DNA of 64,000 bases from contig NZ_CP029562.1 in assembly GCF_004136315.1 (NCBI RefSeq), forward strand, positions 6,037,501 to 6,101,500, given 5' to 3'. This stretch comes from Mesorhizobium sp. Pch-S. GTDB taxonomy: Bacteria > Pseudomonadota > Alphaproteobacteria > Rhizobiales > Rhizobiaceae. The number at the start of each line of letters is the position of its first letter. Position 1 is the first letter of the stretch. The notes under the pieces were generated by a model. The model searched no databases. It was given only the letters and a program-made list of their open reading frames with translations, and was not told where the DNA came from. This document shows, piece after piece, positions 1 through 64,000 of this stretch. Position numbers and translations under genes: made by a program.

Positions 1-858
1 CGGATTCTTGATGCCGCGGCAATATTCAATATGCGCATGATCCGGCTGACGGGTACGATCGCCGATCCAGATCATATGCCCCGAGGTGGCGTACCAGTCG
101 CCTGAGGTGGAGTCGACGCGGGTCAGCGCCTCCTCGTAACCGAGCAGCAGCGCCTCATGGCTGGTGTAGAAATCCGTCTCGCGCAGCGCGAAATTGGTTT
201 CGGAAGTAATGCCCACCGCCCGCATGAAATCCATGGTTTCGGTGATACGGTTGGCGAGCGCCTCGTATTTCTCAGCTTGCGGACTGTCGGCGACGAAACC
301 GAGCATCCAGCGATGAACGTTTTCCAGGCTGGCGTAGCCACCCTGGGCGAAGGCACGCAGAAGGTTGAGCGTCGCCGCCGATTGGCGATAAGCCATTTCC
401 TGGCGGGCAGGATCAGGCACGCGCGACTTTTCGTCGAATTCAATGCCGTTGATGATGTCGCCGCGATAGCTCGGCAGCGTGATCTCACCCTTGGTTTCAT
501 TGTCAGACGAACGCGGCTTGGCGAATTGACCGGCGACACGGCCGATCTTCACCACGGGTTGCGATCCTGCAAAGGTAAGCACAACCGCCATCTGCAGGAA
601 CACGCGGAAGAAGTCGCGGATGTTGTCCGCGCCATGTTCCGCAAAGCTCTCGGCGCAGTCACCACCCTGCAGCAGGAAAGCCTCGCCATTGGCTACGGCC
701 GCCAGCTGCTTCTTCAGCTTGCGGGCTTCACCGGCGAAAACCAGTGGCGGGAAGCTGGCAAGACGCGCCTCGGTCTCCTTCAGCGCTAGAAGGTCCGGAT
801 AGGCAGGGACCTGCTGGATTGGCTTCGCTCTCCAGGAATTCGGGGACCACTTCGTCAT
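1..858 (-). CDS. aroG: Class II 3-deoxy-7-phosphoheptulonate synthase (DAHP synthase), 3' part cut by window edge
   Basis: First enzyme of the shikimate pathway: condenses phosphoenolpyruvate and erythrose-4-phosphate in the cytosol. The frame is open for 286 codons from an ATG at 858 to the left edge, so about 170 C-terminal residues of a family that usually has about 455-465 are missing. The translation has the class II (plant/Mycobacterium-type) signatures GGDCAESF near residues 65-72, with the metal-binding Cys at about 68, then [32 protein letters not shown] and [12 protein letters not shown]. It is unrelated in sequence to the E. coli AroF/G/H class. The start [10 protein letters not shown] is typical of the family. 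It is transcribed away from the ABC gene at 1231, leaving a divergent intergenic region at 859-1230 in which I recognise only the dyad at 1160-1176. Confidence 0.9.
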
Positions 859-1159
859 TTGTCGCACCCAACGCGCTTTTCGCGGCTCGGCACTATCGCC
901 CAAGCCCTACGCTCCCCAACAGGGAGATGCGGCTCCATACAGGAAGCCGGTTTCCTATTCTAGCCCGGATTTGGCAGGGACGCGAACGACTTATGCGTGC
1001 CTCTGGAGGCCTACGCCGTTTGTGCTGAAGACGCAAAACTTGCTGGCCCGACAAGACCTTACCCTTGCGTCACTGTGGCGGATCAGCCACGCGGGTGAAG
1101 CCAGTCACAGACCGTTGCTAACCATTTAGTGAGAATGTTAACGGAAAATGATCAATTGG

Positions 1160-1176
1160 TGTTACTCTGTGTAACA
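1160..1176. promoter_or_regulatory. Inverted repeat TGTTAC-N5-GTAACA, candidate operator upstream of the BacA-like ABC gene
   Basis: The arms TGTTAC (1160-1165) and GTAACA (1171-1176) are perfect reverse complements around TCTGT. The dyad lies inside the longest possible reading frame of the downstream gene, which argues that translation starts at 1231 (or GTG 1201) rather than at ATG 1129. Dyads of this kind suit a TetR-type or response-regulator dimer; which protein binds is unknown. Confidence 0.4.
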
Positions 1177-1230
1177 AAACTAGAGAGGTTTGGGCGGGAA
1201 GTGATTCGGGTCGATAGACCGAGCCATTCA

Positions 1231-3201
1231 ATGCTGGAACGGCGGCGCCACGATACGGCTACACCGCCAACCCGGACGCCGGTTTCTTCGATGCGCGGTT
1301 TCTGGGGCCTTATGCGGGCATACTGGTTCTCGGACCGGTGGCGAGAAGCGTGGGCACTGGCTGCCATCATCGCTCTGCTGACGGCACTTTCCAGCAAGAC
1401 CGGCGTCTGGTTCGCGATTGCCTCCGGCGAGTTGGTCAACTCCATCGCCTTTTTCCACGATGCTGCAAACACAACACCCCTCACCTCGCTGCTGAGCAAT
1501 GCCGGCTGGCTCGTTCTGCTTGTCATCATCAAGGATGTCGGCATCACCGGCACCCGCACATTGGTTTCGGCAACACTGCATCGCAAATGGCGCGGCTGGC
1601 TCAACGGCCGCTTCAATGATGCGCTGCTGGATTCCAACCACACGCATTTCCATGCCCAGAACGGGGGCAACGGCACCGCGCCCGACAACATCGACCAGCG
1701 CGTCCAGGAATCGATCAAGGACATGACCGGCGGCGCCATCGGGCTCGCCATGGGCGTGCTGGCGGTAGCCACCTCACTGTTCTTTGTCGGACAAAAGCTG
1801 ATTGCAGACTCCACCGAAGTCGCGGGATTGGAATTCCTCGGCGACTATGGCAGCGCCGTGCTGGCGCTGGCGGCGGTCGCAGCCTACGTCCCGATCAATA
1901 CCTGGATCGCCATGAAGCTCGGCGGCATGCTCGAACGGCTGTCCGTCAGGATGCAACAAGCCGAGGGCAGCTATCGCGGTGAATTGACGACTTTGTTGCG
2001 TCGCTCCTTCCATGTCGCAGCCGCGCGGGGCGAGGAAGTTCAGAAGGCCATGCACGGTCGCCTCTATGAAGATATAGACAAGACATGGGGCCGCCTGAAC
2101 CGGGTCAATGCCGGCTATTCATCCTTCGAACTGGTCTACAATTTCATTGGCGCTCGTATCGTCGCCTACGGGCCAGGTCTCATCCCGTTCATCCACAACA
2201 AGATCGACCTCAAGGGCTACATAACCGGTGCCGAGCTGGTCAATTCACTGATCAGCCAGTGTTCGTGGTTCATCCACGTGATGCCGGCGATCGCAGCGCT
2301 CAGAGCCAACAGCCGTCGCGTCATCGAACTGGCCGACGCCATCGAAAACGTCCAGCAACCGGCCGACTTCTATCGCCAGTCAGGTCATTCGGACTTCCGC
2401 TACACCTATCAAAATCCGGTATTCGGCCTGACCATTCAGCATCTCGAATTGATGCAGAAAGGCGCCGATTCAACTCCGTTCGTGACAACCGAACGGCTTC
2501 GCTTCCGGCGCGGTGAATGGACTTTCCTCAAAGGTGAATCCGGTAGCGGCAAAACCTCTCTGATCAAGGCTATCAATGGGTTGTGGCCTTATGGGCGCGG
2601 CACGGTCGTCTTCCCGGAAGGCGTGAAAACATTCTACGCAGCGCAGGAAGTGAAACTGCCGCCAGTATCGCTGAAGGAGCTGGTCTGCCTGCCGGATTCA
2701 CCCGATGATCATTCCGATACCAAAGCGGCGGCCGCGCTGCATCGTGCCGGCCTCGGAGAATTCATCGAATATCTGTCCGAAGCGACACGCGACAATCATA
2801 GCTGGGACCAGGTCCTTTCCGGGGGCCAGAAGCAGAAGTTGATCGTTGCGCGAATTCTCCTGCAGCAACCGGGGCTCCTTTTCCTGGATGAGGCGACTGC
2901 AGCACTCGATCCCCAGGGCAAGGTGGCGTTCCATCAGGTGATCAAGGACAATTGCCCCGATGTCATCGTCATCAGCGTGATGCACGAGGCGATCCCGCCA
3001 CGTTCGGCAAGTGGCGAGGAGTTCTACAACAGCGTGCTCAGTATCGCCGATGGTGTCGCCACGAAGAAACCGTTGGTGCCGACATTGCCGCGCGAGATCA
3101 CCACCATCCTGGCCAATCCACCTGCACGGCCGAGCGCCAAGGCACCGCGGCTGGAGGATGGCTGGGCACGCATCACACGCATGCGGCTCAGGCAAAAGTA
3201 A
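1231..3201 (+). CDS. BacA/SbmA-like ABC transporter with fused ATP-binding domain (BclA/ExsE/YddA type)
   Basis: Inner-membrane half-transporter with an SbmA/BacA-type membrane domain fused to an ATPase. Relatives take up antimicrobial peptides or affect very-long-chain fatty acids of the envelope; BclA of Bradyrhizobium and ExsE of Sinorhizobium are named examples. Hydrophobic segments lie at about residues 30-60, 85-110, 160-185 and 195-225. The C-terminal ABC domain has Walker A GESGSGKTS at about 435, signature LSGGQKQK at about 529 and Walker B LLFLDEATAALD at about 548. The frame is open from ATG 1129; I use ATG 1231 because the earlier part overlaps an inverted repeat and looks non-coding. 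GTG 1201 and ATG 1291 are alternatives, and no start has a strong ribosome binding site. The substrate cannot be told from sequence. Confidence 0.82.
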   Translation: MLERRRHDTATPPTRTPVSSMRGFWGLMRAYWFSDRWREAWALAAIIALLTALSSKTGVWFAIASGELVNSIAFFHDAANTTPLTSLLSNAGWLVLLVIIKDVGITGTRTLVSATLHRKWRGWLNGRFNDALLDSNHTHFHAQNGGNGTAPDNIDQRVQESIKDMTGGAIGLAMGVLAVATSLFFVGQKLIADSTEVAGLEFLGDYGSAVLALAAVAAYVPINTWIAMKLGGMLERLSVRMQQAEGSYRGELTTLLRRSFHVAAARGEEVQKAMHGRLYEDIDKTWGRLNRVNAGYSSFELVYNFIGARIVAYGPGLIPFIHNKIDLKGYITGAELVNSLISQCSWFIHVMPAIAALRANSRRVIELADAIENVQQPADFYRQSGHSDFRYTYQNPVFGLTIQHLELMQKGADSTPFVTTERLRFRRGEWTFLKGESGSGKTSLIKAINGLWPYGRGTVVFPEGVKTFYAAQEVKLPPVSLKELVCLPDSPDDHSDTKAAAALHRAGLGEFIEYLSEATRDNHSWDQVLSGGQKQKLIVARILLQQPGLLFLDEATAALDPQGKVAFHQVIKDNCPDVIVISVMHEAIPPRSASGEEFYNSVLSIADGVATKKPLVPTLPREITTILANPPARPSAKAPRLEDGWARITRMRLRQK

Positions 3202-3322
3202 CGGATTCGTCGCTCTCATTCGCCTGGAGCCCCCCGCCACATGCCGCTCGATGAGTTGGCGTCGGCGCAATCTGGTCGTGCCATCCAATGCGATGTGCGA
3301 AGACAACTCGCCCATCTCCACC

Positions 3323-3353
3323 TTGACTTTGACGTTTACGTCAATGGTAGGCT
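3323..3353 (+). promoter_or_regulatory. MerR-type promoter: -35 TTGACT, 16-bp perfect dyad in a 19-bp spacer, -10 TAGGCT
   Basis: TTGACT (3323-3328) is separated by exactly 19 bp from TAGGCT (3348-3353), and the spacer holds the perfect dyad TTGACGTTTACGTCAA (3329-3344). A 19-bp spacer with a central dyad is the hallmark of promoters activated by MerR-family regulators through DNA distortion. From memory the dyad resembles LiuR-type sites of branched-chain amino-acid regulons. It sits 28 bp before the hydrolase start at 3381. No MerR-family gene is present in the window. Confidence 0.6.
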
Positions 3354-3380
3354 TCGGTCTGATCATGGGAGGCAGGATTG

Positions 3381-4332
3381 ATGACATCTCCCCAAGCGCA
3401 GTCCATCCCACCCGGCCCCCTTCAACGGGACAAGGAACCAATCGGCCGGGAAGTGCGTCGACGCGATATCCGCTTTGACGCCGACGATGGCTTTCCTCTT
3501 ACCGGCACGCTGTTCGAAGGCGACGGACAGCAGCCGCTCGTGTTGATCTCTTCGGCGACCGCAGTGCCACGCGGCTTCTATGCGGCCTTTGCGACCGCGG
3601 CCGTGAAGGCCGGCGCGCGCGGCGCGCTCATTTATGATTATCGCGGCACTGGCGATTCAATAACTCCCAGAGCCTGGTCGAAACGCATCGGCATGGCAGA
3701 CTGGGGACTGCTTGACATGCCGGCGGCAACCAGGGCGCTCAATGCGATTGCCCCGGAACATCCCATGGTCGGCGTGGGCCAATCCTATGGCGGCCAGGCG
3801 CTGGGTTTGAGTGGCATTTCGAACCGCTTCACCCGCTACGGCATGATCGCCGTCATGTCAGGCTATCACCGCGGTCTAGACGACAAATGGGCAGGACCAC
3901 GCATGTTCCTGCTTGGCGTGCCGCTCTCCTATCTCTTCCGTAGCATGCCGAAATGGATGCGCCTCGGCGAACCAATCCCGGCAACGGTTTTCCGCGACTG
4001 GGCTCGATGGTGCTCGATGCCTGATTATTTCTTCGACGATCCCGATCTCAAGGAGACATCGCGTTTCGCCGACGTGCACACGCCTATCCTGTCGCTGCGC
4101 ATGACCGACGATCGGAGGGGGAACGGAACGCGCCGTGGTCTCGCTGATGAAGCACTACAATCGAGCTTCGGTCGAAAGACGCTGGATTTCGCCGAAAGAC
4201 GCTGGTGGTCCGATCGGTCATCTCGGCTTTTTCCGATCACGCTTCGCAGTCACTTTATGGCCGCCATTTCTGGCCTGGCTGCTCGACGGTGAGGCCTTCA
4301 CCGCCGGCAACCTGCCGCCGCAAGTGGCGTAG
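3381..4332 (+). pseudogene. Alpha/beta hydrolase (serine hydrolase), frameshifted near its C-terminus
   Basis: Start ATG 3381 follows a good GGGAGG ribosome binding site (3368-3373). The protein reads as an alpha/beta hydrolase: oxyanion region LVLISSATAVPRGFY, DYRGTGDS strand and nucleophile elbow GQSYGG (Ser at about residue 135). After SLRMTDD (4092-4112) the first frame turns into non-homologous sequence ending at 4292. The expected continuation GTERAVVSLMKHYNRAS...PIGHLGFF, with the likely catalytic His in GHLGFF, is in the +1 frame and ends at TAG 4330-4332. The frames join if one G is removed from the GGGGG run at 4117-4121. Either a real disabling insertion or a homopolymer error. Substrate unknown; the MerR-type promoter just upstream suggests inducible expression. 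Confidence 0.75.
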
Positions 4333-4423
4333 AAACCGGCCAGCTCATCCGCATACCCTTTGACCGTGCGGACAAAAATGCTAGGAGCCCCGCAACGAAG
4401 GCGCGGGGAAGCGAATTCCGACC

Positions 4424-5122
4424 ATGGATGCCAGGCAACTAAAGATCGAATCCGCTCGGGCAGCCCTCGCCCATGTCACGGATGGCATGAGGCTCGGCAT
4501 CGGCACCGGCTCGACGGCAGAGGAATTCGTTCGGCTGCTGGCTGAAAAGGTCGGCACCGGTCTTTCGGTCATCGGCGTGCCGACTTCGGAACGCACGGCT
4601 GCATTGTGCACGGAACTCGGCGTGCCACTGACGACCCTCGAAGAGACGCCTGAACTCGACCTCACCATTGATGGCGCCGACGAAATCGATCCGGAGCTCA
4701 CACTGGTCAAGGGTGGCGGGGGTGCCCTGCTCCGCGAAAAGATCGTGGCCGCGGCTTCGCAACGCATGATCGTCATTGCCGACCGCTCCAAGCTCGTGGA
4801 CACGCTCGGTCGTTTTCCATTGCCCATCGAGGTCAACCGCTTCGGCCTGCGCGCGACCGAGATCGCCGTTGCCTCGGCTGCGCGCGAACTCGGCCTTTCC
4901 GGGCCGATCACATTGAGGATGACGGCGGGCCAGCCTTTTGTTACAGACGGCGGTCATTTCATCCTCGATGCATCTTTTGGCCGCATTCCGAATACAAGAG
5001 CGCTATCGAATGCCCTCCATGCCATCCCCGGTGTGGTCGAGCACGGTCTTTTCATCGGGCTGGCGTCCGCGGCAGTCGTTGCAGGTGCCAATGGCATCGA
5101 AACTGTCCACGCACCCCGATAA
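4424..5122 (+). CDS. rpiA: Ribose-5-phosphate isomerase A
   Basis: Interconverts ribose-5-phosphate and ribulose-5-phosphate in the non-oxidative pentose phosphate pathway (cytosol). All family signatures are visible: phosphate-binding [12 protein letters not shown] near residues 25-36, GVPTSE, the active-site loop [11 protein letters not shown] near 80-90 with the catalytic acid, and [13 protein letters not shown] near 94-106. Length 232 is usual. The 20-nt gap to the downstream DUF2059 gene suggests co-transcription. Confidence 0.95.
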
Positions 5123-5142
5123 ACCAGGGAGTCTTTTCGATC

Positions 5143-5754
5143 ATGATGTTGAATAACCGCGTCCGTCGCCTTTCCGTGATGCTGGCAACTGCCGCAGTCG
5201 TGGCCTTCGCTGCTCCCGTTTCCGCCCAGGAAATCTCCGAATCGCACCTCAAGGCGGCCCGCGCGGCGGTCTCGGCAATCCACGCGACAGACGCATTCGA
5301 CAACATCCTGCCGCAGGCGGCTGCAGCGCTCGAAGCCCAGCTGATCCAGAAGAACCCCGACCTGCAGGAGCTGATCAGCCAGACGATCAACGCCAAGGCG
5401 CTTGCGCTGGCGTCGCGCCGCTCCGATCTGGAGAAGGAAGCAGCGACCGCTTATGCCAAGGTGTTCTCCGAACAGGACCTCAACAACATCGCGACATTCT
5501 ACCAGTCCGAGACCGGCAAGAAGCTGCTCGACAGCGGCCCGATCGTGACCCGCGAACTCGTGAAAGCCGCTGAAATCTGGCAGAATGGGGTCGCTCGGGA
5601 CCTCGCCCAGCAGGTCGGCGAAGCACTGCAGTCCGCCGCAGGCGCGAAGGTTCCTGCCCCGACCGAAGGCGCCGCTCCGGCTGAGGGCGCTGCGCCCGCC
5701 GACGGCGCAGCTCCAGCCGAGGGTGCCGCACCTGCAGATGGCAGCGCCAACTGA
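5143..5754 (+). CDS. Secreted DUF2059 protein with Ala/Pro/Gly-rich repeat tail
   Basis: Function of the family is unknown. Residues 1-28 form a Sec signal peptide ending ...APVSAQE, so the protein is probably periplasmic. The central part (about 75-155) is a DUF2059 helical domain with the AKVFSEQDLNNIATFY...GKKLL pattern. The last about 35 residues are tandem six-residue units of the GAAPAE / GAAPAD type, alternating Glu and Asp, most likely an extended periplasmic linker. ATG 5143 is followed at once by a second ATG. It follows rpiA by 20 nt and ends just before an intrinsic terminator. Confidence 0.8.
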   Translation: MMLNNRVRRLSVMLATAAVVAFAAPVSAQEISESHLKAARAAVSAIHATDAFDNILPQAAAALEAQLIQKNPDLQELISQTINAKALALASRRSDLEKEAATAYAKVFSEQDLNNIATFYQSETGKKLLDSGPIVTRELVKAAEIWQNGVARDLAQQVGEALQSAAGAKVPAPTEGAAPAEGAAPADGAAPAEGAAPADGSAN

Positions 5755-5780
5755 CCACCGCATCTCGGTGTTACTGGATC

Positions 5781-5811
5781 AAAAGCCCGGCCATGGCCGG
5801 GCTTTTCTTTT
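5781..5811 (+). terminator. Intrinsic terminator after the rpiA-DUF2059 unit
   Basis: The perfect stem AAAAGCCCGGCC / GGCCGGGCTTTT (5781-5806) has almost no loop beyond its AT centre and is followed by CTTTT. It is symmetric, so it could work in both directions, but only the plus-strand genes end here. Confidence 0.85.
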
Positions 5812-5865
5812 GACGATTCGACGCCTACCTCTCACCTGCGTTGCACAAAGGAACAGGATTTCGTC

Positions 5866-7257
5866 ATGAGCGCTTACGACTACGACCTTTTCGTTATCGG
5901 CGGCGGCTCAGGTGGCGTGCGGGCAGCACGCGTGTCGGCAGCACTCGGCAAGAGGGTCGGCGTCGCCGAGGAATATCGCTTCGGCGGCACCTGTGTGATC
6001 CGCGGCTGCGTGCCGAAGAAGCTCTTCGTCTATGCGTCGCAATTTCCAGAGCATTTCGAGGATGCTGCCGGGTATGGCTGGACCGTGCCGCAGGCAAGTT
6101 TCGACTGGCAGACGTTGATTGCCAACAAGGACCGCGAGATCGCGCGGCTGGAGGGGCTTTATGCCAAGGGCGTGCAGGGTGCCGGCGGAGAGACCTTTCA
6201 GAGCCGCGCCGTTCTCATCGACCGTCACACCATCCGCCTGGCGGCGGAAGACAGGACCGTCACCGCCGACCAGATCCTGATCGCCACGGGTGGCCGCCCC
6301 GCTGCGCATCCGGCCTTGCCAGGCCATGAACACTGCATCACCTCCAACGAGGCGTTTCATCTGGCCGAACTGCCGAAGGCGATCGCCATCGAGGGTGGCG
6401 GCTACATCGCCGTCGAATTCGCCAATATCTTCCACGGACTCGGCGTGGAAACGACGCTCATCTACCGCGGCACCGAAATCCTCAGCCGCTTCGACATGGA
6501 TCTGCGCCGCGCCTTGCATGAAACCATGGAGAAGAAAGGTATCCGCATCCTCTGCCGCACGGTCTCGGAAGAAGTGACGCGCCGCCCGAACGGAAGACTC
6601 GACGTGAGAGTGACGGGAGGTGACATCCTGACGGTTGATCAGATGATGCTTGCCATCGGCCGCCAGCCCAACACGGAAAAGCTCGGCCTCGAAGCCGCAG
6701 GTGTGGAGCTGTCAGCGGCAGGCGCCGTCATTGTCGACCAGTATTCCCGCACAAATGTCGACAACATCTGGGCGGTGGGCGATGTCACCAACCGTGTACA
6801 GCTGACGCCGGTCGCCATCCATGAGGCCATGTGTTTCGTGGAGACGGCATTCAAGAACAACCCGACCTCCCCGGATCACGACACCATTGCCACTGCAGTG
6901 TTCTCGCAGCCGGAAATCGGTACCGTCGGCCTTTCGGAGGATGATGCTGCCAAGCGTTTCGCGGAGCTTGAGGTTTATCGCGCCGCCTTCCGGCCGATGC
7001 GCCACACGCTTTCCGGACGCGACGAGAAGATGCTGATGAAACTCGTGGTCGATGCGGCGAGCCGCAAGGTGGTTGGCGCGCATATACTCGGACCCGATGC
7101 CGGCGAGATGGCTCAGCTTCTGGGCATCCCGATCAAGGCGGGCCTCACCAAGGATGATTTCGACCGCACCATGGCCGTGCATCCGACAGCCGCGGAAGAG
7201 CTGGTCACCATGTACAAACCAACCTACCGCGTCAAAAACGGCGAACGGATCGATTAG
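5866..7257 (+). CDS. gor: Glutathione-disulfide reductase
   Basis: FAD-dependent NADPH:glutathione-disulfide oxidoreductase of the class I pyridine nucleotide-disulfide family, keeping cytosolic glutathione reduced. Visible: FAD-binding GGGSGGVRAAR (residues 12-22), redox pair GGTCVIRGCVPKK (Cys43/Cys48), second Rossmann motif EGGGYIAVEFA near 178-188, AVGDVT near 305 and the C-terminal active-site AVHPTAAEE (about residues 438-446). Length 463 is usual for alphaproteobacterial Gor. The DUF2059 gene ends 111 bp upstream behind a terminator, so gor probably has its own promoter. Confidence 0.95.
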   Translation: MSAYDYDLFVIGGGSGGVRAARVSAALGKRVGVAEEYRFGGTCVIRGCVPKKLFVYASQFPEHFEDAAGYGWTVPQASFDWQTLIANKDREIARLEGLYAKGVQGAGGETFQSRAVLIDRHTIRLAAEDRTVTADQILIATGGRPAAHPALPGHEHCITSNEAFHLAELPKAIAIEGGGYIAVEFANIFHGLGVETTLIYRGTEILSRFDMDLRRALHETMEKKGIRILCRTVSEEVTRRPNGRLDVRVTGGDILTVDQMMLAIGRQPNTEKLGLEAAGVELSAAGAVIVDQYSRTNVDNIWAVGDVTNRVQLTPVAIHEAMCFVETAFKNNPTSPDHDTIATAVFSQPEIGTVGLSEDDAAKRFAELEVYRAAFRPMRHTLSGRDEKMLMKLVVDAASRKVVGAHILGPDAGEMAQLLGIPIKAGLTKDDFDRTMAVHPTAAEELVTMYKPTYRVKNGERID

Positions 7258-7303
7258 TGCCCGCCATCGAACCCGACGAGGCAGAAAAACCAGGCTCCTG
7301 CTC

Positions 7304-7331
7304 TTGACTGCCGAGCAGCACCGGATAGTTT
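7304..7331 (+). promoter_or_regulatory. Candidate promoter of the amide-utilisation operon
   Basis: TTGACT (7304-7309) and TAGTTT (7326-7331) are 16 bp apart. Transcription from here would begin near 7338, directly before the leader hairpins at 7344-7419. The -10 match is modest. Confidence 0.35.
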
Positions 7332-7343
7332 AAGGACAAAATA

Positions 7344-7419
7344 CCGGCCTCGTGAGCCGGACGGCAAGCGTGCCTCGTATGCCTCGCCCGACGGCGATGG
7401 CTGCGGGGCATTTTGTTTT
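7344..7419 (+). promoter_or_regulatory. Transcription attenuator leader (two small hairpins plus intrinsic terminator) before amiC-like gene
   Basis: Hairpin P1 pairs CCGGC (7344-7348) with GCCGG (7356-7360). Hairpin P2 pairs GGC (7363-7365) with GCC (7372-7374) around the hexaloop AAGCGT. A 9-bp terminator stem pairs ATGCCTCGC (7379-7387) with GCGGGGCAT (7403-7411) and runs into TTTTGTTTT (7411-7419). TGCCTCG occurs twice (7371-7377, 7380-7386), so the terminator 3' arm has two possible partners, one shared with P2. The SD GGGGGA follows at 7420-7425. ANTAR proteins such as AmiR, encoded two genes on, bind paired hexaloop hairpins and prevent termination. The canonical A1/G4 hexaloop is only half met here and P1 has a 7-nt loop, so the exact antiterminator fold is uncertain. 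Confidence 0.6.
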
Positions 7420-7433
7420 GGGGGACATTGCTG

Positions 7434-8567
7434 GTGAAGCGCCGCATCGAGATCGGCATCCTGTATTCCCGATCCGGGAACTACCGCCTTGTCTCGGAGT
7501 CCTGTCATCGCGGTGCCATGCAGGCTATCGCAGCAGTCAACGCCGATCCCTTTTCCCCGATCGAATTCGTCCCCGTCGAGCGCGACCCGCAAGGCAATGC
7601 CGACCGCTATGCGACACTGGCCGAGGACATTCTGCGCAACTCAAGCGCCCGCCACATCATCGGCGGCGTCACGTCCTGGAGTCGCAAGGAGATCATTCCG
7701 GCGCTCGAGAAAGCTGGCGGGATGCTCTGGTATGCCTGCCCGTATGAGGGGTTCGAGGCCAACGAGCACGTCGTCTACATGCATGCATGCCCCAACCAGC
7801 ATCTGGTACCGCTGCTTGGACACGTCGTCCCCATTTACGGTGCCAATGGCTTCCTGACCGGCTCCAACTACATCTGGGGCTGGGAAACCAATCGCGTCGC
7901 CCGCGACCTGATTGCCGATGCCGGTGGCCGCGTGCTTGGCGAACGCTATCTGCCGCTTGGGGAAACCGACGTCTCACGGGTGATCGACGAGATCCGCGCG
8001 ACCCGTCCGAACTTCATCCTGAACAACCTGATCGGCCCCTCTTCCTACGCTTTCTTCAAGGCCTATGCGGAGCTGGCCCAGCAGGACGATCACTTCACGC
8101 CACCGCACTGCCCGATCGTCTCCTGCAATCTGACCGAATGCGAGCTGCCGGCCATCGGCGCCGCCGGCGACGGTCACCTTTCTGCCGGACCGTATTTCCA
8201 CGACACTTCCGTCAAGGAAGTCTGGCTGGTTGGCCAAGCTGAAAAGGATGAGCCGCGCCCTTCATCTTTCCAGGCTTCCGCCTTCGCTTCCGTGAAAATT
8301 CTCGCTTCCATTCTCGCTGCCGAGAGCGACGCCAGCCCGAGCGAACTGTCCGCTGCCTTTGCAAGCAACAGCTTCAACACACCGTTCGGAACGATCCGCA
8401 TCGATCCGCAGACACAGCACGCGACACTGCCCGTCGAGATCGGCCGTATCGCAGGTGACGGTTTTGAAAAAGTTAGCGTTACCAAGGCGGTAGATCCTGA
8501 TCCTTACCTGTCGCGCTATGACCGCACCAAGGTATTCGGCCGTCGCAAGCTGAAGGTGGTGTCATGA
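7434..8567 (+). CDS. amiC: AmiC-like amide-sensing periplasmic-binding-fold protein
   Basis: Type 1 periplasmic-binding-fold protein of the AmiC/UrtA/FmdD group. In Pseudomonas AmiC binds small amides in the cytoplasm and releases the antiterminator AmiR. This protein also has no signal peptide (it begins MKRRIEIGILYSRSG), which fits a cytosolic sensor rather than a transporter subunit. Recognisable are GGVTSWSRKEIIP, WYACPYEGFE and FLTGSNYIWGWE. Start GTG 7434 lies 8 nt after SD GGGGGA; the frame is open to TTG 7413 but that lies inside the terminator U-tract. The end overlaps the ANTAR gene by 4 nt (ATGA). Symbol by analogy. Confidence 0.8.
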   Translation: MKRRIEIGILYSRSGNYRLVSESCHRGAMQAIAAVNADPFSPIEFVPVERDPQGNADRYATLAEDILRNSSARHIIGGVTSWSRKEIIPALEKAGGMLWYACPYEGFEANEHVVYMHACPNQHLVPLLGHVVPIYGANGFLTGSNYIWGWETNRVARDLIADAGGRVLGERYLPLGETDVSRVIDEIRATRPNFILNNLIGPSSYAFFKAYAELAQQDDHFTPPHCPIVSCNLTECELPAIGAAGDGHLSAGPYFHDTSVKEVWLVGQAEKDEPRPSSFQASAFASVKILASILAAESDASPSELSAAFASNSFNTPFGTIRIDPQTQHATLPVEIGRIAGDGFEKVSVTKAVDPDPYLSRYDRTKVFGRRKLKVVS

Positions 8568-9169
8568 AGCGCGCCGCCCGCATCCCCATCCTCGGCGGCG
8601 CGAAGGCTTTCGTGCTGCATCGTCAGCATGCCAACCTCACGGCCATTATGCGCCAGCTTTCGGCAATCGGCCTTTCAGTGACAGGCTGCTGGCCGGAACT
8701 ACCGCCTGAGGCACTTGGTGCGGACTTCGTCTTCTTCGACGTGGACCTCGGCTTCGACGAGCAGTTTCCCTGGCCGCCAGGCGAAGCGCCGATGCCGATC
8801 ATCGCACTGATCGGTTCGGAAGCACCTGGCCGGATCGAATGGGCGCTGTCGCACAATGCCGACGCCCAGCTCCTGAAACCGGTCGGCAACTCCGGCGTCT
8901 ATTCCGCGCTGTTGATCGCCCGCCAGAGCTTCGCCGCACGTCGGCAGCTGGCCGACGAGATCGCAACGCTGCAGGCGCGCGTTGCCGAACGCCAGACCAT
9001 CGTGCGCGCGGTGGCGGCCCTGTCCAGCCAGGGCATCGATGACGAGCGCGCCTATGCACAGCTGCGCTCGCTGGCCATGAGCTGGCAGGTGAACCTCGAA
9101 GAAGCTGCCCGCCGGGTTGTCGCCATGACCAAAAAGGAGGGCGACATTGACCAATCCCATCGTGCCTGA
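8564..9169 (+). CDS. amiR: AmiR-like ANTAR-domain transcription antiterminator
   Basis: RNA-binding regulator that lets RNA polymerase read through leader terminators. Residues 1-120 are a degenerate receiver-like domain (LGADFVFFDVDLGFDEQ, LKPVGNSGVYSALLIA). A coiled coil follows at about 125-145 (ARRQLADEIATLQARVAERQ). The C-terminal ANTAR domain reads IDDERAYAQLRSLAMSWQVN then LEEAARRVV. It overlaps the sensor gene by 4 nt and the following permease by 23 nt. Its probable target is the attenuator at 7344-7419, so the operon should be induced when the AmiC-like partner binds an amide. Symbol by analogy. Confidence 0.82.
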   Translation: MKRAARIPILGGAKAFVLHRQHANLTAIMRQLSAIGLSVTGCWPELPPEALGADFVFFDVDLGFDEQFPWPPGEAPMPIIALIGSEAPGRIEWALSHNADAQLLKPVGNSGVYSALLIARQSFAARRQLADEIATLQARVAERQTIVRAVAALSSQGIDDERAYAQLRSLAMSWQVNLEEAARRVVAMTKKEGDIDQSHRA

Positions 9170-10055
9170 CGCCCCAATCGCTGGGCGCCTGCCGGCACGA
9201 CGCCGGCCAGGCGTGTTCGGCCGCCTGCTGAAACGCCCCCTCGCCGTCATCGGGCTCGCCATCATCGCCTTGACTGTTCTCGGCGCAATCTTTGCGCCCT
9301 GGCTCACGGCTTATGATCCCAACGAACAGCTGTTTGACGGATTGACGCTTGAGGGCGCGCCGCTGCCGCCCAATGCCGCCTTCTGGCTCGGGACGGATCT
9401 GCTCGGGCGTGATCTTTTGACCCGGATCCTGTACGGCGCGCGTACCTCGCTCATCATCGGTGTCGTCGCCAATGGTGCGGCCCTGCTCATCGGCACACTG
9501 GTTGGCGTCACTGCCGGCTATTTCCGTGGCTGGATCGGTGGCGCGCTGATGCGGTTCACCGACCTGATGATGGCCTTTCCGGCATTGCTGCTGGCCATCT
9601 GCCTGGCAGCTGTCTTCCAGCCAAGCCTGTGGATCGTCGCCATGGTCATCGCGCTGGTGAACTGGGTGCAGACTGCTCGCGTCGTATTCACGGAGACCAG
9701 TTCACTGGCCGAGCGCGAGTTCATCGACGCCGAGCGCACCATCGGCGCGAGCACGCCTCGCATTCTGTTTCGCCATATTCTGCCGCATCTTCTCCCCACC
9801 ATCATCGTATGGGGGACACTCGGCATTTCGACCACTGTGTTGCTGGAAGCCACCCTTTCCTATCTGGGCATCGGCGTGCAGCCTCCGACGGCCTCCTGGG
9901 GCAACATTATCTTCGAGAACCAGACCTATTTCCAGGCAGCACCCTGGCTGGTCTTTTTCCCTGGTTCGGCCATCCTTGCCCTGGCGCTTGCCTTCAATCT
10001 GGTCGGCGATGCGCTGCGCGACATTCTCGACCCGACGCAGAGAGGCCGAGCATGA
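9147..10055 (+). CDS. Dipeptide/amide-type ABC transporter permease (DppC-like)
   Basis: Inner-membrane permease of the peptide/nickel (family 5) importer class. The N-terminal cytosolic arm and first membrane helix match the OppC_N region (FGRLLKRPLAVIGLAIIALTVLG). The domain LGTDLLGRDLLTRILYGARTSL and the EAA-like loop ERTIGASTPRILFRHILPHLLPT that docks on the ATPase are clear. TTG 9147 is chosen because AAAGGAGGG (9132-9140) sits 6 nt before it; this start lies within the end of the ANTAR gene, so translation is probably coupled. Ends in a 4-nt overlap with the next permease. Confidence 0.88.
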   Translation: MTNPIVPDAPIAGRLPARRRPGVFGRLLKRPLAVIGLAIIALTVLGAIFAPWLTAYDPNEQLFDGLTLEGAPLPPNAAFWLGTDLLGRDLLTRILYGARTSLIIGVVANGAALLIGTLVGVTAGYFRGWIGGALMRFTDLMMAFPALLLAICLAAVFQPSLWIVAMVIALVNWVQTARVVFTETSSLAEREFIDAERTIGASTPRILFRHILPHLLPTIIVWGTLGISTTVLLEATLSYLGIGVQPPTASWGNIIFENQTYFQAAPWLVFFPGSAILALALAFNLVGDALRDILDPTQRGRA

Positions 10056-10972
10056 TCGCCTATCTTACACGCCGCCTGATCCAGGCAGCGCTGATCCTTC
10101 TCGGCGTGTCTATCATCACCTTCGCCCTGCTCTACCTGTTGCCGGCTGATCCGGTGCGCCAGATTGCCGGCCGCAGCGCGACGCCGCAGACAGTCGAAAG
10201 CATTCGCCAGCAACTCGGTCTCGATCAACCCTTTGTCGTGCAGTACTGGCGTTATCTCACCAATCTGCTCTCGGGTGACCTTGGCCGCTCCTACATCCAG
10301 CGATCCGAAGTCACCGAGCTGATCGTCTCGCGCCTGCCAGCAAGCCTCATCCTGATGGTGGGGGCGATCCTGTGCGAGCTGGCGATCGGGCTGACCATGG
10401 GATTGATCGCAGCCGCAAAACGCGGCAGTGCCACCGACCAGACCCTGATGGTCGGCTCCTTCATCGGTGTCTCGGCGCCGCAATTCGTTGTCGGCTTGCT
10501 GCTGCTCTATGTCTTTGCCGTTCAGCTCGGCTGGTTCCCGATCGGCGGCTACGGCACATGGCGACATGCGGTCCTGCCCTCGCTGACGCTCGGCATCCTC
10601 GGCGCTGGCTGGTATTCACGCATGATGCGCTCATCGATGATCGACGTGCTGCGCCAGGACTATATCCGTACCGCCCGTGCGAAGGGGCTCGCGCGCCGCG
10701 CCCTCCTGTTTCGCCATGCCCTGCCCAACGCCATCCTGCCGGTCATTGCCATGATCGGCATCGATATCGGCCTGTTCATGAGCGGCATCGTGGTGGTGGA
10801 AAGCGTGTTCGGGTGGCCCGGCATCGGCCAGCTCGCCTGGCAGGCGATCCAGCGTGTCGACATCCCGATCATCATGGGTGTGACGCTGGTGTCAGCCTGC
10901 GCCATCGTGCTCGGCAACCTGCTCGCCGACATCGTCGCCCCGTTCATCGATCCGCGCATCAAGCTGCGCTGA
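10052..10972 (+). CDS. Dipeptide/amide-type ABC transporter permease (DppB-like)
   Basis: Second permease of the importer, 306 residues. It begins MIAYLTRRLIQAALILLGVS at ATG 10052, overlapping the previous stop by 4 nt; the longer open frame upstream is an out-of-frame reading of the DppC-like gene. DppB hallmarks: LLYLLPADPVRQIAG, LGLDQPFVVQYWRYL, LGRSYIQ and the EAA loop RTARAKGLARRALLFRHALPN. Together with the DppC-like subunit it forms the membrane channel. Confidence 0.88.
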   Translation: MIAYLTRRLIQAALILLGVSIITFALLYLLPADPVRQIAGRSATPQTVESIRQQLGLDQPFVVQYWRYLTNLLSGDLGRSYIQRSEVTELIVSRLPASLILMVGAILCELAIGLTMGLIAAAKRGSATDQTLMVGSFIGVSAPQFVVGLLLLYVFAVQLGWFPIGGYGTWRHAVLPSLTLGILGAGWYSRMMRSSMIDVLRQDYIRTARAKGLARRALLFRHALPNAILPVIAMIGIDIGLFMSGIVVVESVFGWPGIGQLAWQAIQRVDIPIIMGVTLVSACAIVLGNLLADIVAPFIDPRIKLR

Positions 10973-11007
10973 CCAAGGCAACCACAACAAAGGGAAGGGA
11001 ACAGAAC

Positions 11008-12651
11008 ATGAAGAAACTTCTGGCTTCAACCGTAGCGGCATCGGCGCTGGCGCTGATGCTTGGCCTTGCCCCTGCATCGGCTGAAGAAAAGCTCGATCCG
11101 AATGCAAAGCAAGGCGGCGCCATCACCATCACCTACAAGGATGACGTCGCAACACTCGATCCGGCAATCGGTTATGACTGGCAGAACTGGTCGATGATCA
11201 AGAGTCTGTTCGACGGGTTGATGGATTATGAACCCGGCACCACCAACTTGCGGCCTGAGCTCGCCGAAAGCTACGAGATCTCTCCGGACGGCACGACGTT
11301 CACGTTCAAGCTGCGCAAGGGCGTGAAATTCCACAATGGCCGCGAGATGACGGCCGATGACGTCAAATACTCGCTCGACCGCGTCACCAATCCGAAGACC
11401 CAGAGCCCCGGCGCCGGCTTCTTCGCCTCGATCAAAGGATACGAGGATGTCGCCGGTGGCAAGGCACAGAGCCTTGCCGGTGTGACCGTTGTCGATCCTG
11501 CGACCGTCAAGATCGAACTGTCGCGGCCCGACGCCACCTTCCTGCACGTGATGGCGATCAATTTCAGCCACGTCGTGCCGAAAGAAGAGGTCGAGAAATA
11601 CGGCGCCGATTTCGGCAAGCACCCGGTTGGCACCGGTGCCTACAAGCTCGCCGAATGGACGCTCGGCCAGCGTCTGGTGTTCGAGCGCAATGCCGACTAC
11701 TGGCACAAGGGTCTGCCCTATCTCGACAAGATCACCTTCGAGATCGGCCAGGAGCCGATCGTCGCGCTGCTGCGCCTGCAGAAAGGCGAAGTCGATGTGC
11801 CGGGTGACGGCATTCCACCGGCCAAATTCCAGGAAGTGATGGCCGATCCGGCACAAAAGGCGCGTGTCGTCGAGGGTGGCCAGCTCCAGACCGGCTATGT
11901 CACCATGAACACCACCATGGCGCCGTTCGACAATGTAAAGGTTCGCCAGGCCGTCAACATGGCCATCAACAAGGAACGCATCGTCAAGATCATCAACAAT
12001 CGTGCGGTACCGGCCAACCAGCCGCTGCCGCCGTCGATGCCCGGCTACGACAAGAATTTTGCCGGCTATAAATATGATGTCGAGAAAGCAAAGGCGCTGC
12101 TTGGCGAGTCCGGTCATCCGGACGGTTTCGAAACGCAGCTCTTCGTCATGAATACGGACCCCAACCCGCGCATTGCCCAGGCGATCCAGCAGGACCTGGC
12201 TGCTATCGGCATAAAGGCCTCGATCCAGTCGCTGGCGCAGGCGAATGTAATCGCCGCCGGCGGTGACAAGGCAGGCGCACCGATGATCTGGTCCGGCGGC
12301 ATGGCCTGGATCGCGGATTTTCCGGATCCGTCCAACTTCTACGGCCCGATCCTCGGCTGCGGTGGAGCGGTTCAGGGTGGCTGGAACTGGGCCTGGTACT
12401 GCAACAAGGACCTCGACGCCAAGGCCGCGAAAGCAGACTCCATCGTTGATCCGGCCAAGGCCGATGAACGCTACAAGCTGTGGGGCGAAATCTACGCCAA
12501 GGTCATGGAAGACGCGCCCTGGGCACCAGTCTTCAACGAGCAGCGCTTCACCATGCGTTCCCCGCGCATGGCAGGCGACGACAAGCTCTACGTCGACCCC
12601 GTCCATATCCCGATCAACTACGACTATGTGTATGTGAACGATGTGCAATAA
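11008..12651 (+). CDS. Family 5 extracellular solute-binding protein of the amide-operon ABC transporter
   Basis: Periplasmic ligand-binding subunit (SBP_bac_5, DppA/OppA-like), 547 residues. Signal peptide MKKLLASTVAASALALMLGL... with cleavage after ASA. The family signature is at PELAESYEISPDGTTFTFKL...GVKFHNGREMTADDVKYSLDR, then KHPVGTGAYKL. Start ATG 11008 follows AGGGAAGGGA. The ligand is unknown; family members bind peptides, nickel chelates or small cationic and amide compounds, and the adjacent formamidase suggests an amide or a compound broken down to one. Confidence 0.88.
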   Translation: MKKLLASTVAASALALMLGLAPASAEEKLDPNAKQGGAITITYKDDVATLDPAIGYDWQNWSMIKSLFDGLMDYEPGTTNLRPELAESYEISPDGTTFTFKLRKGVKFHNGREMTADDVKYSLDRVTNPKTQSPGAGFFASIKGYEDVAGGKAQSLAGVTVVDPATVKIELSRPDATFLHVMAINFSHVVPKEEVEKYGADFGKHPVGTGAYKLAEWTLGQRLVFERNADYWHKGLPYLDKITFEIGQEPIVALLRLQKGEVDVPGDGIPPAKFQEVMADPAQKARVVEGGQLQTGYVTMNTTMAPFDNVKVRQAVNMAINKERIVKIINNRAVPANQPLPPSMPGYDKNFAGYKYDVEKAKALLGESGHPDGFETQLFVMNTDPNPRIAQAIQQDLAAIGIKASIQSLAQANVIAAGGDKAGAPMIWSGGMAWIADFPDPSNFYGPILGCGGAVQGGWNWAWYCNKDLDAKAAKADSIVDPAKADERYKLWGEIYAKVMEDAPWAPVFNEQRFTMRSPRMAGDDKLYVDPVHIPINYDYVYVNDVQ

Positions 12652-13581
12652 CTGCAACTACACGATCCACGGGCGCCATCATCATTTCGGCTGGGACAAT
12701 TCTTTCGTCCCGGCCGAACGGGTGAAACCCGGCTCGACCATCGAGTTCAACTGCCTGGATTCGTCTGGCGGCCAATTGCAGCCCGACAGCACGGTCGCGG
12801 ACATCACCAAGCTGGATTTTGGCAAGATCAACCCCGTCACAGGACCGATCTATGTCGAAGGGGCCGAGCCGGGCGACGCGCTCAAGATCACCATCGAGCA
12901 GTTCAAACCATCCGGCTTCGGCTGGACGGCCAACATTCCGGGCTTCGGCCTGCTCGCCGACGACTTCAAGGAGCCGGCGCTGGCCATCTGGAAATACGAC
13001 GCCAGCTCGCTGGAACCGGCGCTGTTCGGCAAGCATGGCCGCGTGCCGCTAAAACCCTTCGCCGGGACCATCGGCAATGCACCGGCAGAAAAAGGGTTGC
13101 ATTCGGTGGTGCCGCCGCGTCGCGTCGGCGGCAATCTCGACATCCGCGATCTTGCTGCCGGCACCACACTCTATCTTCCGGTGGAAGTGGCGGGCGCGCT
13201 GTTCTCGGTGGGAGACACGCATGCCGCGCAGGGCGATGGCGAAGTCTGCGGTACCGCGATCGAGAGCCCGATGGATGTCGTGCTCACACTCGACCTGGTC
13301 AAGGATGCGCGGCTGAAGACACCACGCTTCACCACGCCAGGGCCTGTGGCGCGCCATCTCGACGCCAAGGGCTATGAAGTGACGACCGGCATCGGACCCG
13401 ATCTGATGACAGGCGCCAGGGAAGCCGTTGCCCAGATGGTCGATCTGCTCGCATCCCGCTATCAGATCGATCCAGTCGACGCCTACATGCTGGTTTCAGT
13501 CTGTGGCGATCTCAGGATCAGCGAGATCGTCGACATGCCGAACTGGGTGGTGTCGTTCTACTTCCCACGCTGCGTGTTCGA

Positions 13582-13585
<4 letters not shown>
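12641..13585 (+). CDS. fmdA: Acetamidase/formamidase family protein
   Basis: FmdA_AmdA family hydrolase, predicted to release ammonia from formamide, acetamide or a similar short amide in the cytosol. Sequence shows HHHFGWDNSFVPAERVKPG at the N-terminus, NIPGFGLLADDF, VPPRRVGGNLDIRDL and the conserved GDTHAAQGDGEVCGTAIE; the C-terminal MPNWVVSFYFPRCVF is also family-typical. Length 314 is normal. ATG 12641 overlaps the binding-protein gene by 11 nt and the end overlaps the ATPase gene by 4 nt, so it is embedded in the transporter operon. The exact amide is not predictable. Confidence 0.88.
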
Positions 13586-15387
<1,802 letters not shown>

Positions 15388-15462
15388 ATAGCGATCACAC
15401 GGCTTGTATCGGAGCAAGCGAGCAGTTATCGCCTGCTGCGACCCGCAATCACGGACTGGATC

Positions 15463-16143
15463 ATGACGCGCCCCATTATCGTATTCGACCTTGACGGAAC
15501 GCTCGTCGACACCGCGCCGGACCTGCTCGACAGCCTCAACCACAGCCTGGTCGACGGTGCCCTGGAGAGCGTCGACTACATCGGTTTCAAGCGCTTCGTC
15601 GGCCAGGGCGGGCGCGTCATGATCGAACGGGCCTATGCGGCGCAGCGCAAGGCTCTGACGACCGAAGAACTGGACCGCCTGCTCGGTCTGTTCATGACCC
15701 ACTACACGAAGAACATTCCCGGAAAGTCACTGCCCTATCCAGGCGTCGTCGATGCAATCGACCGGCTGCAAGAAGCAGGCTATGTGCTTGCCGTCTGCAC
15801 CAACAAATATGAAGCGAACTCAAAGGCCCTGATCGAAGCGCTCGGTTTGGACAAGCACTTCGCCGCGATTGCCGGCCAGGATACGTTCGCGTTCCGCAAG
15901 CCAGATCCGCGCCACCTGCTCGAAACCATCGCTCTGGCGGGTGGAGATCCGGAGCGCGCAGTCATGGTCGGCGATTCACAGACCGATATCGACACGGCCA
16001 AGGCGGCCGGCATTCCGGTGGTGGCGGTGGATTTTGGTTACACTGACCGCCATGTCAGCGAATTCGAGCCTTCCGTGGTCATCTCGCACTTCGACGAACT
16101 GACCCCTGCCCTTGTCGAAAAACTGATCGTGGCGGCACGCTGA
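15463..16143 (+). CDS. gph: Phosphoglycolate phosphatase (HAD family)
   Basis: Dephosphorylates 2-phosphoglycolate arising from oxidative DNA repair (and RuBisCO side reactions where present). HAD motifs: I DLDGTLVDTAPDL with nucleophile Asp10, II VCTNK near 107, III KPDPRHLL near 146, IV GDSQTDIDTAKAAGIP near 167. Length 226 is usual. ATG 15463 is 75 nt after the ABC operon, and the gene ends 112 bp before tRNA-Val. Confidence 0.88.
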   Translation: MTRPIIVFDLDGTLVDTAPDLLDSLNHSLVDGALESVDYIGFKRFVGQGGRVMIERAYAAQRKALTTEELDRLLGLFMTHYTKNIPGKSLPYPGVVDAIDRLQEAGYVLAVCTNKYEANSKALIEALGLDKHFAAIAGQDTFAFRKPDPRHLLETIALAGGDPERAVMVGDSQTDIDTAKAAGIPVVAVDFGYTDRHVSEFEPSVVISHFDELTPALVEKLIVAAR

Positions 16144-16255
16144 AAAATCTTTTGCCGTATCCGCACTTTCCCACCATGGAAGCGTGGAACGGACTGTTGA
16201 CTTCCAGCTATCACCCACCTTATATCGCGGCGCGCTTGGCCTTCGGGCACGGAGC

Positions 16256-16330
16256 GGGCGATTAGCTCAGCGGGAGAGCACACCCTTCACACGGGTGGGG
16301 TCGTAGGTTCAATCCCTACATCGCCCACCA
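16256..16330 (+). tRNA. tRNA-Val (anticodon CAC)
   Basis: A full cloverleaf can be drawn. The acceptor arm GGGCGAT (16256-16262) pairs with ATCGCCC (16320-16326), the D arm is GCTCAGCGGGAGAGC, the anticodon arm is CACCC-TTCACAC-GGGTG with anticodon CAC, and the T arm is GTAGG-TTCAATC-CCTAC. The CCA end is encoded. Its 3' end is part of an 18-bp repeat that recurs at 35249, so it served as attachment site for the island downstream. Confidence 0.97.
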
Positions 16331-16843
16331 TTCTCTGCACCTTTTCGTATCCTTTGCAGCTTTGGGTGCCGGTATATGGCATAAATCTGGCACAGCCAGC
16401 GGGCTTGGGCAGACTAGCCCATTCCTGTGCCAAGTTGCGGATCAGGGTATCGAGCGAAAGCCGGCCGGCGAGCCACTTGTCGATGGCCCGCTGGCCGAGC
16501 AGATAGCAGGCCAGACGATCCTGCATGTCCGCGTCGAACTTCTCGCGTCCAGTGAGCCCGAGTTGCTGCCGCATCGTGGGAGCGTCGTGCGGATGATCTG
16601 GTACCGGCCAACTGCCGACGACTTCAGCTTGTTCTTCCTGTTGGCGAGCATCTTGGACTGCAGCGCTTCGATCTGGTCGAGCGTCATGCTGATGAGATCC
16701 ACGTCACCGCAGGTGTATGCGCCGTAGCCAAGCGCCTCGTTGTAGCCCCTGCCCTTGTCGGTGCCTTCAGACTTTCCCATGAGGTCGAGCATCGGGCGGT
16801 AGACGGCATAAGCGTCCACGGCCCGCACACTATTGCGTTCCAT
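16287..16843 (-). pseudogene. Phage endolysin (lysozyme-like), frameshifted and truncated at the tRNA
   Basis: Would cleave peptidoglycan at the end of a phage lytic cycle. ATG 16843 follows AAGGAA. The first frame reads YRPMLDLMGKSEGTDKGRGYNEALGYGAYT with the likely catalytic Glu, then MTLDQIEALQSKM and SSAVGRYQIIRTTL. It then loses homology near 16580; the expected TMRQQLGLTGREKFDADMQDR...WASLPKP continues in another frame, consistent with loss of one base. After LPKP (about 16400) homology ends, and the rest runs through spacer and the antisense of the tRNA. Remnant left by island integration or decay. Confidence 0.75.
16316..16333 (+). repeat. attL-like direct repeat in the tRNA-Val 3' end
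   Basis: CTACATCGCCCACCATTC, covering the 3' end of the tRNA gene plus three bases beyond CCA, is repeated exactly and in the same orientation at 35249-35266. The bases just outside differ on both sides, which defines an 18-bp core. Confidence 0.85.
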
Positions 16844-16951
16844 AGTTGGATTCCTTTCTGTGGAGAGACTTGTTCTGTCAGAAATAATGAACCCGCCGGA
16901 CGATCCAACGCAGGCGGGTTCACCAATCGGCTAATATGCTGGTGTAGATAG

Positions 16952-18622
16952 TCAGACCGAAGTGATCGTTACCCCGGCCGCACCATTGAGTGCGCCATTT
17001 TGACTGAAGTCATGGGATATGGCGCGGTACACCCGGCCCTTTGCAGCGGCGCCAGTTGGAAAGTCATAGCTGGAGGAACAATTCCCGTTGAAGCGGTCGG
17101 GGCCAACATCGATTGTGATGTTTGCGGAAAGCGATCCCAGTGTGAAACCCTTTCTGCTTGGACCGGCTGTCAGGATGTACTCGTTGCCTTTGCCCGCCAC
17201 GATACTCTCGCCGAAAATGTTCACGCCCAAAGTACCGTTGAAAACATTCCCCGTGATGTTCAGAAAACCAGATGCCTGGATGCCAACTGCGCCGTCACCA
17301 AAGACACATGAGGTGATCGTTCCGGTACAGTTCTCGATGTAAAGCCAGCCGTTTGTGGGGGCGAACCCGACAGATCCAACGTGGTCGTTGTTGTCCAGGG
17401 CCAGGCCATCGATGTTTCGTAAATCCCATCCGTTCTGCCCACCCAAGTTAATGGGGTTCATGATGCTGTCTTTGATGCTCTGGCGGGTTCTACGCCGTGC
17501 ACCTCGAAACTCGACAGCTTTGGTCGTCAAATCGTAGAACACGCAATCGCCGATGTGCGAGTTGGAGCCGCCCCAACTGAGATCCCCAGCGAGGGTTCTT
17601 GAAGACAAGCTCGCTGCAGCACCATCCAGGACGTATGTGCCGATACCGCCTGTCCCAGTGCCAAGGGATACAATGCTGCGACCTATGAGGCTGCCGGTTG
17701 TGGTATCCCAAATGCGGAGGTCGGTTCCAATCTCACCAGAAAGCATCGCTGTAACAGTGAGGGTGTTCCCGGAGATTGATCCCGTAAACACAGCGAGGCG
17801 ATTGTCATCCTCGATCCTGATGCCGCGCTCCGCACCTGTAAACACGCACTCCTTCGGATTGAAGAACTCATCATAGGCGATCGAAATGCAGGAGCGCGGC
17901 GTATACAGATATTGCGAGCCTCTGATGCCGAAAGTGCCGAATTTGCAGCGTTCCGGGTATGAGCCTGGCGATCCGATCAGCGACAGGATGTTGCCGGTAA
18001 ATCCGGACGTGGCGTAGCAAATATCGATATCGATCTGGCGGAATCCCCGAGATCCATTTCCGTACGCCTCGATCCCAAAACCGGACGATGTGCCGGTTAT
18101 AAGAATTGTCGTTGCTGCTCTCGCATAGATAGTTTTGCCACCACACCCCTGCCCCCGCCAGGTGAGATTGATGTCTTGAGTGATGCGGATCGCGCCGGCT
18201 GTAATGTTGAAGATGCCACGTCCAAAATGCAGTGTGCCCGACGTGTAGGCAGTGATGATTTTGTTCGTTAGACCGTCGTTCAGCGTGTCTCCATTACTGC
18301 GGAGAAACTCGATTGCGTTGAGGATGGCAGTCGTACTGTTGGCAGCCCCACCTGCAAGGGCCGCGGCATCCGTCTTATGCCCAATGGCACCAAACATTTC
18401 GACGGAGATGGGCTGCCCGATTGACAACTCGTACCACGTCGTTCCGCCGCCGCTGAGGGTGATCGAGAACTTGCCCGCGTGTGTCGGCTGCGCTGAGACC
18501 TTCTTGTACTGCGCTCCACCGCCGTCGCCTGCCGAGAAATAGCCGGCTGTAACCATGAAATTCGGCGCGACAGCCGGACTGTAGGCTTTCGCCTCATCTA
18601 GGGTGGCGAAGATATCAGGCAT
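16952..18622 (-). CDS. Phage tail-spike-like protein with beta-helix region
   Basis: Probable receptor-binding or depolymerising spike of a phage, 556 residues. The N-terminus MPDIFATLDEAKAYSPA and GYFSAGDGGGAQYKKV is a typical tail-spike head-binding segment. The central 150-450 region has the short hydrophobic/Asn-Gly strand pattern of a right-handed beta helix (pectate-lyase fold). Start ATG 18622 follows GAAAGGAAA; the frame stays open to 18982 but the added residues look non-coding. It lies 108 bp upstream of the endolysin remnant on the same strand. The catalytic activity, if any, cannot be seen. Confidence 0.7.
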   Translation of the reverse strand: MPDIFATLDEAKAYSPAVAPNFMVTAGYFSAGDGGGAQYKKVSAQPTHAGKFSITLSGGGTTWYELSIGQPISVEMFGAIGHKTDAAALAGGAANSTTAILNAIEFLRSNGDTLNDGLTNKIITAYTSGTLHFGRGIFNITAGAIRITQDINLTWRGQGCGGKTIYARAATTILITGTSSGFGIEAYGNGSRGFRQIDIDICYATSGFTGNILSLIGSPGSYPERCKFGTFGIRGSQYLYTPRSCISIAYDEFFNPKECVFTGAERGIRIEDDNRLAVFTGSISGNTLTVTAMLSGEIGTDLRIWDTTTGSLIGRSIVSLGTGTGGIGTYVLDGAAASLSSRTLAGDLSWGGSNSHIGDCVFYDLTTKAVEFRGARRRTRQSIKDSIMNPINLGGQNGWDLRNIDGLALDNNDHVGSVGFAPTNGWLYIENCTGTITSCVFGDGAVGIQASGFLNITGNVFNGTLGVNIFGESIVAGKGNEYILTAGPSRKGFTLGSLSANITIDVGPDRFNGNCSSSYDFPTGAAAKGRVYRAISHDFSQNGALNGAAGVTITSV

Positions 18623-19011
18623 GATCTTTCCTTTCGAATAACCAACTCCTGAAGCGCCAGGCTGGCGAGCCAAGGTTGATGCCAACGAATGATGATCTAG
18701 CCACAGAGCAAGACAATCGATTGAGGCTTGCCCGTTCACAGGCTTTGATCGCGGTACACAACATCCCCAGAGAGCTGAGTTGAACGATGCCGGTGGCTGT
18801 CGGGGGTAGTTTCGCTGGCTTCTACCGGGCAAACCTGGATCAGTTATCAGTTGCGTCGGGTTGAACGGCGATGCGCTTGTTATTCCTTTCGGGATTACCC
18901 CATTTGGGGGAAGAAAGGCGCACACCGACGATGTAGGCGCGGGTTGGCCGTCACGGAATCGTCGAACATTTGAGACAATCAATGCCTGGCCCGCGGAAGG
19001 GATCCAACGCG
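18623..19011. other. Intergenic stretch without recognised gene
   Basis: I see no convincing gene. The minus-strand extension of the tail-spike frame runs through most of it but shows no family features or good ribosome binding site. Confidence 0.4.
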
Positions 19012-19125
19012 ATGACCAGTGCGGACAAAGTAAAGAAGGCAGTCATTGATGCCGTGATTTTCACGGTTTGGGGAATCATGGCTTACTACGCCACGGTAGA
19101 AGCGGCCAAGTATCTGGTTGGATAG
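19012..19125 (+). CDS. Possible 37-residue single-pass membrane protein
   Basis: The frame begins MTSADKVKKAVIDAVIFTVW and ends AAKYLVG, with a short charged N-terminus and one hydrophobic segment (about residues 11-27). GAAGGG lies about 12 nt before the ATG, a weak ribosome binding site. It sits 90 bp before the acyltransferase in phage-derived DNA and could be a holin-like or small membrane protein; it resembles no family I can name. Confidence 0.35.
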   Translation: MTSADKVKKAVIDAVIFTVWGIMAYYATVEAAKYLVG

Positions 19126-19215
19126 TCGACGCAACCCAGAATCCAATAAAATATTTGCTAAGTTTCCTGACTAGGTGCGATTGCGCGAAACTCGCCTTGC
19201 GAGTATGCGAGCGCA

Positions 19216-21126
19216 ATGGAAAAACGTACTGATATTGAAGGGCTGCGAGCCATTGCAGTATCGTCTGTCTTATTGTTTCACTACGACAGATCTTGGCTCC
19301 CCGGCGGGTTCGTCGGGGTCGATGTTTTTTTCGTTATTTCCGGATACCTGATCACAAAGCGACTCGAAGAGAGTATAGCCCGGAATAATGGTCGGCTCCT
19401 TCCCGTCTTGTTCGATTTCTATGGCAGGCGCATTCGCCGTATCTACCCAGCATTGCTTGCTGTGCTAGCAACAACACTCGCAGTCGGTTGGTTTTTCCTC
19501 ATTCCAGACGACTACGCGCTGACTGGCGAGAGCGCAGCCTATGCAGCAGTTGGCGCTGGGAACCTCTTTTACTATTGGAATACGGGATACTTCGACAGGA
19601 GCGCTGAACTCCAATTGCTCCTCCATACGTGGAGCTTAGGCGCTGAGGAGCAATTTTATTTGGTGTGGCCATTCTTGCTTTTCACGCTTCTCACCGGAGT
19701 GAAAAGTAGGGGGTGGGTAGCAGTTGCTATTTCTGCGCTGATCGTGGTCGGCTTGCTCTACAGTGCTCGCACAGTGACCGTGGCGCCCAAGTCGGCATTC
19801 TATCTTCCGTTCGCGCGAGCTTGGGAACTCGGTGCTGGTGCGCTAATCGCGTTCCTGCCGACAATTTCGAACAGATGGCTCTCTGAAGTCTTCGGCCTGG
19901 CCGGGGCAGTGCTGATCGGGATATCGCTCTATTTGCTACACGGGACAGAAACGTCACTCGGTTTCTGGATGGTACCCGTAGTGCTGGGTTCCGTCTTAAT
20001 CATAGCGCCGAAGACGAAAACTCGAGTCGCCGAAGCACTATCCAGGCGCCCATTTGTTGCTGTCGGGCAGATCTCCTACAGCCTCTATCTCTGGCACTGG
20101 CCGATCATCACCTTCTATCGGATAGCCAACATGGAACAGCAACCATCAGGCTTGGCCGTGTTGGTGCTACTTTTTCTCACGTTCGTCGTATCGATTGCCA
20201 GCTACCGTTATATTGAGCAGCCGTTCCGCAAACTACCGATAGGACGCGCCCTAGCCACAATTCCTGTTGCAGCGGCGGTGGTCGCTGCCGGTCTCGTGAT
20301 TGATAGTCAATCTGGCGTGCCTTGGCGCTTATCGCCAGAAGCGACCGCCATGATCGCAAGCGCAAAAGATTACAGCGGCTCACGGCCGAAGTGCCACAGA
20401 GACGATGACCGAAACCCTCCCCCGGAGCAAAGCTGCGTGTTCGGATCGCCCAACGTACTGCCGGCCATTGCCGTTTGGAGCGATAGTCACGGCGTTGAAT
20501 TGGCAGATGCGCTTGGACAATTGGGAGAGGCCAAAAACCGCAGCATACTCAGCTTAACTTATAGTTCCTGTCCTCCCGCGCTTGGTTATGTTTCCCCAGA
20601 CCAAAAGAAGTGTCGCGAGTTCAATCAGAGTGCGGTTCAATTCCTGGTGCAAAATGCCAACATCAAGACGGTAGTGCTAACTGCATTCTACGAATATTAC
20701 CTATCCACTCCTGACCGAGCCACCTTCCGAACCGGGCTTGAAGACAGCATTTCACGGCTACAGGCCAGCGGAAAAAAAATCGTTGTGGTGGCCTCAAATC
20801 CAACGCCCGGCTACTCCCTGCCCCATGCGGCATCCAGATTGGCAATGGTAAAGCCCAATGCCGTCATCAACCTTTCCGTGTCAGATCATCGGAAAACATC
20901 TGGTGAGGCTCGTGCGATGCTCGACTCGATTGCTGCGCGGTACAAAAACGTATCCATCATCGACCCTGCGGACATGCTGTGTGGAGGCAGTATCTGTCAA
21001 ATGATCAGAGACAAGAGGCCGATCTTGTTTGACGATAATCACTTGACACTTAGTGGTGCGAAGCTGGTCGCAGGGATGATTGATTTGGACAAAGTCGATG
21101 CGAGCCAGAATCAATCGGGGCGATAG
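19216..21126 (+). CDS. OafA-type O-acyltransferase with C-terminal SGNH domain
   Basis: Inner-membrane acyltransferase that probably O-acetylates a surface polysaccharide (O-antigen, capsule or peptidoglycan). The N-terminal acyltransferase-3 domain starts DIEGLRAIAVSSVLLFH with the catalytic His22, followed by GGFVGVDVFFVISGYLIT and about ten membrane helices to residue 365. The C-terminal half is a periplasmic SGNH hydrolase-like domain: block I WSDSHGVEL with Ser at about 424, and DDNHLTLSGA near 606-615 with the Asp/His pair. Such genes are often carried by serotype-converting phages. Base composition is poorer in G/C than the core genes. Confidence 0.9.
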   Translation: MEKRTDIEGLRAIAVSSVLLFHYDRSWLPGGFVGVDVFFVISGYLITKRLEESIARNNGRLLPVLFDFYGRRIRRIYPALLAVLATTLAVGWFFLIPDDYALTGESAAYAAVGAGNLFYYWNTGYFDRSAELQLLLHTWSLGAEEQFYLVWPFLLFTLLTGVKSRGWVAVAISALIVVGLLYSARTVTVAPKSAFYLPFARAWELGAGALIAFLPTISNRWLSEVFGLAGAVLIGISLYLLHGTETSLGFWMVPVVLGSVLIIAPKTKTRVAEALSRRPFVAVGQISYSLYLWHWPIITFYRIANMEQQPSGLAVLVLLFLTFVVSIASYRYIEQPFRKLPIGRALATIPVAAAVVAAGLVIDSQSGVPWRLSPEATAMIASAKDYSGSRPKCHRDDDRNPPPEQSCVFGSPNVLPAIAVWSDSHGVELADALGQLGEAKNRSILSLTYSSCPPALGYVSPDQKKCREFNQSAVQFLVQNANIKTVVLTAFYEYYLSTPDRATFRTGLEDSISRLQASGKKIVVVASNPTPGYSLPHAASRLAMVKPNAVINLSVSDHRKTSGEARAMLDSIAARYKNVSIIDPADMLCGGSICQMIRDKRPILFDDNHLTLSGAKLVAGMIDLDKVDASQNQSGR

Positions 21127-21439
21127 CGGATCATTCTAAGCGCCATAGCCAGACCCGCCAGGCGATCGCCGTGGCAATGGCCGGGGCCCGGCGTTGGAAT
21201 GCAGTGCGCCGCAGCTGCGCAGTTGGCTCGGCCAACCTATTGCACTTACACTCCTTCCAGCACTTGGGTTGGTGGAACCGTCAGTCAGGTAACAAGAAAC
21301 TGCTACCAGTTCTGGTTACAATCACGCACGGCAGTTGGAGGTGTCGTGATCGCAAGCCGACCAGTGAACCGAAGAACCGCCGTTTGATGCGACTGGGGGA
21401 CAACGAGTTAGGTAATAGTAGACAGGCCGACCAGCGACC
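21127..21439. other. Intergenic stretch without recognised gene
   Basis: Short open frames exist (for example 21199-21387, plus) but none has a recognisable domain or a clear ribosome binding site. It lies between two convergent genes. Confidence 0.4.
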
Positions 21440-22435
21440 TCAGACACCAATGCACCCTTTGCACGCCTTGATGCCTCCAAAACGTCGCGATCTATGCGCA
21501 TCTCGATATGGCTGCATCGCTTTGAGCCATAGGTAGCCCAAGCTCTGTCGACTGATATCCCCTAAGATAGCTCGTTTCTCGCCACCCGCTGAATATGATG
21601 CACCGCATAGAGGCACAACGCCGTCAAAATGGACGATCATGTGCTTAAGAGGCAGAGAACACTTCGGGTAAAGGTCTTCGCGTTGCTGTGGCGAATGAAA
21701 CACATTTGCGACGAGAGGAATTTCGGGCAACTGCATCAAGCGCTGAATCATCACAGTGTCAGCAAACTGTCGCCAAAACGAAACTTCGCGATTTATTGAA
21801 GGGGTATCGTCGGCGGGACCAACCATCAAACGTATGTTGATCTTTGAAGGTGATCCGAGTTCTTGCCGTAGTTCTTTTAACCGGCTCAGATTTGACACGA
21901 GACGATCAAAGCTACCGCGAACCCTGAGACGTTCATAGCCTTGTTTTCCTCCCACGTCGACTGACACTTCAATCAAATTCAACGGTGCTGATAGTAGCGC
22001 GCGAGGGATTTCCTCCGATCGCCATTGCCCATTGCTCACTATCGAAACCCAAGGGCTCGCTCGTGCCAGTTGGCTCGCAAAATCAGCAAATTGGGGATGA
22101 AGGGTCGGCTCCCCCCCTCCAATGCGCACGCGTTTTATCTTGAACTGTTGAATGTCATCGCGCACGCGGTTGAAGGTTTCTATCGTCATAGTGCCGCGAG
22201 GCCGACTATCAGCTTCGACATTGCAGTAGACGCACCGCAAATTGCATGAGTTGAGAAATTCGACGGAAAGAATCGGCGGGGTGTCTGCGTCGCGCAGCCA
22301 AAATGGCACCGCGGTGCGCGCCAAGTTTGTTGCAGGTACCCCCTCACGGAGCGCAGCCAACACTATCGTCGTATAAGGTCGCAGCCTTGAAACAATGCGT
22401 TTGAAGCGACTACTGTTGTCATAGGTCGCAACCAT
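21440..22435 (-). CDS. Radical SAM/SPASM-type protein
   Basis: The radical SAM cluster motif CNLRCVYC lies near residues 49-56, followed by the SAM-binding GGGEPTLHP and strand VSIVSNGQW. The C-terminal part has a SPASM-like Cys set: YPKCSLP, GVVPLCGASYS and KACKGCIGV. Such enzymes bind auxiliary Fe-S clusters and modify peptides, sugars or cofactors; in glycan clusters they can be sugar epimerases or dehydratases. Start ATG 22435. It faces away from the glycan operon at 23135, so co-transcription is excluded. No precursor peptide gene is evident beside it. Substrate unknown. Confidence 0.85.
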   Translation of the reverse strand: MVATYDNSSRFKRIVSRLRPYTTIVLAALREGVPATNLARTAVPFWLRDADTPPILSVEFLNSCNLRCVYCNVEADSRPRGTMTIETFNRVRDDIQQFKIKRVRIGGGEPTLHPQFADFASQLARASPWVSIVSNGQWRSEEIPRALLSAPLNLIEVSVDVGGKQGYERLRVRGSFDRLVSNLSRLKELRQELGSPSKINIRLMVGPADDTPSINREVSFWRQFADTVMIQRLMQLPEIPLVANVFHSPQQREDLYPKCSLPLKHMIVHFDGVVPLCGASYSAGGEKRAILGDISRQSLGYLWLKAMQPYRDAHRSRRFGGIKACKGCIGV

Positions 22436-22614
22436 ACCGTCACTCCGTAATGGGCTTGGAGAGCCGCATTCACGCTATCCAAAGTAAGTCGTGCGCCGCA
22501 TGTCCGCAAGCGCTCCGTCACCCAAAGAGAATAGAGTTGGAAGGCCACATAGATCGCAGGCAGTGCGAACACCATCGCGACACTGGCTATCGCAGTTGCG
22601 ATGACGTTATTCAC
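22363..22614 (-). other. Possible remnant of a small phage membrane protein (Rz-like)
   Basis: A frame from GTG 22614 begins with a hydrophobic segment (VIATAIASVAMVFALPAIYV) and then charged sequence, and overlaps the 5' end of the radical SAM gene. Lysis cassettes place such a spanin beside an Rz1-like lipoprotein, as here, but the sequence alone is weak. Confidence 0.25.
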
Positions 22615-22635
22615 GATCTGATCTGGTCATGTCGC

Positions 22636-22854
22636 TCACCGGATGCCCCTATTTCCAGCGGCCGCGCCAACCTGATTGTAGTTGGCGACTTGCTCAGCGA
22701 ATGGTCGATCCTTGGAGATGATCCCGTGCCGGGTATACGCATTCGGCTTCAACCGAGCCCGGCCGTCGCATTCACTCGCGGGAGCCTGCGTCTGACATGC
22801 GGCCACCGAGAGCAGCAACACAGGCCAGAGTCGTCCATCGCAGAACTGCGGCAT
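22636..22854 (-). CDS. Putative phage Rz1-like lipoprotein
   Basis: 72-residue protein with a lipoprotein signal peptide (LWPVLLLSVAAC, lipobox Cys at about 20) followed by CDGRARLKPNAYTRHGIISK and DRPFAEQVANYNQVG. That layout recalls small lysis-cassette lipoproteins in rhizobial phages (remembered, not searched). It would help disrupt the outer membrane in lysis. It lies apart from the endolysin remnant with the acyltransferase in between, suggesting rearrangement of an old lysis cassette. Confidence 0.4.
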   Translation of the reverse strand: MPQFCDGRLWPVLLLSVAACQTQAPASECDGRARLKPNAYTRHGIISKDRPFAEQVANYNQVGAAAGNRGIR

Positions 22855-23134
22855 CGGCTTTTGCTCCTTTCGCTGGGAATGATCACGGAACGATTGAGCA
22901 TAGCCGAGCGCTCATGAGCCTTTGCTTTGCCCCCAACGCCAGTTGACGCGCCAGCGGCGCAGTGTGCTCACTTCTGGGCGTCAACCGGACGCTTCGAGGC
23001 CCCCGGTGCGGCGTGTTTCAGTCGACGGCCCCTACGGTTGGCAACCTAAGCCAGCTTAGATTGAGCGCAAAAGTCTTGTTAGACGCCGCCAAACGAACTA
23101 CAGGCCCCTCAGCTAACGAATTCTGGGGATAGTA

Positions 23135-24190
23135 GTGACGCAAAAAATCGTTCGAAAGGGAGGGTTCAAAAGCCATCACGATCACGGCCAATTAGAGCCG
23201 GACTTGCTGAAGCTGAAAGATGACCTGACGTTCGCCGTAGTCGTTCCATGCTACAATGAAGCTGGCAAGATTGCGGCAACGCTCGAAACGATCCCACCAT
23301 ATATCGACACGGTCTACGTCGTTGACGACCAGAGCAAAGACGACACACTTAGCGTGATCGAGCAGGTTGCACGGAACGACTCCCGCGTGAACATCATCCG
23401 ACACGAGGTCAATCGTGGCGTCGGCGCGGCGATTAGTACCGGATACATCCAGTGCGCGAAAGACGGTATCGATATTGCCGTTGTGATGGCCGGTGACGGC
23501 CAGATGGACCCCGACGACCTACCGGCCCTCCTCATCCCCGTAATCAAGGATCAGGCTGACTACGTCAAAGGGAATCGCTTCTTCCACCACACAGGTACGG
23601 CCGAGATGCCGCGCCATCGCCTTTTCGGGAACCTTGCACTTTCTGTTATGACCAAAATCGTGTCGGGTTACTGGCACGTCTCTGATACCCAGTGTGGGTA
23701 CACGGCCATCAATCGAGAGGCCTTAGAGGCGGTCGACTGGACTGCAGTGTATCCACGTTACGGTTGTCCGAACGACATCTTGACAAGGCTCAACGTCGCG
23801 GACATGCGAGTGGCAGAAGTCCCCGTCAAAGCACGCTACGGCGAGAACTGGTCTTCGGGGATGAAAGTTGGCCGGATCCTGGGCCCGATGTTGCGGCTTC
23901 TGTCGCGCCTGTTCTTCTATCGAATGTACTACAAGTACGTTTTTTTGAACGGCCACCCGATTATCATCTATTATGCAGCTGCTGCAGCCTTTGGCGCCTT
24001 TGGCGGCGGCCTCTTCATCTATATGCTTATCAAGCTGCTCGCCACGAGTGTAATCCCCAAAGCAGCCTTGATCATGTTCGGGTTCTCTTTCGTGGTGATG
24101 ATCCAGCTTTTGCTAGCTGCGTTCAGTCTCGACTACCAGGCCAACCAGTCCATTTCAGTCATCGTTCGAGATCCCCGTGGCCGTAGATAA
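23135..24190 (+). CDS. Family 2 glycosyltransferase, polyprenyl-phosphate-hexose synthase (DPM1-like)
   Basis: Predicted to transfer a hexose from a nucleotide sugar to a polyprenyl phosphate at the inner face of the cytoplasmic membrane. GT-A core: FAVVVPCYNEAGKI near 33-46, VVDDQSKDD near 62-70, and the metal-binding GDGQMDPDDLPA near 120-131. The acceptor-loop region NRFFHHTGTAEMPRHRLFGN and YGCPNDIL also fit DPM1/DpsG-type enzymes. Two membrane helices close the protein (about 270-325). GTG 23135 is the likely start. First gene of a seven-gene operon; its end overlaps the next gene by 14 nt. Confidence 0.88.
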   Translation: MTQKIVRKGGFKSHHDHGQLEPDLLKLKDDLTFAVVVPCYNEAGKIAATLETIPPYIDTVYVVDDQSKDDTLSVIEQVARNDSRVNIIRHEVNRGVGAAISTGYIQCAKDGIDIAVVMAGDGQMDPDDLPALLIPVIKDQADYVKGNRFFHHTGTAEMPRHRLFGNLALSVMTKIVSGYWHVSDTQCGYTAINREALEAVDWTAVYPRYGCPNDILTRLNVADMRVAEVPVKARYGENWSSGMKVGRILGPMLRLLSRLFFYRMYYKYVFLNGHPIIIYYAAAAAFGAFGGGLFIYMLIKLLATSVIPKAALIMFGFSFVVMIQLLLAAFSLDYQANQSISVIVRDPRGRR

Positions 24191-25064
24191 ATGCCCAATC
24201 TGTGGCGGTTCCGGCTCTCTCCAGATGTCGGTCTCCACTCCATATCTCGACAAACAGCAGCGCTACGACGTGTTGCAATGCAGCGTCTGTCGTCATCGCT
24301 GGTGCGCCGGGGACACCAGCGATGCGCTACTCACTGAGATCTATTCAAAGAGCTTCCATCAGACGACGCAACAACTCGCTGAAAACCAATCCAGAAATAG
24401 CTCGTCACCAATCATCCTCAATTCCAAGGCGCGCGCGGAGTGGCTTTGCCAGCAAGGTCATTCCGGAACCTTGTTAGATGTCGGCGCCGGCAACGGATAC
24501 TTCGTCCGGGAGGCAAATGAGGTAGGCTTCAAAGCGGAGGGCCTAGATATCGCCGAGGAAGCGGCTGTTCGAGCGGCTTCCCTTGGAGTGACAGTTCGTA
24601 TCGGCAACTTTCTCGCGGACGACGTAAAAGTCGGAAAATACGATGTCATCACAATGTGGGATGTCCTTTGCGGATTTCCCGATGTGAACGCCGCAATTGC
24701 CAAGGTAGCGCGACATCTTGAGCCAGGCGGAGCGCTCGTGTTGACGATCGCCGATGGTCAGTCCAGCACCTCCAAACTAGCCGGACGCTATTGGCCGCTT
24801 CTCATCCCACCGGTGAATCTGCACTATTTCTCCGAGGCCAGTACCAAGCGTTTGCTTGAGTCTTACGGAATGGAGATCTTAAGCTATAAGGCTCAAGGGA
24901 AATGGCTGAGTGTGCGTTTCCTATGGCAAAAGCTGCTGCGGACGCTCCGCATAACTCCGCTTGAGACCGTAGTCTCCGGCTTCATATCGCCTCACTGGAA
25001 GGTCAAACTTAACTTGGGCGATATCGTTACGGTCGTCGCCCGCCTGAGGCCGACATCAGGATAA
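24177..25064 (+). CDS. Class I SAM-dependent methyltransferase with N-terminal zinc-binding motif
   Basis: Predicted small-molecule or sugar methyltransferase. The N-terminus has two Cys pairs (CPICGG at 6-11; CSVCRHRW near 33-40), like the zinc ribbon of sugar C-methyltransferases. The Rossmann methyltransferase core follows: motif I LLDVGAGNGYFV near 99, GLDIAEEAA, then YDVITMWDVLCGF and LEPGGALVLT. GTG 24177 lies inside the GT2 gene. In a glycan operon it probably methylates a sugar or lipid-linked intermediate; the acceptor is unknown. Confidence 0.85.
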   Translation: MAVDKCPICGGSGSLQMSVSTPYLDKQQRYDVLQCSVCRHRWCAGDTSDALLTEIYSKSFHQTTQQLAENQSRNSSSPIILNSKARAEWLCQQGHSGTLLDVGAGNGYFVREANEVGFKAEGLDIAEEAAVRAASLGVTVRIGNFLADDVKVGKYDVITMWDVLCGFPDVNAAIAKVARHLEPGGALVLTIADGQSSTSKLAGRYWPLLIPPVNLHYFSEASTKRLLESYGMEILSYKAQGKWLSVRFLWQKLLRTLRITPLETVVSGFISPHWKVKLNLGDIVTVVARLRPTSG

Positions 25065-25069
25065 CAGCC

Positions 25070-26275
25070 ATGCGCTTTGCCATCACTGGCGTCACCATTT
25101 CGGGAAACATGGGTGGCGCGGCAATGCTTGCCGCCGCTACCGATACTCTGAATGAGTTCGCCCCAGGCTCCCAACTGTCTCTGCTGTCCATTACGCCGGA
25201 CAAGGACCGCGAACTTCCGCTGGCCAAAGAAATCGAAATCGTTAACACGCGTCCGAAAGCGCTGTTGCTGGTGTATCTGCCCCTGAGCATCTTGCTTTGG
25301 CCATTCGCGAAGTTCGGCTTCGTGAGGCGATTGCTCTCCTGCATTCCCTATTTTCAAAGCTTGATTTCTGCCGATGCAGTGGTGGATTTGTGTGGCATCG
25401 CCTTCGTTGACAAGCGAGGGTCGCCATTGTTGGCGTACAACGCTGCCTGTTGTTTGCCGGCAATTGTAGTCGGCACGCCGGTCGCAAAGCTCGCTCAGGC
25501 TCTCGGCCCGTTCGAAACGCAGCCCAATCGGATGGTCGCCAAATTCGTCCTGAAGCTATGCAAAGTGGTGGTGGCCCGCGGCGAAAAATCGCTGAAATTC
25601 CTGCACGATCTTGGCATTCAAGAGGCGATCAGCCTGCCGGATACCAGCTTCGCCATGGAGGTGAATGAAAACCACCGCAAGATGGCGCGGGAGATGGTCC
25701 CGGAGTTGGCCGGCAATCAACTGCTTGTCGTATCGCCTAGTGAAGTAGTGAAACGACTGTCGGCCGCTCAAGGGATCGACCTGGAGACTGAGCTAACGAC
25801 CTTCCTGCTGGCTCGAATATCTCAGGGCTGGAAGGTGCTGATCGTTCCGCACAGCTTCGGGGTAGGCAAGAACAACGATCTCGACCTTTGCCGATCGATC
25901 ATCAAGAAGCTTCCTGCAGACAGTTCCGCTCTGGTAAACCCTCCCCAGGATCCTCGAACTCTACGAGCCTTGATTGGAAAAGCCGATGCGTTCGTTGGAT
26001 GCCGCTTCCACTCGGTAGTAGCTGCGTTGTCCCAAGGTGTGCCATCACTAGTGATCGGCTGGAGCCACAAATACCAGGAAATGATGGCGATGCTTCAGCC
26101 TGGTGAGTGGTTTATCGACGCCAGTCGAGTTTCCGCGTCTGATCTTGAAGTGCTATTCCGGAGGTTTGACGAAGCCCGACCGCAACTCGTGGCGGCAATA
26201 GCGGAGCAGCTTCCAACGATCAGCATTCGCGCGAAGAAGAATTTTGCTCTGGCGGTTGAGGTTGGCAAGCTGTGA
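25070..26275 (+). CDS. Polysaccharide pyruvyl transferase family protein
   Basis: CsaB/WcaK-type GT-B-like fold enzyme that usually adds a ketal-linked pyruvate from phosphoenolpyruvate to a surface polysaccharide sugar. Features: TGVTISGNMGGAAMLAA at the N-terminus, AVVDLCGIAFVDKRG near 101-115, LAQALGPFET near 142-151, VVARGEKSLKFL near 166-177, DTSFAM near 190-195 and FVGCRFHSVVAALSQGVPS near 309-327, the most conserved block. It starts 5 nt after the methyltransferase and overlaps the FrhB-like gene by 4 nt. Whether it truly adds pyruvate depends on the acceptor glycan, which is unknown. Confidence 0.85.
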   Translation: MRFAITGVTISGNMGGAAMLAAATDTLNEFAPGSQLSLLSITPDKDRELPLAKEIEIVNTRPKALLLVYLPLSILLWPFAKFGFVRRLLSCIPYFQSLISADAVVDLCGIAFVDKRGSPLLAYNAACCLPAIVVGTPVAKLAQALGPFETQPNRMVAKFVLKLCKVVVARGEKSLKFLHDLGIQEAISLPDTSFAMEVNENHRKMAREMVPELAGNQLLVVSPSEVVKRLSAAQGIDLETELTTFLLARISQGWKVLIVPHSFGVGKNNDLDLCRSIIKKLPADSSALVNPPQDPRTLRALIGKADAFVGCRFHSVVAALSQGVPSLVIGWSHKYQEMMAMLQPGEWFIDASRVSASDLEVLFRRFDEARPQLVAAIAEQLPTISIRAKKNFALAVEVGKL

Positions 26276-27639
26276 AAAGGCTACATCCTCTCGAACAAGT
26301 CGTTGCTAAGAGACAGTGCATGGGTTGCAGCCTCTGCACGCTAATTCAACCGTCGTCCCAAAATGAAGCCGCGCCTTTGGTCACGATGCGGTTCGATGAG
26401 AAGCAAGACTTGTTTGTTCCACGGGTCGAGAACTGGAAGGAAGGCGATCCAGAAGGCGAATACGCTTGTCCCGGCGAAAAAATGGACATGGTTTCACTAG
26501 CTGAGCAACGATTCGGTCGTCTGCCGACCGACCCCATCCTGGGCGAGGTGGTTGCGCTCAGAGCGGCCTATTCTTCGGATGAGGTTGAGCGGCAACGATC
26601 GGCCTCAGGTGGCGTAGTGCCGGCTATTCTCGACCACCTGCTTTCTACACGGGCCATTGACGCAGCGTACTCTCTTCGGTCGGACACTACGCCCGACGCG
26701 ACACAAGGGACGGTGGTCCGGCAATCGAGCGATCTGATTTCCCTGCACGGCTCGGTCTATCATCCCGCTCGGCTAGGTACATCGCTAGACGCACTGCTGA
26801 AGAGTGATGCGCGCTTCGCGTTTGTCGGGCTGCCATGTGAGATCGCAGGACTCGAGATGCTTAAATCCAAGCACCAAGTCCTCCGTGAACGCCATATCGT
26901 TTCAATCGGACTGTTCTGCGGCGGAATCAATACCTTCAAGGGTATCGACTACTACCTTGAGAAATTCGGGTTCCAGCTGAAAGACGTCGAGAAGATCGAC
27001 TATCGCTATGGAAGCTGGCCTGGCCGGATCAGAGCCAAGCTCAAAGATGGCTCCGAGCGCGAGGTTGCACGTATCACGGGAAACTCCCGCTGGAACATTC
27101 TACGTTATGTCATCGCTTTCCAGGGGTATTGGATGCTGCCCCGGTGCCGCATCTGCCCGGATCAAATTTCCGATTTTGCCGATATCGCTGTTGGCGACCC
27201 CCACCTGCCCCGCTTCAGGGCGAAGGGAGGCAAGGGCTTCTCGGCAGTAATAACGCGAACCAAACGCGGCGAAGAGTTAGTGGCTCAGGCTGTCGCCGCC
27301 GGCCGGATGTGTGAGGAACTGATCTCACGAGACGAGGTCATACATTCACAAGGCTATACGCTCGACAATCGACGCCACGCCAAGGTGTATGCGAAGGTCG
27401 GGAAGTTCTTCGGTTTCCAACCGCCAGAAATGACCACCTATCCCGATCTTGAGGCAACCGAGGCTTCGCGCCACTATCGATATGCGATTGTCGACATGGC
27501 TAAGTTGCGGTTGCCGAAGAACCGGTTTGTTCGAGCGTTCTATCTGCCTTGGCAGGTATTCGAATATCTCTTCATCACCTTTGCCCCGTCGCTGATTGGA
27601 AAGCGCTTAGCAAAGCTCTTGCGCAATGATACCGGCTGA
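26272..27639 (+). CDS. FrhB-like (coenzyme F420 hydrogenase/dehydrogenase beta subunit family) protein
   Basis: Iron-sulfur flavoprotein-like oxidoreductase. The N-terminus has C16-x2-C19-x2-C22 (QCMGCSLCTL) and EYACPG near residue 65. The FrhB N- and C-domain signatures follow: RSASGGVVPAILDHLL near 104, FVGLPCEIAGL near 183, VSIGLFCGGINTFKG near 212 and RCRICPDQISDFADIAVGDPH near 290-310. Family members occur in surface-polysaccharide clusters beside pyruvyl-transferase-like genes and may act as F420- or flavin-linked sugar reductases; the cofactor here is unknown. GTG 26272 overlaps the upstream stop by 4 nt. Confidence 0.85.
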   Translation: MKRLHPLEQVVAKRQCMGCSLCTLIQPSSQNEAAPLVTMRFDEKQDLFVPRVENWKEGDPEGEYACPGEKMDMVSLAEQRFGRLPTDPILGEVVALRAAYSSDEVERQRSASGGVVPAILDHLLSTRAIDAAYSLRSDTTPDATQGTVVRQSSDLISLHGSVYHPARLGTSLDALLKSDARFAFVGLPCEIAGLEMLKSKHQVLRERHIVSIGLFCGGINTFKGIDYYLEKFGFQLKDVEKIDYRYGSWPGRIRAKLKDGSEREVARITGNSRWNILRYVIAFQGYWMLPRCRICPDQISDFADIAVGDPHLPRFRAKGGKGFSAVITRTKRGEELVAQAVAAGRMCEELISRDEVIHSQGYTLDNRRHAKVYAKVGKFFGFQPPEMTTYPDLEATEASRHYRYAIVDMAKLRLPKNRFVRAFYLPWQVFEYLFITFAPSLIGKRLAKLLRNDTG

Positions 27640-28406
27640 TGACCTTCTCGCTGTCCTACTATCACAAGCTGATCGTCAATCTCCGGAGTGCCGGAAGAAC
27701 GTTCTCGACTGTGGTTGCGGCCACTGAGAAGTCGGGGGCTGAAGTCGGTCGGCTTTGCATTTTGCGCCATGACGTGGATCGCATTCCGCGACGATCATTG
27801 GCGATGTCAAAGATCGAAAACCAACTCGGTGTTAAAGCCACCTACTATTTCCGTTGTTCGAAAGATGGCCGATTTCCCACGGACTATGTCGAGCAGATAG
27901 CGGCGCTTGGGCATGAAGTCGGTTATCACTTCGAGACCCTTTCCCAATTTCAGGGAAACTCCACAAAAGCAGTTGAAGCGTTCGAACGGAACTTGGCCCA
28001 TTTCCGATCCATCGCTCCTTGCAAAAGCGTAAGCATGCACGGGGCACCACTGACACGGCACAATAATCAGGATCTGGCTAAGTTCGTGAACTTCGCAGGT
28101 CTTGGGTTGATAGACGCTGTATACGATCTGGCGAGCCTCTATCCGCTATACTTTACCGACACCGGAGGCGCTTGGAACGTCTCTGGGCACAGAAACCGTC
28201 GCGACATCGTCGGTGAACTAGCTAGGTCTGTGCCCGACTTCCTCAGGGCTTCGGAACTTGCCGCATACAGCACGGACTTCCCTCGCCCGCTGTACTTCAA
28301 CACTCATCCGGAACGATGGCCTCAGTCCGGCGCGGGAAGCATCCAAGTCGGCGTAACAGACACTCTTACGAACATCGCCAAACTGGTCGTCAGGTCCGTA
28401 ATGTGA
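27639..28406 (+). CDS. Polysaccharide deacetylase-like (NodB-fold) protein
   Basis: The metal-site motif LRHDVDR (near 42-48) and the GHEVGYHFE motif (near 91-99) are characteristic of carbohydrate esterase 4-like deacetylases. SMHGAPLTRHNN follows, and NTHPERWPQ near the C-terminus supplies a further His. Predicted role is de-N-acetylation of a glycan or lipid-linked sugar, but the protein is a diverged family member and activity is unproven. No signal peptide, so a cytosolic substrate is likely. ATG 27639 overlaps the previous stop by one base, and the end overlaps the flippase-like gene by 4 nt. Confidence 0.78.
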   Translation: MTFSLSYYHKLIVNLRSAGRTFSTVVAATEKSGAEVGRLCILRHDVDRIPRRSLAMSKIENQLGVKATYYFRCSKDGRFPTDYVEQIAALGHEVGYHFETLSQFQGNSTKAVEAFERNLAHFRSIAPCKSVSMHGAPLTRHNNQDLAKFVNFAGLGLIDAVYDLASLYPLYFTDTGGAWNVSGHRNRRDIVGELARSVPDFLRASELAAYSTDFPRPLYFNTHPERWPQSGAGSIQVGVTDTLTNIAKLVVRSVM

Positions 28407-29308
28407 GTGGGATGGGCAAATCCATCGACGATTCGCATCGATCCGTGGTGTCCCGTGCGCTGGAGTGGCTGACCCCTGTTTGGATTGTTGCGTCCATTGT
28501 TGCCATTGCGTGGCAGGTTTCGAAGCATTGGGGCGAGATCATCTCGCAACCGCTGCGCCTGGACCTCTTGTCTATTTCGCTGATCGCGACACTCGGTGCG
28601 AAGTTCTTTTCCGCTTTGCAGGTTAGACGATCCCTCCGGCAATCCGGTGCCGAGGTTCCGGAAAAGGCCTCTTTCTATGCATACAGCATGGCCGATTTGG
28701 CCAAGTACCTGCCGGGAGGCATTTGGGGATTTGTGGGCAGAATTGCCCTCTATCGAAAGCTCCGCCTCGATCGAGCCTGCATAACACGATCGCTCATCAT
28801 CGAGCAGGTTTGGCTGATAGGCGGATCAATCGCGATTGGTTGCCTCCTGTTGGCGGTTACAGACGTGGCATGGCAGTTCCGCGCCGCTGCCATCGCCCCC
28901 GCGATTGCATGGATTGTCGCCCTGGTCGTCACTCGTCGCTTCGCTACTGCTGCAACAGGCTCGTCAGTGAAGCTGATCGAATTACTGTTCCTGCAGGCGG
29001 GGCTTTGGGGACTGGCGGCCGTTGGCTTCGGAGTGCTTCTTCCATATGATGTGCTCAAATCGGGAGCTGCATTCTCCCTCGCTTTTGCCGCCGGCCTGAT
29101 GGTGCCTTTTGCTCCAAGCGGTATTGGTGTACGCGAACTTGTGGTTGGAACTTTGCTGACCCCCAGCATACCGTTAGGGGATGTCGTACGAGCACTTATT
29201 CTGAGCCGGGCAGTGTGGATCGTCGCAGACTTACTGTTCGCGCTAGTTGTGCTGCTGTCTTGCCAGAAATCATGGGCGGAACAGGTTGAGGTGACAACGC
29301 CGCGATGA
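28403..29308 (+). CDS. Lysylphosphatidylglycerol-synthase-TM-like membrane protein (UPF0104/flippase-like)
   Basis: 301-residue protein with about eight hydrophobic segments. Family-typical blocks are YAYSMADLAKYLPGGIWGFVGR near 92-113 and FSLAFAAGLMVPFAPSGIGVRELV near 226-249. Relatives include the membrane domain of MprF and AglD-associated proteins, with proposed roles in lipid-linked sugar flipping. GTG 28403 overlaps the previous stop as GTGA; the open frame extends further upstream but only within the deacetylase gene. In this operon it is a candidate flippase for the product of the DPM1-like enzyme. Confidence 0.75.
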   Translation: MSGMGKSIDDSHRSVVSRALEWLTPVWIVASIVAIAWQVSKHWGEIISQPLRLDLLSISLIATLGAKFFSALQVRRSLRQSGAEVPEKASFYAYSMADLAKYLPGGIWGFVGRIALYRKLRLDRACITRSLIIEQVWLIGGSIAIGCLLLAVTDVAWQFRAAAIAPAIAWIVALVVTRRFATAATGSSVKLIELLFLQAGLWGLAAVGFGVLLPYDVLKSGAAFSLAFAAGLMVPFAPSGIGVRELVVGTLLTPSIPLGDVVRALILSRAVWIVADLLFALVVLLSCQKSWAEQVEVTTPR

Positions 29309-31182
29309 TGGCTGTTCTCTATGTCGTCCAGTTTCTCTTGGTTTGTCTTGCACTCGCAGCATCGGCTCGACAATTCAGCAGATGCGTTGGAGTGCGATCC
29401 GCACCTTGGGCCATGTTTAGCATCGCCCTGACACCACATATCCTTGCACTGCTCACTCTAGCACTTGCAGCCGCATGGCCTGGTGCACCGCGAATAGCGT
29501 TCCTGTTGGTGCCTGCAGCTCTCGGAACTATTATCCTCGTCATCGTCCGTTCTGGCTTAGATGACCTCCATAGCGCAGCGGTCTCGATGGCACGCAACAC
29601 GAAACCTTTCCCGCTTCTATTATCCATCGCAGCCGCATGCGTGTCGTTGCTTCTTATCGTCTCAATTTTCAACGCAATCAAAGCGCCGATCATTGGGCAC
29701 GACGCCTTGATCTATTTGAATGAAGCAAAAGCATTTGCAGAGAACAGAGATCTGAAAGGAATTCCTGGGTTCGAGGAAGGTATTGGAGAGGTCGTAAAAG
29801 CGCATCCCCATCAATTTCTGTGGCAAGCCTTCATATCTCAGGCCCTGATGGCAACCGATGGTTCCCTTGGCTACCCGAACGACGTCGTAGCACGTGGCGC
29901 GATTCTGATCACGCTTCCGTTGATGGTTATAGCAGTTACCGCACTTGCCTGCTCGGTAACATCGGGGTGGCCAGCCCTTCTAGCAATACCACTAGTCTTG
30001 CTCACCCAGCAGATCAGATACATTCCCGCCGCCGGCAGTATCGACGCATTTCGGATCATCCCATTTATCGGGGTGATGTGTCTCGCACTGGGGGTAGTCG
30101 GGCGGAAAGAACGCCTGACCCCCGCCTTTTTCGTGAGTTTGGTAGTGCTATCCACCCTCACCTCAGTCTCTCACACGATAAACGTCGTCTTCCTAGCACT
30201 CTTGTTTGCCAGTCTTGTTCCCCTCGCACCGTTCACTCGAATTACCTGGCCCAACATCGTTCTTGTGGAAATTGCTGCAGTGATCTCCGCGCTTCCCAGC
30301 TTGGCATATTTCGCGGAAAATTGGTTCAGATACGGCAGCCCGTTTGGGCTCGGCTTCGACTACTATTTCTACCGCAATTCGCCGCTCTGGGCCGTATTCT
30401 CCGAACAAGATGCCTGGACAATCCATCGAAACCCAATCCAGGCACTCGTGGCCTTCGCAACTCTGCAAGGTCAGATCCTCACCTACGTCGCCATTTCGGC
30501 AGCGGCCATAATACTTGCGTTTTGCAGGAAGCATGCACCCGAACTGGCGCTGATTGCCGGCGTATTCCTATTACTTGTTTTCATCCCGCTTATCTCATTG
30601 GGAGAAGAAGTAACTCTGCAAGGAGCACTGCTCAGCAATCCGCGGTATGGCCTGTTGGTGTTTTCTTTGGCGCCCGCCCTGCTGACTGGAACTATCGGGA
30701 TATTGCTGCACAAGTTCGCCGAAGCATTCCCTGAGGCTACGCCAATTCAAAAAGCGGGCTCCTTCGGCATTGCGGTTGTCATTTCACTATATGCCGCCAA
30801 AGTCGTTTTGTACTGGGCATTAAACACGCCGGAAAGCGCGATGGCCTACCTGAACGAAAGCGAACTCAAAGTTGCGTCTATTTCCGATCAGCTACCTGCC
30901 GGTGCCAACTGGCTCACTGACCGATACTCCGTCGCATACTACTCGGATCGCATCCCTATTAAGATCACTAGCAAATTGGGGGAACCATTTATCCGTGCAA
31001 AATCAACGGAGGAAATAGACCGTCTCCTTGAAGATATGAAGATCGAAATGGTTGCGCTCTACACGCCAGAATGGTGGGACGGTACACCGCTCTACCAAAA
31101 CCTGACACATCGTGACGGTGTAGAAATCATCCAGACCAAATACTGGCGGATTTTCATCATTCGAAAGAAACAAAAAGGCTGA
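29305..31182 (+). CDS. Large polytopic membrane protein, GT-C glycosyltransferase-like
   Basis: 625 residues with about 12 hydrophobic segments up to residue 510 and a C-terminal soluble domain of about 115 residues. In the first large outer loop is APIIGHDALIYLNEAKAFAE (near 129-148), an acidic motif placed as in GT-C enzymes that use polyprenyl-phosphate sugars; HPHQFLWQAFISQALM follows. The C-terminal soluble part (LPAGANWLTDRYSVAYYSD) also fits GT-C proteins. Acceptor unknown. ATG 29305 overlaps the previous stop by 4 nt. Last gene of the operon. Confidence 0.65.
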   Translation: MMAVLYVVQFLLVCLALAASARQFSRCVGVRSAPWAMFSIALTPHILALLTLALAAAWPGAPRIAFLLVPAALGTIILVIVRSGLDDLHSAAVSMARNTKPFPLLLSIAAACVSLLLIVSIFNAIKAPIIGHDALIYLNEAKAFAENRDLKGIPGFEEGIGEVVKAHPHQFLWQAFISQALMATDGSLGYPNDVVARGAILITLPLMVIAVTALACSVTSGWPALLAIPLVLLTQQIRYIPAAGSIDAFRIIPFIGVMCLALGVVGRKERLTPAFFVSLVVLSTLTSVSHTINVVFLALLFASLVPLAPFTRITWPNIVLVEIAAVISALPSLAYFAENWFRYGSPFGLGFDYYFYRNSPLWAVFSEQDAWTIHRNPIQALVAFATLQGQILTYVAISAAAIILAFCRKHAPELALIAGVFLLLVFIPLISLGEEVTLQGALLSNPRYGLLVFSLAPALLTGTIGILLHKFAEAFPEATPIQKAGSFGIAVVISLYAAKVVLYWALNTPESAMAYLNESELKVASISDQLPAGANWLTDRYSVAYYSDRIPIKITSKLGEPFIRAKSTEEIDRLLEDMKIEMVALYTPEWWDGTPLYQNLTHRDGVEIIQTKYWRIFIIRKKQKG

Positions 31183-31259
31183 CGCGAAAACGCTCAGAGC
31201 AACATAGGCTCGCCCCCTCAAAACGCGTTTCGTCTTGCTACGAGGACAGGGCCACTTGA

Positions 31260-32549
31260 CTAACTTGCAGCGCTGATCCCAGTGGCGCCCGATTCGCTCC
31301 TTCGCGGGAAACTCCACACGGTCCACATTCCCCAGTACAAAAGGCCCAAAGAGGATAAATCGCCGGCCTTCATATGGTGAAGCAGAATCATGCAAAGCAC
31401 AGAACCCAGACCGAGAGCAACCTGTGCTCGTCGAAGGTTTCGAAACTGCGCTGCATAATAAGCTGACCCCACCATCATAAACATGAACAGAAGGGTGGCA
31501 ATCACACCTACCTCGGCCCAAATCTCGAGCGCCACATTGTGAGGATAAAGCAGTTTCGGGTTTCTCAGCGCGACGGCACCAAGGCCCGACGCGCGCGGAT
31601 CCCCATTTTCGGTGCTCAATCTGGCTGCGTCCTTTGAATCCGCTTCCTGCCCCCCGTCTAAAGCGTCAGATGCTGCAGCAATTCGCGACTCGACAGCTTG
31701 GGAACCTATTCCGCCCATGAGTTCCGACCAATAGATCGTGTGAGCTGGGTTCAGTACGCCAAAGATAAAGATCCCCGCCGCGATGGCGAATGTCGGCAGA
31801 ATCCTAATTTTCGCGGTACGCCGAATATTGAAAATGATCGCCCAAACGCAGGCAGCAATGAGAATCGTTGCGGTAAACACAACGTCAGCTCGCTGATTGA
31901 CTACAAAAATGCACGTGAAGAAGAAGGCGCAAATCACCGCAATAAGGGAATTTCGGCGCCAATCGTCGGTTACAAATCCGAGGGGCGCCAAAGCCGCAAC
32001 AGCGTAGATTATCCCGTGCCCCACCACTGAATAACCGCGGTTGCGGTCAGCGAGATAACTCCATGCCAAATCGAGATCGTCGGTAAAAATGTATTTGCTG
32101 TCCGAAATCAGACGCGCCGCGGCAATCGCACCAATAACGACAAATCCGACAAGAGCCCCACGACTATAATTCAAGGTCAGGTTTCGACTGAACAGCGCAG
32201 CCGCGAAAACAACAGCAAGCGCCGGAATTGCGTTCACCAGGATGACAACCAACTTTGCGCGATAGTACGTTACCGGTGCAGAAATCCAGTTATGAATGTT
32301 CGTTGCATATTCCCATTGGGGAGGGCTCGCTGCTAGTATAATAAACACCAGCAAAAGCACCGCGCATGCAGAAAACAATGTCGCACGCTTCGTCGGGCGT
32401 GCCCAACGCTTCATTTCACAAAGCGCCAAAACCAGCGTTATGAGCAAGCAAACTATGGCAATGTAGCGTCCTGAGGTACCGCCAACGCGGCCAAGAAATG
32501 GAGCCAAGACAGTCGCACTCGAAGCGACGCCAACGACAAACTGAAGCAA
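31260..32549 (-). CDS. O-antigen ligase/polymerase (WaaL/Wzy-like)
   Basis: 429-residue membrane protein with about 11 hydrophobic segments and a large outer loop (about 285-345) that ends in YPHNVALEIWAEVGV, the Wzy_C/WaaL signature with its conserved His. Predicted to polymerise or ligate polyprenyl-linked O-antigen or exopolysaccharide units in the periplasm. The start appears to be TTG 32549, with GGGAGA about 8 nt before it. It is convergent with the glycan operon. Sequence cannot distinguish ligase from polymerase. Confidence 0.8.
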   Translation of the reverse strand: MLQFVVGVASSATVLAPFLGRVGGTSGRYIAIVCLLITLVLALCEMKRWARPTKRATLFSACAVLLLVFIILAASPPQWEYATNIHNWISAPVTYYRAKLVVILVNAIPALAVVFAAALFSRNLTLNYSRGALVGFVVIGAIAAARLISDSKYIFTDDLDLAWSYLADRNRGYSVVGHGIIYAVAALAPLGFVTDDWRRNSLIAVICAFFFTCIFVVNQRADVVFTATILIAACVWAIIFNIRRTAKIRILPTFAIAAGIFIFGVLNPAHTIYWSELMGGIGSQAVESRIAAASDALDGGQEADSKDAARLSTENGDPRASGLGAVALRNPKLLYPHNVALEIWAEVGVIATLLFMFMMVGSAYYAAQFRNLRRAQVALGLGSVLCMILLHHMKAGDLSSLGLLYWGMWTVWSFPRRSESGATGISAAS

Positions 32550-32765
32550 CGTGCTTCTCCCTAGTTGAATCCCCTCATGCCCCCAAATGCAACCCCGTGC
32601 CGCAAAAACATCACATAAGACACGCGCGGCTGCATTGTTCAGAGCCGTGCCATTGTCGTTGTGACTTTTGTGTTCCTCTCAAAGCAAAAACAGAAGCAAC
32701 GCCAGCTGGATTTATCAAAAAAACTATTGGCGTAGGGAAAGCACCTTATTTGCGATATCGCATCG

Positions 32766-32781
32766 CCATCTTGCTAGATGG
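32766..32781 (+). other. Short stem-loop in intergenic DNA, possible part of a small RNA
   Basis: CCATCT-TGCT-AGATGG is a perfect hairpin in gene-free DNA, 114 bp before the orphan terminator at 32895-32929. Nothing more than structure supports a small RNA here. Confidence 0.2.
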
Positions 32782-32894
32782 CCCCAAGCGAGCGCATAAC
32801 AGCACTATGTGTCGAGAACAAGCAACTAGTACCTCACAACGAACAGTGCTCGGCCAGATCCAACAAATGCCTTGTGATTGAAATCGACCACGGT

Positions 32895-32929
32895 CGACCG
32901 TCGCACTGAAGACGAACGGTCGCTTTTTT
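32895..32929 (+). terminator. Orphan intrinsic terminator on the plus strand
   Basis: CGACCGT (32895-32901) pairs with ACGGTCG (32916-32922) and is followed by CTTTTTTG. No plus-strand gene ends upstream within 1.7 kb; the nearest gene points the other way. Confidence 0.55.
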
Positions 32930-32945
32930 GCGACGGCTTGGTGTA

Positions 32946-33284
32946 CTATGGCTGTCGCCGCTTGCCATCTACGACTAGCAGGACACTAGCGTCGAGTGCA
33001 GCGACCGCATTGCTCAATCCCACCTGAGAATCAGGCATCCGATCCAGTCGGTTGAGGGTCGCCCACCGAAACTCATTGTTGGAGGTGGCCGCTTCAATCT
33101 GCTTGGTCTCCACAGCTGTGAGTTTGGTGGACAGCACTATCGTTGCCGTAGCCGCTTCCGAGGCCGAAGACTCCGCGCTCGATACCACAGCCTTGGCCGC
33201 CACGATCCGGCTCGTCAGGTCGAACTCTATGCGATCGATCGAGCCGCCCGCCGGCTGGAATTTGGAAGACGCGGTCCCCCTCAA
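32946..33284 (-). pseudogene. Possible fragment of a phage tail/host-specificity protein
   Basis: A 112-codon minus-strand frame rich in Ala, Ser and Thr (AAKAVVSSAESSASEAATA) then LTAVETKQIEAATSNN looks like the coiled, repetitive segment of phage tail-tip proteins. A second minus frame at 33435-33680 could be another piece of the same gene. No full domain is visible. Low certainty, but it fits the phage origin of the island. Confidence 0.3.
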
Positions 33285-33745
33285 GGTCGTCTATGCGCGC
33301 CAAATCTAGCGAAGTGTGGGGGCGCCAGGCTGTGCGAGAGAATTTCGCAGGTAATCTTTCTTTTCGTATCGCTGGACGTCCAAAGCTAGCGGGTAAGTGA
33401 ATCCGACATGGTTCATTGCTTCCCGCAATAGCCATCAACGATCGTGTCGCCTAGCCGGATTCTGGGAAGAGACGAAGTCGATAACTCTACCTCCCGAAGA
33501 AATGTGTGAAGAAGCGCGTATGGTCAGTAGGGGTGAGAACCCTTCCCTACGATGTGTTAGGCACGCCTCTTCCGAACTTATCACGTCCTTGACCCTTCCA
33601 GTTGCAGTGCCCGTGGTGAGAGCAAACTGGATTTGTGCTAGGCTAGCCCTTTGATGCCACCAGCTCGCTCTGAGTTGCAAGCTACACGCCTTGTCAATCT
33701 TTACTACTCAAGGCATTGGATGCTGGCAGAGCCTTGTGGCTGCGC
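33285..33745. other. Intergenic stretch, no certain gene
   Basis: Holds the minus-strand frame 33435-33680 mentioned for the possible tail fragment, and the upstream region of the GT4 gene. I recognise no promoter. Confidence 0.3.
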
Positions 33746-34924
33746 ATGGAGAGAGTTTCGTTGCTCAATATTCACATCTATCCGAGTTCGATGACTCATG
33801 AGAGCCGCCTGTTTCGAGAGACTGCAGTCATCGAACAGATGAACGGCTTTAGTGAAATCGAAATTGTTGGCGTTCGAGCTACCGGGCTTCCAAATCAGGA
33901 ACAAATTAGCCCAACGCGGCGAATTGTCCGACTTGGACCGCAAAAATGGGACGGTCAAGCGAAAGCGATTAGCTATGCACTGTGGATGCTCAATGCCATC
34001 TGGTATTGTTGTTTCGTCCGTAGGCCGCAGTTCATAAACTGCCACAGCCTGACAACTTTACCCATTGGCGTGCTGGCAAAGCTTTTTGCCGGATCGACGG
34101 TTATTTACGACGCTCACGAGCTGGAAACCGAAACCAACGGTCTCCAAGGCTTCCGCCAGGCACTTAGCCGATGGCTAGAACGCGCACTTATCCGCTTCTG
34201 CGACCACAGCATTTTCGTCAGTAAGTCGATCCAAGAATGGTACGTGAACGCATACGGTCTAACCGATACAAGCGTCATCTATAACGTGCCGGCCGTCGCT
34301 TCCGCCATTGGCAAGGGAACGGCTCTGCGTGACCAACTCGATATCCCCGCAGAAACAAAGATCTTCCTTTACTTGGGAGCGCTTGCTCCAGGCCGCGGAA
34401 TCCTGTCAATCTTGGAAGCATTTAAGCGGATGCCTGAATTTTCCGTAGTCTTCATGGGAACCGGCTCGCTAGAAAATCAGATTAAGGATGCAGCGAAATC
34501 GCTTCCCAATGTTCACTACGTATCTCCGGTGCTTCCGGCAGATGTCGTCGAAACTGCATCGTCTGCCGATTTCGGTATTTCCATGATTGAACCGACTTCA
34601 TTGAGCTATAAGTTCGCGATGCCTAACAAGCTGTTCGAGTATCTCGCCGCAGGCTTGCCTGTCCTGGCATCGCCGATCCCCGAACAAGAAGCTCTTGTTA
34701 GGGAGCACGGCGTTGGGGTCGTTACCGCCGGGCTATCGGCAGATGACATCTATGTCGCTGCTCAAGATATCGCCACCCAAGGCGACATACTTAGGGGCGG
34801 AATTTCGTCCGCTCTGGCTGCCTATAGCTGGAAAAATCAGTCGATGGATATCCAGCTGATCTATAATCGCTTCAACGTTCGGTCATTTCCTGGATACATG
34901 AGGCAGGGATTGGGGCCGAAGTAG
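33746..34924 (+). CDS. Family 4 glycosyltransferase (GT-B fold)
   Basis: Retaining sugar transferase acting at the inner membrane face in polysaccharide assembly. The C-terminal nucleotide-sugar domain is clear: IFLYLGALAPGRGILSILEAF near 213-233, VVFMGTGSLENQI, and the EPTSLSYKFAMPNKLFEYLAAGLPVLAS segment near 289-316 with the GT4 Glu residues. The N-terminal domain has STVIYDAHELETE and FCDHSIFVSKS. ATG 33746 (MERVSLLNIHIYPSS) is preferred over TTG 33716 because the family starts here. Stands alone near the right border of the island. Sugar specificity unknown. Confidence 0.85.
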   Translation: MERVSLLNIHIYPSSMTHESRLFRETAVIEQMNGFSEIEIVGVRATGLPNQEQISPTRRIVRLGPQKWDGQAKAISYALWMLNAIWYCCFVRRPQFINCHSLTTLPIGVLAKLFAGSTVIYDAHELETETNGLQGFRQALSRWLERALIRFCDHSIFVSKSIQEWYVNAYGLTDTSVIYNVPAVASAIGKGTALRDQLDIPAETKIFLYLGALAPGRGILSILEAFKRMPEFSVVFMGTGSLENQIKDAAKSLPNVHYVSPVLPADVVETASSADFGISMIEPTSLSYKFAMPNKLFEYLAAGLPVLASPIPEQEALVREHGVGVVTAGLSADDIYVAAQDIATQGDILRGGISSALAAYSWKNQSMDIQLIYNRFNVRSFPGYMRQGLGPK

Positions 34925-35376
34925 TTTCTTCGTCAGATTTCCTTGATCCCGACGCTGTAGTGCAGCCTTGCCAAAGCGCCTGCTCTGAAATTTATGCTGT
35001 CGCATCCCAGTTGGTAATAGCATGTCGTTCGACCGAGAAGTACGAAGACGACGAAGGCAAAGAAAGCCACGGAACGGCAACGCGACGGTCTGCAAGGAAG
35101 CGCAAAGCCGAAGGCAGATCGTTTTGTTGGAATCGAAGATCGACGGTATCCACGGCATGGCCGACCGGATCAGTAAGAGCCAGGTCGCCGTTGATCTTAC
35201 GCGCAGGTGCATCAAGCGGTCGATCATTGCCCAAGATAAAACCGGGGTCTACATCGCCCACCATTCCGCATTCTCGGATAGCGACCTCTCAGAACATCCC
35301 TGGATTTCGGTCCCTCTTCTCACGGCAATTCGAAGCGTGACCGAACAAGCGGCAATCCAGCCTTGGACCGCTGCTT
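34925..35376. other. Right border region of the island, no recognised gene
   Basis: Contains the attR-like repeat at 35249-35266. Open frames on both strands (for example plus 35022-35384) cross the repeat and lack recognisable domains; no integrase remnant can be read here. Confidence 0.4.
35249..35266 (+). repeat. attR-like direct repeat of the tRNA-Val 3' end
   Basis: Exact copy, same orientation, of 16316-16333. The rest of the tRNA is not present here, as expected when an element integrates at a tRNA 3' end and leaves the intact gene at the other border. Confidence 0.85.
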
Positions 35377-37272
35377 CTAGCTAACCGGCCCCCGCACTGC
35401 AGCAACCGCCTCCAGGGCCTGACGCAGGCGGTCATCGCGGCCGTAGACATCGTCGAAAAACTCGACCTTTCCAGACATGTCCGGCCAGGCGGTGAAATAG
35501 GCGACATAAACTGGAATCTTGCGGCTCACCTTTTCGGATGAATGTCCCTTGGCCAGCTTGCCGGCGACATAATCGACCGAGGTTCCCAGGACAGCGGCAG
35601 CCATGCCGCGAGGGTCCTGCAGGCGCACGCAGCCATGGCTCAGAGCCCGGTTGTCGCGCTGAAAGAATGCCTTCTGCGGTGTGTCGTGCATGTAGATGGC
35701 ATGTTTGTTAGGGAACAGTATCTTCAATTCGCCCAGCGAATTGGCCTCGCTTGGCTGCTGACGGACATTGAACGGTATCTTTGACCCATATGCACCCCAG
35801 TCGACCGAGGATGACGGGATACGCTTGCCGCGCGAATCCGAGACCTCATATCCTGCACGGTCGAGATAACCGGGATCGCGCCGCAGCCGCGGCAGCATCT
35901 CATTGACCAGAATCGACTGCGGCACCCCCCAGTAAGGATTGTAGTCGACCTGCTCGATCTCGTCGTAGAAGAAACTGGTCTGGTTGGCGACCTTGCCGAT
36001 GACGGTCCGCGTCTTCAGCTTCTCCTGGCCGCCCTCGATATAGCTGGCGCTGAAGGCGGGCTGGTTGATGAAGACGCGCGGGTCTCCGAGTTCGGACGGA
36101 TGCCAGCGCAGTTCCTCGAGCGCATATTGCACCTTGGCGACGCGATCCGCCTTCGAGGTGCCGGCAAGAGCCGCAACGGTGCGCGGTCCAATGACGCCGT
36201 CATCCTTCTGTCCGGCTTTCTTCTGCGCCGCCTTGATCACCGGCACCAGTTCCTGAACGTAGGTCTCGCTGGTAACGAGCCGTGCTAGCACCTCGCCATA
36301 ATCGCCACCCATCTCATCATCGAGATCACGCGCGATCAGCGACAGCAGCTTGGGCAATTCCGGGCTTGTTTCGCCAGGTTTCAATTTCAGTTTGGAATCG
36401 ACGACGATCTCGTTTTCCTCGCTTGCCTTGAGCGCTTCCAGTTCAACGCGCAGCGCCTGATATTCCGCATTCTGCGGATGGCGCGACTCCAGATAGGTGC
36501 CGACCTCCTGCGTGCGGGCAAGCGTCTTGAGTGCGCCCTCCCGATCGAGGGGCTTTGCCGGGAAATCGTAATAGCCGGAGATGCGGTTCGGATCGATGCG
36601 GCCATCCTGGGCGTCGTCGATGTAGCGCAGCACGCGTGCCGACAGGGCCATCTCGAAGCGGATCATCTCCTTCGCACGCGCCGCGGGGTCGGTAGAGGCG
36701 GAGACCGGCACATCGACCAGATAGTCCTGCGGCGCCAGACCATAGGTCGCGGCATCACCCAGTACACGCATCGCCTGCCTGGCCCGTTCGTTGGGCTCGG
36801 TGTTGGTCACCCAGATGAAATCGGGATTGGCGGCATAGTAGGCAGTCAGTGCCTTGGCGTTCGCCGCTTCTGCGCGCAAATCATAGTCAGCCAGCCCGCC
36901 GAGCGCCTCATGGAAGGCATCTCCGGCCTTTGCCGGTTCAAAAGCAGCGTTCTGCGGAGCTGCCGACAAAGCCGAGAAATCAACCTTCACCAGCGGGTCG
37001 GCTTTATAGGTGTTGTAGGTCGGCCCCGTGATCTTGGCGATGGCAGCCGCCTTGCGCGCACTGGGGGGCGGGGGAAATTCACCACGTCGCTGAGCAGGAC
37101 GCCTGTAAGGATCGCCATACTCACCGTCTCGCATCGATGGCGGTCCGCGGCGCACGTCGCCGCCAAAGAGCATATCAAACAGGCCCTCGGCATTGGCATG
37201 AGGAGATCCCAGCAGCATCGCAGCCAGTGCTGCAAGCGGCAGCAATGCGGATCTCTTCACAAACAACTTCAT
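35377..37272 (-). CDS. L,D-transpeptidase (YcbB/LdtD-like, YkuD catalytic domain)
   Basis: Periplasmic peptidoglycan cross-linker forming 3-3 (or 1-3) links, which are abundant in polar-growing Rhizobiales. Signal peptide 1-28 ends PHANA. A scaffold domain follows (about 75-320). A peptidoglycan-binding motif (KAAQKKAGQKDDGVIGPRTV) is near 340. The YkuD domain ends in ALSHGCVRLQDP with catalytic Cys near residue 545, the His/Gly and Arg also present; HDTPQKAFF precedes it. Length 631 matches YcbB-type enzymes. A CtrA-type box lies 107 bp upstream of the start, suggesting cell-cycle control. Confidence 0.92.
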   Translation of the reverse strand: MKLFVKRSALLPLAALAAMLLGSPHANAEGLFDMLFGGDVRRGPPSMRDGEYGDPYRRPAQRRGEFPPPPSARKAAAIAKITGPTYNTYKADPLVKVDFSALSAAPQNAAFEPAKAGDAFHEALGGLADYDLRAEAANAKALTAYYAANPDFIWVTNTEPNERARQAMRVLGDAATYGLAPQDYLVDVPVSASTDPAARAKEMIRFEMALSARVLRYIDDAQDGRIDPNRISGYYDFPAKPLDREGALKTLARTQEVGTYLESRHPQNAEYQALRVELEALKASEENEIVVDSKLKLKPGETSPELPKLLSLIARDLDDEMGGDYGEVLARLVTSETYVQELVPVIKAAQKKAGQKDDGVIGPRTVAALAGTSKADRVAKVQYALEELRWHPSELGDPRVFINQPAFSASYIEGGQEKLKTRTVIGKVANQTSFFYDEIEQVDYNPYWGVPQSILVNEMLPRLRRDPGYLDRAGYEVSDSRGKRIPSSSVDWGAYGSKIPFNVRQQPSEANSLGELKILFPNKHAIYMHDTPQKAFFQRDNRALSHGCVRLQDPRGMAAAVLGTSVDYVAGKLAKGHSSEKVSRKIPVYVAYFTAWPDMSGKVEFFDDVYGRDDRLRQALEAVAAVRGPVS

Positions 37273-37378
37273 GGATCACCCTCTCCGACCCGTCATCGGG
37301 CTCCAAATTCCGCCGCAGAGGCTCTGATCTTCCGCATGGCGTTGCATGACAGGATCATAGCGTTTCACGCGCATTTGT

Positions 37379-37393
37379 TTAAGCCTTCGTTAA
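37379..37393 (-). promoter_or_regulatory. CtrA-type box TTAA-N7-TTAA upstream of the L,D-transpeptidase
   Basis: TTAA (37379-37382), seven bases, TTAA (37390-37393) matches the full CtrA consensus of alphaproteobacteria, and the motif lies in the intergenic region read by the transpeptidase. The same bases extend to a six-base dyad GTTTAA/TTAAAC. CtrA is the master cell-cycle response regulator. Confidence 0.5.
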
Positions 37394-37492
37394 ACAAGCC
37401 AGCGTCGGCTGATCACTTCCACGAACGCAGTGTGGCGGCACGGAAACGGTCCGCACCGCCACACTGGCGAAAATCGACGGGAACCGGCGGCG

Positions 37493-38239
37493 TCAGGTGT
37501 TGGCGCCGCCGTCGATGGTGAACGCGGAACCAGTAACGAATCGGCTCTCCGGTCCGGCAAGCCAGGCGACGAGGCTGGCGATTTCTGACGCATCACCGAA
37601 ACGTGGCGTCGCCATCTTCTGGCGCTGGTGTTCAGCATGCGGCCCGTCGGCTGGATTCATGTCCGTGTTGGTCGAGCCTGGATTGACTATGTTGGCGGTG
37701 ATGCCGCGCGCACCCAAGTCGCGCGCCAAAGCCTTGGTCAAGCCAACCAGGCCAGCCTTGCTGGCGGAATAGGCAGCCAGCCCCTGATCAGTAATGCGGT
37801 CGGCGAGGTTGCTCGAGATCGAGATGATCGAACCACCCTCTCCCATCAGAGCGGCTGCTGCCTTCGATGCCACGAACGGCGCCCGAAGATTGACCTCGAT
37901 CGACTCGTCGAAGTCGGCAAGCGACAGACTGTCCACCGGCTCCGCACGCCATATGCCGGCGCTGTTGACCAGAATGTCCAGCCGCCCCAACACTTCGGCC
38001 GCCTCCTTCACGGATCGCTCGACGGCATCGGCATCGCGATTGTCGGCCTTGATCGCAACAGCCCTGCGACCGCTGGCCTTGATTTCCGCCACGACCGACT
38101 CAGCCTTTTCGGAACCATTCACATAGGTGATTGCAACATCTGCACCCTCGGCAGCCAGACGACGGGCAATGGCGGCACCAATGCCTCGGCTACCGCCCGT
38201 CACCAGAGCCGCCTTGCCCTGCAATTTGATGGAAGTCAT
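37493..38239 (-). CDS. SDR-family oxidoreductase (FabG-like)
   Basis: Classical short-chain dehydrogenase of 248 residues using NAD(P)H. Cofactor motif TGGSRGIGAAIA near 14-25, DILVNSAGIW near 86-95, catalytic Ser in SIISISSN, YSASKAGLVGLTKALA with Tyr/Lys near 155-159, and VNPGSTNTDM near 185. Start ATG 38239 (MTSIKLQGKAALVTGG); the longer open frame upstream would run through the operators. Divergent from the TetR gene and almost certainly its target. Substrate unknown. Confidence 0.9.
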   Translation of the reverse strand: MTSIKLQGKAALVTGGSRGIGAAIARRLAAEGADVAITYVNGSEKAESVVAEIKASGRRAVAIKADNRDADAVERSVKEAAEVLGRLDILVNSAGIWRAEPVDSLSLADFDESIEVNLRAPFVASKAAAALMGEGGSIISISSNLADRITDQGLAAYSASKAGLVGLTKALARDLGARGITANIVNPGSTNTDMNPADGPHAEHQRQKMATPRFGDASEIASLVAWLAGPESRFVTGSAFTIDGGANT

Positions 38240-38249
38240 CGATGTTTCC

Positions 38250-38273
38250 TTTCTGTATCGATCGATACAGAAA
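38250..38273. promoter_or_regulatory. Perfect 24-bp palindrome, TetR operator O1
   Basis: The half TTTCTGTATCGA and its exact reverse complement form a 24-bp palindrome 10 bp upstream of the SDR start. A second copy lies at 38307-38330. Two such sites between a TetR gene and a divergent target are the usual autoregulatory layout. Confidence 0.85.
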
Positions 38274-38306
38274 TATCTGACAAGGTTGCGGAAGGTCGTC
38301 AAGTCA

Positions 38307-38330
38307 TTTATGTATTGATCGATACAGAAA
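38307..38330. promoter_or_regulatory. Second TetR operator O2 (22 of 24 bases as O1)
   Basis: Differs from the upstream palindrome at only two positions, both in its left half. It is centred 57 bp from the first site and ends 10 bp before the TetR start codon. Confidence 0.85.
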
Positions 38331-38340
38331 TGGAAATGCC

Positions 38341-38973
38341 ATGGCGGATCGTGGACGTCCACGCAGCTTTGACCGTACCGAAGCCCTCGAAAGGGCGATG
38401 CAGGTTTTCTGGAAAAGAGGCTATGAAGGCTCCTCGCTGAACGATCTTACGGCGGCAATGGGGATAGGTTGTCCCAGCCTCTATGCAGCCTTTGGCAGCA
38501 AGGAAGGCCTGTTCCTCGAAGTCATTGCCCACTACGGCAAGGTTGTCGGCAAGGAGATCTGGGACGCAATCGAGATCGCTCCGACGGCATATGCAGCGAT
38601 GCGGGATTTTCTTGATGCTACGGTTGAAGCTTATTCCAGGACAGATTCCCCACAAGGCTGCCTGATCGCACTGGCCGCATTGCACCAGGATTCAAGCTCG
38701 GGCGCCATCTGCAGCGAGTTGCGCCGCCGGCGCGCGGAAAATATCGACGCGTTGCGCCGCCGGTTCCGGCGTAGCGTGGAAGAGGCCGACCTGCCCACCG
38801 GTTTCGACTGCGATGCGGCCGCCCTGTTCTACGCCACGGCCCAGCACGGCATGTCGATCATCGCGCGCGACGGCGCTTCGCGGGAGGCATTGGCCGCGGT
38901 CGCAGACGGCGCCATGGCCGCCTTCCAACCGCTGGTGGACAAGGCCAACGCCAAAGCGCCGCATGGCTCGTGA
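38341..38973 (+). CDS. TetR/AcrR-family transcriptional regulator
   Basis: 210 residues. The N-terminal helix-turn-helix reads RTEALERAMQVFWKRGYEGS then LNDLTAAMGIGCPSLYAAFG and SKEGLFLEVI, the standard TetR DNA-binding domain (about 10-57). The C-terminal ligand domain has SPQGCLIALAAL near 102-113, as in YxaF/LmrA-like regulators of the TetR_C_6 type. Predicted repressor of itself and the divergent SDR gene through the two palindromes. The inducer is unknown. Confidence 0.92.
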   Translation: MADRGRPRSFDRTEALERAMQVFWKRGYEGSSLNDLTAAMGIGCPSLYAAFGSKEGLFLEVIAHYGKVVGKEIWDAIEIAPTAYAAMRDFLDATVEAYSRTDSPQGCLIALAALHQDSSSGAICSELRRRRAENIDALRRRFRRSVEEADLPTGFDCDAAALFYATAQHGMSIIARDGASREALAAVADGAMAAFQPLVDKANAKAPHGS

Positions 38974-39041
38974 CAAAGCCGTTATGGTGTGATGGAAATC
39001 CGGCAAGGATGCCATTGCATCGAGGTCTTGCGGAGGACAGC

Positions 39042-39437
39042 GTGAAAAGAGGGTTTCGCCAGATGCTGGACGAGGCCAATGCCGAGATCGAGGCGGTTTC
39101 GCCTGATGAGGCGGCGGCGTTGCTGGAGGACGACGGCACGATCTTCGTCGACCTGCGCGATCCCCGCGAGGTCGAGCAGAGCGGACGCATACCTGGTGCC
39201 AAGCACTGCCCTCGCGGCATGCTGGAATTCTGGATCGATCCGGACAGCCCGTATCACAAGGCCTATTTCGCTTCGGGAAAGAGCTTTGTCTTCTTCTGCG
39301 CCGGCGGCTGGCGCTCTGCGCTTGCCACCAAGACCGCGCAGGATATGGGCCTGACCCCAGTCAAACATATCCTCGGCGGCTTCACGGCCTGGAAGGATGC
39401 AGGGCTGCCGATCGAAACGCCCGAAGGCAAGAAGTAG
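39042..39437 (+). CDS. Rhodanese-like sulfurtransferase domain protein
   Basis: Single-domain rhodanese of 131 residues, predicted to carry sulfane sulfur on the active Cys in FFCAGGWRSALAT (Cys near residue 86). Also DGTIFVDLRDPREVEQSG, HCPRGMLEFWIDP and VKHILGGFTAWKDAGLPIE. Start GTG 39042 has GGAGGA 4 nt before it; the frame is open to 38970 (a GTG overlapping the TetR stop) and holds an ATG at 39009, so the N-terminus could be longer. Confidence 0.85.
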   Translation: MKRGFRQMLDEANAEIEAVSPDEAAALLEDDGTIFVDLRDPREVEQSGRIPGAKHCPRGMLEFWIDPDSPYHKAYFASGKSFVFFCAGGWRSALATKTAQDMGLTPVKHILGGFTAWKDAGLPIETPEGKK

Positions 39438-39452
39438 ACGAGCGCAGCTTCC

Positions 39453-40364
39453 TCAGTGCACCAGTTCTGGCCGGGTGCGTTCCGCGGCGAAGGCGACCGC
39501 TTTCTCGACGATACCAGGATCTGCCAGGATGCGGCGGTGACCGAGGCCATTTGCCCAATGCAGGCGAACATGGTCGCCGGCACTTGCGTAGAGGTCGGCA
39601 TGTCGCGCTGACACTTCCTTGTCGTCAGGTGCATGGATGACGAGGGTCGGAACCGGAACATCGGCAAGTTGGCGACCACCCTGGAATTCCTTGAGCGGGC
39701 GTCCGGAAAGCTGCTCCACCCGCCCCGCCATCGCAGTCTGTGAACGCGGACCGACATTGAGCAGACGGCTGAACTCGGCGAAGAGATCCGGTATCGAACT
39801 TGGAGCCGCGATTAGCACCAGCTTCTCCGTGTTGACCGGCAGATATCCTTTCACCGACCCGACTGCGGCGTTGGTCGCAACGGCGCCACCGAAGGAGTGG
39901 CCGACGGTGGCAACGAAAGGGCCAAACCAATCACCGGCAAGCCGCGCCGCCTCGACAGCGTTGACCATATTGAGGCGGCGTCCGGACGAAGCACCATGAC
40001 CAGGCAGATCGAGCGACACCACTCTATAGCCGTCTTCGAGAAACCCCTGGATCAGCGAGCGCATGTATTCCGTGCGCGAGCGCCAGCCATGAATAGCGAG
40101 AATCGTACCGCGCGATCCCCTGCCTGGGTCCGGACGGAATTCGTGCACGACCACGCATCCCGCCTTTGTCTTCAACCGATGATGACGCGCTCCGGCCATG
40201 AAATCGGCGGCACGGTCGATGGCACGGCGCTCACCATCACTCGCCTTGTTGACATTGGGCGTGCGACAGAACACTTCGAACGCGGCGCGGCCTGCCAAGC
40301 CAGGGGCGATGCGCTCGCCGAAACCAAACAGGCCGCGGATGACCTTCAAACCAAATGATGCCAT
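39453..40364 (-). CDS. Alpha/beta hydrolase
   Basis: Serine hydrolase with the fold motifs GTILAIHGWRSRTEYM, DLPGHGASSG, nucleophile elbow GHSFGGAVA (Ser near 168 of 303), LVIHAPDDKEVS (acid) and GLGHRRIL (catalytic His). Predicted esterase or lipase of unknown substrate. ATG 40364 is preferred to ATG 40400, because the latter lies between the two MarR-type dyads; the extra residues are hydrophobic, so the longer form is not excluded. Divergent from the MarR gene. Confidence 0.85.
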   Translation of the reverse strand: MASFGLKVIRGLFGFGERIAPGLAGRAAFEVFCRTPNVNKASDGERRAIDRAADFMAGARHHRLKTKAGCVVVHEFRPDPGRGSRGTILAIHGWRSRTEYMRSLIQGFLEDGYRVVSLDLPGHGASSGRRLNMVNAVEAARLAGDWFGPFVATVGHSFGGAVATNAAVGSVKGYLPVNTEKLVLIAAPSSIPDLFAEFSRLLNVGPRSQTAMAGRVEQLSGRPLKEFQGGRQLADVPVPTLVIHAPDDKEVSARHADLYASAGDHVRLHWANGLGHRRILADPGIVEKAVAFAAERTRPELVH

Positions 40365-40384
40365 AGTGGCGATCCAACAGAATA

Positions 40385-40418
40385 GTTCAACCATGAACAT
40401 GTTAGTTCAAGAATGAAC
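40385..40418. promoter_or_regulatory. Two tandem 14-bp dyads GTTCA-N4-TGAAC, MarR operator
   Basis: GTTCAACCATGAAC (40385-40398) and GTTCAAGAATGAAC (40405-40418) have identical arms and start exactly 20 bp apart, about two helical turns, so two dimers would sit on one face. The second copy contains the MarR start codon. Confidence 0.8.
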
Positions 40419-40865
40419 AAAAAACAAGACTTGCCTTGGGACAATCCGCGATTCCGCAACTGGATCGCGCTCGTGCGCGCCGAAAAGGCCGTGGTGGCGG
40501 CGCTGAGCAAGGCGCTGCAGCCTCTCGACCTGAAGATCGCGCAGTTGGACATGCTGATGAATCTCTATCGGCATCCCGGCATGTCGCAGCATGATCTCGC
40601 CCGCAGGCTGCTGGTGGGGCGATCCAACATCACGATGCTGTTGCCGCAACTAGAGACCCGTGGCTTGGTCACGCGCGAGAATGATGCCAAGGACAAGCGT
40701 GTGATGCGCCTCACCCTCACCGAAAGCGGTGAAGGCCTGCTGATGGAGGCGTTGCGGGTCTACACGACGCTGATCGAACGCGTGATGGCGCAGTCGACGC
40801 CGGCCGAATGCGATCGCATGGGTGCGATGATGCTCCGCATCACCGAAGCCATGAAGATCGAATAG
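40413..40865 (+). CDS. MarR-family transcriptional regulator
   Basis: 150-residue winged-helix regulator. DNA-binding core ISQ-like SQHDLARRLLVGRSNITMLLPQLETRGLVTRE near 55-85, then the wing NDAKDKRVMRLTLTESG. Preceding helix LDLKIAQLDMLMNL. ATG 40413 has no convincing ribosome binding site and lies inside an operator, so the transcript may be leaderless and the gene autorepressed. The divergent hydrolase is the likely target. Confidence 0.9.
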   Translation: MNKKQDLPWDNPRFRNWIALVRAEKAVVAALSKALQPLDLKIAQLDMLMNLYRHPGMSQHDLARRLLVGRSNITMLLPQLETRGLVTRENDAKDKRVMRLTLTESGEGLLMEALRVYTTLIERVMAQSTPAECDRMGAMMLRITEAMKIE

Positions 40866-40910
40866 CGTCCGCCGTTATTGCGGCTGGACTTGACGGTCTT
40901 TGCCCGACCT

Positions 40911-41522
40911 TCACCACATCGACTTCTTCGCCCGTTCGGGCCAATCCTTGTCGTAGGCGGTACCGTCGATGCTTTTGCGGCTCGTGATCTCCAGCATCTG
41001 CCCGGGCGTCGGCAGGCTCTTGGGATCGACATGCTTGTCCGCGTTCCACAGGTCGGAGCGATGGATGGCGCGGGCGCACTGGAAATAGACCGTCTCGACC
41101 GCCATGACCGTGACCGAGCGCGCCGGCTTTCCCTCCATGGTGAAGGAAGCACACAATTCGGCGTCCGTGGAAATGACGGCTGTACCGTTAACCCGCAAGG
41201 TTGTTCCCGAGCCTGGTACAAGGAAAAGCAGCGCGACGCGCGGATCCCGGATGATGTTTCGCAACGAATCGGCGCGGTTGTTGCCGCGGCGATCGGGCAT
41301 CATCAGCGTCTTCGAATCATGAAGGCGTACAAAGCCCGCCAGATCACCGCGCGGTGAGCAATCCAGTCCCTCCGGCCCTGATGTGGCGAGAGCCACGAAA
41401 GGCGATGCTTCGATGAAGGCAGCGTATTCAGGAATGACGTGATCGAGCTCCTTGACCAGCGAGGCTTCGCCGGGGAGCCCATAAAGTGCCTCCAACTGCT
41501 CAACGGTCTCTATGATCGACAT
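40911..41522 (-). CDS. Pyridoxamine 5'-phosphate oxidase-like FMN-binding protein
   Basis: Split-barrel flavin-binding fold, 203 residues. ASPFVALATSGPEGLDCSPRGD near 38-59 and LMMPDRRGNNRADSLRNI near 73-90 are typical of the MSMEG_1061 subgroup of PPOX-like proteins. Function in this subgroup is unknown; probably a small-molecule or flavin reductase. It ends 45 bp from the convergent MarR gene. Confidence 0.85.
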   Translation of the reverse strand: MSIIETVEQLEALYGLPGEASLVKELDHVIPEYAAFIEASPFVALATSGPEGLDCSPRGDLAGFVRLHDSKTLMMPDRRGNNRADSLRNIIRDPRVALLFLVPGSGTTLRVNGTAVISTDAELCASFTMEGKPARSVTVMAVETVYFQCARAIHRSDLWNADKHVDPKSLPTPGQMLEITSRKSIDGTAYDKDWPERAKKSMW

Positions 41523-41584
41523 CGTCCTTGCTCCGTGAACCCTGCGGCTATAGCGCCCGCATGACAGTTTGACGACAGGTTCGG

Positions 41585-41938
41585 CTAGCGGTCCCTGTTC
41601 AATCCCTTCGTCGCCAGTTCATCGAGATATCCCTGCCAGCGGCTTTCTTTTTCGTGGCCGAGTGTGTGCAGGTAGGTCCAGGTGAAAATACCGGTGTCGT
41701 GGAAGTCGTCAAACGTGATGCGGACCGCATAGTTGCCCACCGGTTCGATCTTGAGGATGGCGACCTCGCGCTTGCCGGGTACTGTTACGCGTTGCTCAGG
41801 CGCATGGCCCTGCACTTCTGCCGAGGGTGAAAGTACACGCAACAATTCCGCCGGCAGTTCGAATGGCCGATGATCGGGAAATGTCACAGTCAGCAATTTC
41901 CGGTCCTTGGAGACCCGAAGTTCCTTCGGAGCAGTCAT
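41585..41938 (-). CDS. DUF971 domain protein (gamma-butyrobetaine hydroxylase N-terminal-like)
   Basis: 117-residue small protein with the DUF971 pattern: LTVTFPDHRPFELPAELLRV, VAILKIEPVGNYAVRITFDD and FHDTGIFTWTYL. Some family members are associated with Fe-S cluster (Mrp/ApbC) or carnitine enzymes; the role here is unknown. Start ATG 41938. Confidence 0.85.
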   Translation of the reverse strand: MTAPKELRVSKDRKLLTVTFPDHRPFELPAELLRVLSPSAEVQGHAPEQRVTVPGKREVAILKIEPVGNYAVRITFDDFHDTGIFTWTYLHTLGHEKESRWQGYLDELATKGLNRDR

Positions 41939-42029
41939 GGGTGTCCCTCTTGGATTGGCATCCGACTACGCCTGTTCGGCGGCGTTGGGAAGACCACACT
42001 TCGGGCGCCCCTTGGCCCAGTGTCCTGAA

Positions 42030-42527
42030 TCAGGAGATTTCCTTGCCGATGGGAATGAAGCCCGACTTTTTCGTGCTGCGGATCACCACGAGCGTTACGA
42101 AAGTCCGTACCCGCTCGTCGCTGGCGAACAGGCGGTGTACCAGGTTGTCGTAGCTTTCCATGTCGCGCGCCACGATCTTCACCGCAAAGTCGTATTCTCC
42201 GGTGATCTGCCAGCCTTCGATCACCTGTGGCTCGGCCTCGAGCTTGCGCAGCAGTTCATGGATGGTGCGCGAACCTTCCCGCTCGAGTGTCACCAGAACG
42301 ATCATCGCAAGCGGCCATCCCAGTGTGCGGGGTGCAACGACCGCCACTTCACGCTGGATTGCACCACTCTCACGCAGGTGCCGAATACGTCGATAGCACG
42401 CAGGAGCTGAGAGGCCGACACGCTCGGCCAGTACCGGGACGGGAACCCGCGCGTCGATCTGCAACTGCTCGAGAATCCGTCTGTCGGCTTGATCAAGCAC
42501 GATGCTTTGCGTCATCGACAATCTCAT
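42030..42527 (-). CDS. Lrp/AsnC-family transcriptional regulator
   Basis: 165 residues. N-terminal helix-turn-helix LDQADRRILEQLQIDARV then VLAERVGLSAPACYRRIRHL, followed by the RAM ligand-binding domain (VIEGWQITGEYDFAVKIV). Amino-acid-responsive regulator, divergent from an RhtA-like exporter; the dyad at 42530-42546 sits between them. ATG 42527 and ATG 42515 are both possible starts. Confidence 0.92.
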   Translation of the reverse strand: MRLSMTQSIVLDQADRRILEQLQIDARVPVPVLAERVGLSAPACYRRIRHLRESGAIQREVAVVAPRTLGWPLAMIVLVTLEREGSRTIHELLRKLEAEPQVIEGWQITGEYDFAVKIVARDMESYDNLVHRLFASDERVRTFVTLVVIRSTKKSGFIPIGKEIS

Positions 42528-42529
42528 CA

Positions 42530-42546
42530 GTGATAATTTTTATCAC
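42530..42546. promoter_or_regulatory. Dyad GTGATAA-N3-TTATCAC, candidate Lrp-type operator
   Basis: Perfect seven-base arms around TTT, three bases upstream of the lrp-like start and 75 bp before the exporter start, in a short A/T-rich divergent promoter region. Probably an autoregulatory site. Confidence 0.6.
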
Positions 42547-42620
42547 AAAATAGCAAAACTCGATCACCTTTGGCGAGAGACAAGGCTAGTTTCCCGTCCG
42601 GAAAATGTGCGGGGACCGCG

Positions 42621-43523
42621 ATGACAACAGCAATCAGACAGGCTGAAACTCCAACAACGCTCCTCGTGCCCGTTGGGGCGCTGATCGTGGCCATGCTGTC
42701 CTTCACCTCGGGAGCATCCCTCGCCAAGCAGCTCTTTCCCATCGTCGGAGCCGAGGGAACGACAGCGCTGCGTCTCTCGATCGGAGCGCTCATCCTGCTT
42801 GCAGTCCTGCGGCCCTGGCGCATCCGGTTCTCGGCGACCTCATGGCGATCCATCGTTTTCTATGGCCTGGCGATGGGCGGCATGAACCTGCTGTTCTACA
42901 TGTCGATCCAGACGCTTCCTCTGGGCATCGCCATCGCGCTGGAGTTCACAGGTCCGCTCAGCGTGGCCATCATGTCATCGCGCAGGAAGATCGACCTGCT
43001 TTGGGTGGCGTTTGCCGCCGGAGGGCTGCTTTTGCTGCTGCCGTTGGGAAATGGCGTTGCCAATGTCGATCCGACAGGCGCCCTGCTGGCACTGGGCGCC
43101 GGCGGATGCTGGGCACTCTACATCGTTGCCGGCAAGCGAGCAGGACAGGAGCACGGCACGCTCGCCACCTCGCTTGGAATGGCCGTGGCAGCAATTGCGG
43201 TTGCGCCGATCGGCTTTGCGCACGCAGGCATGACCCTGTTCCAACCCGATGTACTGCTGATCGGGACGGTGGTGGCCGTCCTCTCCAGCGCATTTCCCTA
43301 TACGTTGGAGATGTTCGCGCTACGCCATCTGCCGGCACAGACATACGGCACGCTGACCAGTGGCGAGCCGGCGGCAGGAGCCATGGTGGGCCTGCTGCTG
43401 CTGGGGGAAGCATTGCCGCTGCTGCAATGGTGTGCGATCGCCATGATCGTTGCCGCCTCGGTCGGCGCGACAATGACGGCGATGCGCAATCAGTCGCCGC
43501 CTGAACCGCTCAATCTCGGCTGA
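42621..43523 (+). CDS. EamA-family exporter (RhtA-like, threonine/homoserine efflux)
   Basis: Ten-helix drug/metabolite transporter of 300 residues in the inner membrane, two EamA repeats (about 16-145 and 155-290). GVANVDPTGALLALGAGGCW, YIVAGKRAGQEHG and ALRHLPAQTYGTLTSGEPAAGA are like RhtA, the homoserine/threonine exporter. ATG 42621 (MTTAIRQAETPTT) is chosen over the alternate upstream start at 42570. The divergent Lrp-like regulator supports control by an amino acid. Confidence 0.85.
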   Translation: MTTAIRQAETPTTLLVPVGALIVAMLSFTSGASLAKQLFPIVGAEGTTALRLSIGALILLAVLRPWRIRFSATSWRSIVFYGLAMGGMNLLFYMSIQTLPLGIAIALEFTGPLSVAIMSSRRKIDLLWVAFAAGGLLLLLPLGNGVANVDPTGALLALGAGGCWALYIVAGKRAGQEHGTLATSLGMAVAAIAVAPIGFAHAGMTLFQPDVLLIGTVVAVLSSAFPYTLEMFALRHLPAQTYGTLTSGEPAAGAMVGLLLLGEALPLLQWCAIAMIVAASVGATMTAMRNQSPPEPLNLG

Positions 43524-43674
43524 ACAACGATTGGATGTCCCAGGCGCGACATCGCCGTGGTTGCGCCTGACGGATGGGAAATGATACCAAATGGCACCCT
43601 GTGCCGGGCTTGAAAGATTGTCATCAAGGCCCGACATTCATGAAACGGCTTCCGATTGCAGTGACGGCAGACTA

Positions 43675-43773
43675 GAGCAATTCCAGGAAAAGTGTGTAAC
43701 GGTTTTCCGTCCGGAATTGTGAAAAGCAAAGACCAGAGTGTTACCGCGTTTCCGTGAAAAAACGGAAACGCTC
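43675..43773 (+). repeat. RIME-like intergenic repeat, copy 1 (upstream of moaA)
   Basis: About 99 bp starting GAGCAATTCCAGGAAAAG and ending in the hairpin GCGTTTCCGTGAAAAAACG then GAAACGCTC. It is homologous, inverted, to 44919-45016, which lies on the other side of moaA. It ends 13 bp before the moaA start. Elements with these ends are common mosaic repeats between rhizobial genes (remembered). Confidence 0.7.
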
Positions 43774-43786
43774 CAAAGGCGACTGA

Positions 43787-44794
43787 ATGCAATTTGCCAA
43801 TCCCATGATCGATCCTTTTGGTCGCACGATCAGCTATTTGCGCGTGTCTGTTACAGACCGCTGTGATTTCCGCTGCGTCTATTGCATGGCCGAGGACATG
43901 GCTTTCCTGCCGAAAAAAGACCTTCTGACGCTGGAGGAACTTGACCGGCTCTGCACGGTCTTCATCGAAAAGGGCGTTCGCAAGCTGCGATTGACCGGTG
44001 GCGAACCGCTGGTTCGCAAGAACATCATGCATCTGGTGCGCGAGTTGTCGCGTCACCTCAAGAGCGGCGCCCTGGAAGAGCTGACGTTGACGACCAACGG
44101 TTCGCAGCTCGCGCGCTTCGCCGATGAGCTCGCAGATTGCGGCGTACGCCGGATCAATGTTTCACTGGATACACTCGATGCCGACAAGTTCCACGCGATC
44201 ACCCGTTGGGGCCATCTCGGCAAGGTGATGGCCGGCATTGATGCCGCTCAGGCAGCTGGCATCAAGGTGAAACTCAATGCCGTGGCACTGAAGGGATTCA
44301 ACGACCGCGAAATTCCCGACATGCTGCGCTGGGCCAACGGCCGTGGCATGGACCTGACGCTGATCGAGACCATGCCGATGGGGGAAATCGACGGCGACCG
44401 CACAGACCAGTACATGCCTCTGTCGCTGATGCGCGCCGAACTGGAGCGCAGCTTCACGCTGAAGGACATTCCCTACAAAACCGGTGGCCCTGCCCGCTAT
44501 GTCGAAGTCGCAGAGACCGGCGGCAGGCTCGGCTTCATCACACCGATGACGCATAATTTCTGCGAAAGCTGCAATCGTGTGCGCCTGACCTGCACCGGTA
44601 CGCTCTATATGTGCCTGGGCCAGGAGGATGCCGCCGATCTGCGTACGCCGCTGCGTGCTTCCGAAGGCAATGAGCTGGTTTCGAAGGCTATCGATGAAGC
44701 AATCGGTCGCAAACCGGAAGGACACGACTTCGTCATCGACCGCCACACCAATCGTCCGTCGGTGTCGCGTCACATGAGCGTTACCGGCGGCTAG
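43787..44794 (+). CDS. moaA: GTP 3',8-cyclase (molybdenum cofactor biosynthesis)
   Basis: Radical SAM enzyme for the first step of molybdenum cofactor synthesis, GTP to 3',8-cH2GTP. N-terminal cluster motif CDFRCVYC (Cys26, Cys30, Cys33), [10 protein letters not shown] near 66-75, and the C-terminal second cluster [13 protein letters not shown] plus a further Cys in YMCLG. The C-terminal GG needed for activity is present (MSVTGG end). Length 335 is usual. ATG 43787. Confidence 0.96.
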
Positions 44795-44918
44795 GAAGCG
44801 GCCGGCCGGTTGATCAGCGCGGCTGATCCACCCCCTCGCAAAGGGCCGGTTGCCGTCGTTGCTGGCCCATCGCTTTGCCATTGCTGAAGGGCTCACCAGT
44901 GATAGAGGTTCGAACCTG

Positions 44919-45016
44919 GAGCGTTTCCGCTTTTCACGGAAAAGCGGAAACGCTCTAACTCTTTGTTTTGAAGCAACTCCGGACGGACCTGCTACGCATT
45001 TTTCCTGGAATTGCTC
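44919..45016 (-). repeat. RIME-like intergenic repeat, copy 2, inverted (downstream of moaA)
   Basis: Reverse complement starts GAGCAATTCCAGGAAAAA and ends with the long hairpin GCGTTTCCGC-TTTTCACGG-AAAAGCGGAAACGC. Clear homology to copy 1, roughly three quarters identical by eye. The hairpin may also stop transcription after moaA. Confidence 0.7.
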
Positions 45017-45034
45017 TGGCCGACAGGATCAGCC

Positions 45035-45955
45035 TTGCCCCTTTCGCCCAATCTTCGCGGCGCCGTCTACATGATCGTGGCGATGATCGGCTTTGCGTTC
45101 AACGACGCCATCACCAAACATTCTTCCGCTTCCATGAACATGGCGCAAGTGATGTTGGTACGCGGCATCTTCGCCTCGACCTTGATCGCCTTGCTTGCCT
45201 GGCGACAAGGAGCACTGGCATCGCCGCGCCTTGCCTTTCACCCACTGGTGGCGTTGAGGGCGCTTGCTGAATCGGGCGGCACGCTTAGTTTCCTGCTCGC
45301 GCTTGCGCATCTGCCGCTCGCCAATGTTTCGGCCGTCATGCAGGCATTGCCACTGGCGGTCACCATGGGTGCAGCGCTGTTCTTCGGTGAAGGGGTCGGC
45401 TGGCGCCGCTGGCTCGCCATCGTCATGGGATTTTTCGGCGTGATGATTGTCGTGCGACCGGGCTTCGAGGGTTTCAGCCCCTATTCGCTGCTGGCTTTGG
45501 CAAGTGTCGTCTGCTGCACGGTCAGGGATCTCGTCACCAAGAAGATTCCAGCGGAGATCCCTACTCTGCTCGTCTCGACCACCACGGCTATGATCATCAC
45601 GATCCTCGGTGCATTGCTGCTCGCCCCGATGGGCGGATGGACGACGATATCCGGCCCCGATCTGACCTTGCTTGCCATCGCCGCCGTGCTCGTCCTGATC
45701 GGCTACCAGTTCGTCATTCTGTCGATGCGCACCGGCGACGTCTCCTTCGTTGCCCCCTATCGCTACACCGCGCTTCTGTGGTCGATGCTGCTCGGATTGA
45801 CCGTCTTCAGCGACATTCCCGATTTCGCGATGTTGCTGGGTTCAGCCGTCGTCGTCGCATCGGGCCTCTACACCTTCTACCGCGAGCGTGTCGTCGGAAA
45901 GCCGCGCAATGCCATCGAAAGCACTGGACCCACAATGGAGCCGGACGGCATATAG
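45035..45955 (+). CDS. DMT-superfamily (EamA) transporter
   Basis: 306-residue, ten-helix inner-membrane exporter. First helix YMIVAMIGFAFNDAITKHSS, then FLLALAHLPLANVSAVMQALPLAVT near 89-113 and GDVSFVAPYRYTALLWSMLLG near 232-252. This subgroup (RarD/YdcZ-like S-adenosylmethionine-uptake or metabolite exporters) has no fixed substrate. Start TTG 45035 (MPLSPNLRGAVYM) has AGGA 6 nt before it; ATG 45071 is a fallback. Confidence 0.82.
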   Translation: MPLSPNLRGAVYMIVAMIGFAFNDAITKHSSASMNMAQVMLVRGIFASTLIALLAWRQGALASPRLAFHPLVALRALAESGGTLSFLLALAHLPLANVSAVMQALPLAVTMGAALFFGEGVGWRRWLAIVMGFFGVMIVVRPGFEGFSPYSLLALASVVCCTVRDLVTKKIPAEIPTLLVSTTTAMIITILGALLLAPMGGWTTISGPDLTLLAIAAVLVLIGYQFVILSMRTGDVSFVAPYRYTALLWSMLLGLTVFSDIPDFAMLLGSAVVVASGLYTFYRERVVGKPRNAIESTGPTMEPDGI

Positions 45956-45991
45956 CGAACCACAGGCCGCTGCAGGAAGGCGAAGCATGCC

Positions 45992-46624
45992 ATGAGCGTC
46001 GAAGTTGCCGGGGTTATTCTGGCCGGGGGACTGTCGAGCCGTATGGGCGGCGGCGACAAGGGCCTGCTGTCGCTGGGTGGCCGATCCATTCTTGACCGGG
46101 TGATGGCCCGCTTCCTGCCGCAAGTCGGACCGCTTGCACTCAACGCCAACGGTGACCTCACTCGCTTTTCAGCCTTGCAGCATTCGATCCTGGCCGACAC
46201 GGTCACGGGCTTTCCGGGCCCCCTCGCCGGCATCCTTACTGGGCTGGAGTGGGCTGGCACCAAAACGAAGGCTGCGATGATCGCCACTGCGGCCGCCGAC
46301 ACGCCGTTCTTTCCCTCGGACATGGTTGCCAGGCTGGTGGCCGCGATCGATGGGCATCATGAAGTCATCGCCGTGGCACGTTCTTCCGGCCGCCTGCATC
46401 CGACTTTCGCGCTCTGGCCGGTCGGGCTGAGCGAACCGCTGCGTCACTTCCTCGTCGAAGAAGGCAACCGTCGCGTCCTGTCGTTCATCGAGCGCCATCG
46501 CTTCCTGGAGGTTGACTTTCCCTTGCAACCGCTGCGCTCAGGCACACTCGACCCGTTCTTCAACATCAACACGCCCGCTGACCTTGTCGAAGCCGAGCGA
46601 ATCCTCAAAGAGCTTCCCGCATGA
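45992..46624 (+). CDS. mobA: Molybdenum cofactor guanylyltransferase MobA
   Basis: Attaches GMP from GTP to molybdopterin to give the bis-MGD/MGD cofactor. N-terminal nucleotidyltransferase motif GVILAGGLSSRMGGGDKGLL near 7-26, GPLAGILTGLEWA near 75, AADTPFFP near 108 and FFNINTPADLVEAERIL at the C-terminus. Length 210 normal. Overlaps mobB by 4 nt. Confidence 0.94.
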   Translation: MSVEVAGVILAGGLSSRMGGGDKGLLSLGGRSILDRVMARFLPQVGPLALNANGDLTRFSALQHSILADTVTGFPGPLAGILTGLEWAGTKTKAAMIATAAADTPFFPSDMVARLVAAIDGHHEVIAVARSSGRLHPTFALWPVGLSEPLRHFLVEEGNRRVLSFIERHRFLEVDFPLQPLRSGTLDPFFNINTPADLVEAERILKELPA

Positions 46625-47130
46625 GCAATCGCGTCTTCGGCATCACCGGCTGGAAGAATTCCGGCAAGACGACGCTGACCGAAAAACTGGTGGCTGAGCT
46701 GGTGCGGCGAGGACGGCGTGTCTCCACTGTGAAACATGCCCATCACGACTTCGACATCGACAAGGAAGGCGCCGACTCCTTCCGTCACCGCCAGGCTGGG
46801 GCCAGCGAAGTCGCCATCGTCTCAGGCCGTCGCTGGGCACTGATGCACGAATTGCGCGGCGAAGAAGAGCCAAAACTTGCTGACATTCTCGAAAGACTGG
46901 CGCCGGCTGACATCGTCATTGTCGAAGGCTACAAGCGCGAGAATCATTTCAAGATCGAGGCCCGGCGCACCAATGCAAAGGATCATACACCACTTGCGCC
47001 GTCCGACCCCAGCATCGTTGCCGTCGCGGCAGACCACCCGCAGGCGAATGAGACGCTGCCTGTCTTCGACCTCGACGATATCGCTTCGATAGCCGACTTC
47101 ATCGAACGGCGAGTCGGCCTTGACGGCTGA
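46621..47130 (+). CDS. mobB: Molybdopterin-guanine dinucleotide biosynthesis adaptor MobB
   Basis: GTP-binding partner of MobA. P-loop GWKNSGKTTLTEKL (near 7-20), TVKHAHHDFDIDKEG near 39-53, DSFRHRQAGASEV and IVEGYKREN near 100. ATG 46621 overlaps the mobA stop, so the two are translationally coupled. Length 169 normal. Confidence 0.93.
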   Translation: MSNRVFGITGWKNSGKTTLTEKLVAELVRRGRRVSTVKHAHHDFDIDKEGADSFRHRQAGASEVAIVSGRRWALMHELRGEEEPKLADILERLAPADIVIVEGYKRENHFKIEARRTNAKDHTPLAPSDPSIVAVAADHPQANETLPVFDLDDIASIADFIERRVGLDG

Positions 47131-47331
47131 CGCAGCCTGCCGAAAGGCAGACGCTTCCCCAACGATATGTGCAAAACCCACGTATTTTTGCCGACGCTCA
47201 AAGACATTATCGGCGGTTTTGCAGTTGCTTTCACTTGGCAAAAAGTTCCAGTATTTGGACCAGCGGGCGGTCAACAGCCCCGCCCGAACGAGCCGCCTGG
47301 ACAGCGGCCGGGACCAACAGAGAGGATCATC

Positions 47332-48117
47332 ATGCGTATTGCAATGCGTATCGCGCTCGCCACGTCAGCGATCATGCTGGCGTTGGGCGCCGCCCAGGCC
47401 CAGGAGAAGGTCGTCAAGATCGGCACCGAAGGCGCCTACCCGCCCTTCAACAACTTGACCGCAGACGGCAAGCTCGTCGGTTTTGACATCGATATCGCCC
47501 AGGCGCTCTGCGACGAAATGAAGGTCAAGTGCGAATTCGTCGCTCAGGACTGGGACGGCATCATCCCTGCCCTGCAGGCCGGCAAGTTCGACGCCATCGT
47601 GGCGTCCATGTCGATCACCGAAGAGCGCAAGCAGAAGGTCGACTTCACCAACAAGTATTACAACACGCCGTCGGCCATCGCCGTGCCGAAGGACAGCACG
47701 CTGAAAGGTGTGAAGAAGGAGGACCTTGCCGGCAAGACCATCGGCACGCAGTCTTCGACCACCCACTTCAACTATGCGTCGAAGACCTTCACGGACTCGA
47801 CCGTAAAGCCTTATCCGACCGCTCAGGAATACCAGCTCGACCTGGCCAACGGCCGTCTCGACGCAGTCGAGGACGATATCGTCGTTCTCAGCCAGTGGCT
47901 CGAAACCCAGGACGGCGCCTGCTGCAAGCTGCTCGGCCAGCCTGAGCCGCAGCCGGTCGAAATCTTCGGTGAAGGTGCCGGCATTGCCATCCGCAAGGGC
48001 GACACCGAGCTCAAGGACAAGCTCAACGCCGCCATCAAGGCCATCCGCGCCAACGGCAAATACAAGGAAATCAACGAGAAATACTTCAAGTTCGACGTCT
48101 ACGGCGCCGATTCCTGA
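47332..48117 (+). CDS. Polar amino-acid ABC transporter, periplasmic binding protein (family 3)
   Basis: Binding protein of the Lys/Arg/ornithine/His class, 261 residues. Signal peptide 1-23 (MRIAMRIALATSAIMLALGA). Mature start KIGTEGAYPPFNNLTADGKL and GFDIDIAQALCDEM match the SBP_bac_3 signature; SMSITEERKQKVDFTNKYY follows. Start ATG 47332 has GAGAGGA just before it; a longer open frame upstream has no signal peptide and is not used. Exact ligand unknown. Confidence 0.9.
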   Translation: MRIAMRIALATSAIMLALGAAQAQEKVVKIGTEGAYPPFNNLTADGKLVGFDIDIAQALCDEMKVKCEFVAQDWDGIIPALQAGKFDAIVASMSITEERKQKVDFTNKYYNTPSAIAVPKDSTLKGVKKEDLAGKTIGTQSSTTHFNYASKTFTDSTVKPYPTAQEYQLDLANGRLDAVEDDIVVLSQWLETQDGACCKLLGQPEPQPVEIFGEGAGIAIRKGDTELKDKLNAAIKAIRANGKYKEINEKYFKFDVYGADS

Positions 48118-48134
48118 TCGATTGATTCAAAGCA

Positions 48135-48158
48135 GAAAGGCGGGGACACCCGCCTTTC
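48135..48158 (+). terminator. Intercistronic stem-loop between binding-protein and permease genes
   Basis: GAAAGGCGGG (48135-48144) and CCCGCCTTTC (48149-48158) form a 10-bp stem with a GACA loop, 18 bp after the binding-protein stop, followed by TTGTCC. As in many amino-acid operons it probably stabilises the upstream mRNA and lowers permease expression rather than ending all transcription. Confidence 0.7.
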
Positions 48159-48224
48159 TTGTCCTGGCCGGCCATGTCATGAGGGGACGACACGGCGGGT
48201 TCAAAAAGGGGAACAGGCGGGCGT

Positions 48225-48938
48225 ATGGAAAGCGTTTGGACGCTTCTGAGTTGGGGACCGGACGGCTGGTCGGATAACATCTTCAATGGCGTTTTGGTCA
48301 CGATCGCACTTGCGGTTGCCACCTTGCCTGTCGGACTTGCGATCGGTTTTCTGATTGCATTGGCCAAGCAGTCGAAGGAACCTTCACTCAGGCTTGCCGG
48401 CAACCTCTACACCACCATCTTCCGTGGTCTGCCGGAACTGTTGACGCTGTTTCTCGTGTTTTTCGGGGCGCAGATCGCCTTGCAGAAACTCGTGCAGCTT
48501 TTCAATCCGACCGCGACCGTCGAGGTCAATGCCTTTGTATCCGGCATGATCGCGCTCGGCGTCGTCTTTTCATCCTATGCCAGCGAGGTCTTCCTGTCGG
48601 CGTTTCGTGCAATTCCGCATGGCCAGTATGAAGGCGGCTACGCAGTCGGCCTCACGAAGAACCAGACCATGAGGCTCGTTGTCCTGCCGCAGCTGGTCCG
48701 CATCGCCCTGCCCGGCCTCGCCAATCTATGGCTGATCCTGCTCAAGGACACCGCACTCGTTTCCGCAGTCGGCCTCAACGATATTTTGCGCGAGACCGGC
48801 GTTGCTGCTCGCGTTACCAAGCACGCGTTCCTGTTCTTCGGTTATGCTGCGCTGATCTATCTGGTGCTGGCCATCATCTCCTCTTTCGGCATCAACGCCA
48901 TCGAACGCGCGGTCGGGCGACGGGAGGCATCGCGATGA
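48225..48938 (+). CDS. Polar amino-acid ABC transporter permease (HisQ-like)
   Basis: 237 residues, five helices. NGVLVTIALAVATLPVGLAIGFL near 22-44, RGLPELLTLFLVFFG and the EAA loop YEGGYAVGLTKNQTMRLVVLPQLVRIALP near 137-165 are typical of histidine/lysine/arginine permeases. Ends ATGA with the next permease. The 107-bp gap to the binding protein holds a stem-loop. Confidence 0.88.
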   Translation: MESVWTLLSWGPDGWSDNIFNGVLVTIALAVATLPVGLAIGFLIALAKQSKEPSLRLAGNLYTTIFRGLPELLTLFLVFFGAQIALQKLVQLFNPTATVEVNAFVSGMIALGVVFSSYASEVFLSAFRAIPHGQYEGGYAVGLTKNQTMRLVVLPQLVRIALPGLANLWLILLKDTALVSAVGLNDILRETGVAARVTKHAFLFFGYAALIYLVLAIISSFGINAIERAVGRREASR

Positions 48939-49759
48939 GCGTCGCTGACATCGCCACGGTCGAGAAGCCACCAGAGCCGCCGCGCGGTTGGACAAAGGCA
49001 CGCATAACTGGCCACGTGCTGCTTGCACTCTGGACGCTTCTGGGTCTTGGACTGGTCTGGTTCCTTGCCACATCCTGGAACCCTGAACTTATCCAGAAAT
49101 ATGCTCCGGGATACTGGTCGGGCATTCTCGTCACCTTGAAGCTGGTGGCAATTTCGTGTGCGGTCGGCGCCCTGCTGTCGATCCCGATCGCCTATATGCG
49201 CATGTCGAAGAACACCATCCTCTCCGCCATCGCCTATGCCTATGTCTATTTCTTCCGCGGCACACCACTGCTTGCCCAGACTTTTCTGATCTATTACGGC
49301 CTCGGCTCTTTCCGGCCGCAACTCGAAATGGTGGGCCTGTGGGGTTTCTTCCGCGAAGCCTTCAACTGTGCGGTCTTCGCTTTCGCCCTCAACACGGCAG
49401 CCTATCAGGCCGAAATCCTGCGCGGCGCCATCGAAAGCGTCCCAAGAGGACAATGGGAAGGAGCGGCATCGCTCGGTCTGCACAAACTACAGACATTGCG
49501 CCGGATCATCCTGCCGCAGGCATTGATCGTCGCACTTCGGCCCTATGGCAACGAAGTGATCCTGATGATCAAGGGCTCGGCCATCGTTGCCATCATCACG
49601 GTCTACGACCTGATGGGCATCACACGCCTGACCTACTCCCGCACGTTCGACTTCCAGGCCTACATCTGGGCGGCAATCTTCTACCTCATCATGGTCGAAG
49701 TGCTACGCCACGCCATCGAATGGATAGAACAACGCATAACCCGTCACCTGCGTCGCTGA
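48935..49759 (+). CDS. Polar amino-acid ABC transporter permease (HisM-like)
   Basis: 274 residues; long N-terminal arm, then WSGILVTLKLVAISCAVGALLS and RGTPLLAQTFLIYYGLG near 108-124, with the EAA motif GQWEGAASLGLHKLQTLRRIILPQAL near 170-195. ATG 48935 overlaps the HisQ-like stop by 4 nt. No HisP-like ATPase follows; the next gene is a dehydrogenase 95 bp on, so the ATP-binding subunit must be encoded elsewhere or shared. Confidence 0.88.
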   Translation: MSVADIATVEKPPEPPRGWTKARITGHVLLALWTLLGLGLVWFLATSWNPELIQKYAPGYWSGILVTLKLVAISCAVGALLSIPIAYMRMSKNTILSAIAYAYVYFFRGTPLLAQTFLIYYGLGSFRPQLEMVGLWGFFREAFNCAVFAFALNTAAYQAEILRGAIESVPRGQWEGAASLGLHKLQTLRRIILPQALIVALRPYGNEVILMIKGSAIVAIITVYDLMGITRLTYSRTFDFQAYIWAAIFYLIMVEVLRHAIEWIEQRITRHLRR

Positions 49760-49854
49760 TCGACACCCGACACGCCGTGGACCAAACTGGAAATTGCCCA
49801 AATCCGCTTTGATCGGCTAAGACTGCCACACAGTGATCAAAAGGGACTTCTGGC

Positions 49855-50724
49855 ATGGCAGTGGTGGCATATCTTGGCCTCGGCGTGATGGGTTATCCGA
49901 TGGCCGGGCATCTCAAGAACAAAGGCGGTCACGACGTGACCGTCTATAATCGCACCCCCGCCAAGGCCGAGAAATGGGTTGCCGAGCATGGCGGGGCCAT
50001 GGCGCTCACGCCAAAGCAGGCCGCTGAAGGCAAGGATTTCGTCTTTTCCTGCGTCGGCAACGACGACGATCTGCGCTCTGTCACCATCGGCCCGGACGGT
50101 GCATTCCACGGCATGAAGAAGGGCTCGACCTTCATCGACAACACCACGGCCTCCGCCGAGGTCGCGCGCGAATTGGCCGCGGAAGCCGAAAAACTCGGTT
50201 TCTTCTTCCTCGACGCGCCGGTCTCAGGTGGGCAGGCCGGGGCCGAGAACGGCGTGCTCACCGTCATGGTGGGCGGTGCCGATGATGTCTTCGAAACGGC
50301 CAAGCCGGTCATTTCAGCCTTTGCGCGCATGGTCGGCCTGATGGGACCGATCGGCGCCGGCCAGCTCACCAAGATGATCAACCAGATATGCATCGCCGGC
50401 CTTGTCCAGGGCCTCGCCGAAGCCATTCATTTCAGCAAGAAATCAGGGCTGGACGTCGAAAAGGTGGTGGATGTCATCTCCAAGGGGGCGGCAGGTTCAT
50501 GGCAGATGGAAAACCGCCACAAGACGATGAATGCCGGCAAGTATGATTTCGGCTTCGCAGTCGACTGGATGCGCAAGGACCTCGGTATCTGCCTGGCGGA
50601 AGCCGACCGCAACGGTGCAAAGCTGCCGGTGACAGCCCTGGTCGACCAATTCTACAAGGACGTGCAGGCAATGGGCGGCAGCCGCTGGGATACCTCCTCT
50701 CTGCTCGCACGCCTGGAGAAATAA
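49855..50724 (+). CDS. NAD(P)-dependent beta-hydroxyacid dehydrogenase (3-hydroxyisobutyrate/tartronate semialdehyde reductase family)
   Basis: 289 residues. Rossmann motif YLGLGVMGYPMAGHLKN near 5-21 with the second Arg of VYNRTPAKA (NADP preference likely), substrate loop DAPVSGGQAGAENGVLTVMVGG near 120-141, and catalytic Lys in GQLTKMINQ near 170. Substrates in the family include 3-hydroxyisobutyrate, glyoxylate and tartronate semialdehyde; no specific call can be made. Two bases precede the TonB-like gene. Confidence 0.88.
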   Translation: MAVVAYLGLGVMGYPMAGHLKNKGGHDVTVYNRTPAKAEKWVAEHGGAMALTPKQAAEGKDFVFSCVGNDDDLRSVTIGPDGAFHGMKKGSTFIDNTTASAEVARELAAEAEKLGFFFLDAPVSGGQAGAENGVLTVMVGGADDVFETAKPVISAFARMVGLMGPIGAGQLTKMINQICIAGLVQGLAEAIHFSKKSGLDVEKVVDVISKGAAGSWQMENRHKTMNAGKYDFGFAVDWMRKDLGICLAEADRNGAKLPVTALVDQFYKDVQAMGGSRWDTSSLLARLEK

Positions 50725-50725
50725 C

Positions 50726-51157
50726 ATGATGCGTTGCGCGCCGTTGCTTTTGACGGCGCTGCTCATCGCCCCCTGTCAGGCCAATGCCGAGCCGAACAAG
50801 GTCGTGGTCGACTACTTACGTAGTCAAATTGCGCGATGCTGGCATCCTTCAAGCGGCACGGCGGGCGTCGGCGCGATCATCATAAGATTTGAGCTCGACC
50901 GTCGGGGACGGATCTCAGGAACTCCGGTGCTGGCCGGCCACAAGGCCGACGTGCGTATCGAACTCGATGACAGGGGCGAGGTTGTCAGCCCTCCCAGGAT
51001 CATCGCAACACAACAGCACAAAAGACACGCGGCGGTTGCTCGGAGCGCGATATCGGCCATCCGGAAATGCTCACCCTTTCCCGGATTGACGAAACTGGCT
51101 CCATACGAAAATTGGCGGGAAATCGCTCTTACCTTTGAGCCGCGAGGGCTGCGCTGA
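50726..51157 (+). CDS. Periplasmic TonB/TolA C-terminal-like protein
   Basis: 143 residues with signal peptide 1-21 (MMRCAPLLLTALLIAPCQANA). The mature part VVVDYLRSQIARCWHPSSGT then VGAIIIRFELDRRGRIS and ARSAISAIRKCSPFPGL is like the C-terminal domain of TolA/TonB-type proteins, but without the membrane anchor and proline-rich arm. A second basic segment (ADVRIELDDRGEVVSPP) sits in the middle and looks like a partial duplication of RFELDRRGRIS. Role unknown. Confidence 0.65.
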   Translation: MMRCAPLLLTALLIAPCQANAEPNKVVVDYLRSQIARCWHPSSGTAGVGAIIIRFELDRRGRISGTPVLAGHKADVRIELDDRGEVVSPPRIIATQQHKRHAAVARSAISAIRKCSPFPGLTKLAPYENWREIALTFEPRGLR

Positions 51158-51162
51158 AGAGC

Positions 51163-51867
51163 ATGACCAATTCCCTTTCCCCCACCTCAACCGCCGCGGA
51201 AATCCTTGCCTATCTGCACACCCTCACCTCCGAGGCAAACCGCGAGGGCATGCGGCGGTTCGGCATCAAGGTCGAGCGCGCGCTCGGCATTCCGCATGGT
51301 CCTCAGCGCGAGATCGCCCGGAAGATCAAGCGCAATCACGAGCGCGCTTTCGAGCTCTGGGAGAGTGGCATCGTCGAGGCGCAGTTCATCGCGTCGGCTA
51401 CGGTTGATCCAAAGCGCTTTTCTGCAAACGACGCAAGGACTTGGGCGTCCACTTTCGATTCCTGGGACATCGTCGACGGTGTCACTGATCTTTTCGTCGA
51501 CACCGAACATTGGCAGATGCTCATCGCCGAGTTCGCTGAAGACGAGCGCGAATTCGTCCGTCGCGCGGCTTTTGCCATGATCGCCTGGGCCTCCGTCCAC
51601 CGCAAGAAGGAGCCGGATGCCACGTTCGAGAATTTACTTCCGTTGATTGAAAGGCACTCCGGGGACAGCCGCAACTTCGTCAAGAAAGCGGTCAACTGGG
51701 CTCTCCGCCAGATCGGCAAGCGTTCGATGCCGCTGCATGCCCCCACCCTTGCCCTGGCGGAAAAGCTGGCGGCCTCCTCCGACAAGACCGAACGCTGGAT
51801 CGGCAGGGATGCCGTGCGTGAGTTGACGAATCCGAAGATACTGGAAAGACTGGCGAAGCGCGGCTGA
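51163..51867 (+). CDS. DNA alkylation repair protein (AlkD-like HEAT repeat glycosylase)
   Basis: 234 residues. HEAT-like helical repeats; FGIKVERALGIPHGPQREIARKI near 26-48 and the AlkD-type FDSWDIVDGVTDLFVD near 99-114 hold the Trp/Asp of the active site, with FVRRAAFAMIAW near 130. Predicted to remove N3- or N7-alkylated bases without base flipping. ATG 51163 is 5 nt after the previous stop. Convergent with an Lrp-type gene. Confidence 0.85.
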   Translation: MTNSLSPTSTAAEILAYLHTLTSEANREGMRRFGIKVERALGIPHGPQREIARKIKRNHERAFELWESGIVEAQFIASATVDPKRFSANDARTWASTFDSWDIVDGVTDLFVDTEHWQMLIAEFAEDEREFVRRAAFAMIAWASVHRKKEPDATFENLLPLIERHSGDSRNFVKKAVNWALRQIGKRSMPLHAPTLALAEKLAASSDKTERWIGRDAVRELTNPKILERLAKRG

Positions 51868-51895
51868 TGGCGGCCTGAGCGATCAAGCCGCGCTT
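51856..51895. terminator. Inverted repeat at convergent gene ends, possible bidirectional terminator
   Basis: AAGCGCGGC (51856-51864) and GCCGCGCTT (51887-51895) are nine-base reverse complements around a 22-base loop, spanning the ends of the AlkD-like and Lrp-type genes. No long T-run, so strength is doubtful. Confidence 0.4.
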
Positions 51896-52374
51896 TGTCC
51901 GGCTTCGCGATCGAGCGTCATGTAGTCCAGCGGCATTTCGGTGGTGAACTTGATCTGCTCCATCGCAAAGACCGACGAGACGTCACGGATTTCGATCTTG
52001 GCAATCAGACGTTTGTAGAAGGCGTCATAGGCAGCAATATCGGGCACCACGACACGCAGCAGATAGTCGACATCACCGCTCATGCGGTAGAACTCGACCA
52101 CCTCCGGAAATTCCTGGATCACCTCCGAGAAGCGGCGCAGCCATTCATGGCTGTGCGAATTGGTGCGGATCGAGACAAACACTGTCACGCGTGCGTTGAT
52201 CTTCTCGGGGTCAAGCAGCGCAACGCGGCGCTTGATGACGCCCTCTTCCTCCAGCTTCTGGATACGACGCCAGCACGGAGTGGTCGACAGTCCGACTTTC
52301 TTGGCAACGTCAGCGACCGCAAGCGTCGCGTCCTCCTGCAAAAGGCGGAGGATTTTTCTATCTAGGCGATCCAT
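51883..52374 (-). CDS. Lrp/AsnC-family transcriptional regulator (BkdR/Lrp-like)
   Basis: 163 residues from ATG 52374 (MDRLDRKILRLLQED), with GGGAGC shortly before it; the open frame extends to 52431 but the family starts at MDRLDRK. HTH VADVAKKVGLSTTPCWRRIQ then RAM domain VVEFYRMSGDVDYLLRVVV. Close in pattern to classical Lrp, a global amino-acid-responsive regulator. No obvious divergent target gene beside it. Confidence 0.92.
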   Translation of the reverse strand: MDRLDRKILRLLQEDATLAVADVAKKVGLSTTPCWRRIQKLEEEGVIKRRVALLDPEKINARVTVFVSIRTNSHSHEWLRRFSEVIQEFPEVVEFYRMSGDVDYLLRVVVPDIAAYDAFYKRLIAKIEIRDVSSVFAMEQIKFTTEMPLDYMTLDREAGQSAA

Positions 52375-52482
52375 CTTGGGCTCCCGAGGAAAATATTTCC
52401 CCATATTCCTTCGAAATTCTGTCACAGACAAGAAAGGAATTCTGCCTGATCGCCACGAAACGAGTGATAATTTGCGCAGAAA

Positions 52483-53100
52483 TCAGCCGATGCGAGAGCG
52501 GATTTCCGATTTCAGGAAAGGCAGCAACTCCATTTCGAACCAGGGATTCTTCTTCAGCCAGCCGGTATTGCGCCAGGACGGATGCGGCAAAGGCAGCACT
52601 TTCAGGCCGGCTGCCGTGTTCCAGATGGCGCGCCAATCATACACCGTCTCTGTCAACGAACCACGCCGCGTCGTGCCCATGTGCCAGCTCTGCGCATAGA
52701 TGCCGATGGTCAGGACCAGTTCGATCTGCGGCATCGCCGCCATGAGCTGCCCGCGCCACGCAGGCGCACATTCCCTGCGTGGCGGCAGATCCGCGCCCTT
52801 GGCGTCCTGGCCGGGAAAACAGAATCCCATCGGCACGATGGCGAATCTTTCGGTGTCGTAGAATTCCTGCGATGACACCCCCAGCCAGTCGCGCAACCGA
52901 TCGCCGGACGCGTCGGTGAACGGCACGCCGGAAAGATGCACCTTGGTTCCCGGCGCCTGGCCGGCCAGGAGGATGCGGGCGGTCGAGGAGGGCCGCAACA
53001 CCGGTCGCGGCTCGTGCGGCAACTGCCTGCCGCTCGGCGTCTCGACGCAGATGCGGCAGGCCCGCACCCGTGCGACCAGCTGTTCCAATTCGACATCCAT
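52483..53100 (-). CDS. Uracil-DNA glycosylase-family protein
   Basis: 205 residues of the PF03167-type fold. Motif 1 AGQAPGTKVHLSGVPFTDASG near 46-66 and motif 2 LPLPHPSWRNTG near 171-182 are clear, with the VLTIGIYAQSWHMG strand between. It lacks the long 4Fe-4S Cys set of family 4/5 enzymes apart from two N-terminal Cys (RACRICVE). Probably an uncharacterised base-excision enzyme. Five bases upstream of the GST gene end. Confidence 0.8.
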   Translation of the reverse strand: MDVELEQLVARVRACRICVETPSGRQLPHEPRPVLRPSSTARILLAGQAPGTKVHLSGVPFTDASGDRLRDWLGVSSQEFYDTERFAIVPMGFCFPGQDAKGADLPPRRECAPAWRGQLMAAMPQIELVLTIGIYAQSWHMGTTRRGSLTETVYDWRAIWNTAAGLKVLPLPHPSWRNTGWLKKNPWFEMELLPFLKSEIRSRIG

Positions 53101-53105
53101 GCGGT

Positions 53106-53717
53106 TCAGGCGCTGGCGCTTGGCCGCCCGGAAACAGCCTTGTACCAGCGCAGCACATGCACACAGTCGTCGGGCAGCTGGATACGAGCAGGTTTCATGA
53201 AATCCACCGCGACAAGACCGGTGATGTCGGCCACGGAATAGCTGTCGCCCGCAATGAATTCGCGGCCGGCCAGTTCCTTGTCGAGCAAGCGCAGGAACTC
53301 CACGGCCTTCGGCTTGTTGGCCTCACCCCATTCCGGCACCTGCGGCACCTCCCATTCCTTCATGGCGGGGTGGATATGGCGAAAGGCCTGCGCCACAGGC
53401 GTAAACAGGTTGAATTCCATACGCCGCTGCCACATCTCTACCTTGGCACGGCCGAGTGCGCCCGTTCCGAACAGCACCGGCTCGGGATGCAGTTCCTCGA
53501 AATAGCGGCAGATGGCGATGGTCTCGGTGAGCACGGTGCCGTCATCCAGTTCCAGTACAGGCAGGCGCTGCAGCGGATTGCGGCGGGTGACCGCTTCTTC
53601 CCTGTGACCAAGAGCGCCCATGTCGACGGGCTCCAGCGGCACGTTCAACCCTTTTTCCGCCAGGAAAATGCGAACCCGGCGCGGGTTGGGTGCCCGGCCG
53701 CCGTCGTAAAGCTTCAT
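53106..53717 (-). CDS. Glutathione S-transferase family protein
   Basis: 203 residues. Thioredoxin-like N-domain MKLYDGGRAPNPRRVRIFLA, NPLQRLPVLELDDGTVLTETIAIC near 45-68, then the helical C-domain with GDSYSVADITGL near 155. ATG 53717 is the family start; upstream codons are out of pattern. Likely detoxification or maleylacetoacetate-type activity; not specific. Confidence 0.9.
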   Translation of the reverse strand: MKLYDGGRAPNPRRVRIFLAEKGLNVPLEPVDMGALGHREEAVTRRNPLQRLPVLELDDGTVLTETIAICRYFEELHPEPVLFGTGALGRAKVEMWQRRMEFNLFTPVAQAFRHIHPAMKEWEVPQVPEWGEANKPKAVEFLRLLDKELAGREFIAGDSYSVADITGLVAVDFMKPARIQLPDDCVHVLRWYKAVSGRPSASA

Positions 53718-53759
53718 GATATGCTCCCGATTTGATCTGTATCCACCATAAGACCGCAA

Positions 53760-54380
53760 TCAACGGAAGCGAAACAGTTCTCGCAGGGTATCGCCGACAC
53801 TCGCCAAAGCTCCGTGCCTCGGTTCCACGATGCCGTCATGGGAGCGGCGCCAATCCCTTGGTTCTTCGAAACTGCCCGCCCAGATGCCAGCGCGCGCAAC
53901 GCGGGCTGCAGCTTCCTCCATAACAAAATCGCCAAAGGCAACTGCCCAGCCGGCCCTGACCTGCTCGGCATTGAGATCCACATTTCCCGCCTTGCAGTCG
54001 CCAAGAAGCCGGTCATACCGATCCCGCTGCCATCCGCTGCAGGATACCGCGCGGCCGCCGATCAGCTTCACCAGCGCCTGTCTCGACAGCCTCCCGCAGG
54101 GATAATCCACCCCTTCCTTTCGGCACAGTTGAGAGTATTCCGGGGCGTCGATGCCGCGCAGGCGAATGCGCTCCTTGCCCAGTGTGATCGTATCGCCGTC
54201 ATTAACAATCGCCGTGCCATTTTCCTGGCGTGTCGAGACACGATCGAACCGGGCCACGATCAGGGCCATCAATCCCAGGAAAAGAATGGCCAGCGCATAG
54301 TCGAAGAACCTGCGCCACGGGCTGCGCGGACGCGGCGGATAAGGCCGCCGCCCGGGCCTTTGCGACCATGAACGGCTCAT
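53760..54380 (-). CDS. Membrane-anchored thermonuclease-family (SNase) protein
   Basis: 206 residues. One N-terminal membrane anchor (about 27-44), then a staphylococcal-nuclease-like domain: VNDGDTITLGKERIRLRGID and APEYSQLCRKEG with the metal-ligand Asp and catalytic Arg, plus YDRLLGDCKAGNVDLNAEQV and RAGWAVAF. Predicted to degrade nucleic acids in the periplasm. Upstream is a divergent histidine kinase. Confidence 0.82.
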   Translation of the reverse strand: MSRSWSQRPGRRPYPPRPRSPWRRFFDYALAILFLGLMALIVARFDRVSTRQENGTAIVNDGDTITLGKERIRLRGIDAPEYSQLCRKEGVDYPCGRLSRQALVKLIGGRAVSCSGWQRDRYDRLLGDCKAGNVDLNAEQVRAGWAVAFGDFVMEEAAARVARAGIWAGSFEEPRDWRRSHDGIVEPRHGALASVGDTLRELFRFR

Positions 54381-54453
54381 ATGGCAAACAAGTTCTTAAT
54401 CATTCCGCCTTAGCGTTCGGATTGGAGCCGCTGCCCGCAATAACTGAAGTTTC

Positions 54454-55976
54454 ATGCCACTGCTAAGCTCGAACACGGCGGACAAGAACATTGTGGACCG
54501 CAGCAAGCCGCATCGCAACAGCGATGTCGCGCGTGCTGTGAAGCGTACGCGTGACCGCCTTTCGCAGCAGGCCGGAAATCCGGATTTCGACCGCGAACTG
54601 CTGAAACTGCACGCGCGCGCGATCGTGAACAGCGCCGCGGCCGTGCCGTTGCTGGTGCTGACCATCGCCGTCGCCGGCCTTGCAGCCGGAATGAATACGG
54701 ACACGCTCGTCTGGGCACTTTTCACGATGGGATGCTATGCGGGGCTTGCCATCATCGCGCGTCGCGTCGACCGCACGGAGGCCGCAGCCGTCAAGCCGGA
54801 TCCGATCCGCAACACCTTCCTGGCGGCCCATGGTCTCAGCGGTCTTGGCTGGGCCTATTTCGCGTCGCTCGGCTGCGGTGCCTGCACGATCGACCAATTT
54901 CCAGTGATCAAGGCCGTCATCCTTCTGATGGCGATGGCAGCCACGGCGATCATGGCGTCGTCTCTGCGCGGGGCGTTGCTGGCCACCTTCGCCATCCCGG
55001 TCGCAACTTATGCCTATGTCGGCTCCCAGGGATGGGTGCCGGCGGAACCGATCATGGTCGCGCTGCTCGTCGCGGCGCTCCCTTTCTTCGCCTATGTGGC
55101 ACATCACCTCAATCGTTCGTCGGTGATGCTGCTGTCCTTCCGCACCGAGAAGGATTCGCTCATTGCCGAGCTCGAAACCGCCAAGGCTATGTCCGACGAA
55201 GCACGGCGCAGGGCCGAAGAAGCCAATCTCGCCAAATCGCGGTTCCTTGCCTCGATGAGCCATGAATTGCGCACGCCGCTCAATGCCATCCTGGGCTTTT
55301 CGGAAGTTATGGCCAATGAAGTGCTCGGTCCCATGGGCAACGATACCTACAAGGCCTACGCGTCAGACGTTCATGATTCCGGCCGTCACCTGCTCGACCT
55401 GATCAACGAAATCCTCGACCTGTCGCGTATCGAGGCAGGCCGTTACCAGCTCAACGAGGAGCCGGTGACACTGCTGGCGATCGTCGAGGATTGTTGCCAC
55501 ATGATGGAATTGCGGGCGCGCAACAAGGATATTCGCATCGTCGAGGAGTTCGAACATCGGCTGCCACGCCTGTTCGCTGACGAACGGGCTGTGCGCCAGA
55601 TCGCTCTCAATCTCCTGTCCAATGCGGTGAAGTTCACTCCGACCGGCGGTGAGGTGCGTGTACGCGTCGGCTGGCTGCGGGTGGCGGCCAGTACATCTCC
55701 ATCAAGGACAACGGCCCCGGTATCCCGGCGGACGAGATCCCGGTCGTGCTATCGGCCTTTGGGCAAGGCTCGATCGCCATCAAGAGCGCGGAACAGGGCA
55801 CGGGGCTTGGCTTGCCGATCGTGCAGGGCCTGATGGCGATGCATGGCGGCGAATTCGAACTCCATTCGAAACTGCGCGAAGGCACCGAGGCGATCGCCAT
55901 CTTCCCGCCGACCCGGGTGATGGAGCAACTGCCGGCTTTGCCGACCAAGGTTGCCGCCGGAAGCCGCCGCCGCTGA
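54454..55976 (+). pseudogene. Membrane histidine kinase (PdhS/DivJ-like), frameshifted before its ATP-binding boxes
   Basis: Sensor kinase with about six N-terminal helices (45-225), a linker coiled coil and the H-box LASMSHELRTPLNAILGFSE, phospho-His near 270, then N-box RQIALNLLSNAVKFTPTGGEV. The first frame then loses homology and ends at 55833. The expected GGGQYISIKDNGPGIPADE and GTGLGLPIVQGLMAMHGG boxes are in another frame ending at TGA 55974-55976, joined if one base is restored near 55674. As sequenced it would lack the catalytic G boxes and be inactive. The site is not a homopolymer, so a sequencing error is less obvious. Convergent with cobT. Confidence 0.78.
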
Positions 55977-55982
55977 ACCGGA

Positions 55983-56978
55983 TCAACGAACCGCGGCGGC
56001 CATGCCGGAACTGGTCAAGGCCGCCGCCCTGGCGATGCCCGCCGCCAATGCACCGCCAAATCCTTCGCCATGGCTGATACCAAGCTCGAACAGCGGTTTG
56101 AGTCCCAGATATGCGGCAGCTCTGGCGTGCCCCGGCTCAGCAGAGAGCCCGGCAAGCAGGCAATGGTCGAGGGCTGACGGATTGGCGGCATGAAGCACCG
56201 CAGCGGCGGCCATTGCGGCAAAGCCGTCGAGAATGACGGGAACATTCTGCATGCGGGCGGCCAGGATCGCTCCTGCAATGGCTGCGAACTCACGCCCGCC
56301 GACGCGCCGCAATGCTTCCAGCGGGTCCTTCAGGTTAGCGCCATGGAAGGCGAGCGCAGCATCCACTGCGGCCGCCTTGCGCTTACGCATGGCCTCGTCG
56401 GCGCCGGACCCCGCGCCGACCCAGTCCATTCCCTTTCCACCCAGAACGGCCGCCAGAAGTGCGGCGGCAACGGTGGAATTGCCGACACCGATATCGCCCA
56501 GACACAGAAGATCGGTTCCGCCTGCCGTCGCTTCCATGCCGAAGGCCATCGTGGCGGCACAGCCGCGCTCGTCGAGCGCTGCCTCCTCGGTGATATCGCC
56601 GGTCGAAATATGCAAAGCGAGATCGAAGACCTTGAGGCCGAGATCATAGGCGATGCAGGCCTGGTTTACTGCCGCACCGCCGGCTGCACAGAGCTCAACC
56701 GCGTTCGCGGTGGCAGCGACGGCACGCGGCGAAATGCCTTGCCTGGTCACGCCATGGTTGCCGGCGAAGACGGCGACCAACGGACGATTGATCGCCGGCG
56801 GCGCCTTGCCGCTTGCGGCCGCAAGCCAAGCTGCGATGTCTTCGATGCGCCCCAGAGAACTCTCCGGCTTGTCGGCCTTGGCAAACAACGCTCGCACCCT
56901 GTCGCCGGCCGCGCCATCCAGCGGAGGCAGGTTGGCGATCAGGTTGCGGAAATCGTCGAAAGGCAGCGCGCTGGTCAT
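55983..56978 (-). CDS. cobT: Nicotinate-nucleotide--dimethylbenzimidazole phosphoribosyltransferase
   Basis: Activates the lower ligand of cobalamin by making alpha-ribazole-5'-phosphate. Motifs: FAGNHGVTRQGISPRAV near 73-89, LCLGDIGVGNSTVAAALL near 157-174, GAGSGADEAMRKRKAA near 187 and ISHGEGFGGALAAGI near 305 with the catalytic Glu. Start ATG 56978 (MTSALPFDDFRNL); a longer open frame to 57140 has no family match. 331 residues, usual length. Confidence 0.94.
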   Translation of the reverse strand: MTSALPFDDFRNLIANLPPLDGAAGDRVRALFAKADKPESSLGRIEDIAAWLAAASGKAPPAINRPLVAVFAGNHGVTRQGISPRAVAATANAVELCAAGGAAVNQACIAYDLGLKVFDLALHISTGDITEEAALDERGCAATMAFGMEATAGGTDLLCLGDIGVGNSTVAAALLAAVLGGKGMDWVGAGSGADEAMRKRKAAAVDAALAFHGANLKDPLEALRRVGGREFAAIAGAILAARMQNVPVILDGFAAMAAAAVLHAANPSALDHCLLAGLSAEPGHARAAAYLGLKPLFELGISHGEGFGGALAAGIARAAALTSSGMAAAVR

Positions 56979-57181
56979 GGCAGGTTCCTGTTCGAGGCCG
57001 GCAATAGCCGCCCTGCCCACTTCGCACAACCACATGGTCACGAAAACGGCGCCGTCTGGATCCCGAAATTCGCGCGGCGGGCGACAAGGTCGCCAGATGA
57101 CGACCTGAAGTGGCGCAACGCCAAGACCTTGCATTGCCACATTCGTTGCACCATGTGGGAGCGTGCCCCTAGGATATTCCC

Positions 57182-57415
57182 ATGACGGCCATCGAATCGC
57201 CCTGCATCCTGGTCTGCTCGATCGACATGAAGACCGGATATTGCTTCGGTTGCGGACGCACGCGCGACGAAATCTCGGCCTGGCTGACCATGACCCCGGA
57301 AACCCGCCGTACCGTCATGTCCGAGTTGCCGGCAAGGCTTGCGACCGTCGAGCGCAAACCGCGCCGCGAAACGCGCCGGACGCGGATGGCACGTGAACGT
57401 GGTGAGGTGCTTTAG
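57182..57415 (+). CDS. DUF1289 domain protein
   Basis: 77-residue protein with the Cys pattern SPCILVCSIDMKTGYCFGCGRTRDEI (four Cys, near 8-24), typical of the DUF1289 family, probably a small zinc or Fe-S binding protein. Arg-rich C-terminus. ATG 57182. It ends 5 nt before the aspartic-protease gene; the pair is a common Rhizobiales arrangement. Confidence 0.9.
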   Translation: MTAIESPCILVCSIDMKTGYCFGCGRTRDEISAWLTMTPETRRTVMSELPARLATVERKPRRETRRTRMARERGEVL

Positions 57416-57420
57416 CCCCG

Positions 57421-58125
57421 ATGAATCGCCCGCTTGTCCTCATCCTGGTGATCATCGCTGCAGCGGTTGCGTTGCTTGCCTACAACGATTCCGCAGGCAG
57501 CACATTCGGCGTCGAGAACTACAGTTTCGGCAACCTGGTGTGGCTGGGCATCGTCGGGGCAGTGATCGCTGCCGGCCTACTACGCTCCGGCCAACCGCTC
57601 GGCAGCATGGCCCGCAATCTGGGCACCTGGGCCGTGATCGTTCTGGCGCTGATCGCCGGCTACCAATACCGCTATGAGTTGCAGGATGTGGCCAGCCGCG
57701 TAACCGCTGGCCTCATTCCTGGCAGCCCGCTGGCGCTCGGCATGGAAGATGGCCGCGCAACGGTGACGCTCGACAAGGGCAACAACGGCCATTTCCAGGC
57801 GCGCATCCTCGTCAACACCAAGCCGGTCAACGCCGTCGTCGATACCGGTGCGACGACCACGGTGCTCACGGCCGAAGACGCGCGCGCTGCCGGCATCGAT
57901 CCGAGCGGCCTGAACTACACGGTGCGCGTCTCGACAGCCAATGGTAACACCAACGCTGCGGCGGTCCGCACCAACGAACTGGCACTCGGCGGCATCGTGC
58001 GTCGCGATATGCCAGTTCTCGTCGCCGCCCCGGGCGCACTTGGCCAAAGCCTGCTCGGCATGAATTTCATCAGCTCGCTGTCGGGCTTCGATGTGCGCGG
58101 CGATCGCATGATCCTGCGCGATTGA
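57421..58125 (+). CDS. TIGR02281-family membrane aspartic protease (retroviral-like)
   Basis: 234 residues. Three N-terminal helices (about 5-22, 38-52, 68-82) anchor a single-copy pepsin-like domain with catalytic D141-T-G (VVDTGATTTVL) and the ALGGIVRRDMPVLVAAPGAL then LLGMNFISSL region. Clan AA proteases of this type are of unknown target. ATG 57421. Confidence 0.9.
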   Translation: MNRPLVLILVIIAAAVALLAYNDSAGSTFGVENYSFGNLVWLGIVGAVIAAGLLRSGQPLGSMARNLGTWAVIVLALIAGYQYRYELQDVASRVTAGLIPGSPLALGMEDGRATVTLDKGNNGHFQARILVNTKPVNAVVDTGATTTVLTAEDARAAGIDPSGLNYTVRVSTANGNTNAAAVRTNELALGGIVRRDMPVLVAAPGALGQSLLGMNFISSLSGFDVRGDRMILRD

Positions 58126-58223
58126 AGCGCGACGCAATGCAGATGGCCCGGTGGTTACATGCAAGGCGTTTGTCTGCTACATAGCGCGCCCATCTCGACA
58201 GGACCGAAGGACCAGATATCAGC

Positions 58224-59249
58224 GTGACGCTGCAAACCATTGTAACGAAGGAAAAGAACTCGCTCTACCAAGAGCGTTTGTTCTCCATCGCCCCTATGAT
58301 GGACTGGACCGATCGCCACTGCCGCTTCTTTCACCGCCAGCTGACGCAGCACGCGCTGCTCTACACGGAAATGGTCGTGGCGGACGCTGTCATCCATGGC
58401 CAACGCGAGCGATTATTGGGTTTTGACGCTGCCGAACACCCTGTCGCGCTGCAGCTTGGCGGATCGAACCCGCAAAAGCTCACCGAGGCAGCGCGCATCG
58501 GCGAAGGTTTCGGCTATGACGAGATCAACCTCAATGTCGGCTGCCCCTCGGACCGTGTTCAATCCGGTACGTTCGGCGCCTGCCTTATGAAAACCCCAGC
58601 ACTCGTTGCCGACTGTGTCACGGCGATGAAGGCAGCGGTAAGGATACCTGTCACCGTCAAATGCCGCATCGGCGTCGACGATCAGGACCCGGAGCCAGCC
58701 CTCGACATCCTGGCCGATGGTGTCTTTGCCGCTGGTGCCGACGCCTTGTGGGTGCATGCCCGCAAGGCCTGGCTGCAAGGCTTGAGCCCGAAGGAGAACC
58801 GCGACATCCCGCCGCTCGACTATCAGCGGGTCTACAGGTTGAAGGCCCGGCTTCCGGAACGTTTCATCGGCATCAATGGCGGCATTCCTTCGGTGGCGGA
58901 TGCCGTCGGCCATCTCGACCAGGTCGACGGTGCCATGCTCGGCCGGGCCGCCTATCATACGCCGGGCATCCTTGCTGCCGTCGACGCCGCGCTGTCGGGC
59001 AGGCAGCCGGGACCATTCGATTTCGCCGCGCTGATCGACACCATGGCCGGCTATACGGCGCGTCATATCGAGCAGGGCGGCCGTCTCGGCCATGTCACGC
59101 GTCACATGGTCGGTCTGTTCCACGGCCTACCCGGTGCACGCCGCTGGCGCCAGATCCTCTCAACCGATGCCACACGCCCAGGTGCGGGGCCGGAGGTGTT
59201 GCATGCGGCATTCGCCGCGATCGATTTCAACGCCGAAGTCGCCGCCTGA
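58224..59249 (+). CDS. dusA: tRNA-dihydrouridine(20/20a) synthase DusA
   Basis: FMN enzyme reducing uridine 20 and 20a of tRNA. IAPMMDWTDRHCRFF near 28-42, LQLGGSNPQKL near 75, the active Cys in NVGCPSDRVQSGTFGACLM near 103-121, and GINGGIPSVADAVGHLDQV plus GAMLGRAAYHTPG at the FMN site. GTG 58224 is the likely start; length 341 fits the family. Confidence 0.94.
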   Translation: MTLQTIVTKEKNSLYQERLFSIAPMMDWTDRHCRFFHRQLTQHALLYTEMVVADAVIHGQRERLLGFDAAEHPVALQLGGSNPQKLTEAARIGEGFGYDEINLNVGCPSDRVQSGTFGACLMKTPALVADCVTAMKAAVRIPVTVKCRIGVDDQDPEPALDILADGVFAAGADALWVHARKAWLQGLSPKENRDIPPLDYQRVYRLKARLPERFIGINGGIPSVADAVGHLDQVDGAMLGRAAYHTPGILAAVDAALSGRQPGPFDFAALIDTMAGYTARHIEQGGRLGHVTRHMVGLFHGLPGARRWRQILSTDATRPGAGPEVLHAAFAAIDFNAEVAA

Positions 59250-59271
59250 GACAGAGCCCGCTCTGTAAATC

Positions 59272-59292
59272 GCCGCTGAACCTAACAGCGGC
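59272..59292 (+). terminator. Stem-loop after dusA
   Basis: GCCGCTG (59272-59278) and CAGCGGC (59286-59292) pair around AACCTAA, 22 bp after the dusA stop, followed by TTGTATT. Stem good, T-run weak. Confidence 0.45.
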
Positions 59293-59431
59293 TTGTATTC
59301 ATCTCGCCCGGCTCCAGTAGCCAATAGGTGTGAACACAAAGCTTTTTTCATTTTTAGCTATGACATTAGTTGTAGGTTATATTCTAAAATTTATGCTCGC
59401 ATTGGTACCGCTTTAAATTCCGGGAGCCGAC

Positions 59432-59986
59432 ATGAAGGGCATGGTGTTCACCGAACTGCTGGGCTTCGTGGAACAAACCTACGGAGAGGATGCGGTGGAT
59501 GACCTCATCGAGGGTTCCGATCTGCCGAGTGGCGGCGCCTATACGGCCGTGGGGACATATGACCACAAGGAAATGCAATCCCTGGTCACCACGCTGGCTG
59601 CGCAAAGCAACACACCACCGAACGAATTGCTCAGTCTGTTCGGCCAGCACCTAATCCAGCGTTTCAAGGCATCATTCCCTGATTTCTTCAGGACAGCGCC
59701 CACGCTGTTCGATTTTCTCGAAAGCATCGACAATCACATCCATGTCGAGGTGCGAAAACTCTATCCCGACGCGGAGCTGCCCGAATTCCGGGCCGAGCGC
59801 CTCGGAAGTGCAACAATGCACCTCGACTACCACAGCAAACGTCCCTTCGAGGCCCTCGCCTCGGGTCTCATTCTCGGCGCAGCCCAGCTCTATGGCGAAC
59901 CCGTGCGGGTAGAAAGCAGCGCGCTCGAAAACGATGGCGAGAAGTTCGTCCGGTTCTCGATCCGGAAGACAGGCGCGACAGCCTAG
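59432..59986 (+). CDS. H-NOX (heme nitric oxide/oxygen-binding) sensor
   Basis: 184-residue heme sensor. Proximal ligand His104 in DNHIHVEVRKLYPDAELP; conserved Pro117; heme-propionate motif Y133-H-S135-K-R137 (YHSKR), and the helical N-domain FTELLGFVEQTYGEDAVDDLI. H-NOX proteins bind NO and change the activity of a partner kinase or c-di-GMP enzyme; here the next gene, starting right after the stop, is a GGDEF-EAL protein. ATG 59432; SD GGGAGC 8 nt before. Confidence 0.92.
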   Translation: MKGMVFTELLGFVEQTYGEDAVDDLIEGSDLPSGGAYTAVGTYDHKEMQSLVTTLAAQSNTPPNELLSLFGQHLIQRFKASFPDFFRTAPTLFDFLESIDNHIHVEVRKLYPDAELPEFRAERLGSATMHLDYHSKRPFEALASGLILGAAQLYGEPVRVESSALENDGEKFVRFSIRKTGATA

Positions 59987-61492
59987 ATGTTGCCGCAAAC
60001 CGAAACTTCCGGCGATCGCGTTGCGCGTCTTGAGCGCCGCCTGCAGCGGGAACGACGCGCCCGCGAAGAGGCAGAATGGCTGCTCGAGGCGAAATCGCTG
60101 GAGCTTTACAACGCCAACAGCCATCTGACAGCGCTGGCAAACGACCTCGAGATGCGCGTGCTCGATCGCACCCACGAATTGGAGGTCTCTCGTCAGCAGG
60201 CCCTGTTTCTCGCCGAACGCGATCCTTTGACTGCGCTTGCCAACCGGGTCAGTTTCGCGCGTGATCTCGATGCAGCCATCCACACGGCCCAGGTTCATGG
60301 CGGATCGGTGCAGCTTCTGTTTGCCGATCTCGATCGATTCAAGGAAATCAACGACAACTACGGCCACGCCGTCGGCGATGCGGTTCTGCTCGAGGTGGCA
60401 ACCCGACTGCGGACGATCTGCAGGGGAACGGAGGTGCCCGGGCGGCTGGGTGGCGACGAGTTCGGCATCATCTGCATCACGCCGCTTCAAAGCGAGCGGG
60501 TTCGCCAGATCGCGACCGAGATCATGGAAGCGATGAGCAAGCCAATCGATTGTGGTCGTCTGCAACTGATCGTCAGCTGTTCCGTGGGCTTTGCAAGCTT
60601 TCCTCGTGACGCTTCGGATTCTCCAACCCTGCAACGTTTTGCCGATGTCGCCCTTTATCACTCCAAGTCGTCCGGACGCTCGACGTGGACGGAGTTTGAC
60701 GACACCATGGCTGCCGAGCTTCATAGCCGCCAAGGCCTTGAAGTAGAGCTGCGCGCTGCGGTGGCGGCGGGAGAAATCGAGCCCTGGTACCAACCCATCA
60801 TCTGCGCCGGGAGCAACAGGATCGTCGGTGTCGAAGCGCTTGCACGCTGGCAACACCCAGAGCGCGGGCTCATTCTTCCCGGGCTGTTCATCCCACTGGC
60901 CGAAGAAAGTTCACTGATCGTCGAACTCGGTCGCGCAATGATCGATCGCTGCTGTCAGGAGATGCACCAGCTGATCCGCGACGGACATCTCGACTATGTC
61001 TCGATCAATCTGTCCCCACGCCACCTGCGCTCCCCCTCCGTGGTCGAGCAGGTCGCCAGGATCCTGGCGCGTCACGACTTCCCGCCTTCCGCCTTGCAGC
61101 TGGAAATCACGGAAAGCCTTCTGCTCTTCGATTTCGAGCAAGCAGAACAGCGTCTCTCGCAATTCCGCACGCGCGGCGTCCGAATTGCCCTCGACGATTT
61201 TGGAGCGGGCTATTCAAGCCTTTCATACATCAGGCGGCTGCCGCTCGACGTCATCAAGATCGATCGCTCATTTGCCCGCGACATCAGCGATGATCGGCAG
61301 TCCGAGGCCGTGGTAAGGGCAATCGTTCAGCTCGCACAGGCGCTCGAACTTCAGATCGTGGCGGAAGGCATCGAGACTGAGAGTCAGGCGGAGCGAATGA
61401 CCAGCTGCGGCTGTTCCATCCAGCAAGGCTATCTGTTCGGACGACCAATGCCGTTGAATGACCTGATGCGACATCTGAAGGCCAAAGGTTGA
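59987..61492 (+). CDS. GGDEF-EAL c-di-GMP cyclase/phosphodiesterase, H-NOX partner
   Basis: 501 residues. N-terminal coiled coil (10-75; many Arg/Glu, ARLERRLQRERRAREEAEWL) may be the H-NOX-binding part. The GGDEF domain has an intact GGDEF at 155-159, so it can make c-di-GMP; the inhibitory I-site is RGTE rather than RxxD. The EAL domain keeps EAL (283-285), the metal ligands in SINLSPRHL, ITESLL and LDDFGAGYSS, and Lys in DVIKIDRSF. Both activities are therefore plausible, with the H-NOX deciding between them. ATG 59987 follows the H-NOX stop with no gap. Confidence 0.9.
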   Translation: MLPQTETSGDRVARLERRLQRERRAREEAEWLLEAKSLELYNANSHLTALANDLEMRVLDRTHELEVSRQQALFLAERDPLTALANRVSFARDLDAAIHTAQVHGGSVQLLFADLDRFKEINDNYGHAVGDAVLLEVATRLRTICRGTEVPGRLGGDEFGIICITPLQSERVRQIATEIMEAMSKPIDCGRLQLIVSCSVGFASFPRDASDSPTLQRFADVALYHSKSSGRSTWTEFDDTMAAELHSRQGLEVELRAAVAAGEIEPWYQPIICAGSNRIVGVEALARWQHPERGLILPGLFIPLAEESSLIVELGRAMIDRCCQEMHQLIRDGHLDYVSINLSPRHLRSPSVVEQVARILARHDFPPSALQLEITESLLLFDFEQAEQRLSQFRTRGVRIALDDFGAGYSSLSYIRRLPLDVIKIDRSFARDISDDRQSEAVVRAIVQLAQALELQIVAEGIETESQAERMTSCGCSIQQGYLFGRPMPLNDLMRHLKAKG

Positions 61493-61550
61493 TGACAAGC
61501 GGCCGCCGCAACCAGGCGTGATCGAAGAGGCTGCGGCGGCAAACGGAATT

Positions 61551-62111
61551 CTACTCCGCCGCTACGGCAAGCGGTGCACGGCTGCCGAGCACGGTCTCCG
61601 CCTCACCGATCGCCTGTGCGACACGCCTTAACAGCGCTTCCGAGACAGGCACACCATTGTCGAAGTCGCGGTCAGTCGCATAGACGGCCGTCGGCAGCGC
61701 AAACGCTTCGAAGAAACCGAACAGCGGCCGCAACTGATGCTCGACGATCAGCGCATGGCGATCGCCACCGCCGGTCGCGGTCAAGAGCACCGGCTTGCCG
61801 CGCAATGCCGATGGATCAAGCAGGTCGAAGAAGTGCTTGAACAGACCGGTGTAGCTGCCCTTGTAGGTCGGCGACCCGATGACAAGGACATCTGCTTCCG
61901 TGATCGCTTGCAGGACCGCCTGCGCCGGCTCGTCCAGTGCTGTCGCTCTCCGGGCGCTGACAAGCGATGGGCCGAGGTCCTCGATGTCCCAGCTTCTTGC
62001 GGGCAAACCGTTGCGGCGGCCGATCTCCTGGACGATGTGGTCGACGAATGCCAGGGTTTTGGACGGCCGGGTGATGTTGCCGGAAAAGCCGACAATGCGC
62101 GCGCGGGTCAT
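61551..62111 (-). CDS. ssuE: NADPH/NADH-dependent FMN reductase (SsuE/MsuE-like)
   Basis: 186 residues of the flavodoxin-like reductase fold. RIVGFSGNITRPSKT near 5-19 and VIGSPTYKGSYTGLFKHFFDLL near 76-97 are the flavin-binding blocks; DPSALRGKPVLLTATGGG follows. Supplies FMNH2 to the alkanesulfonate monooxygenase encoded upstream in the transcript. ATG 62111. Confidence 0.9.
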   Translation of the reverse strand: MTRARIVGFSGNITRPSKTLAFVDHIVQEIGRRNGLPARSWDIEDLGPSLVSARRATALDEPAQAVLQAITEADVLVIGSPTYKGSYTGLFKHFFDLLDPSALRGKPVLLTATGGGDRHALIVEHQLRPLFGFFEAFALPTAVYATDRDFDNGVPVSEALLRRVAQAIGEAETVLGSRAPLAVAAE

Positions 62112-62138
62112 GGGTAGTCTCCTTTATTCCAATACGTA

Positions 62139-63290
62139 TCAGGATGCCGAGGCGGCAACGCTTGGGCGCACACCGCGGCCGAATTCGACATCCCAGCCGC
62201 GCAATGCCGGCGCGGCCGCGCCATGCAGGTCGAGCTTCGGGAAGAGCAGTTCGGCAACATTGTAGGCCTCTTCCAGGTGCGGATAGGCAGAGGCGATGAT
62301 GGTCTCGATGCCGATCGCCTGATATTCGCGAATACGGGCAACGACGTTGTCTGGGCTGCCGACCAACGCCGTCCCCGCCCCGCCCCGCACCAGTCCGAGC
62401 CCGGCCCATAGATTAGGGCCAACGACAAGCTTGTCGCGACGGCCCTGGTGCAGCGCCGACATGCGTTTCTGGCCGACCGATTCCGAAACGTTGACGAAGT
62501 TGTTCTGCGCCTCGGCAATCACCTCGTCGGTGACATGGCTGATCAGCCGGTCCGCCGCGGCCCAGGCCTCCTCCTCGGTTTCGCGCACGATGAGATGGAT
62601 GCGCAAGCCGAAGCGGATGCTGCGCCCTTCCCGTGCCGCTGCCGCGCGCACGCGCTCCAGCTTCTCGGCCAGTTGGTCGACCGGCTCACCCCAGCTGAGA
62701 TAAACATCGACATGCTTGGCGGCGATGGCAATGCCGGCATCCGATGAGCCGCCGAACCAGAGCGGTGGGTACGGCTTCTGCACTGGAGGGAAGGAAAGGT
62801 CGGAGCCTTTCGCCGAAAGATACTGGCCCTCGAAATTCACCTCTTCACCGGAGAGGATATCGCGCCAGATCGTCAGGAATTCGTCGGTCTGGGCGTAACG
62901 CTCGGCGTGGCTGAGCTTGTTGCCGTCGCCAGCGAGATCGGCCGGGTCGGCACCGGTGACGACATTGAGCAGGACACGTCCGTTGGAGATACGATCGAGC
63001 GTGGCGGCATGGCGCGCAAACAGCGCCGGCGTACCACTGCCCGGCCGCAGCGCCACCAGGAAACGCAACTGTTCGGTCTGCGGGATCAATGCAGCCGCCG
63101 TGATCCAGGCATCTTCGCAGCGCGTGCCGGTCGGCAGGAGAACGCCCTTGAAACCGAGCCGGTCCGCAGCCTGGGCAATCTCCCGCAGATAACCAAAAGT
63201 TGCCGGCCGATGGCGCTCATCGGTACCGAGATAGGGCCCGTCGCCATGGGTCGGCAGATACCAGTAGACGTCGAGGGGCGCGTTGGACAT
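62139..63290 (-). CDS. ssuD: FMNH2-dependent alkanesulfonate monooxygenase
   Basis: Flavin-dependent monooxygenase (luciferase-like fold) that splits alkanesulfonates to sulfite and aldehyde for sulfur supply. 383 residues. [19 protein letters not shown] at the N-terminus, [20 protein letters not shown] near 50-69, [21 protein letters not shown] near 107 and [21 protein letters not shown] match SsuD. ATG 63290; the longer open frame upstream is not family-like. 27 bp before the reductase, 34 bp after the permease gene. Confidence 0.93.
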
Positions 63291-63324
63291 GGGATGTTCC
63301 TTCTGCGGTCTTTGTATCGATGGT

Positions 63325-64000
63325 TCAGATCTTGCCCTTCCAGGGCACCAGCCGGCGCTCCAGCCAGCGCATGCCGCTGGCAAAGAGGAAGGCCAGCACT
63401 GCGATGAGGATGAGGCCGACGAAGACGACATCGGTGGACAGGAAGTTGGCCGCCGACATGATCATGTAGCCAAGGCCGGAACGGGCAGCGATGAGCTCGG
63501 CTGCAACCAGACAGGAGAGGCCGGCGGCGACCGCGATGCGCAGGCCGGTCAGTATCTCCGGCAATGCCGAAGGCAGGATGATGTTGGTGAAGAGCTGCAA
63601 TCGTGTGGCGCCGAGCGATAGCGCCGCATTGATGCGCTCGACCGGTACCGATCGCACGCCTGCCTGGGCCGAGAAGCAGATCGGCGCGAAGGTCGACAGC
63701 GACAGCAGGACGATCTTGGAGGATTCGCCGATGCCCAGCCAGATGATCAGCAGTGGCAGATAGGCGAGCGGCGGCAACCCCCAATACAGTCCGATCGGCA
63801 CCGATAGCGTGCCCCGAACCCAGGGGTTAAGTCCCATCAGAAGGCCGATCGGCACCCCCAAAACGACACCGATGCCGAGCGCCGCGAGAATCCTTCCAAG
63901 GCTAGACAATGTGTGTTGCAGAAGCGTGCCGTCGGCATAGCCGTCAATCGCCACGGCATGGAACTGCGTCAACACCTCCGCAGGCGACGGCAGGAACAGC
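63325..64000 (-). CDS. ssuC: Sulfonate ABC transporter permease (SsuC/TauC-like), 5' part cut by window edge
   Basis: Inner-membrane permease, last about 225 residues shown. The frame continues past the window; upstream codons read [15 protein letters not shown], family-typical. [42 protein letters not shown] and the EAA loop [27 protein letters not shown] are clear. First visible gene of the ssuC-ssuD-ssuE transcript. Confidence 0.88.

Follow-up and report, generated by a model that had tools for sequence, protein, structure and literature searches.

The 64,000-base stretch of the Mesorhizobium sp. Pch-S genome analyzed here (the window) contains a tRNA-Val(CAC) gene whose 3' end recurs in direct orientation before a conserved L,D-transpeptidase gene (Table 1). 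Enclosed by the two copies are broken pieces of phage genes and, between these scraps, three uninterrupted AT-richer gene blocks consisting mostly of glycan genes (block 1, 19216-22435; block 2, 23135-32549; block 3, 33716-34924). A first-pass annotation had described everything between the copies as phage remnants and surface-glycan genes, which is nearly right: also present in the interval are genes for a radical-SAM and an FrhB-like protein, ORFs that match no family, as well as some anonymous DNA.

Table 1. Features in and beside the tRNA-Val island, in window coordinates; pp1 is a prophage-like region of the same genome.
Feature	Position	Strand	Evidence
HAD-family phosphatase gene, flank; phosphoglycolate-phosphatase-like by position	15463..16143	+	Pfam HAD_2, 124.7 bits
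tRNA-Val(CAC), insertion target	16256..16330	+	tRNA detection; Rfam agrees
Left 18-bp repeat, attL-like	16316..16333	+	Window and whole-genome repeat search
Scrap D: frameshifted, truncated phage endolysin gene (5' part)	16417..16804	-	85.6% to pp1; PHROG endolysin matches of both frames
Scrap C: tailspike body, 556 aa from ATG, without homologues' N-terminal part	16952..18622	-	29-32% to Pseudomonas phage tail fibres
AT3-SGNH O-acyltransferase (OafA/Oac type), block 1	19216..21126	+	Pfam Acyl_transf_3 and SGNH; phrog_6705 O-antigen acetylase, E 1e-145
Radical SAM/SPASM protein, block 1	21440..22435	-	Pfam
Scrap B: lysis-region gene at the holin position, unnamed, plus small phage ORF (5' half)	22529..22915	-	81.8% to pp1
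GT2 glycosyltransferase, block 2	23135..24190	+	Pfam
Methyltransferase, block 2	24177..25064	+	Pfam Methyltransf_23
Polysaccharide pyruvyl transferase, block 2	25070..26275	+	Pfam PF04230, 90 bits; CsaB model 79 bits, below its cut-off
FrhB/FdhB-like Fe-S protein, block 2	26272..27639	+	Pfam
ORF without family match, block 2	27639..28406	+	No match in family scans
Hydrophobic ORF without family match, block 2	28316..29308	+	Family scans
Predicted GT-C-like membrane glycosyltransferase, block 2	29305..31182	+	AlphaFold model, pLDDT 74.5; Foldseek AftA, AglB, DPY19, ArnT, TM ~0.4
Putative O-antigen polymerase/ligase-like (Wzy) membrane protein, block 2	31260..32549	-	Wzy_C 19.3 bits vs cut-off 31.7
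Scrap A: small phage ORF, 3' half (5' half in scrap B)	33042..33267	-	71% to pp1
GT4 glycosyltransferase, block 3	33716..34924	+	Pfam
recE-type exonuclease gene scrap	35022..35251	+	80.7% to pp1; pp1 gene is PHROG exonuclease VIII
Right 18-bp repeat, attR-like	35249..35266	+	Window and whole-genome repeat search; relatives' tRNA ends
L,D-transpeptidase gene, other flank, conserved	35377..37272	-	Pfam YkuD; present in 61/61 genomes

An exact direct repeat of the tRNA-Val 3' end

The repeat CTACATCGCCCACCATTC was found at both positions on the same strand, exactly as the first-pass annotation had claimed. It comprises 15 nt of the tRNA and 3 beyond and is exact over 18 bp and no more; no repeat shared by the tRNA region and 16434-36500 is longer. 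Its two copies lie 18,933 bp apart. Allowing up to three mismatches, the window contained no further match (0.05 expected from shuffles). The 6,619,214-base genome contained the two exact copies, which settles the annotation's question about further ones, and two matches with two mismatches; since the reversed control also gave one, we regard these as background. The shuffle expectation and the restriction to two exact copies in the genome rule out a chance repeat, and the lack of a third exact copy in the genome rules out a common tRNA-derived repeat.

A 16-mer core of the repeat, sought in nine genomes (reversed control 0), was double in this genome (G000), G008, G046 and G052, and single in G142, G098, G053, G054 and G001. 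The second tRNA-end copy is direct and in the same interval in G008 (17 bp exact, at 786 bp) and in G046 (30 bp, at 2813 bp), where about 14 kb more lies between that copy and the transpeptidase gene. The two copies of G052 are on two contigs and have 48 bp in common. Among the 48 relatives' loci with a usable tRNA, two had a direct second copy and none an inverted one (reversed control 0); the remaining 7 of 55 loci, which lack a tRNA in the expected orientation, were excluded from these figures. In 5 of 60 relatives, G004, G014, G033 and G044 (loci L042, L052, L069 and L080) and G023, the tRNA-Val gene and about 38 bp upstream of it are inverted relative to the phosphatase gene.

Base composition and missing integrase

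The insert differs from its surroundings in base composition, as the annotation had noted, with 51.5-57.3% G+C per kb (17 to 35 kb) against 60.8-61.2% in the flanks. By part, G+C is 51.9-54.4% in the cargo blocks, 55.6% in the tailspike, 55.2% in the recE piece and 57.9-61.9% in the other scraps. The report of no visible integrase also held: all seven genome-wide matches to PF00589 lie outside the window, and a local integrase profile had no match in the island. Together, the tRNA 3' end with direct repeats, the absence from close relatives described below and the base composition are those of a tRNA-associated genomic island from which the integrase gene is missing. Integrases are often lost from old islands, so the missing gene weakens the description as a mobile island and not as an island. 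Pfam scans of the larger island ORFs found no conjugation families; with no integrase either, an integrative and conjugative element was ruled out.

The tRNA-Val interval is a hotspot

The phosphatase gene adjoins tRNA-Val in most of 61 genomes, and the usual layout is phosphatase gene, tRNA-Val, a variable interval and the transpeptidase gene. Both flank genes were on one contig and in order in 52 of 60 relatives (the exceptions being G003, G012, G018, G023, G041, G052, G055 and G059, which are left out of the interval sizes), with the tRNA and the transpeptidase gene about 0.65 to 27 kb apart and, in 21 of the 52, more than 10.5 kb between the phosphatase and transpeptidase genes. This interval is a hotspot across the genus.

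The nearest relatives lack the insert, as the annotation had expected. Homology of the window with G053 and G054 stops at 16331-16333 and restarts at 35376-35377; between tRNA and transpeptidase gene, G053, G054 and G098 hold 1.0, 1.4 and 0.9 kb of other DNA, respectively. In the fourth nearest relative, G142, the transpeptidase gene was absent from the 14 kb examined, and this genome is not usable as an empty site. When 17 island ORFs were compared with 62 loci of 58 relatives (G018 and G023 left out), the single match was to an acyltransferase-like stretch in G050, at 34%. These loci, and an FrhB-like gene confined to 1 of 146 genus genomes (E<=1e-40), namely this one, rule out a genus-wide gene set at this place.

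Integrases do occur at this interval in relatives. G052 has a 480-residue frame with Phage_integrase and Arm-DNA-bind_3 domains (L096, 15063-16502); in G142, a frame some 1.1 kb away from the tRNA matches the local integrase profile (E 1.3e-19), and G001 has an integrase fragment. The G052 tyrosine integrase lies within 100 bp of the distal 48-bp tRNA-Val repeat and is a candidate enzyme for the site. As other recurrent cargo of the hotspot we observed a large-protein family (mean 1420 aa) in loci of 22 genomes and a second (mean 1228 aa) in 11 genomes, example loci being L083 (G047) and L089 (G057); by eye, these proteins resemble P450/peroxidase fusions and subtilases.

The annotation had further predicted that relatives would show tRNA-Val followed by sequence like that from 35267 onward, and this stands for three bases. 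The tRNA end reads CTACATCGCCCACCATTCCGC in G053, G098 and G142, though not in G054, matching the right copy over 21 bp and the left over 18; after the repeat, the right copy reads CGC and the left TCT. In the more distant relative G041, the tRNA end is followed by ATTCT, like the left copy. Beyond the three bases, likeness does not rise above shuffles: for the 110 bases right of the repeat against the tRNA flanks of the four nearest relatives, 297 to 805 of 1000 shuffles reach the score, as may be expected because the interval differs even between close relatives. A match of the right flank to G098 (E=4e-4) was rejected; it is carried by the tRNA end, without which 297 of 1000 shuffles score as high, so only the three extra bases were counted. 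This pattern fits an attL made of tRNA and foreign DNA and an attR made of foreign DNA and old chromosome, on the strength of three bases in relatives that share ancestry.

Phage scraps related to a resident prophage

Two prophage-like regions reside elsewhere in the genome, each with an integrase near one end: pp1 (~5,592,886-5,658,710; 59.1% G+C), with perfect 47 bp end repeats overlapping tRNA-Pro, and pp2 (~5,819,578-5,849,104), with perfect 40 bp end repeats overlapping tRNA-Ser. It is the 5' part of the tRNA genes, not the 3' part, that these end repeats overlap. The pp1 endolysin is a 100% match to a 66,884-base IMG/VR contig.

Judged by identity, the scraps derive from a relative of pp1; this kinship with a resident prophage of the host genome is what is new here. 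The recE match to pp1 ends 3 nt into the right 18-mer. The two halves of the small phage ORF are in swapped order with broken ends 10.7 kb apart; those ends share the motif TTCCAA(CTCT)ATTC (14 nt at 22529-22542, 10 nt at 33258-33267). Searches of phage collections with 32560-33715 (DNA) and 32946-33284 (protein) found no match; despite this, the genus genomes showed the ORF at 32946-33284 to be phage-derived, with relatives of the scrap A ORF in 15 of 144 genomes, this one included. The strands of the scraps agree with one inverted prophage, and their order is recE-A-B-C-D in the island against recE-C-D-B-A in pp1, where C is compared by gene kind only because pp1 contains nothing that closely matches the island tailspike. 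The scraps thus present what a grounded (cryptic) prophage would, broken or partial temperate-phage genes that can still be identified (four scraps 71-86% identical to pp1), and no recognizable prophage gene order remains.

The tailspike was found in 1 of 144 genus genomes (E<=1e-15), this one. Ten homologues have 45-252 more N-terminal residues than the island protein. The predicted structure is a beta-helix (mean pLDDT 84.8), for which the best PDB matches were GH110 galactosidases and phage depolymerase tailspikes at modest TM scores (0.26-0.47).

Glycan cargo genes

The cargo blocks most likely build or decorate an envelope polysaccharide. To judge from the enzyme families, the product is probably a modified envelope polysaccharide, perhaps pyruvylated and O-acylated. 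It is a fair inference from gene content that the island, if its genes are expressed, would change the surface polysaccharide of its host, as the first-pass annotation had proposed. O-antigen-modifying enzyme genes lie beside phage genes here, as in serotype-converting loci.

Assignments within block 2 differ in strength. That of ORF 29305..31182 as a GT-C-like glycosyltransferase rests on its predicted fold, and that of ORF 31260..32549 as Wzy is weak; among the 7998 best-sharing candidates scored in the protein searches, the latter had no match outside its own cluster at E<=0.001. These two proteins stand for clusters of four members, on 5 and 9 contigs respectively, so near-identical copies may exist elsewhere. 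The ORF at 27639..28406 looks NodB-deacetylase-like by eye, from its motifs. A scan of a genome collection with the FrhB-like protein found one Nitrospiraceae MAG, which has only FrhB and the next ORF in common with the island; the two (26272-28406) are adjacent there as well (L112, 10001-12030; 53% and 42% identity) and are possibly a conserved pair.

Origin of the island

We consider the locus best explained as a genomic island anchored at tRNA-Val and built on a decayed ('grounded') prophage that has lost its integrase and carries glycan cargo, and give this a probability of about 0.72. A temperate phage related to pp1, or an element with pp1-type DNA, would have entered at tRNA-Val, where site-specific recombination in the last 15 nt of the tRNA plus 3 nt would have produced the 18-bp direct repeat. 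Integrase and excision functions and nearly all phage genes would then have been lost, the remainder decaying and rearranging to leave the recE, endolysin, lysis-region and tailspike scraps, and glycan blocks would have been gained and kept. We infer the action of an integrase because the tRNA end is repeated and relatives have integrases at the same site. In favor of a decayed prophage are the strands of the pp1-type pieces and the ending of recE at the right repeat. Against it, the right junction lies inside recE, where no phage attachment site is known, pp1 and pp2 are bounded by longer repeats at different tRNAs (Pro, Ser), no integrase remains, and the case for the DNA right of 35266 being chromosomal depends on three bases, the next 110 being not significant. 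Given the junction inside recE and the wrong order of the scraps, a simple single prophage is not enough.

The cargo may have arrived in several ways. Its G+C, 51.9-54.4% against 59.1% in pp1, makes it look separately acquired from the phage. Each of the three glycan blocks sits at a break in phage DNA, and the largest is framed by the swapped halves of one phage gene with the same motif at both ends, as if a circle of phage module and glycan genes had been opened inside the small phage gene. A tentative idea, to which we give low odds, is that the scraps are more than random debris and that glycan blocks were captured stepwise on the late region of a pp1-type prophage, which acted as their landing pad. 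It is also rather unlikely that the phage itself owned the glycan genes and used them for lysogenic conversion, in the manner of serotype-converting phages, and that they are not later or separate cargo: the acyltransferase matches a phage O-antigen acetylase family (phrog_6705) and the tailspike adjoins it, but the cargo is 5-7 points lower in G+C than pp1, no match of the cargo to pp1 or pp2 was seen beyond the phage scraps, and no relative came up when viral contigs were scanned with the pyruvyl transferase, tailspike and acyltransferase.

A further possibility, which we think doubtful, is that successive elements accumulated at tRNA-Val, the right repeat being a leftover of the oldest, with phage and glycan parts inserted separately and inner repeats lost. 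The second tRNA-end copy 2.8 kb into the G046 interval, with some 14 kb beyond it, the very different DNA in this interval across the genus and the difference in G+C between cargo and phage pieces would agree with such a history; only two core copies are left in this genome, however, and scraps of pp1 type, their strands fitting one inverted prophage, occur in the middle as well as at both ends. The right junction inside recE, the scrambled scraps and the missing integrase could alternatively point to illegitimate or homology-assisted joining at the tRNA end, with the 18 bp as a by-product. This is highly improbable, given that integrases classically target tRNA 3' ends such as the one repeated here, that the unrelated insert of G008 has a repeat starting at the same base, and that G052 has an integrase at its repeat.

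Comparison with known elements

An island built on a grounded prophage has precedents. E. coli DLP12 at argU is a grounded (cryptic) prophage with a 47 bp far-end repeat, and such prophages have in common with the island a tRNA 3'-end site, a far-end repeat, loss of the ability to excise and insertions of useful genes (PMC6379469); the island differs in retaining far fewer phage genes, as scraps, with glycan blocks making up most of the element. Rhizobia likewise offer tRNA targets: there is a Sinorhizobium meliloti tRNA hotspot with attP sites containing 17-18 bp of the tRNA end (PMC11476347) and a Bradyrhizobium symbiosis ICE that integrates at tRNA-Val (PMC9174649, PMC11837538). Unlike these, the island has no ICE genes or integrase, its interval and contents differ, and the Bradyrhizobium isoacceptor may be another one. 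With the serotype-converting phages Shigella SfI, E. coli Kapi1 and Salmonella epsilon34, it has in common O-antigen-modifying genes and a tailspike phage; those are functional phages, whereas the island, at most a putative conversion locus, has about ten glycan-type genes among broken scraps. Among the papers brought up by literature searches, no title or abstract opening described a prophage-borne glycan island at this tRNA-Val site.

The island is a clear but largely ordinary example of bacterial surface-gene exchange, a concrete case of a soil-type bacterium gaining envelope-polysaccharide genes; a single genome shows the hotspot, the scraps of a dead phage and a living relative of the latter. 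Envelope glycans in rhizobia-like bacteria have a bearing on phage entry and on plant recognition, through which islands like this one may determine phage range and host interaction. The resident prophages and the tRNA-Val integrases of relatives could still feed and move islands of this kind.
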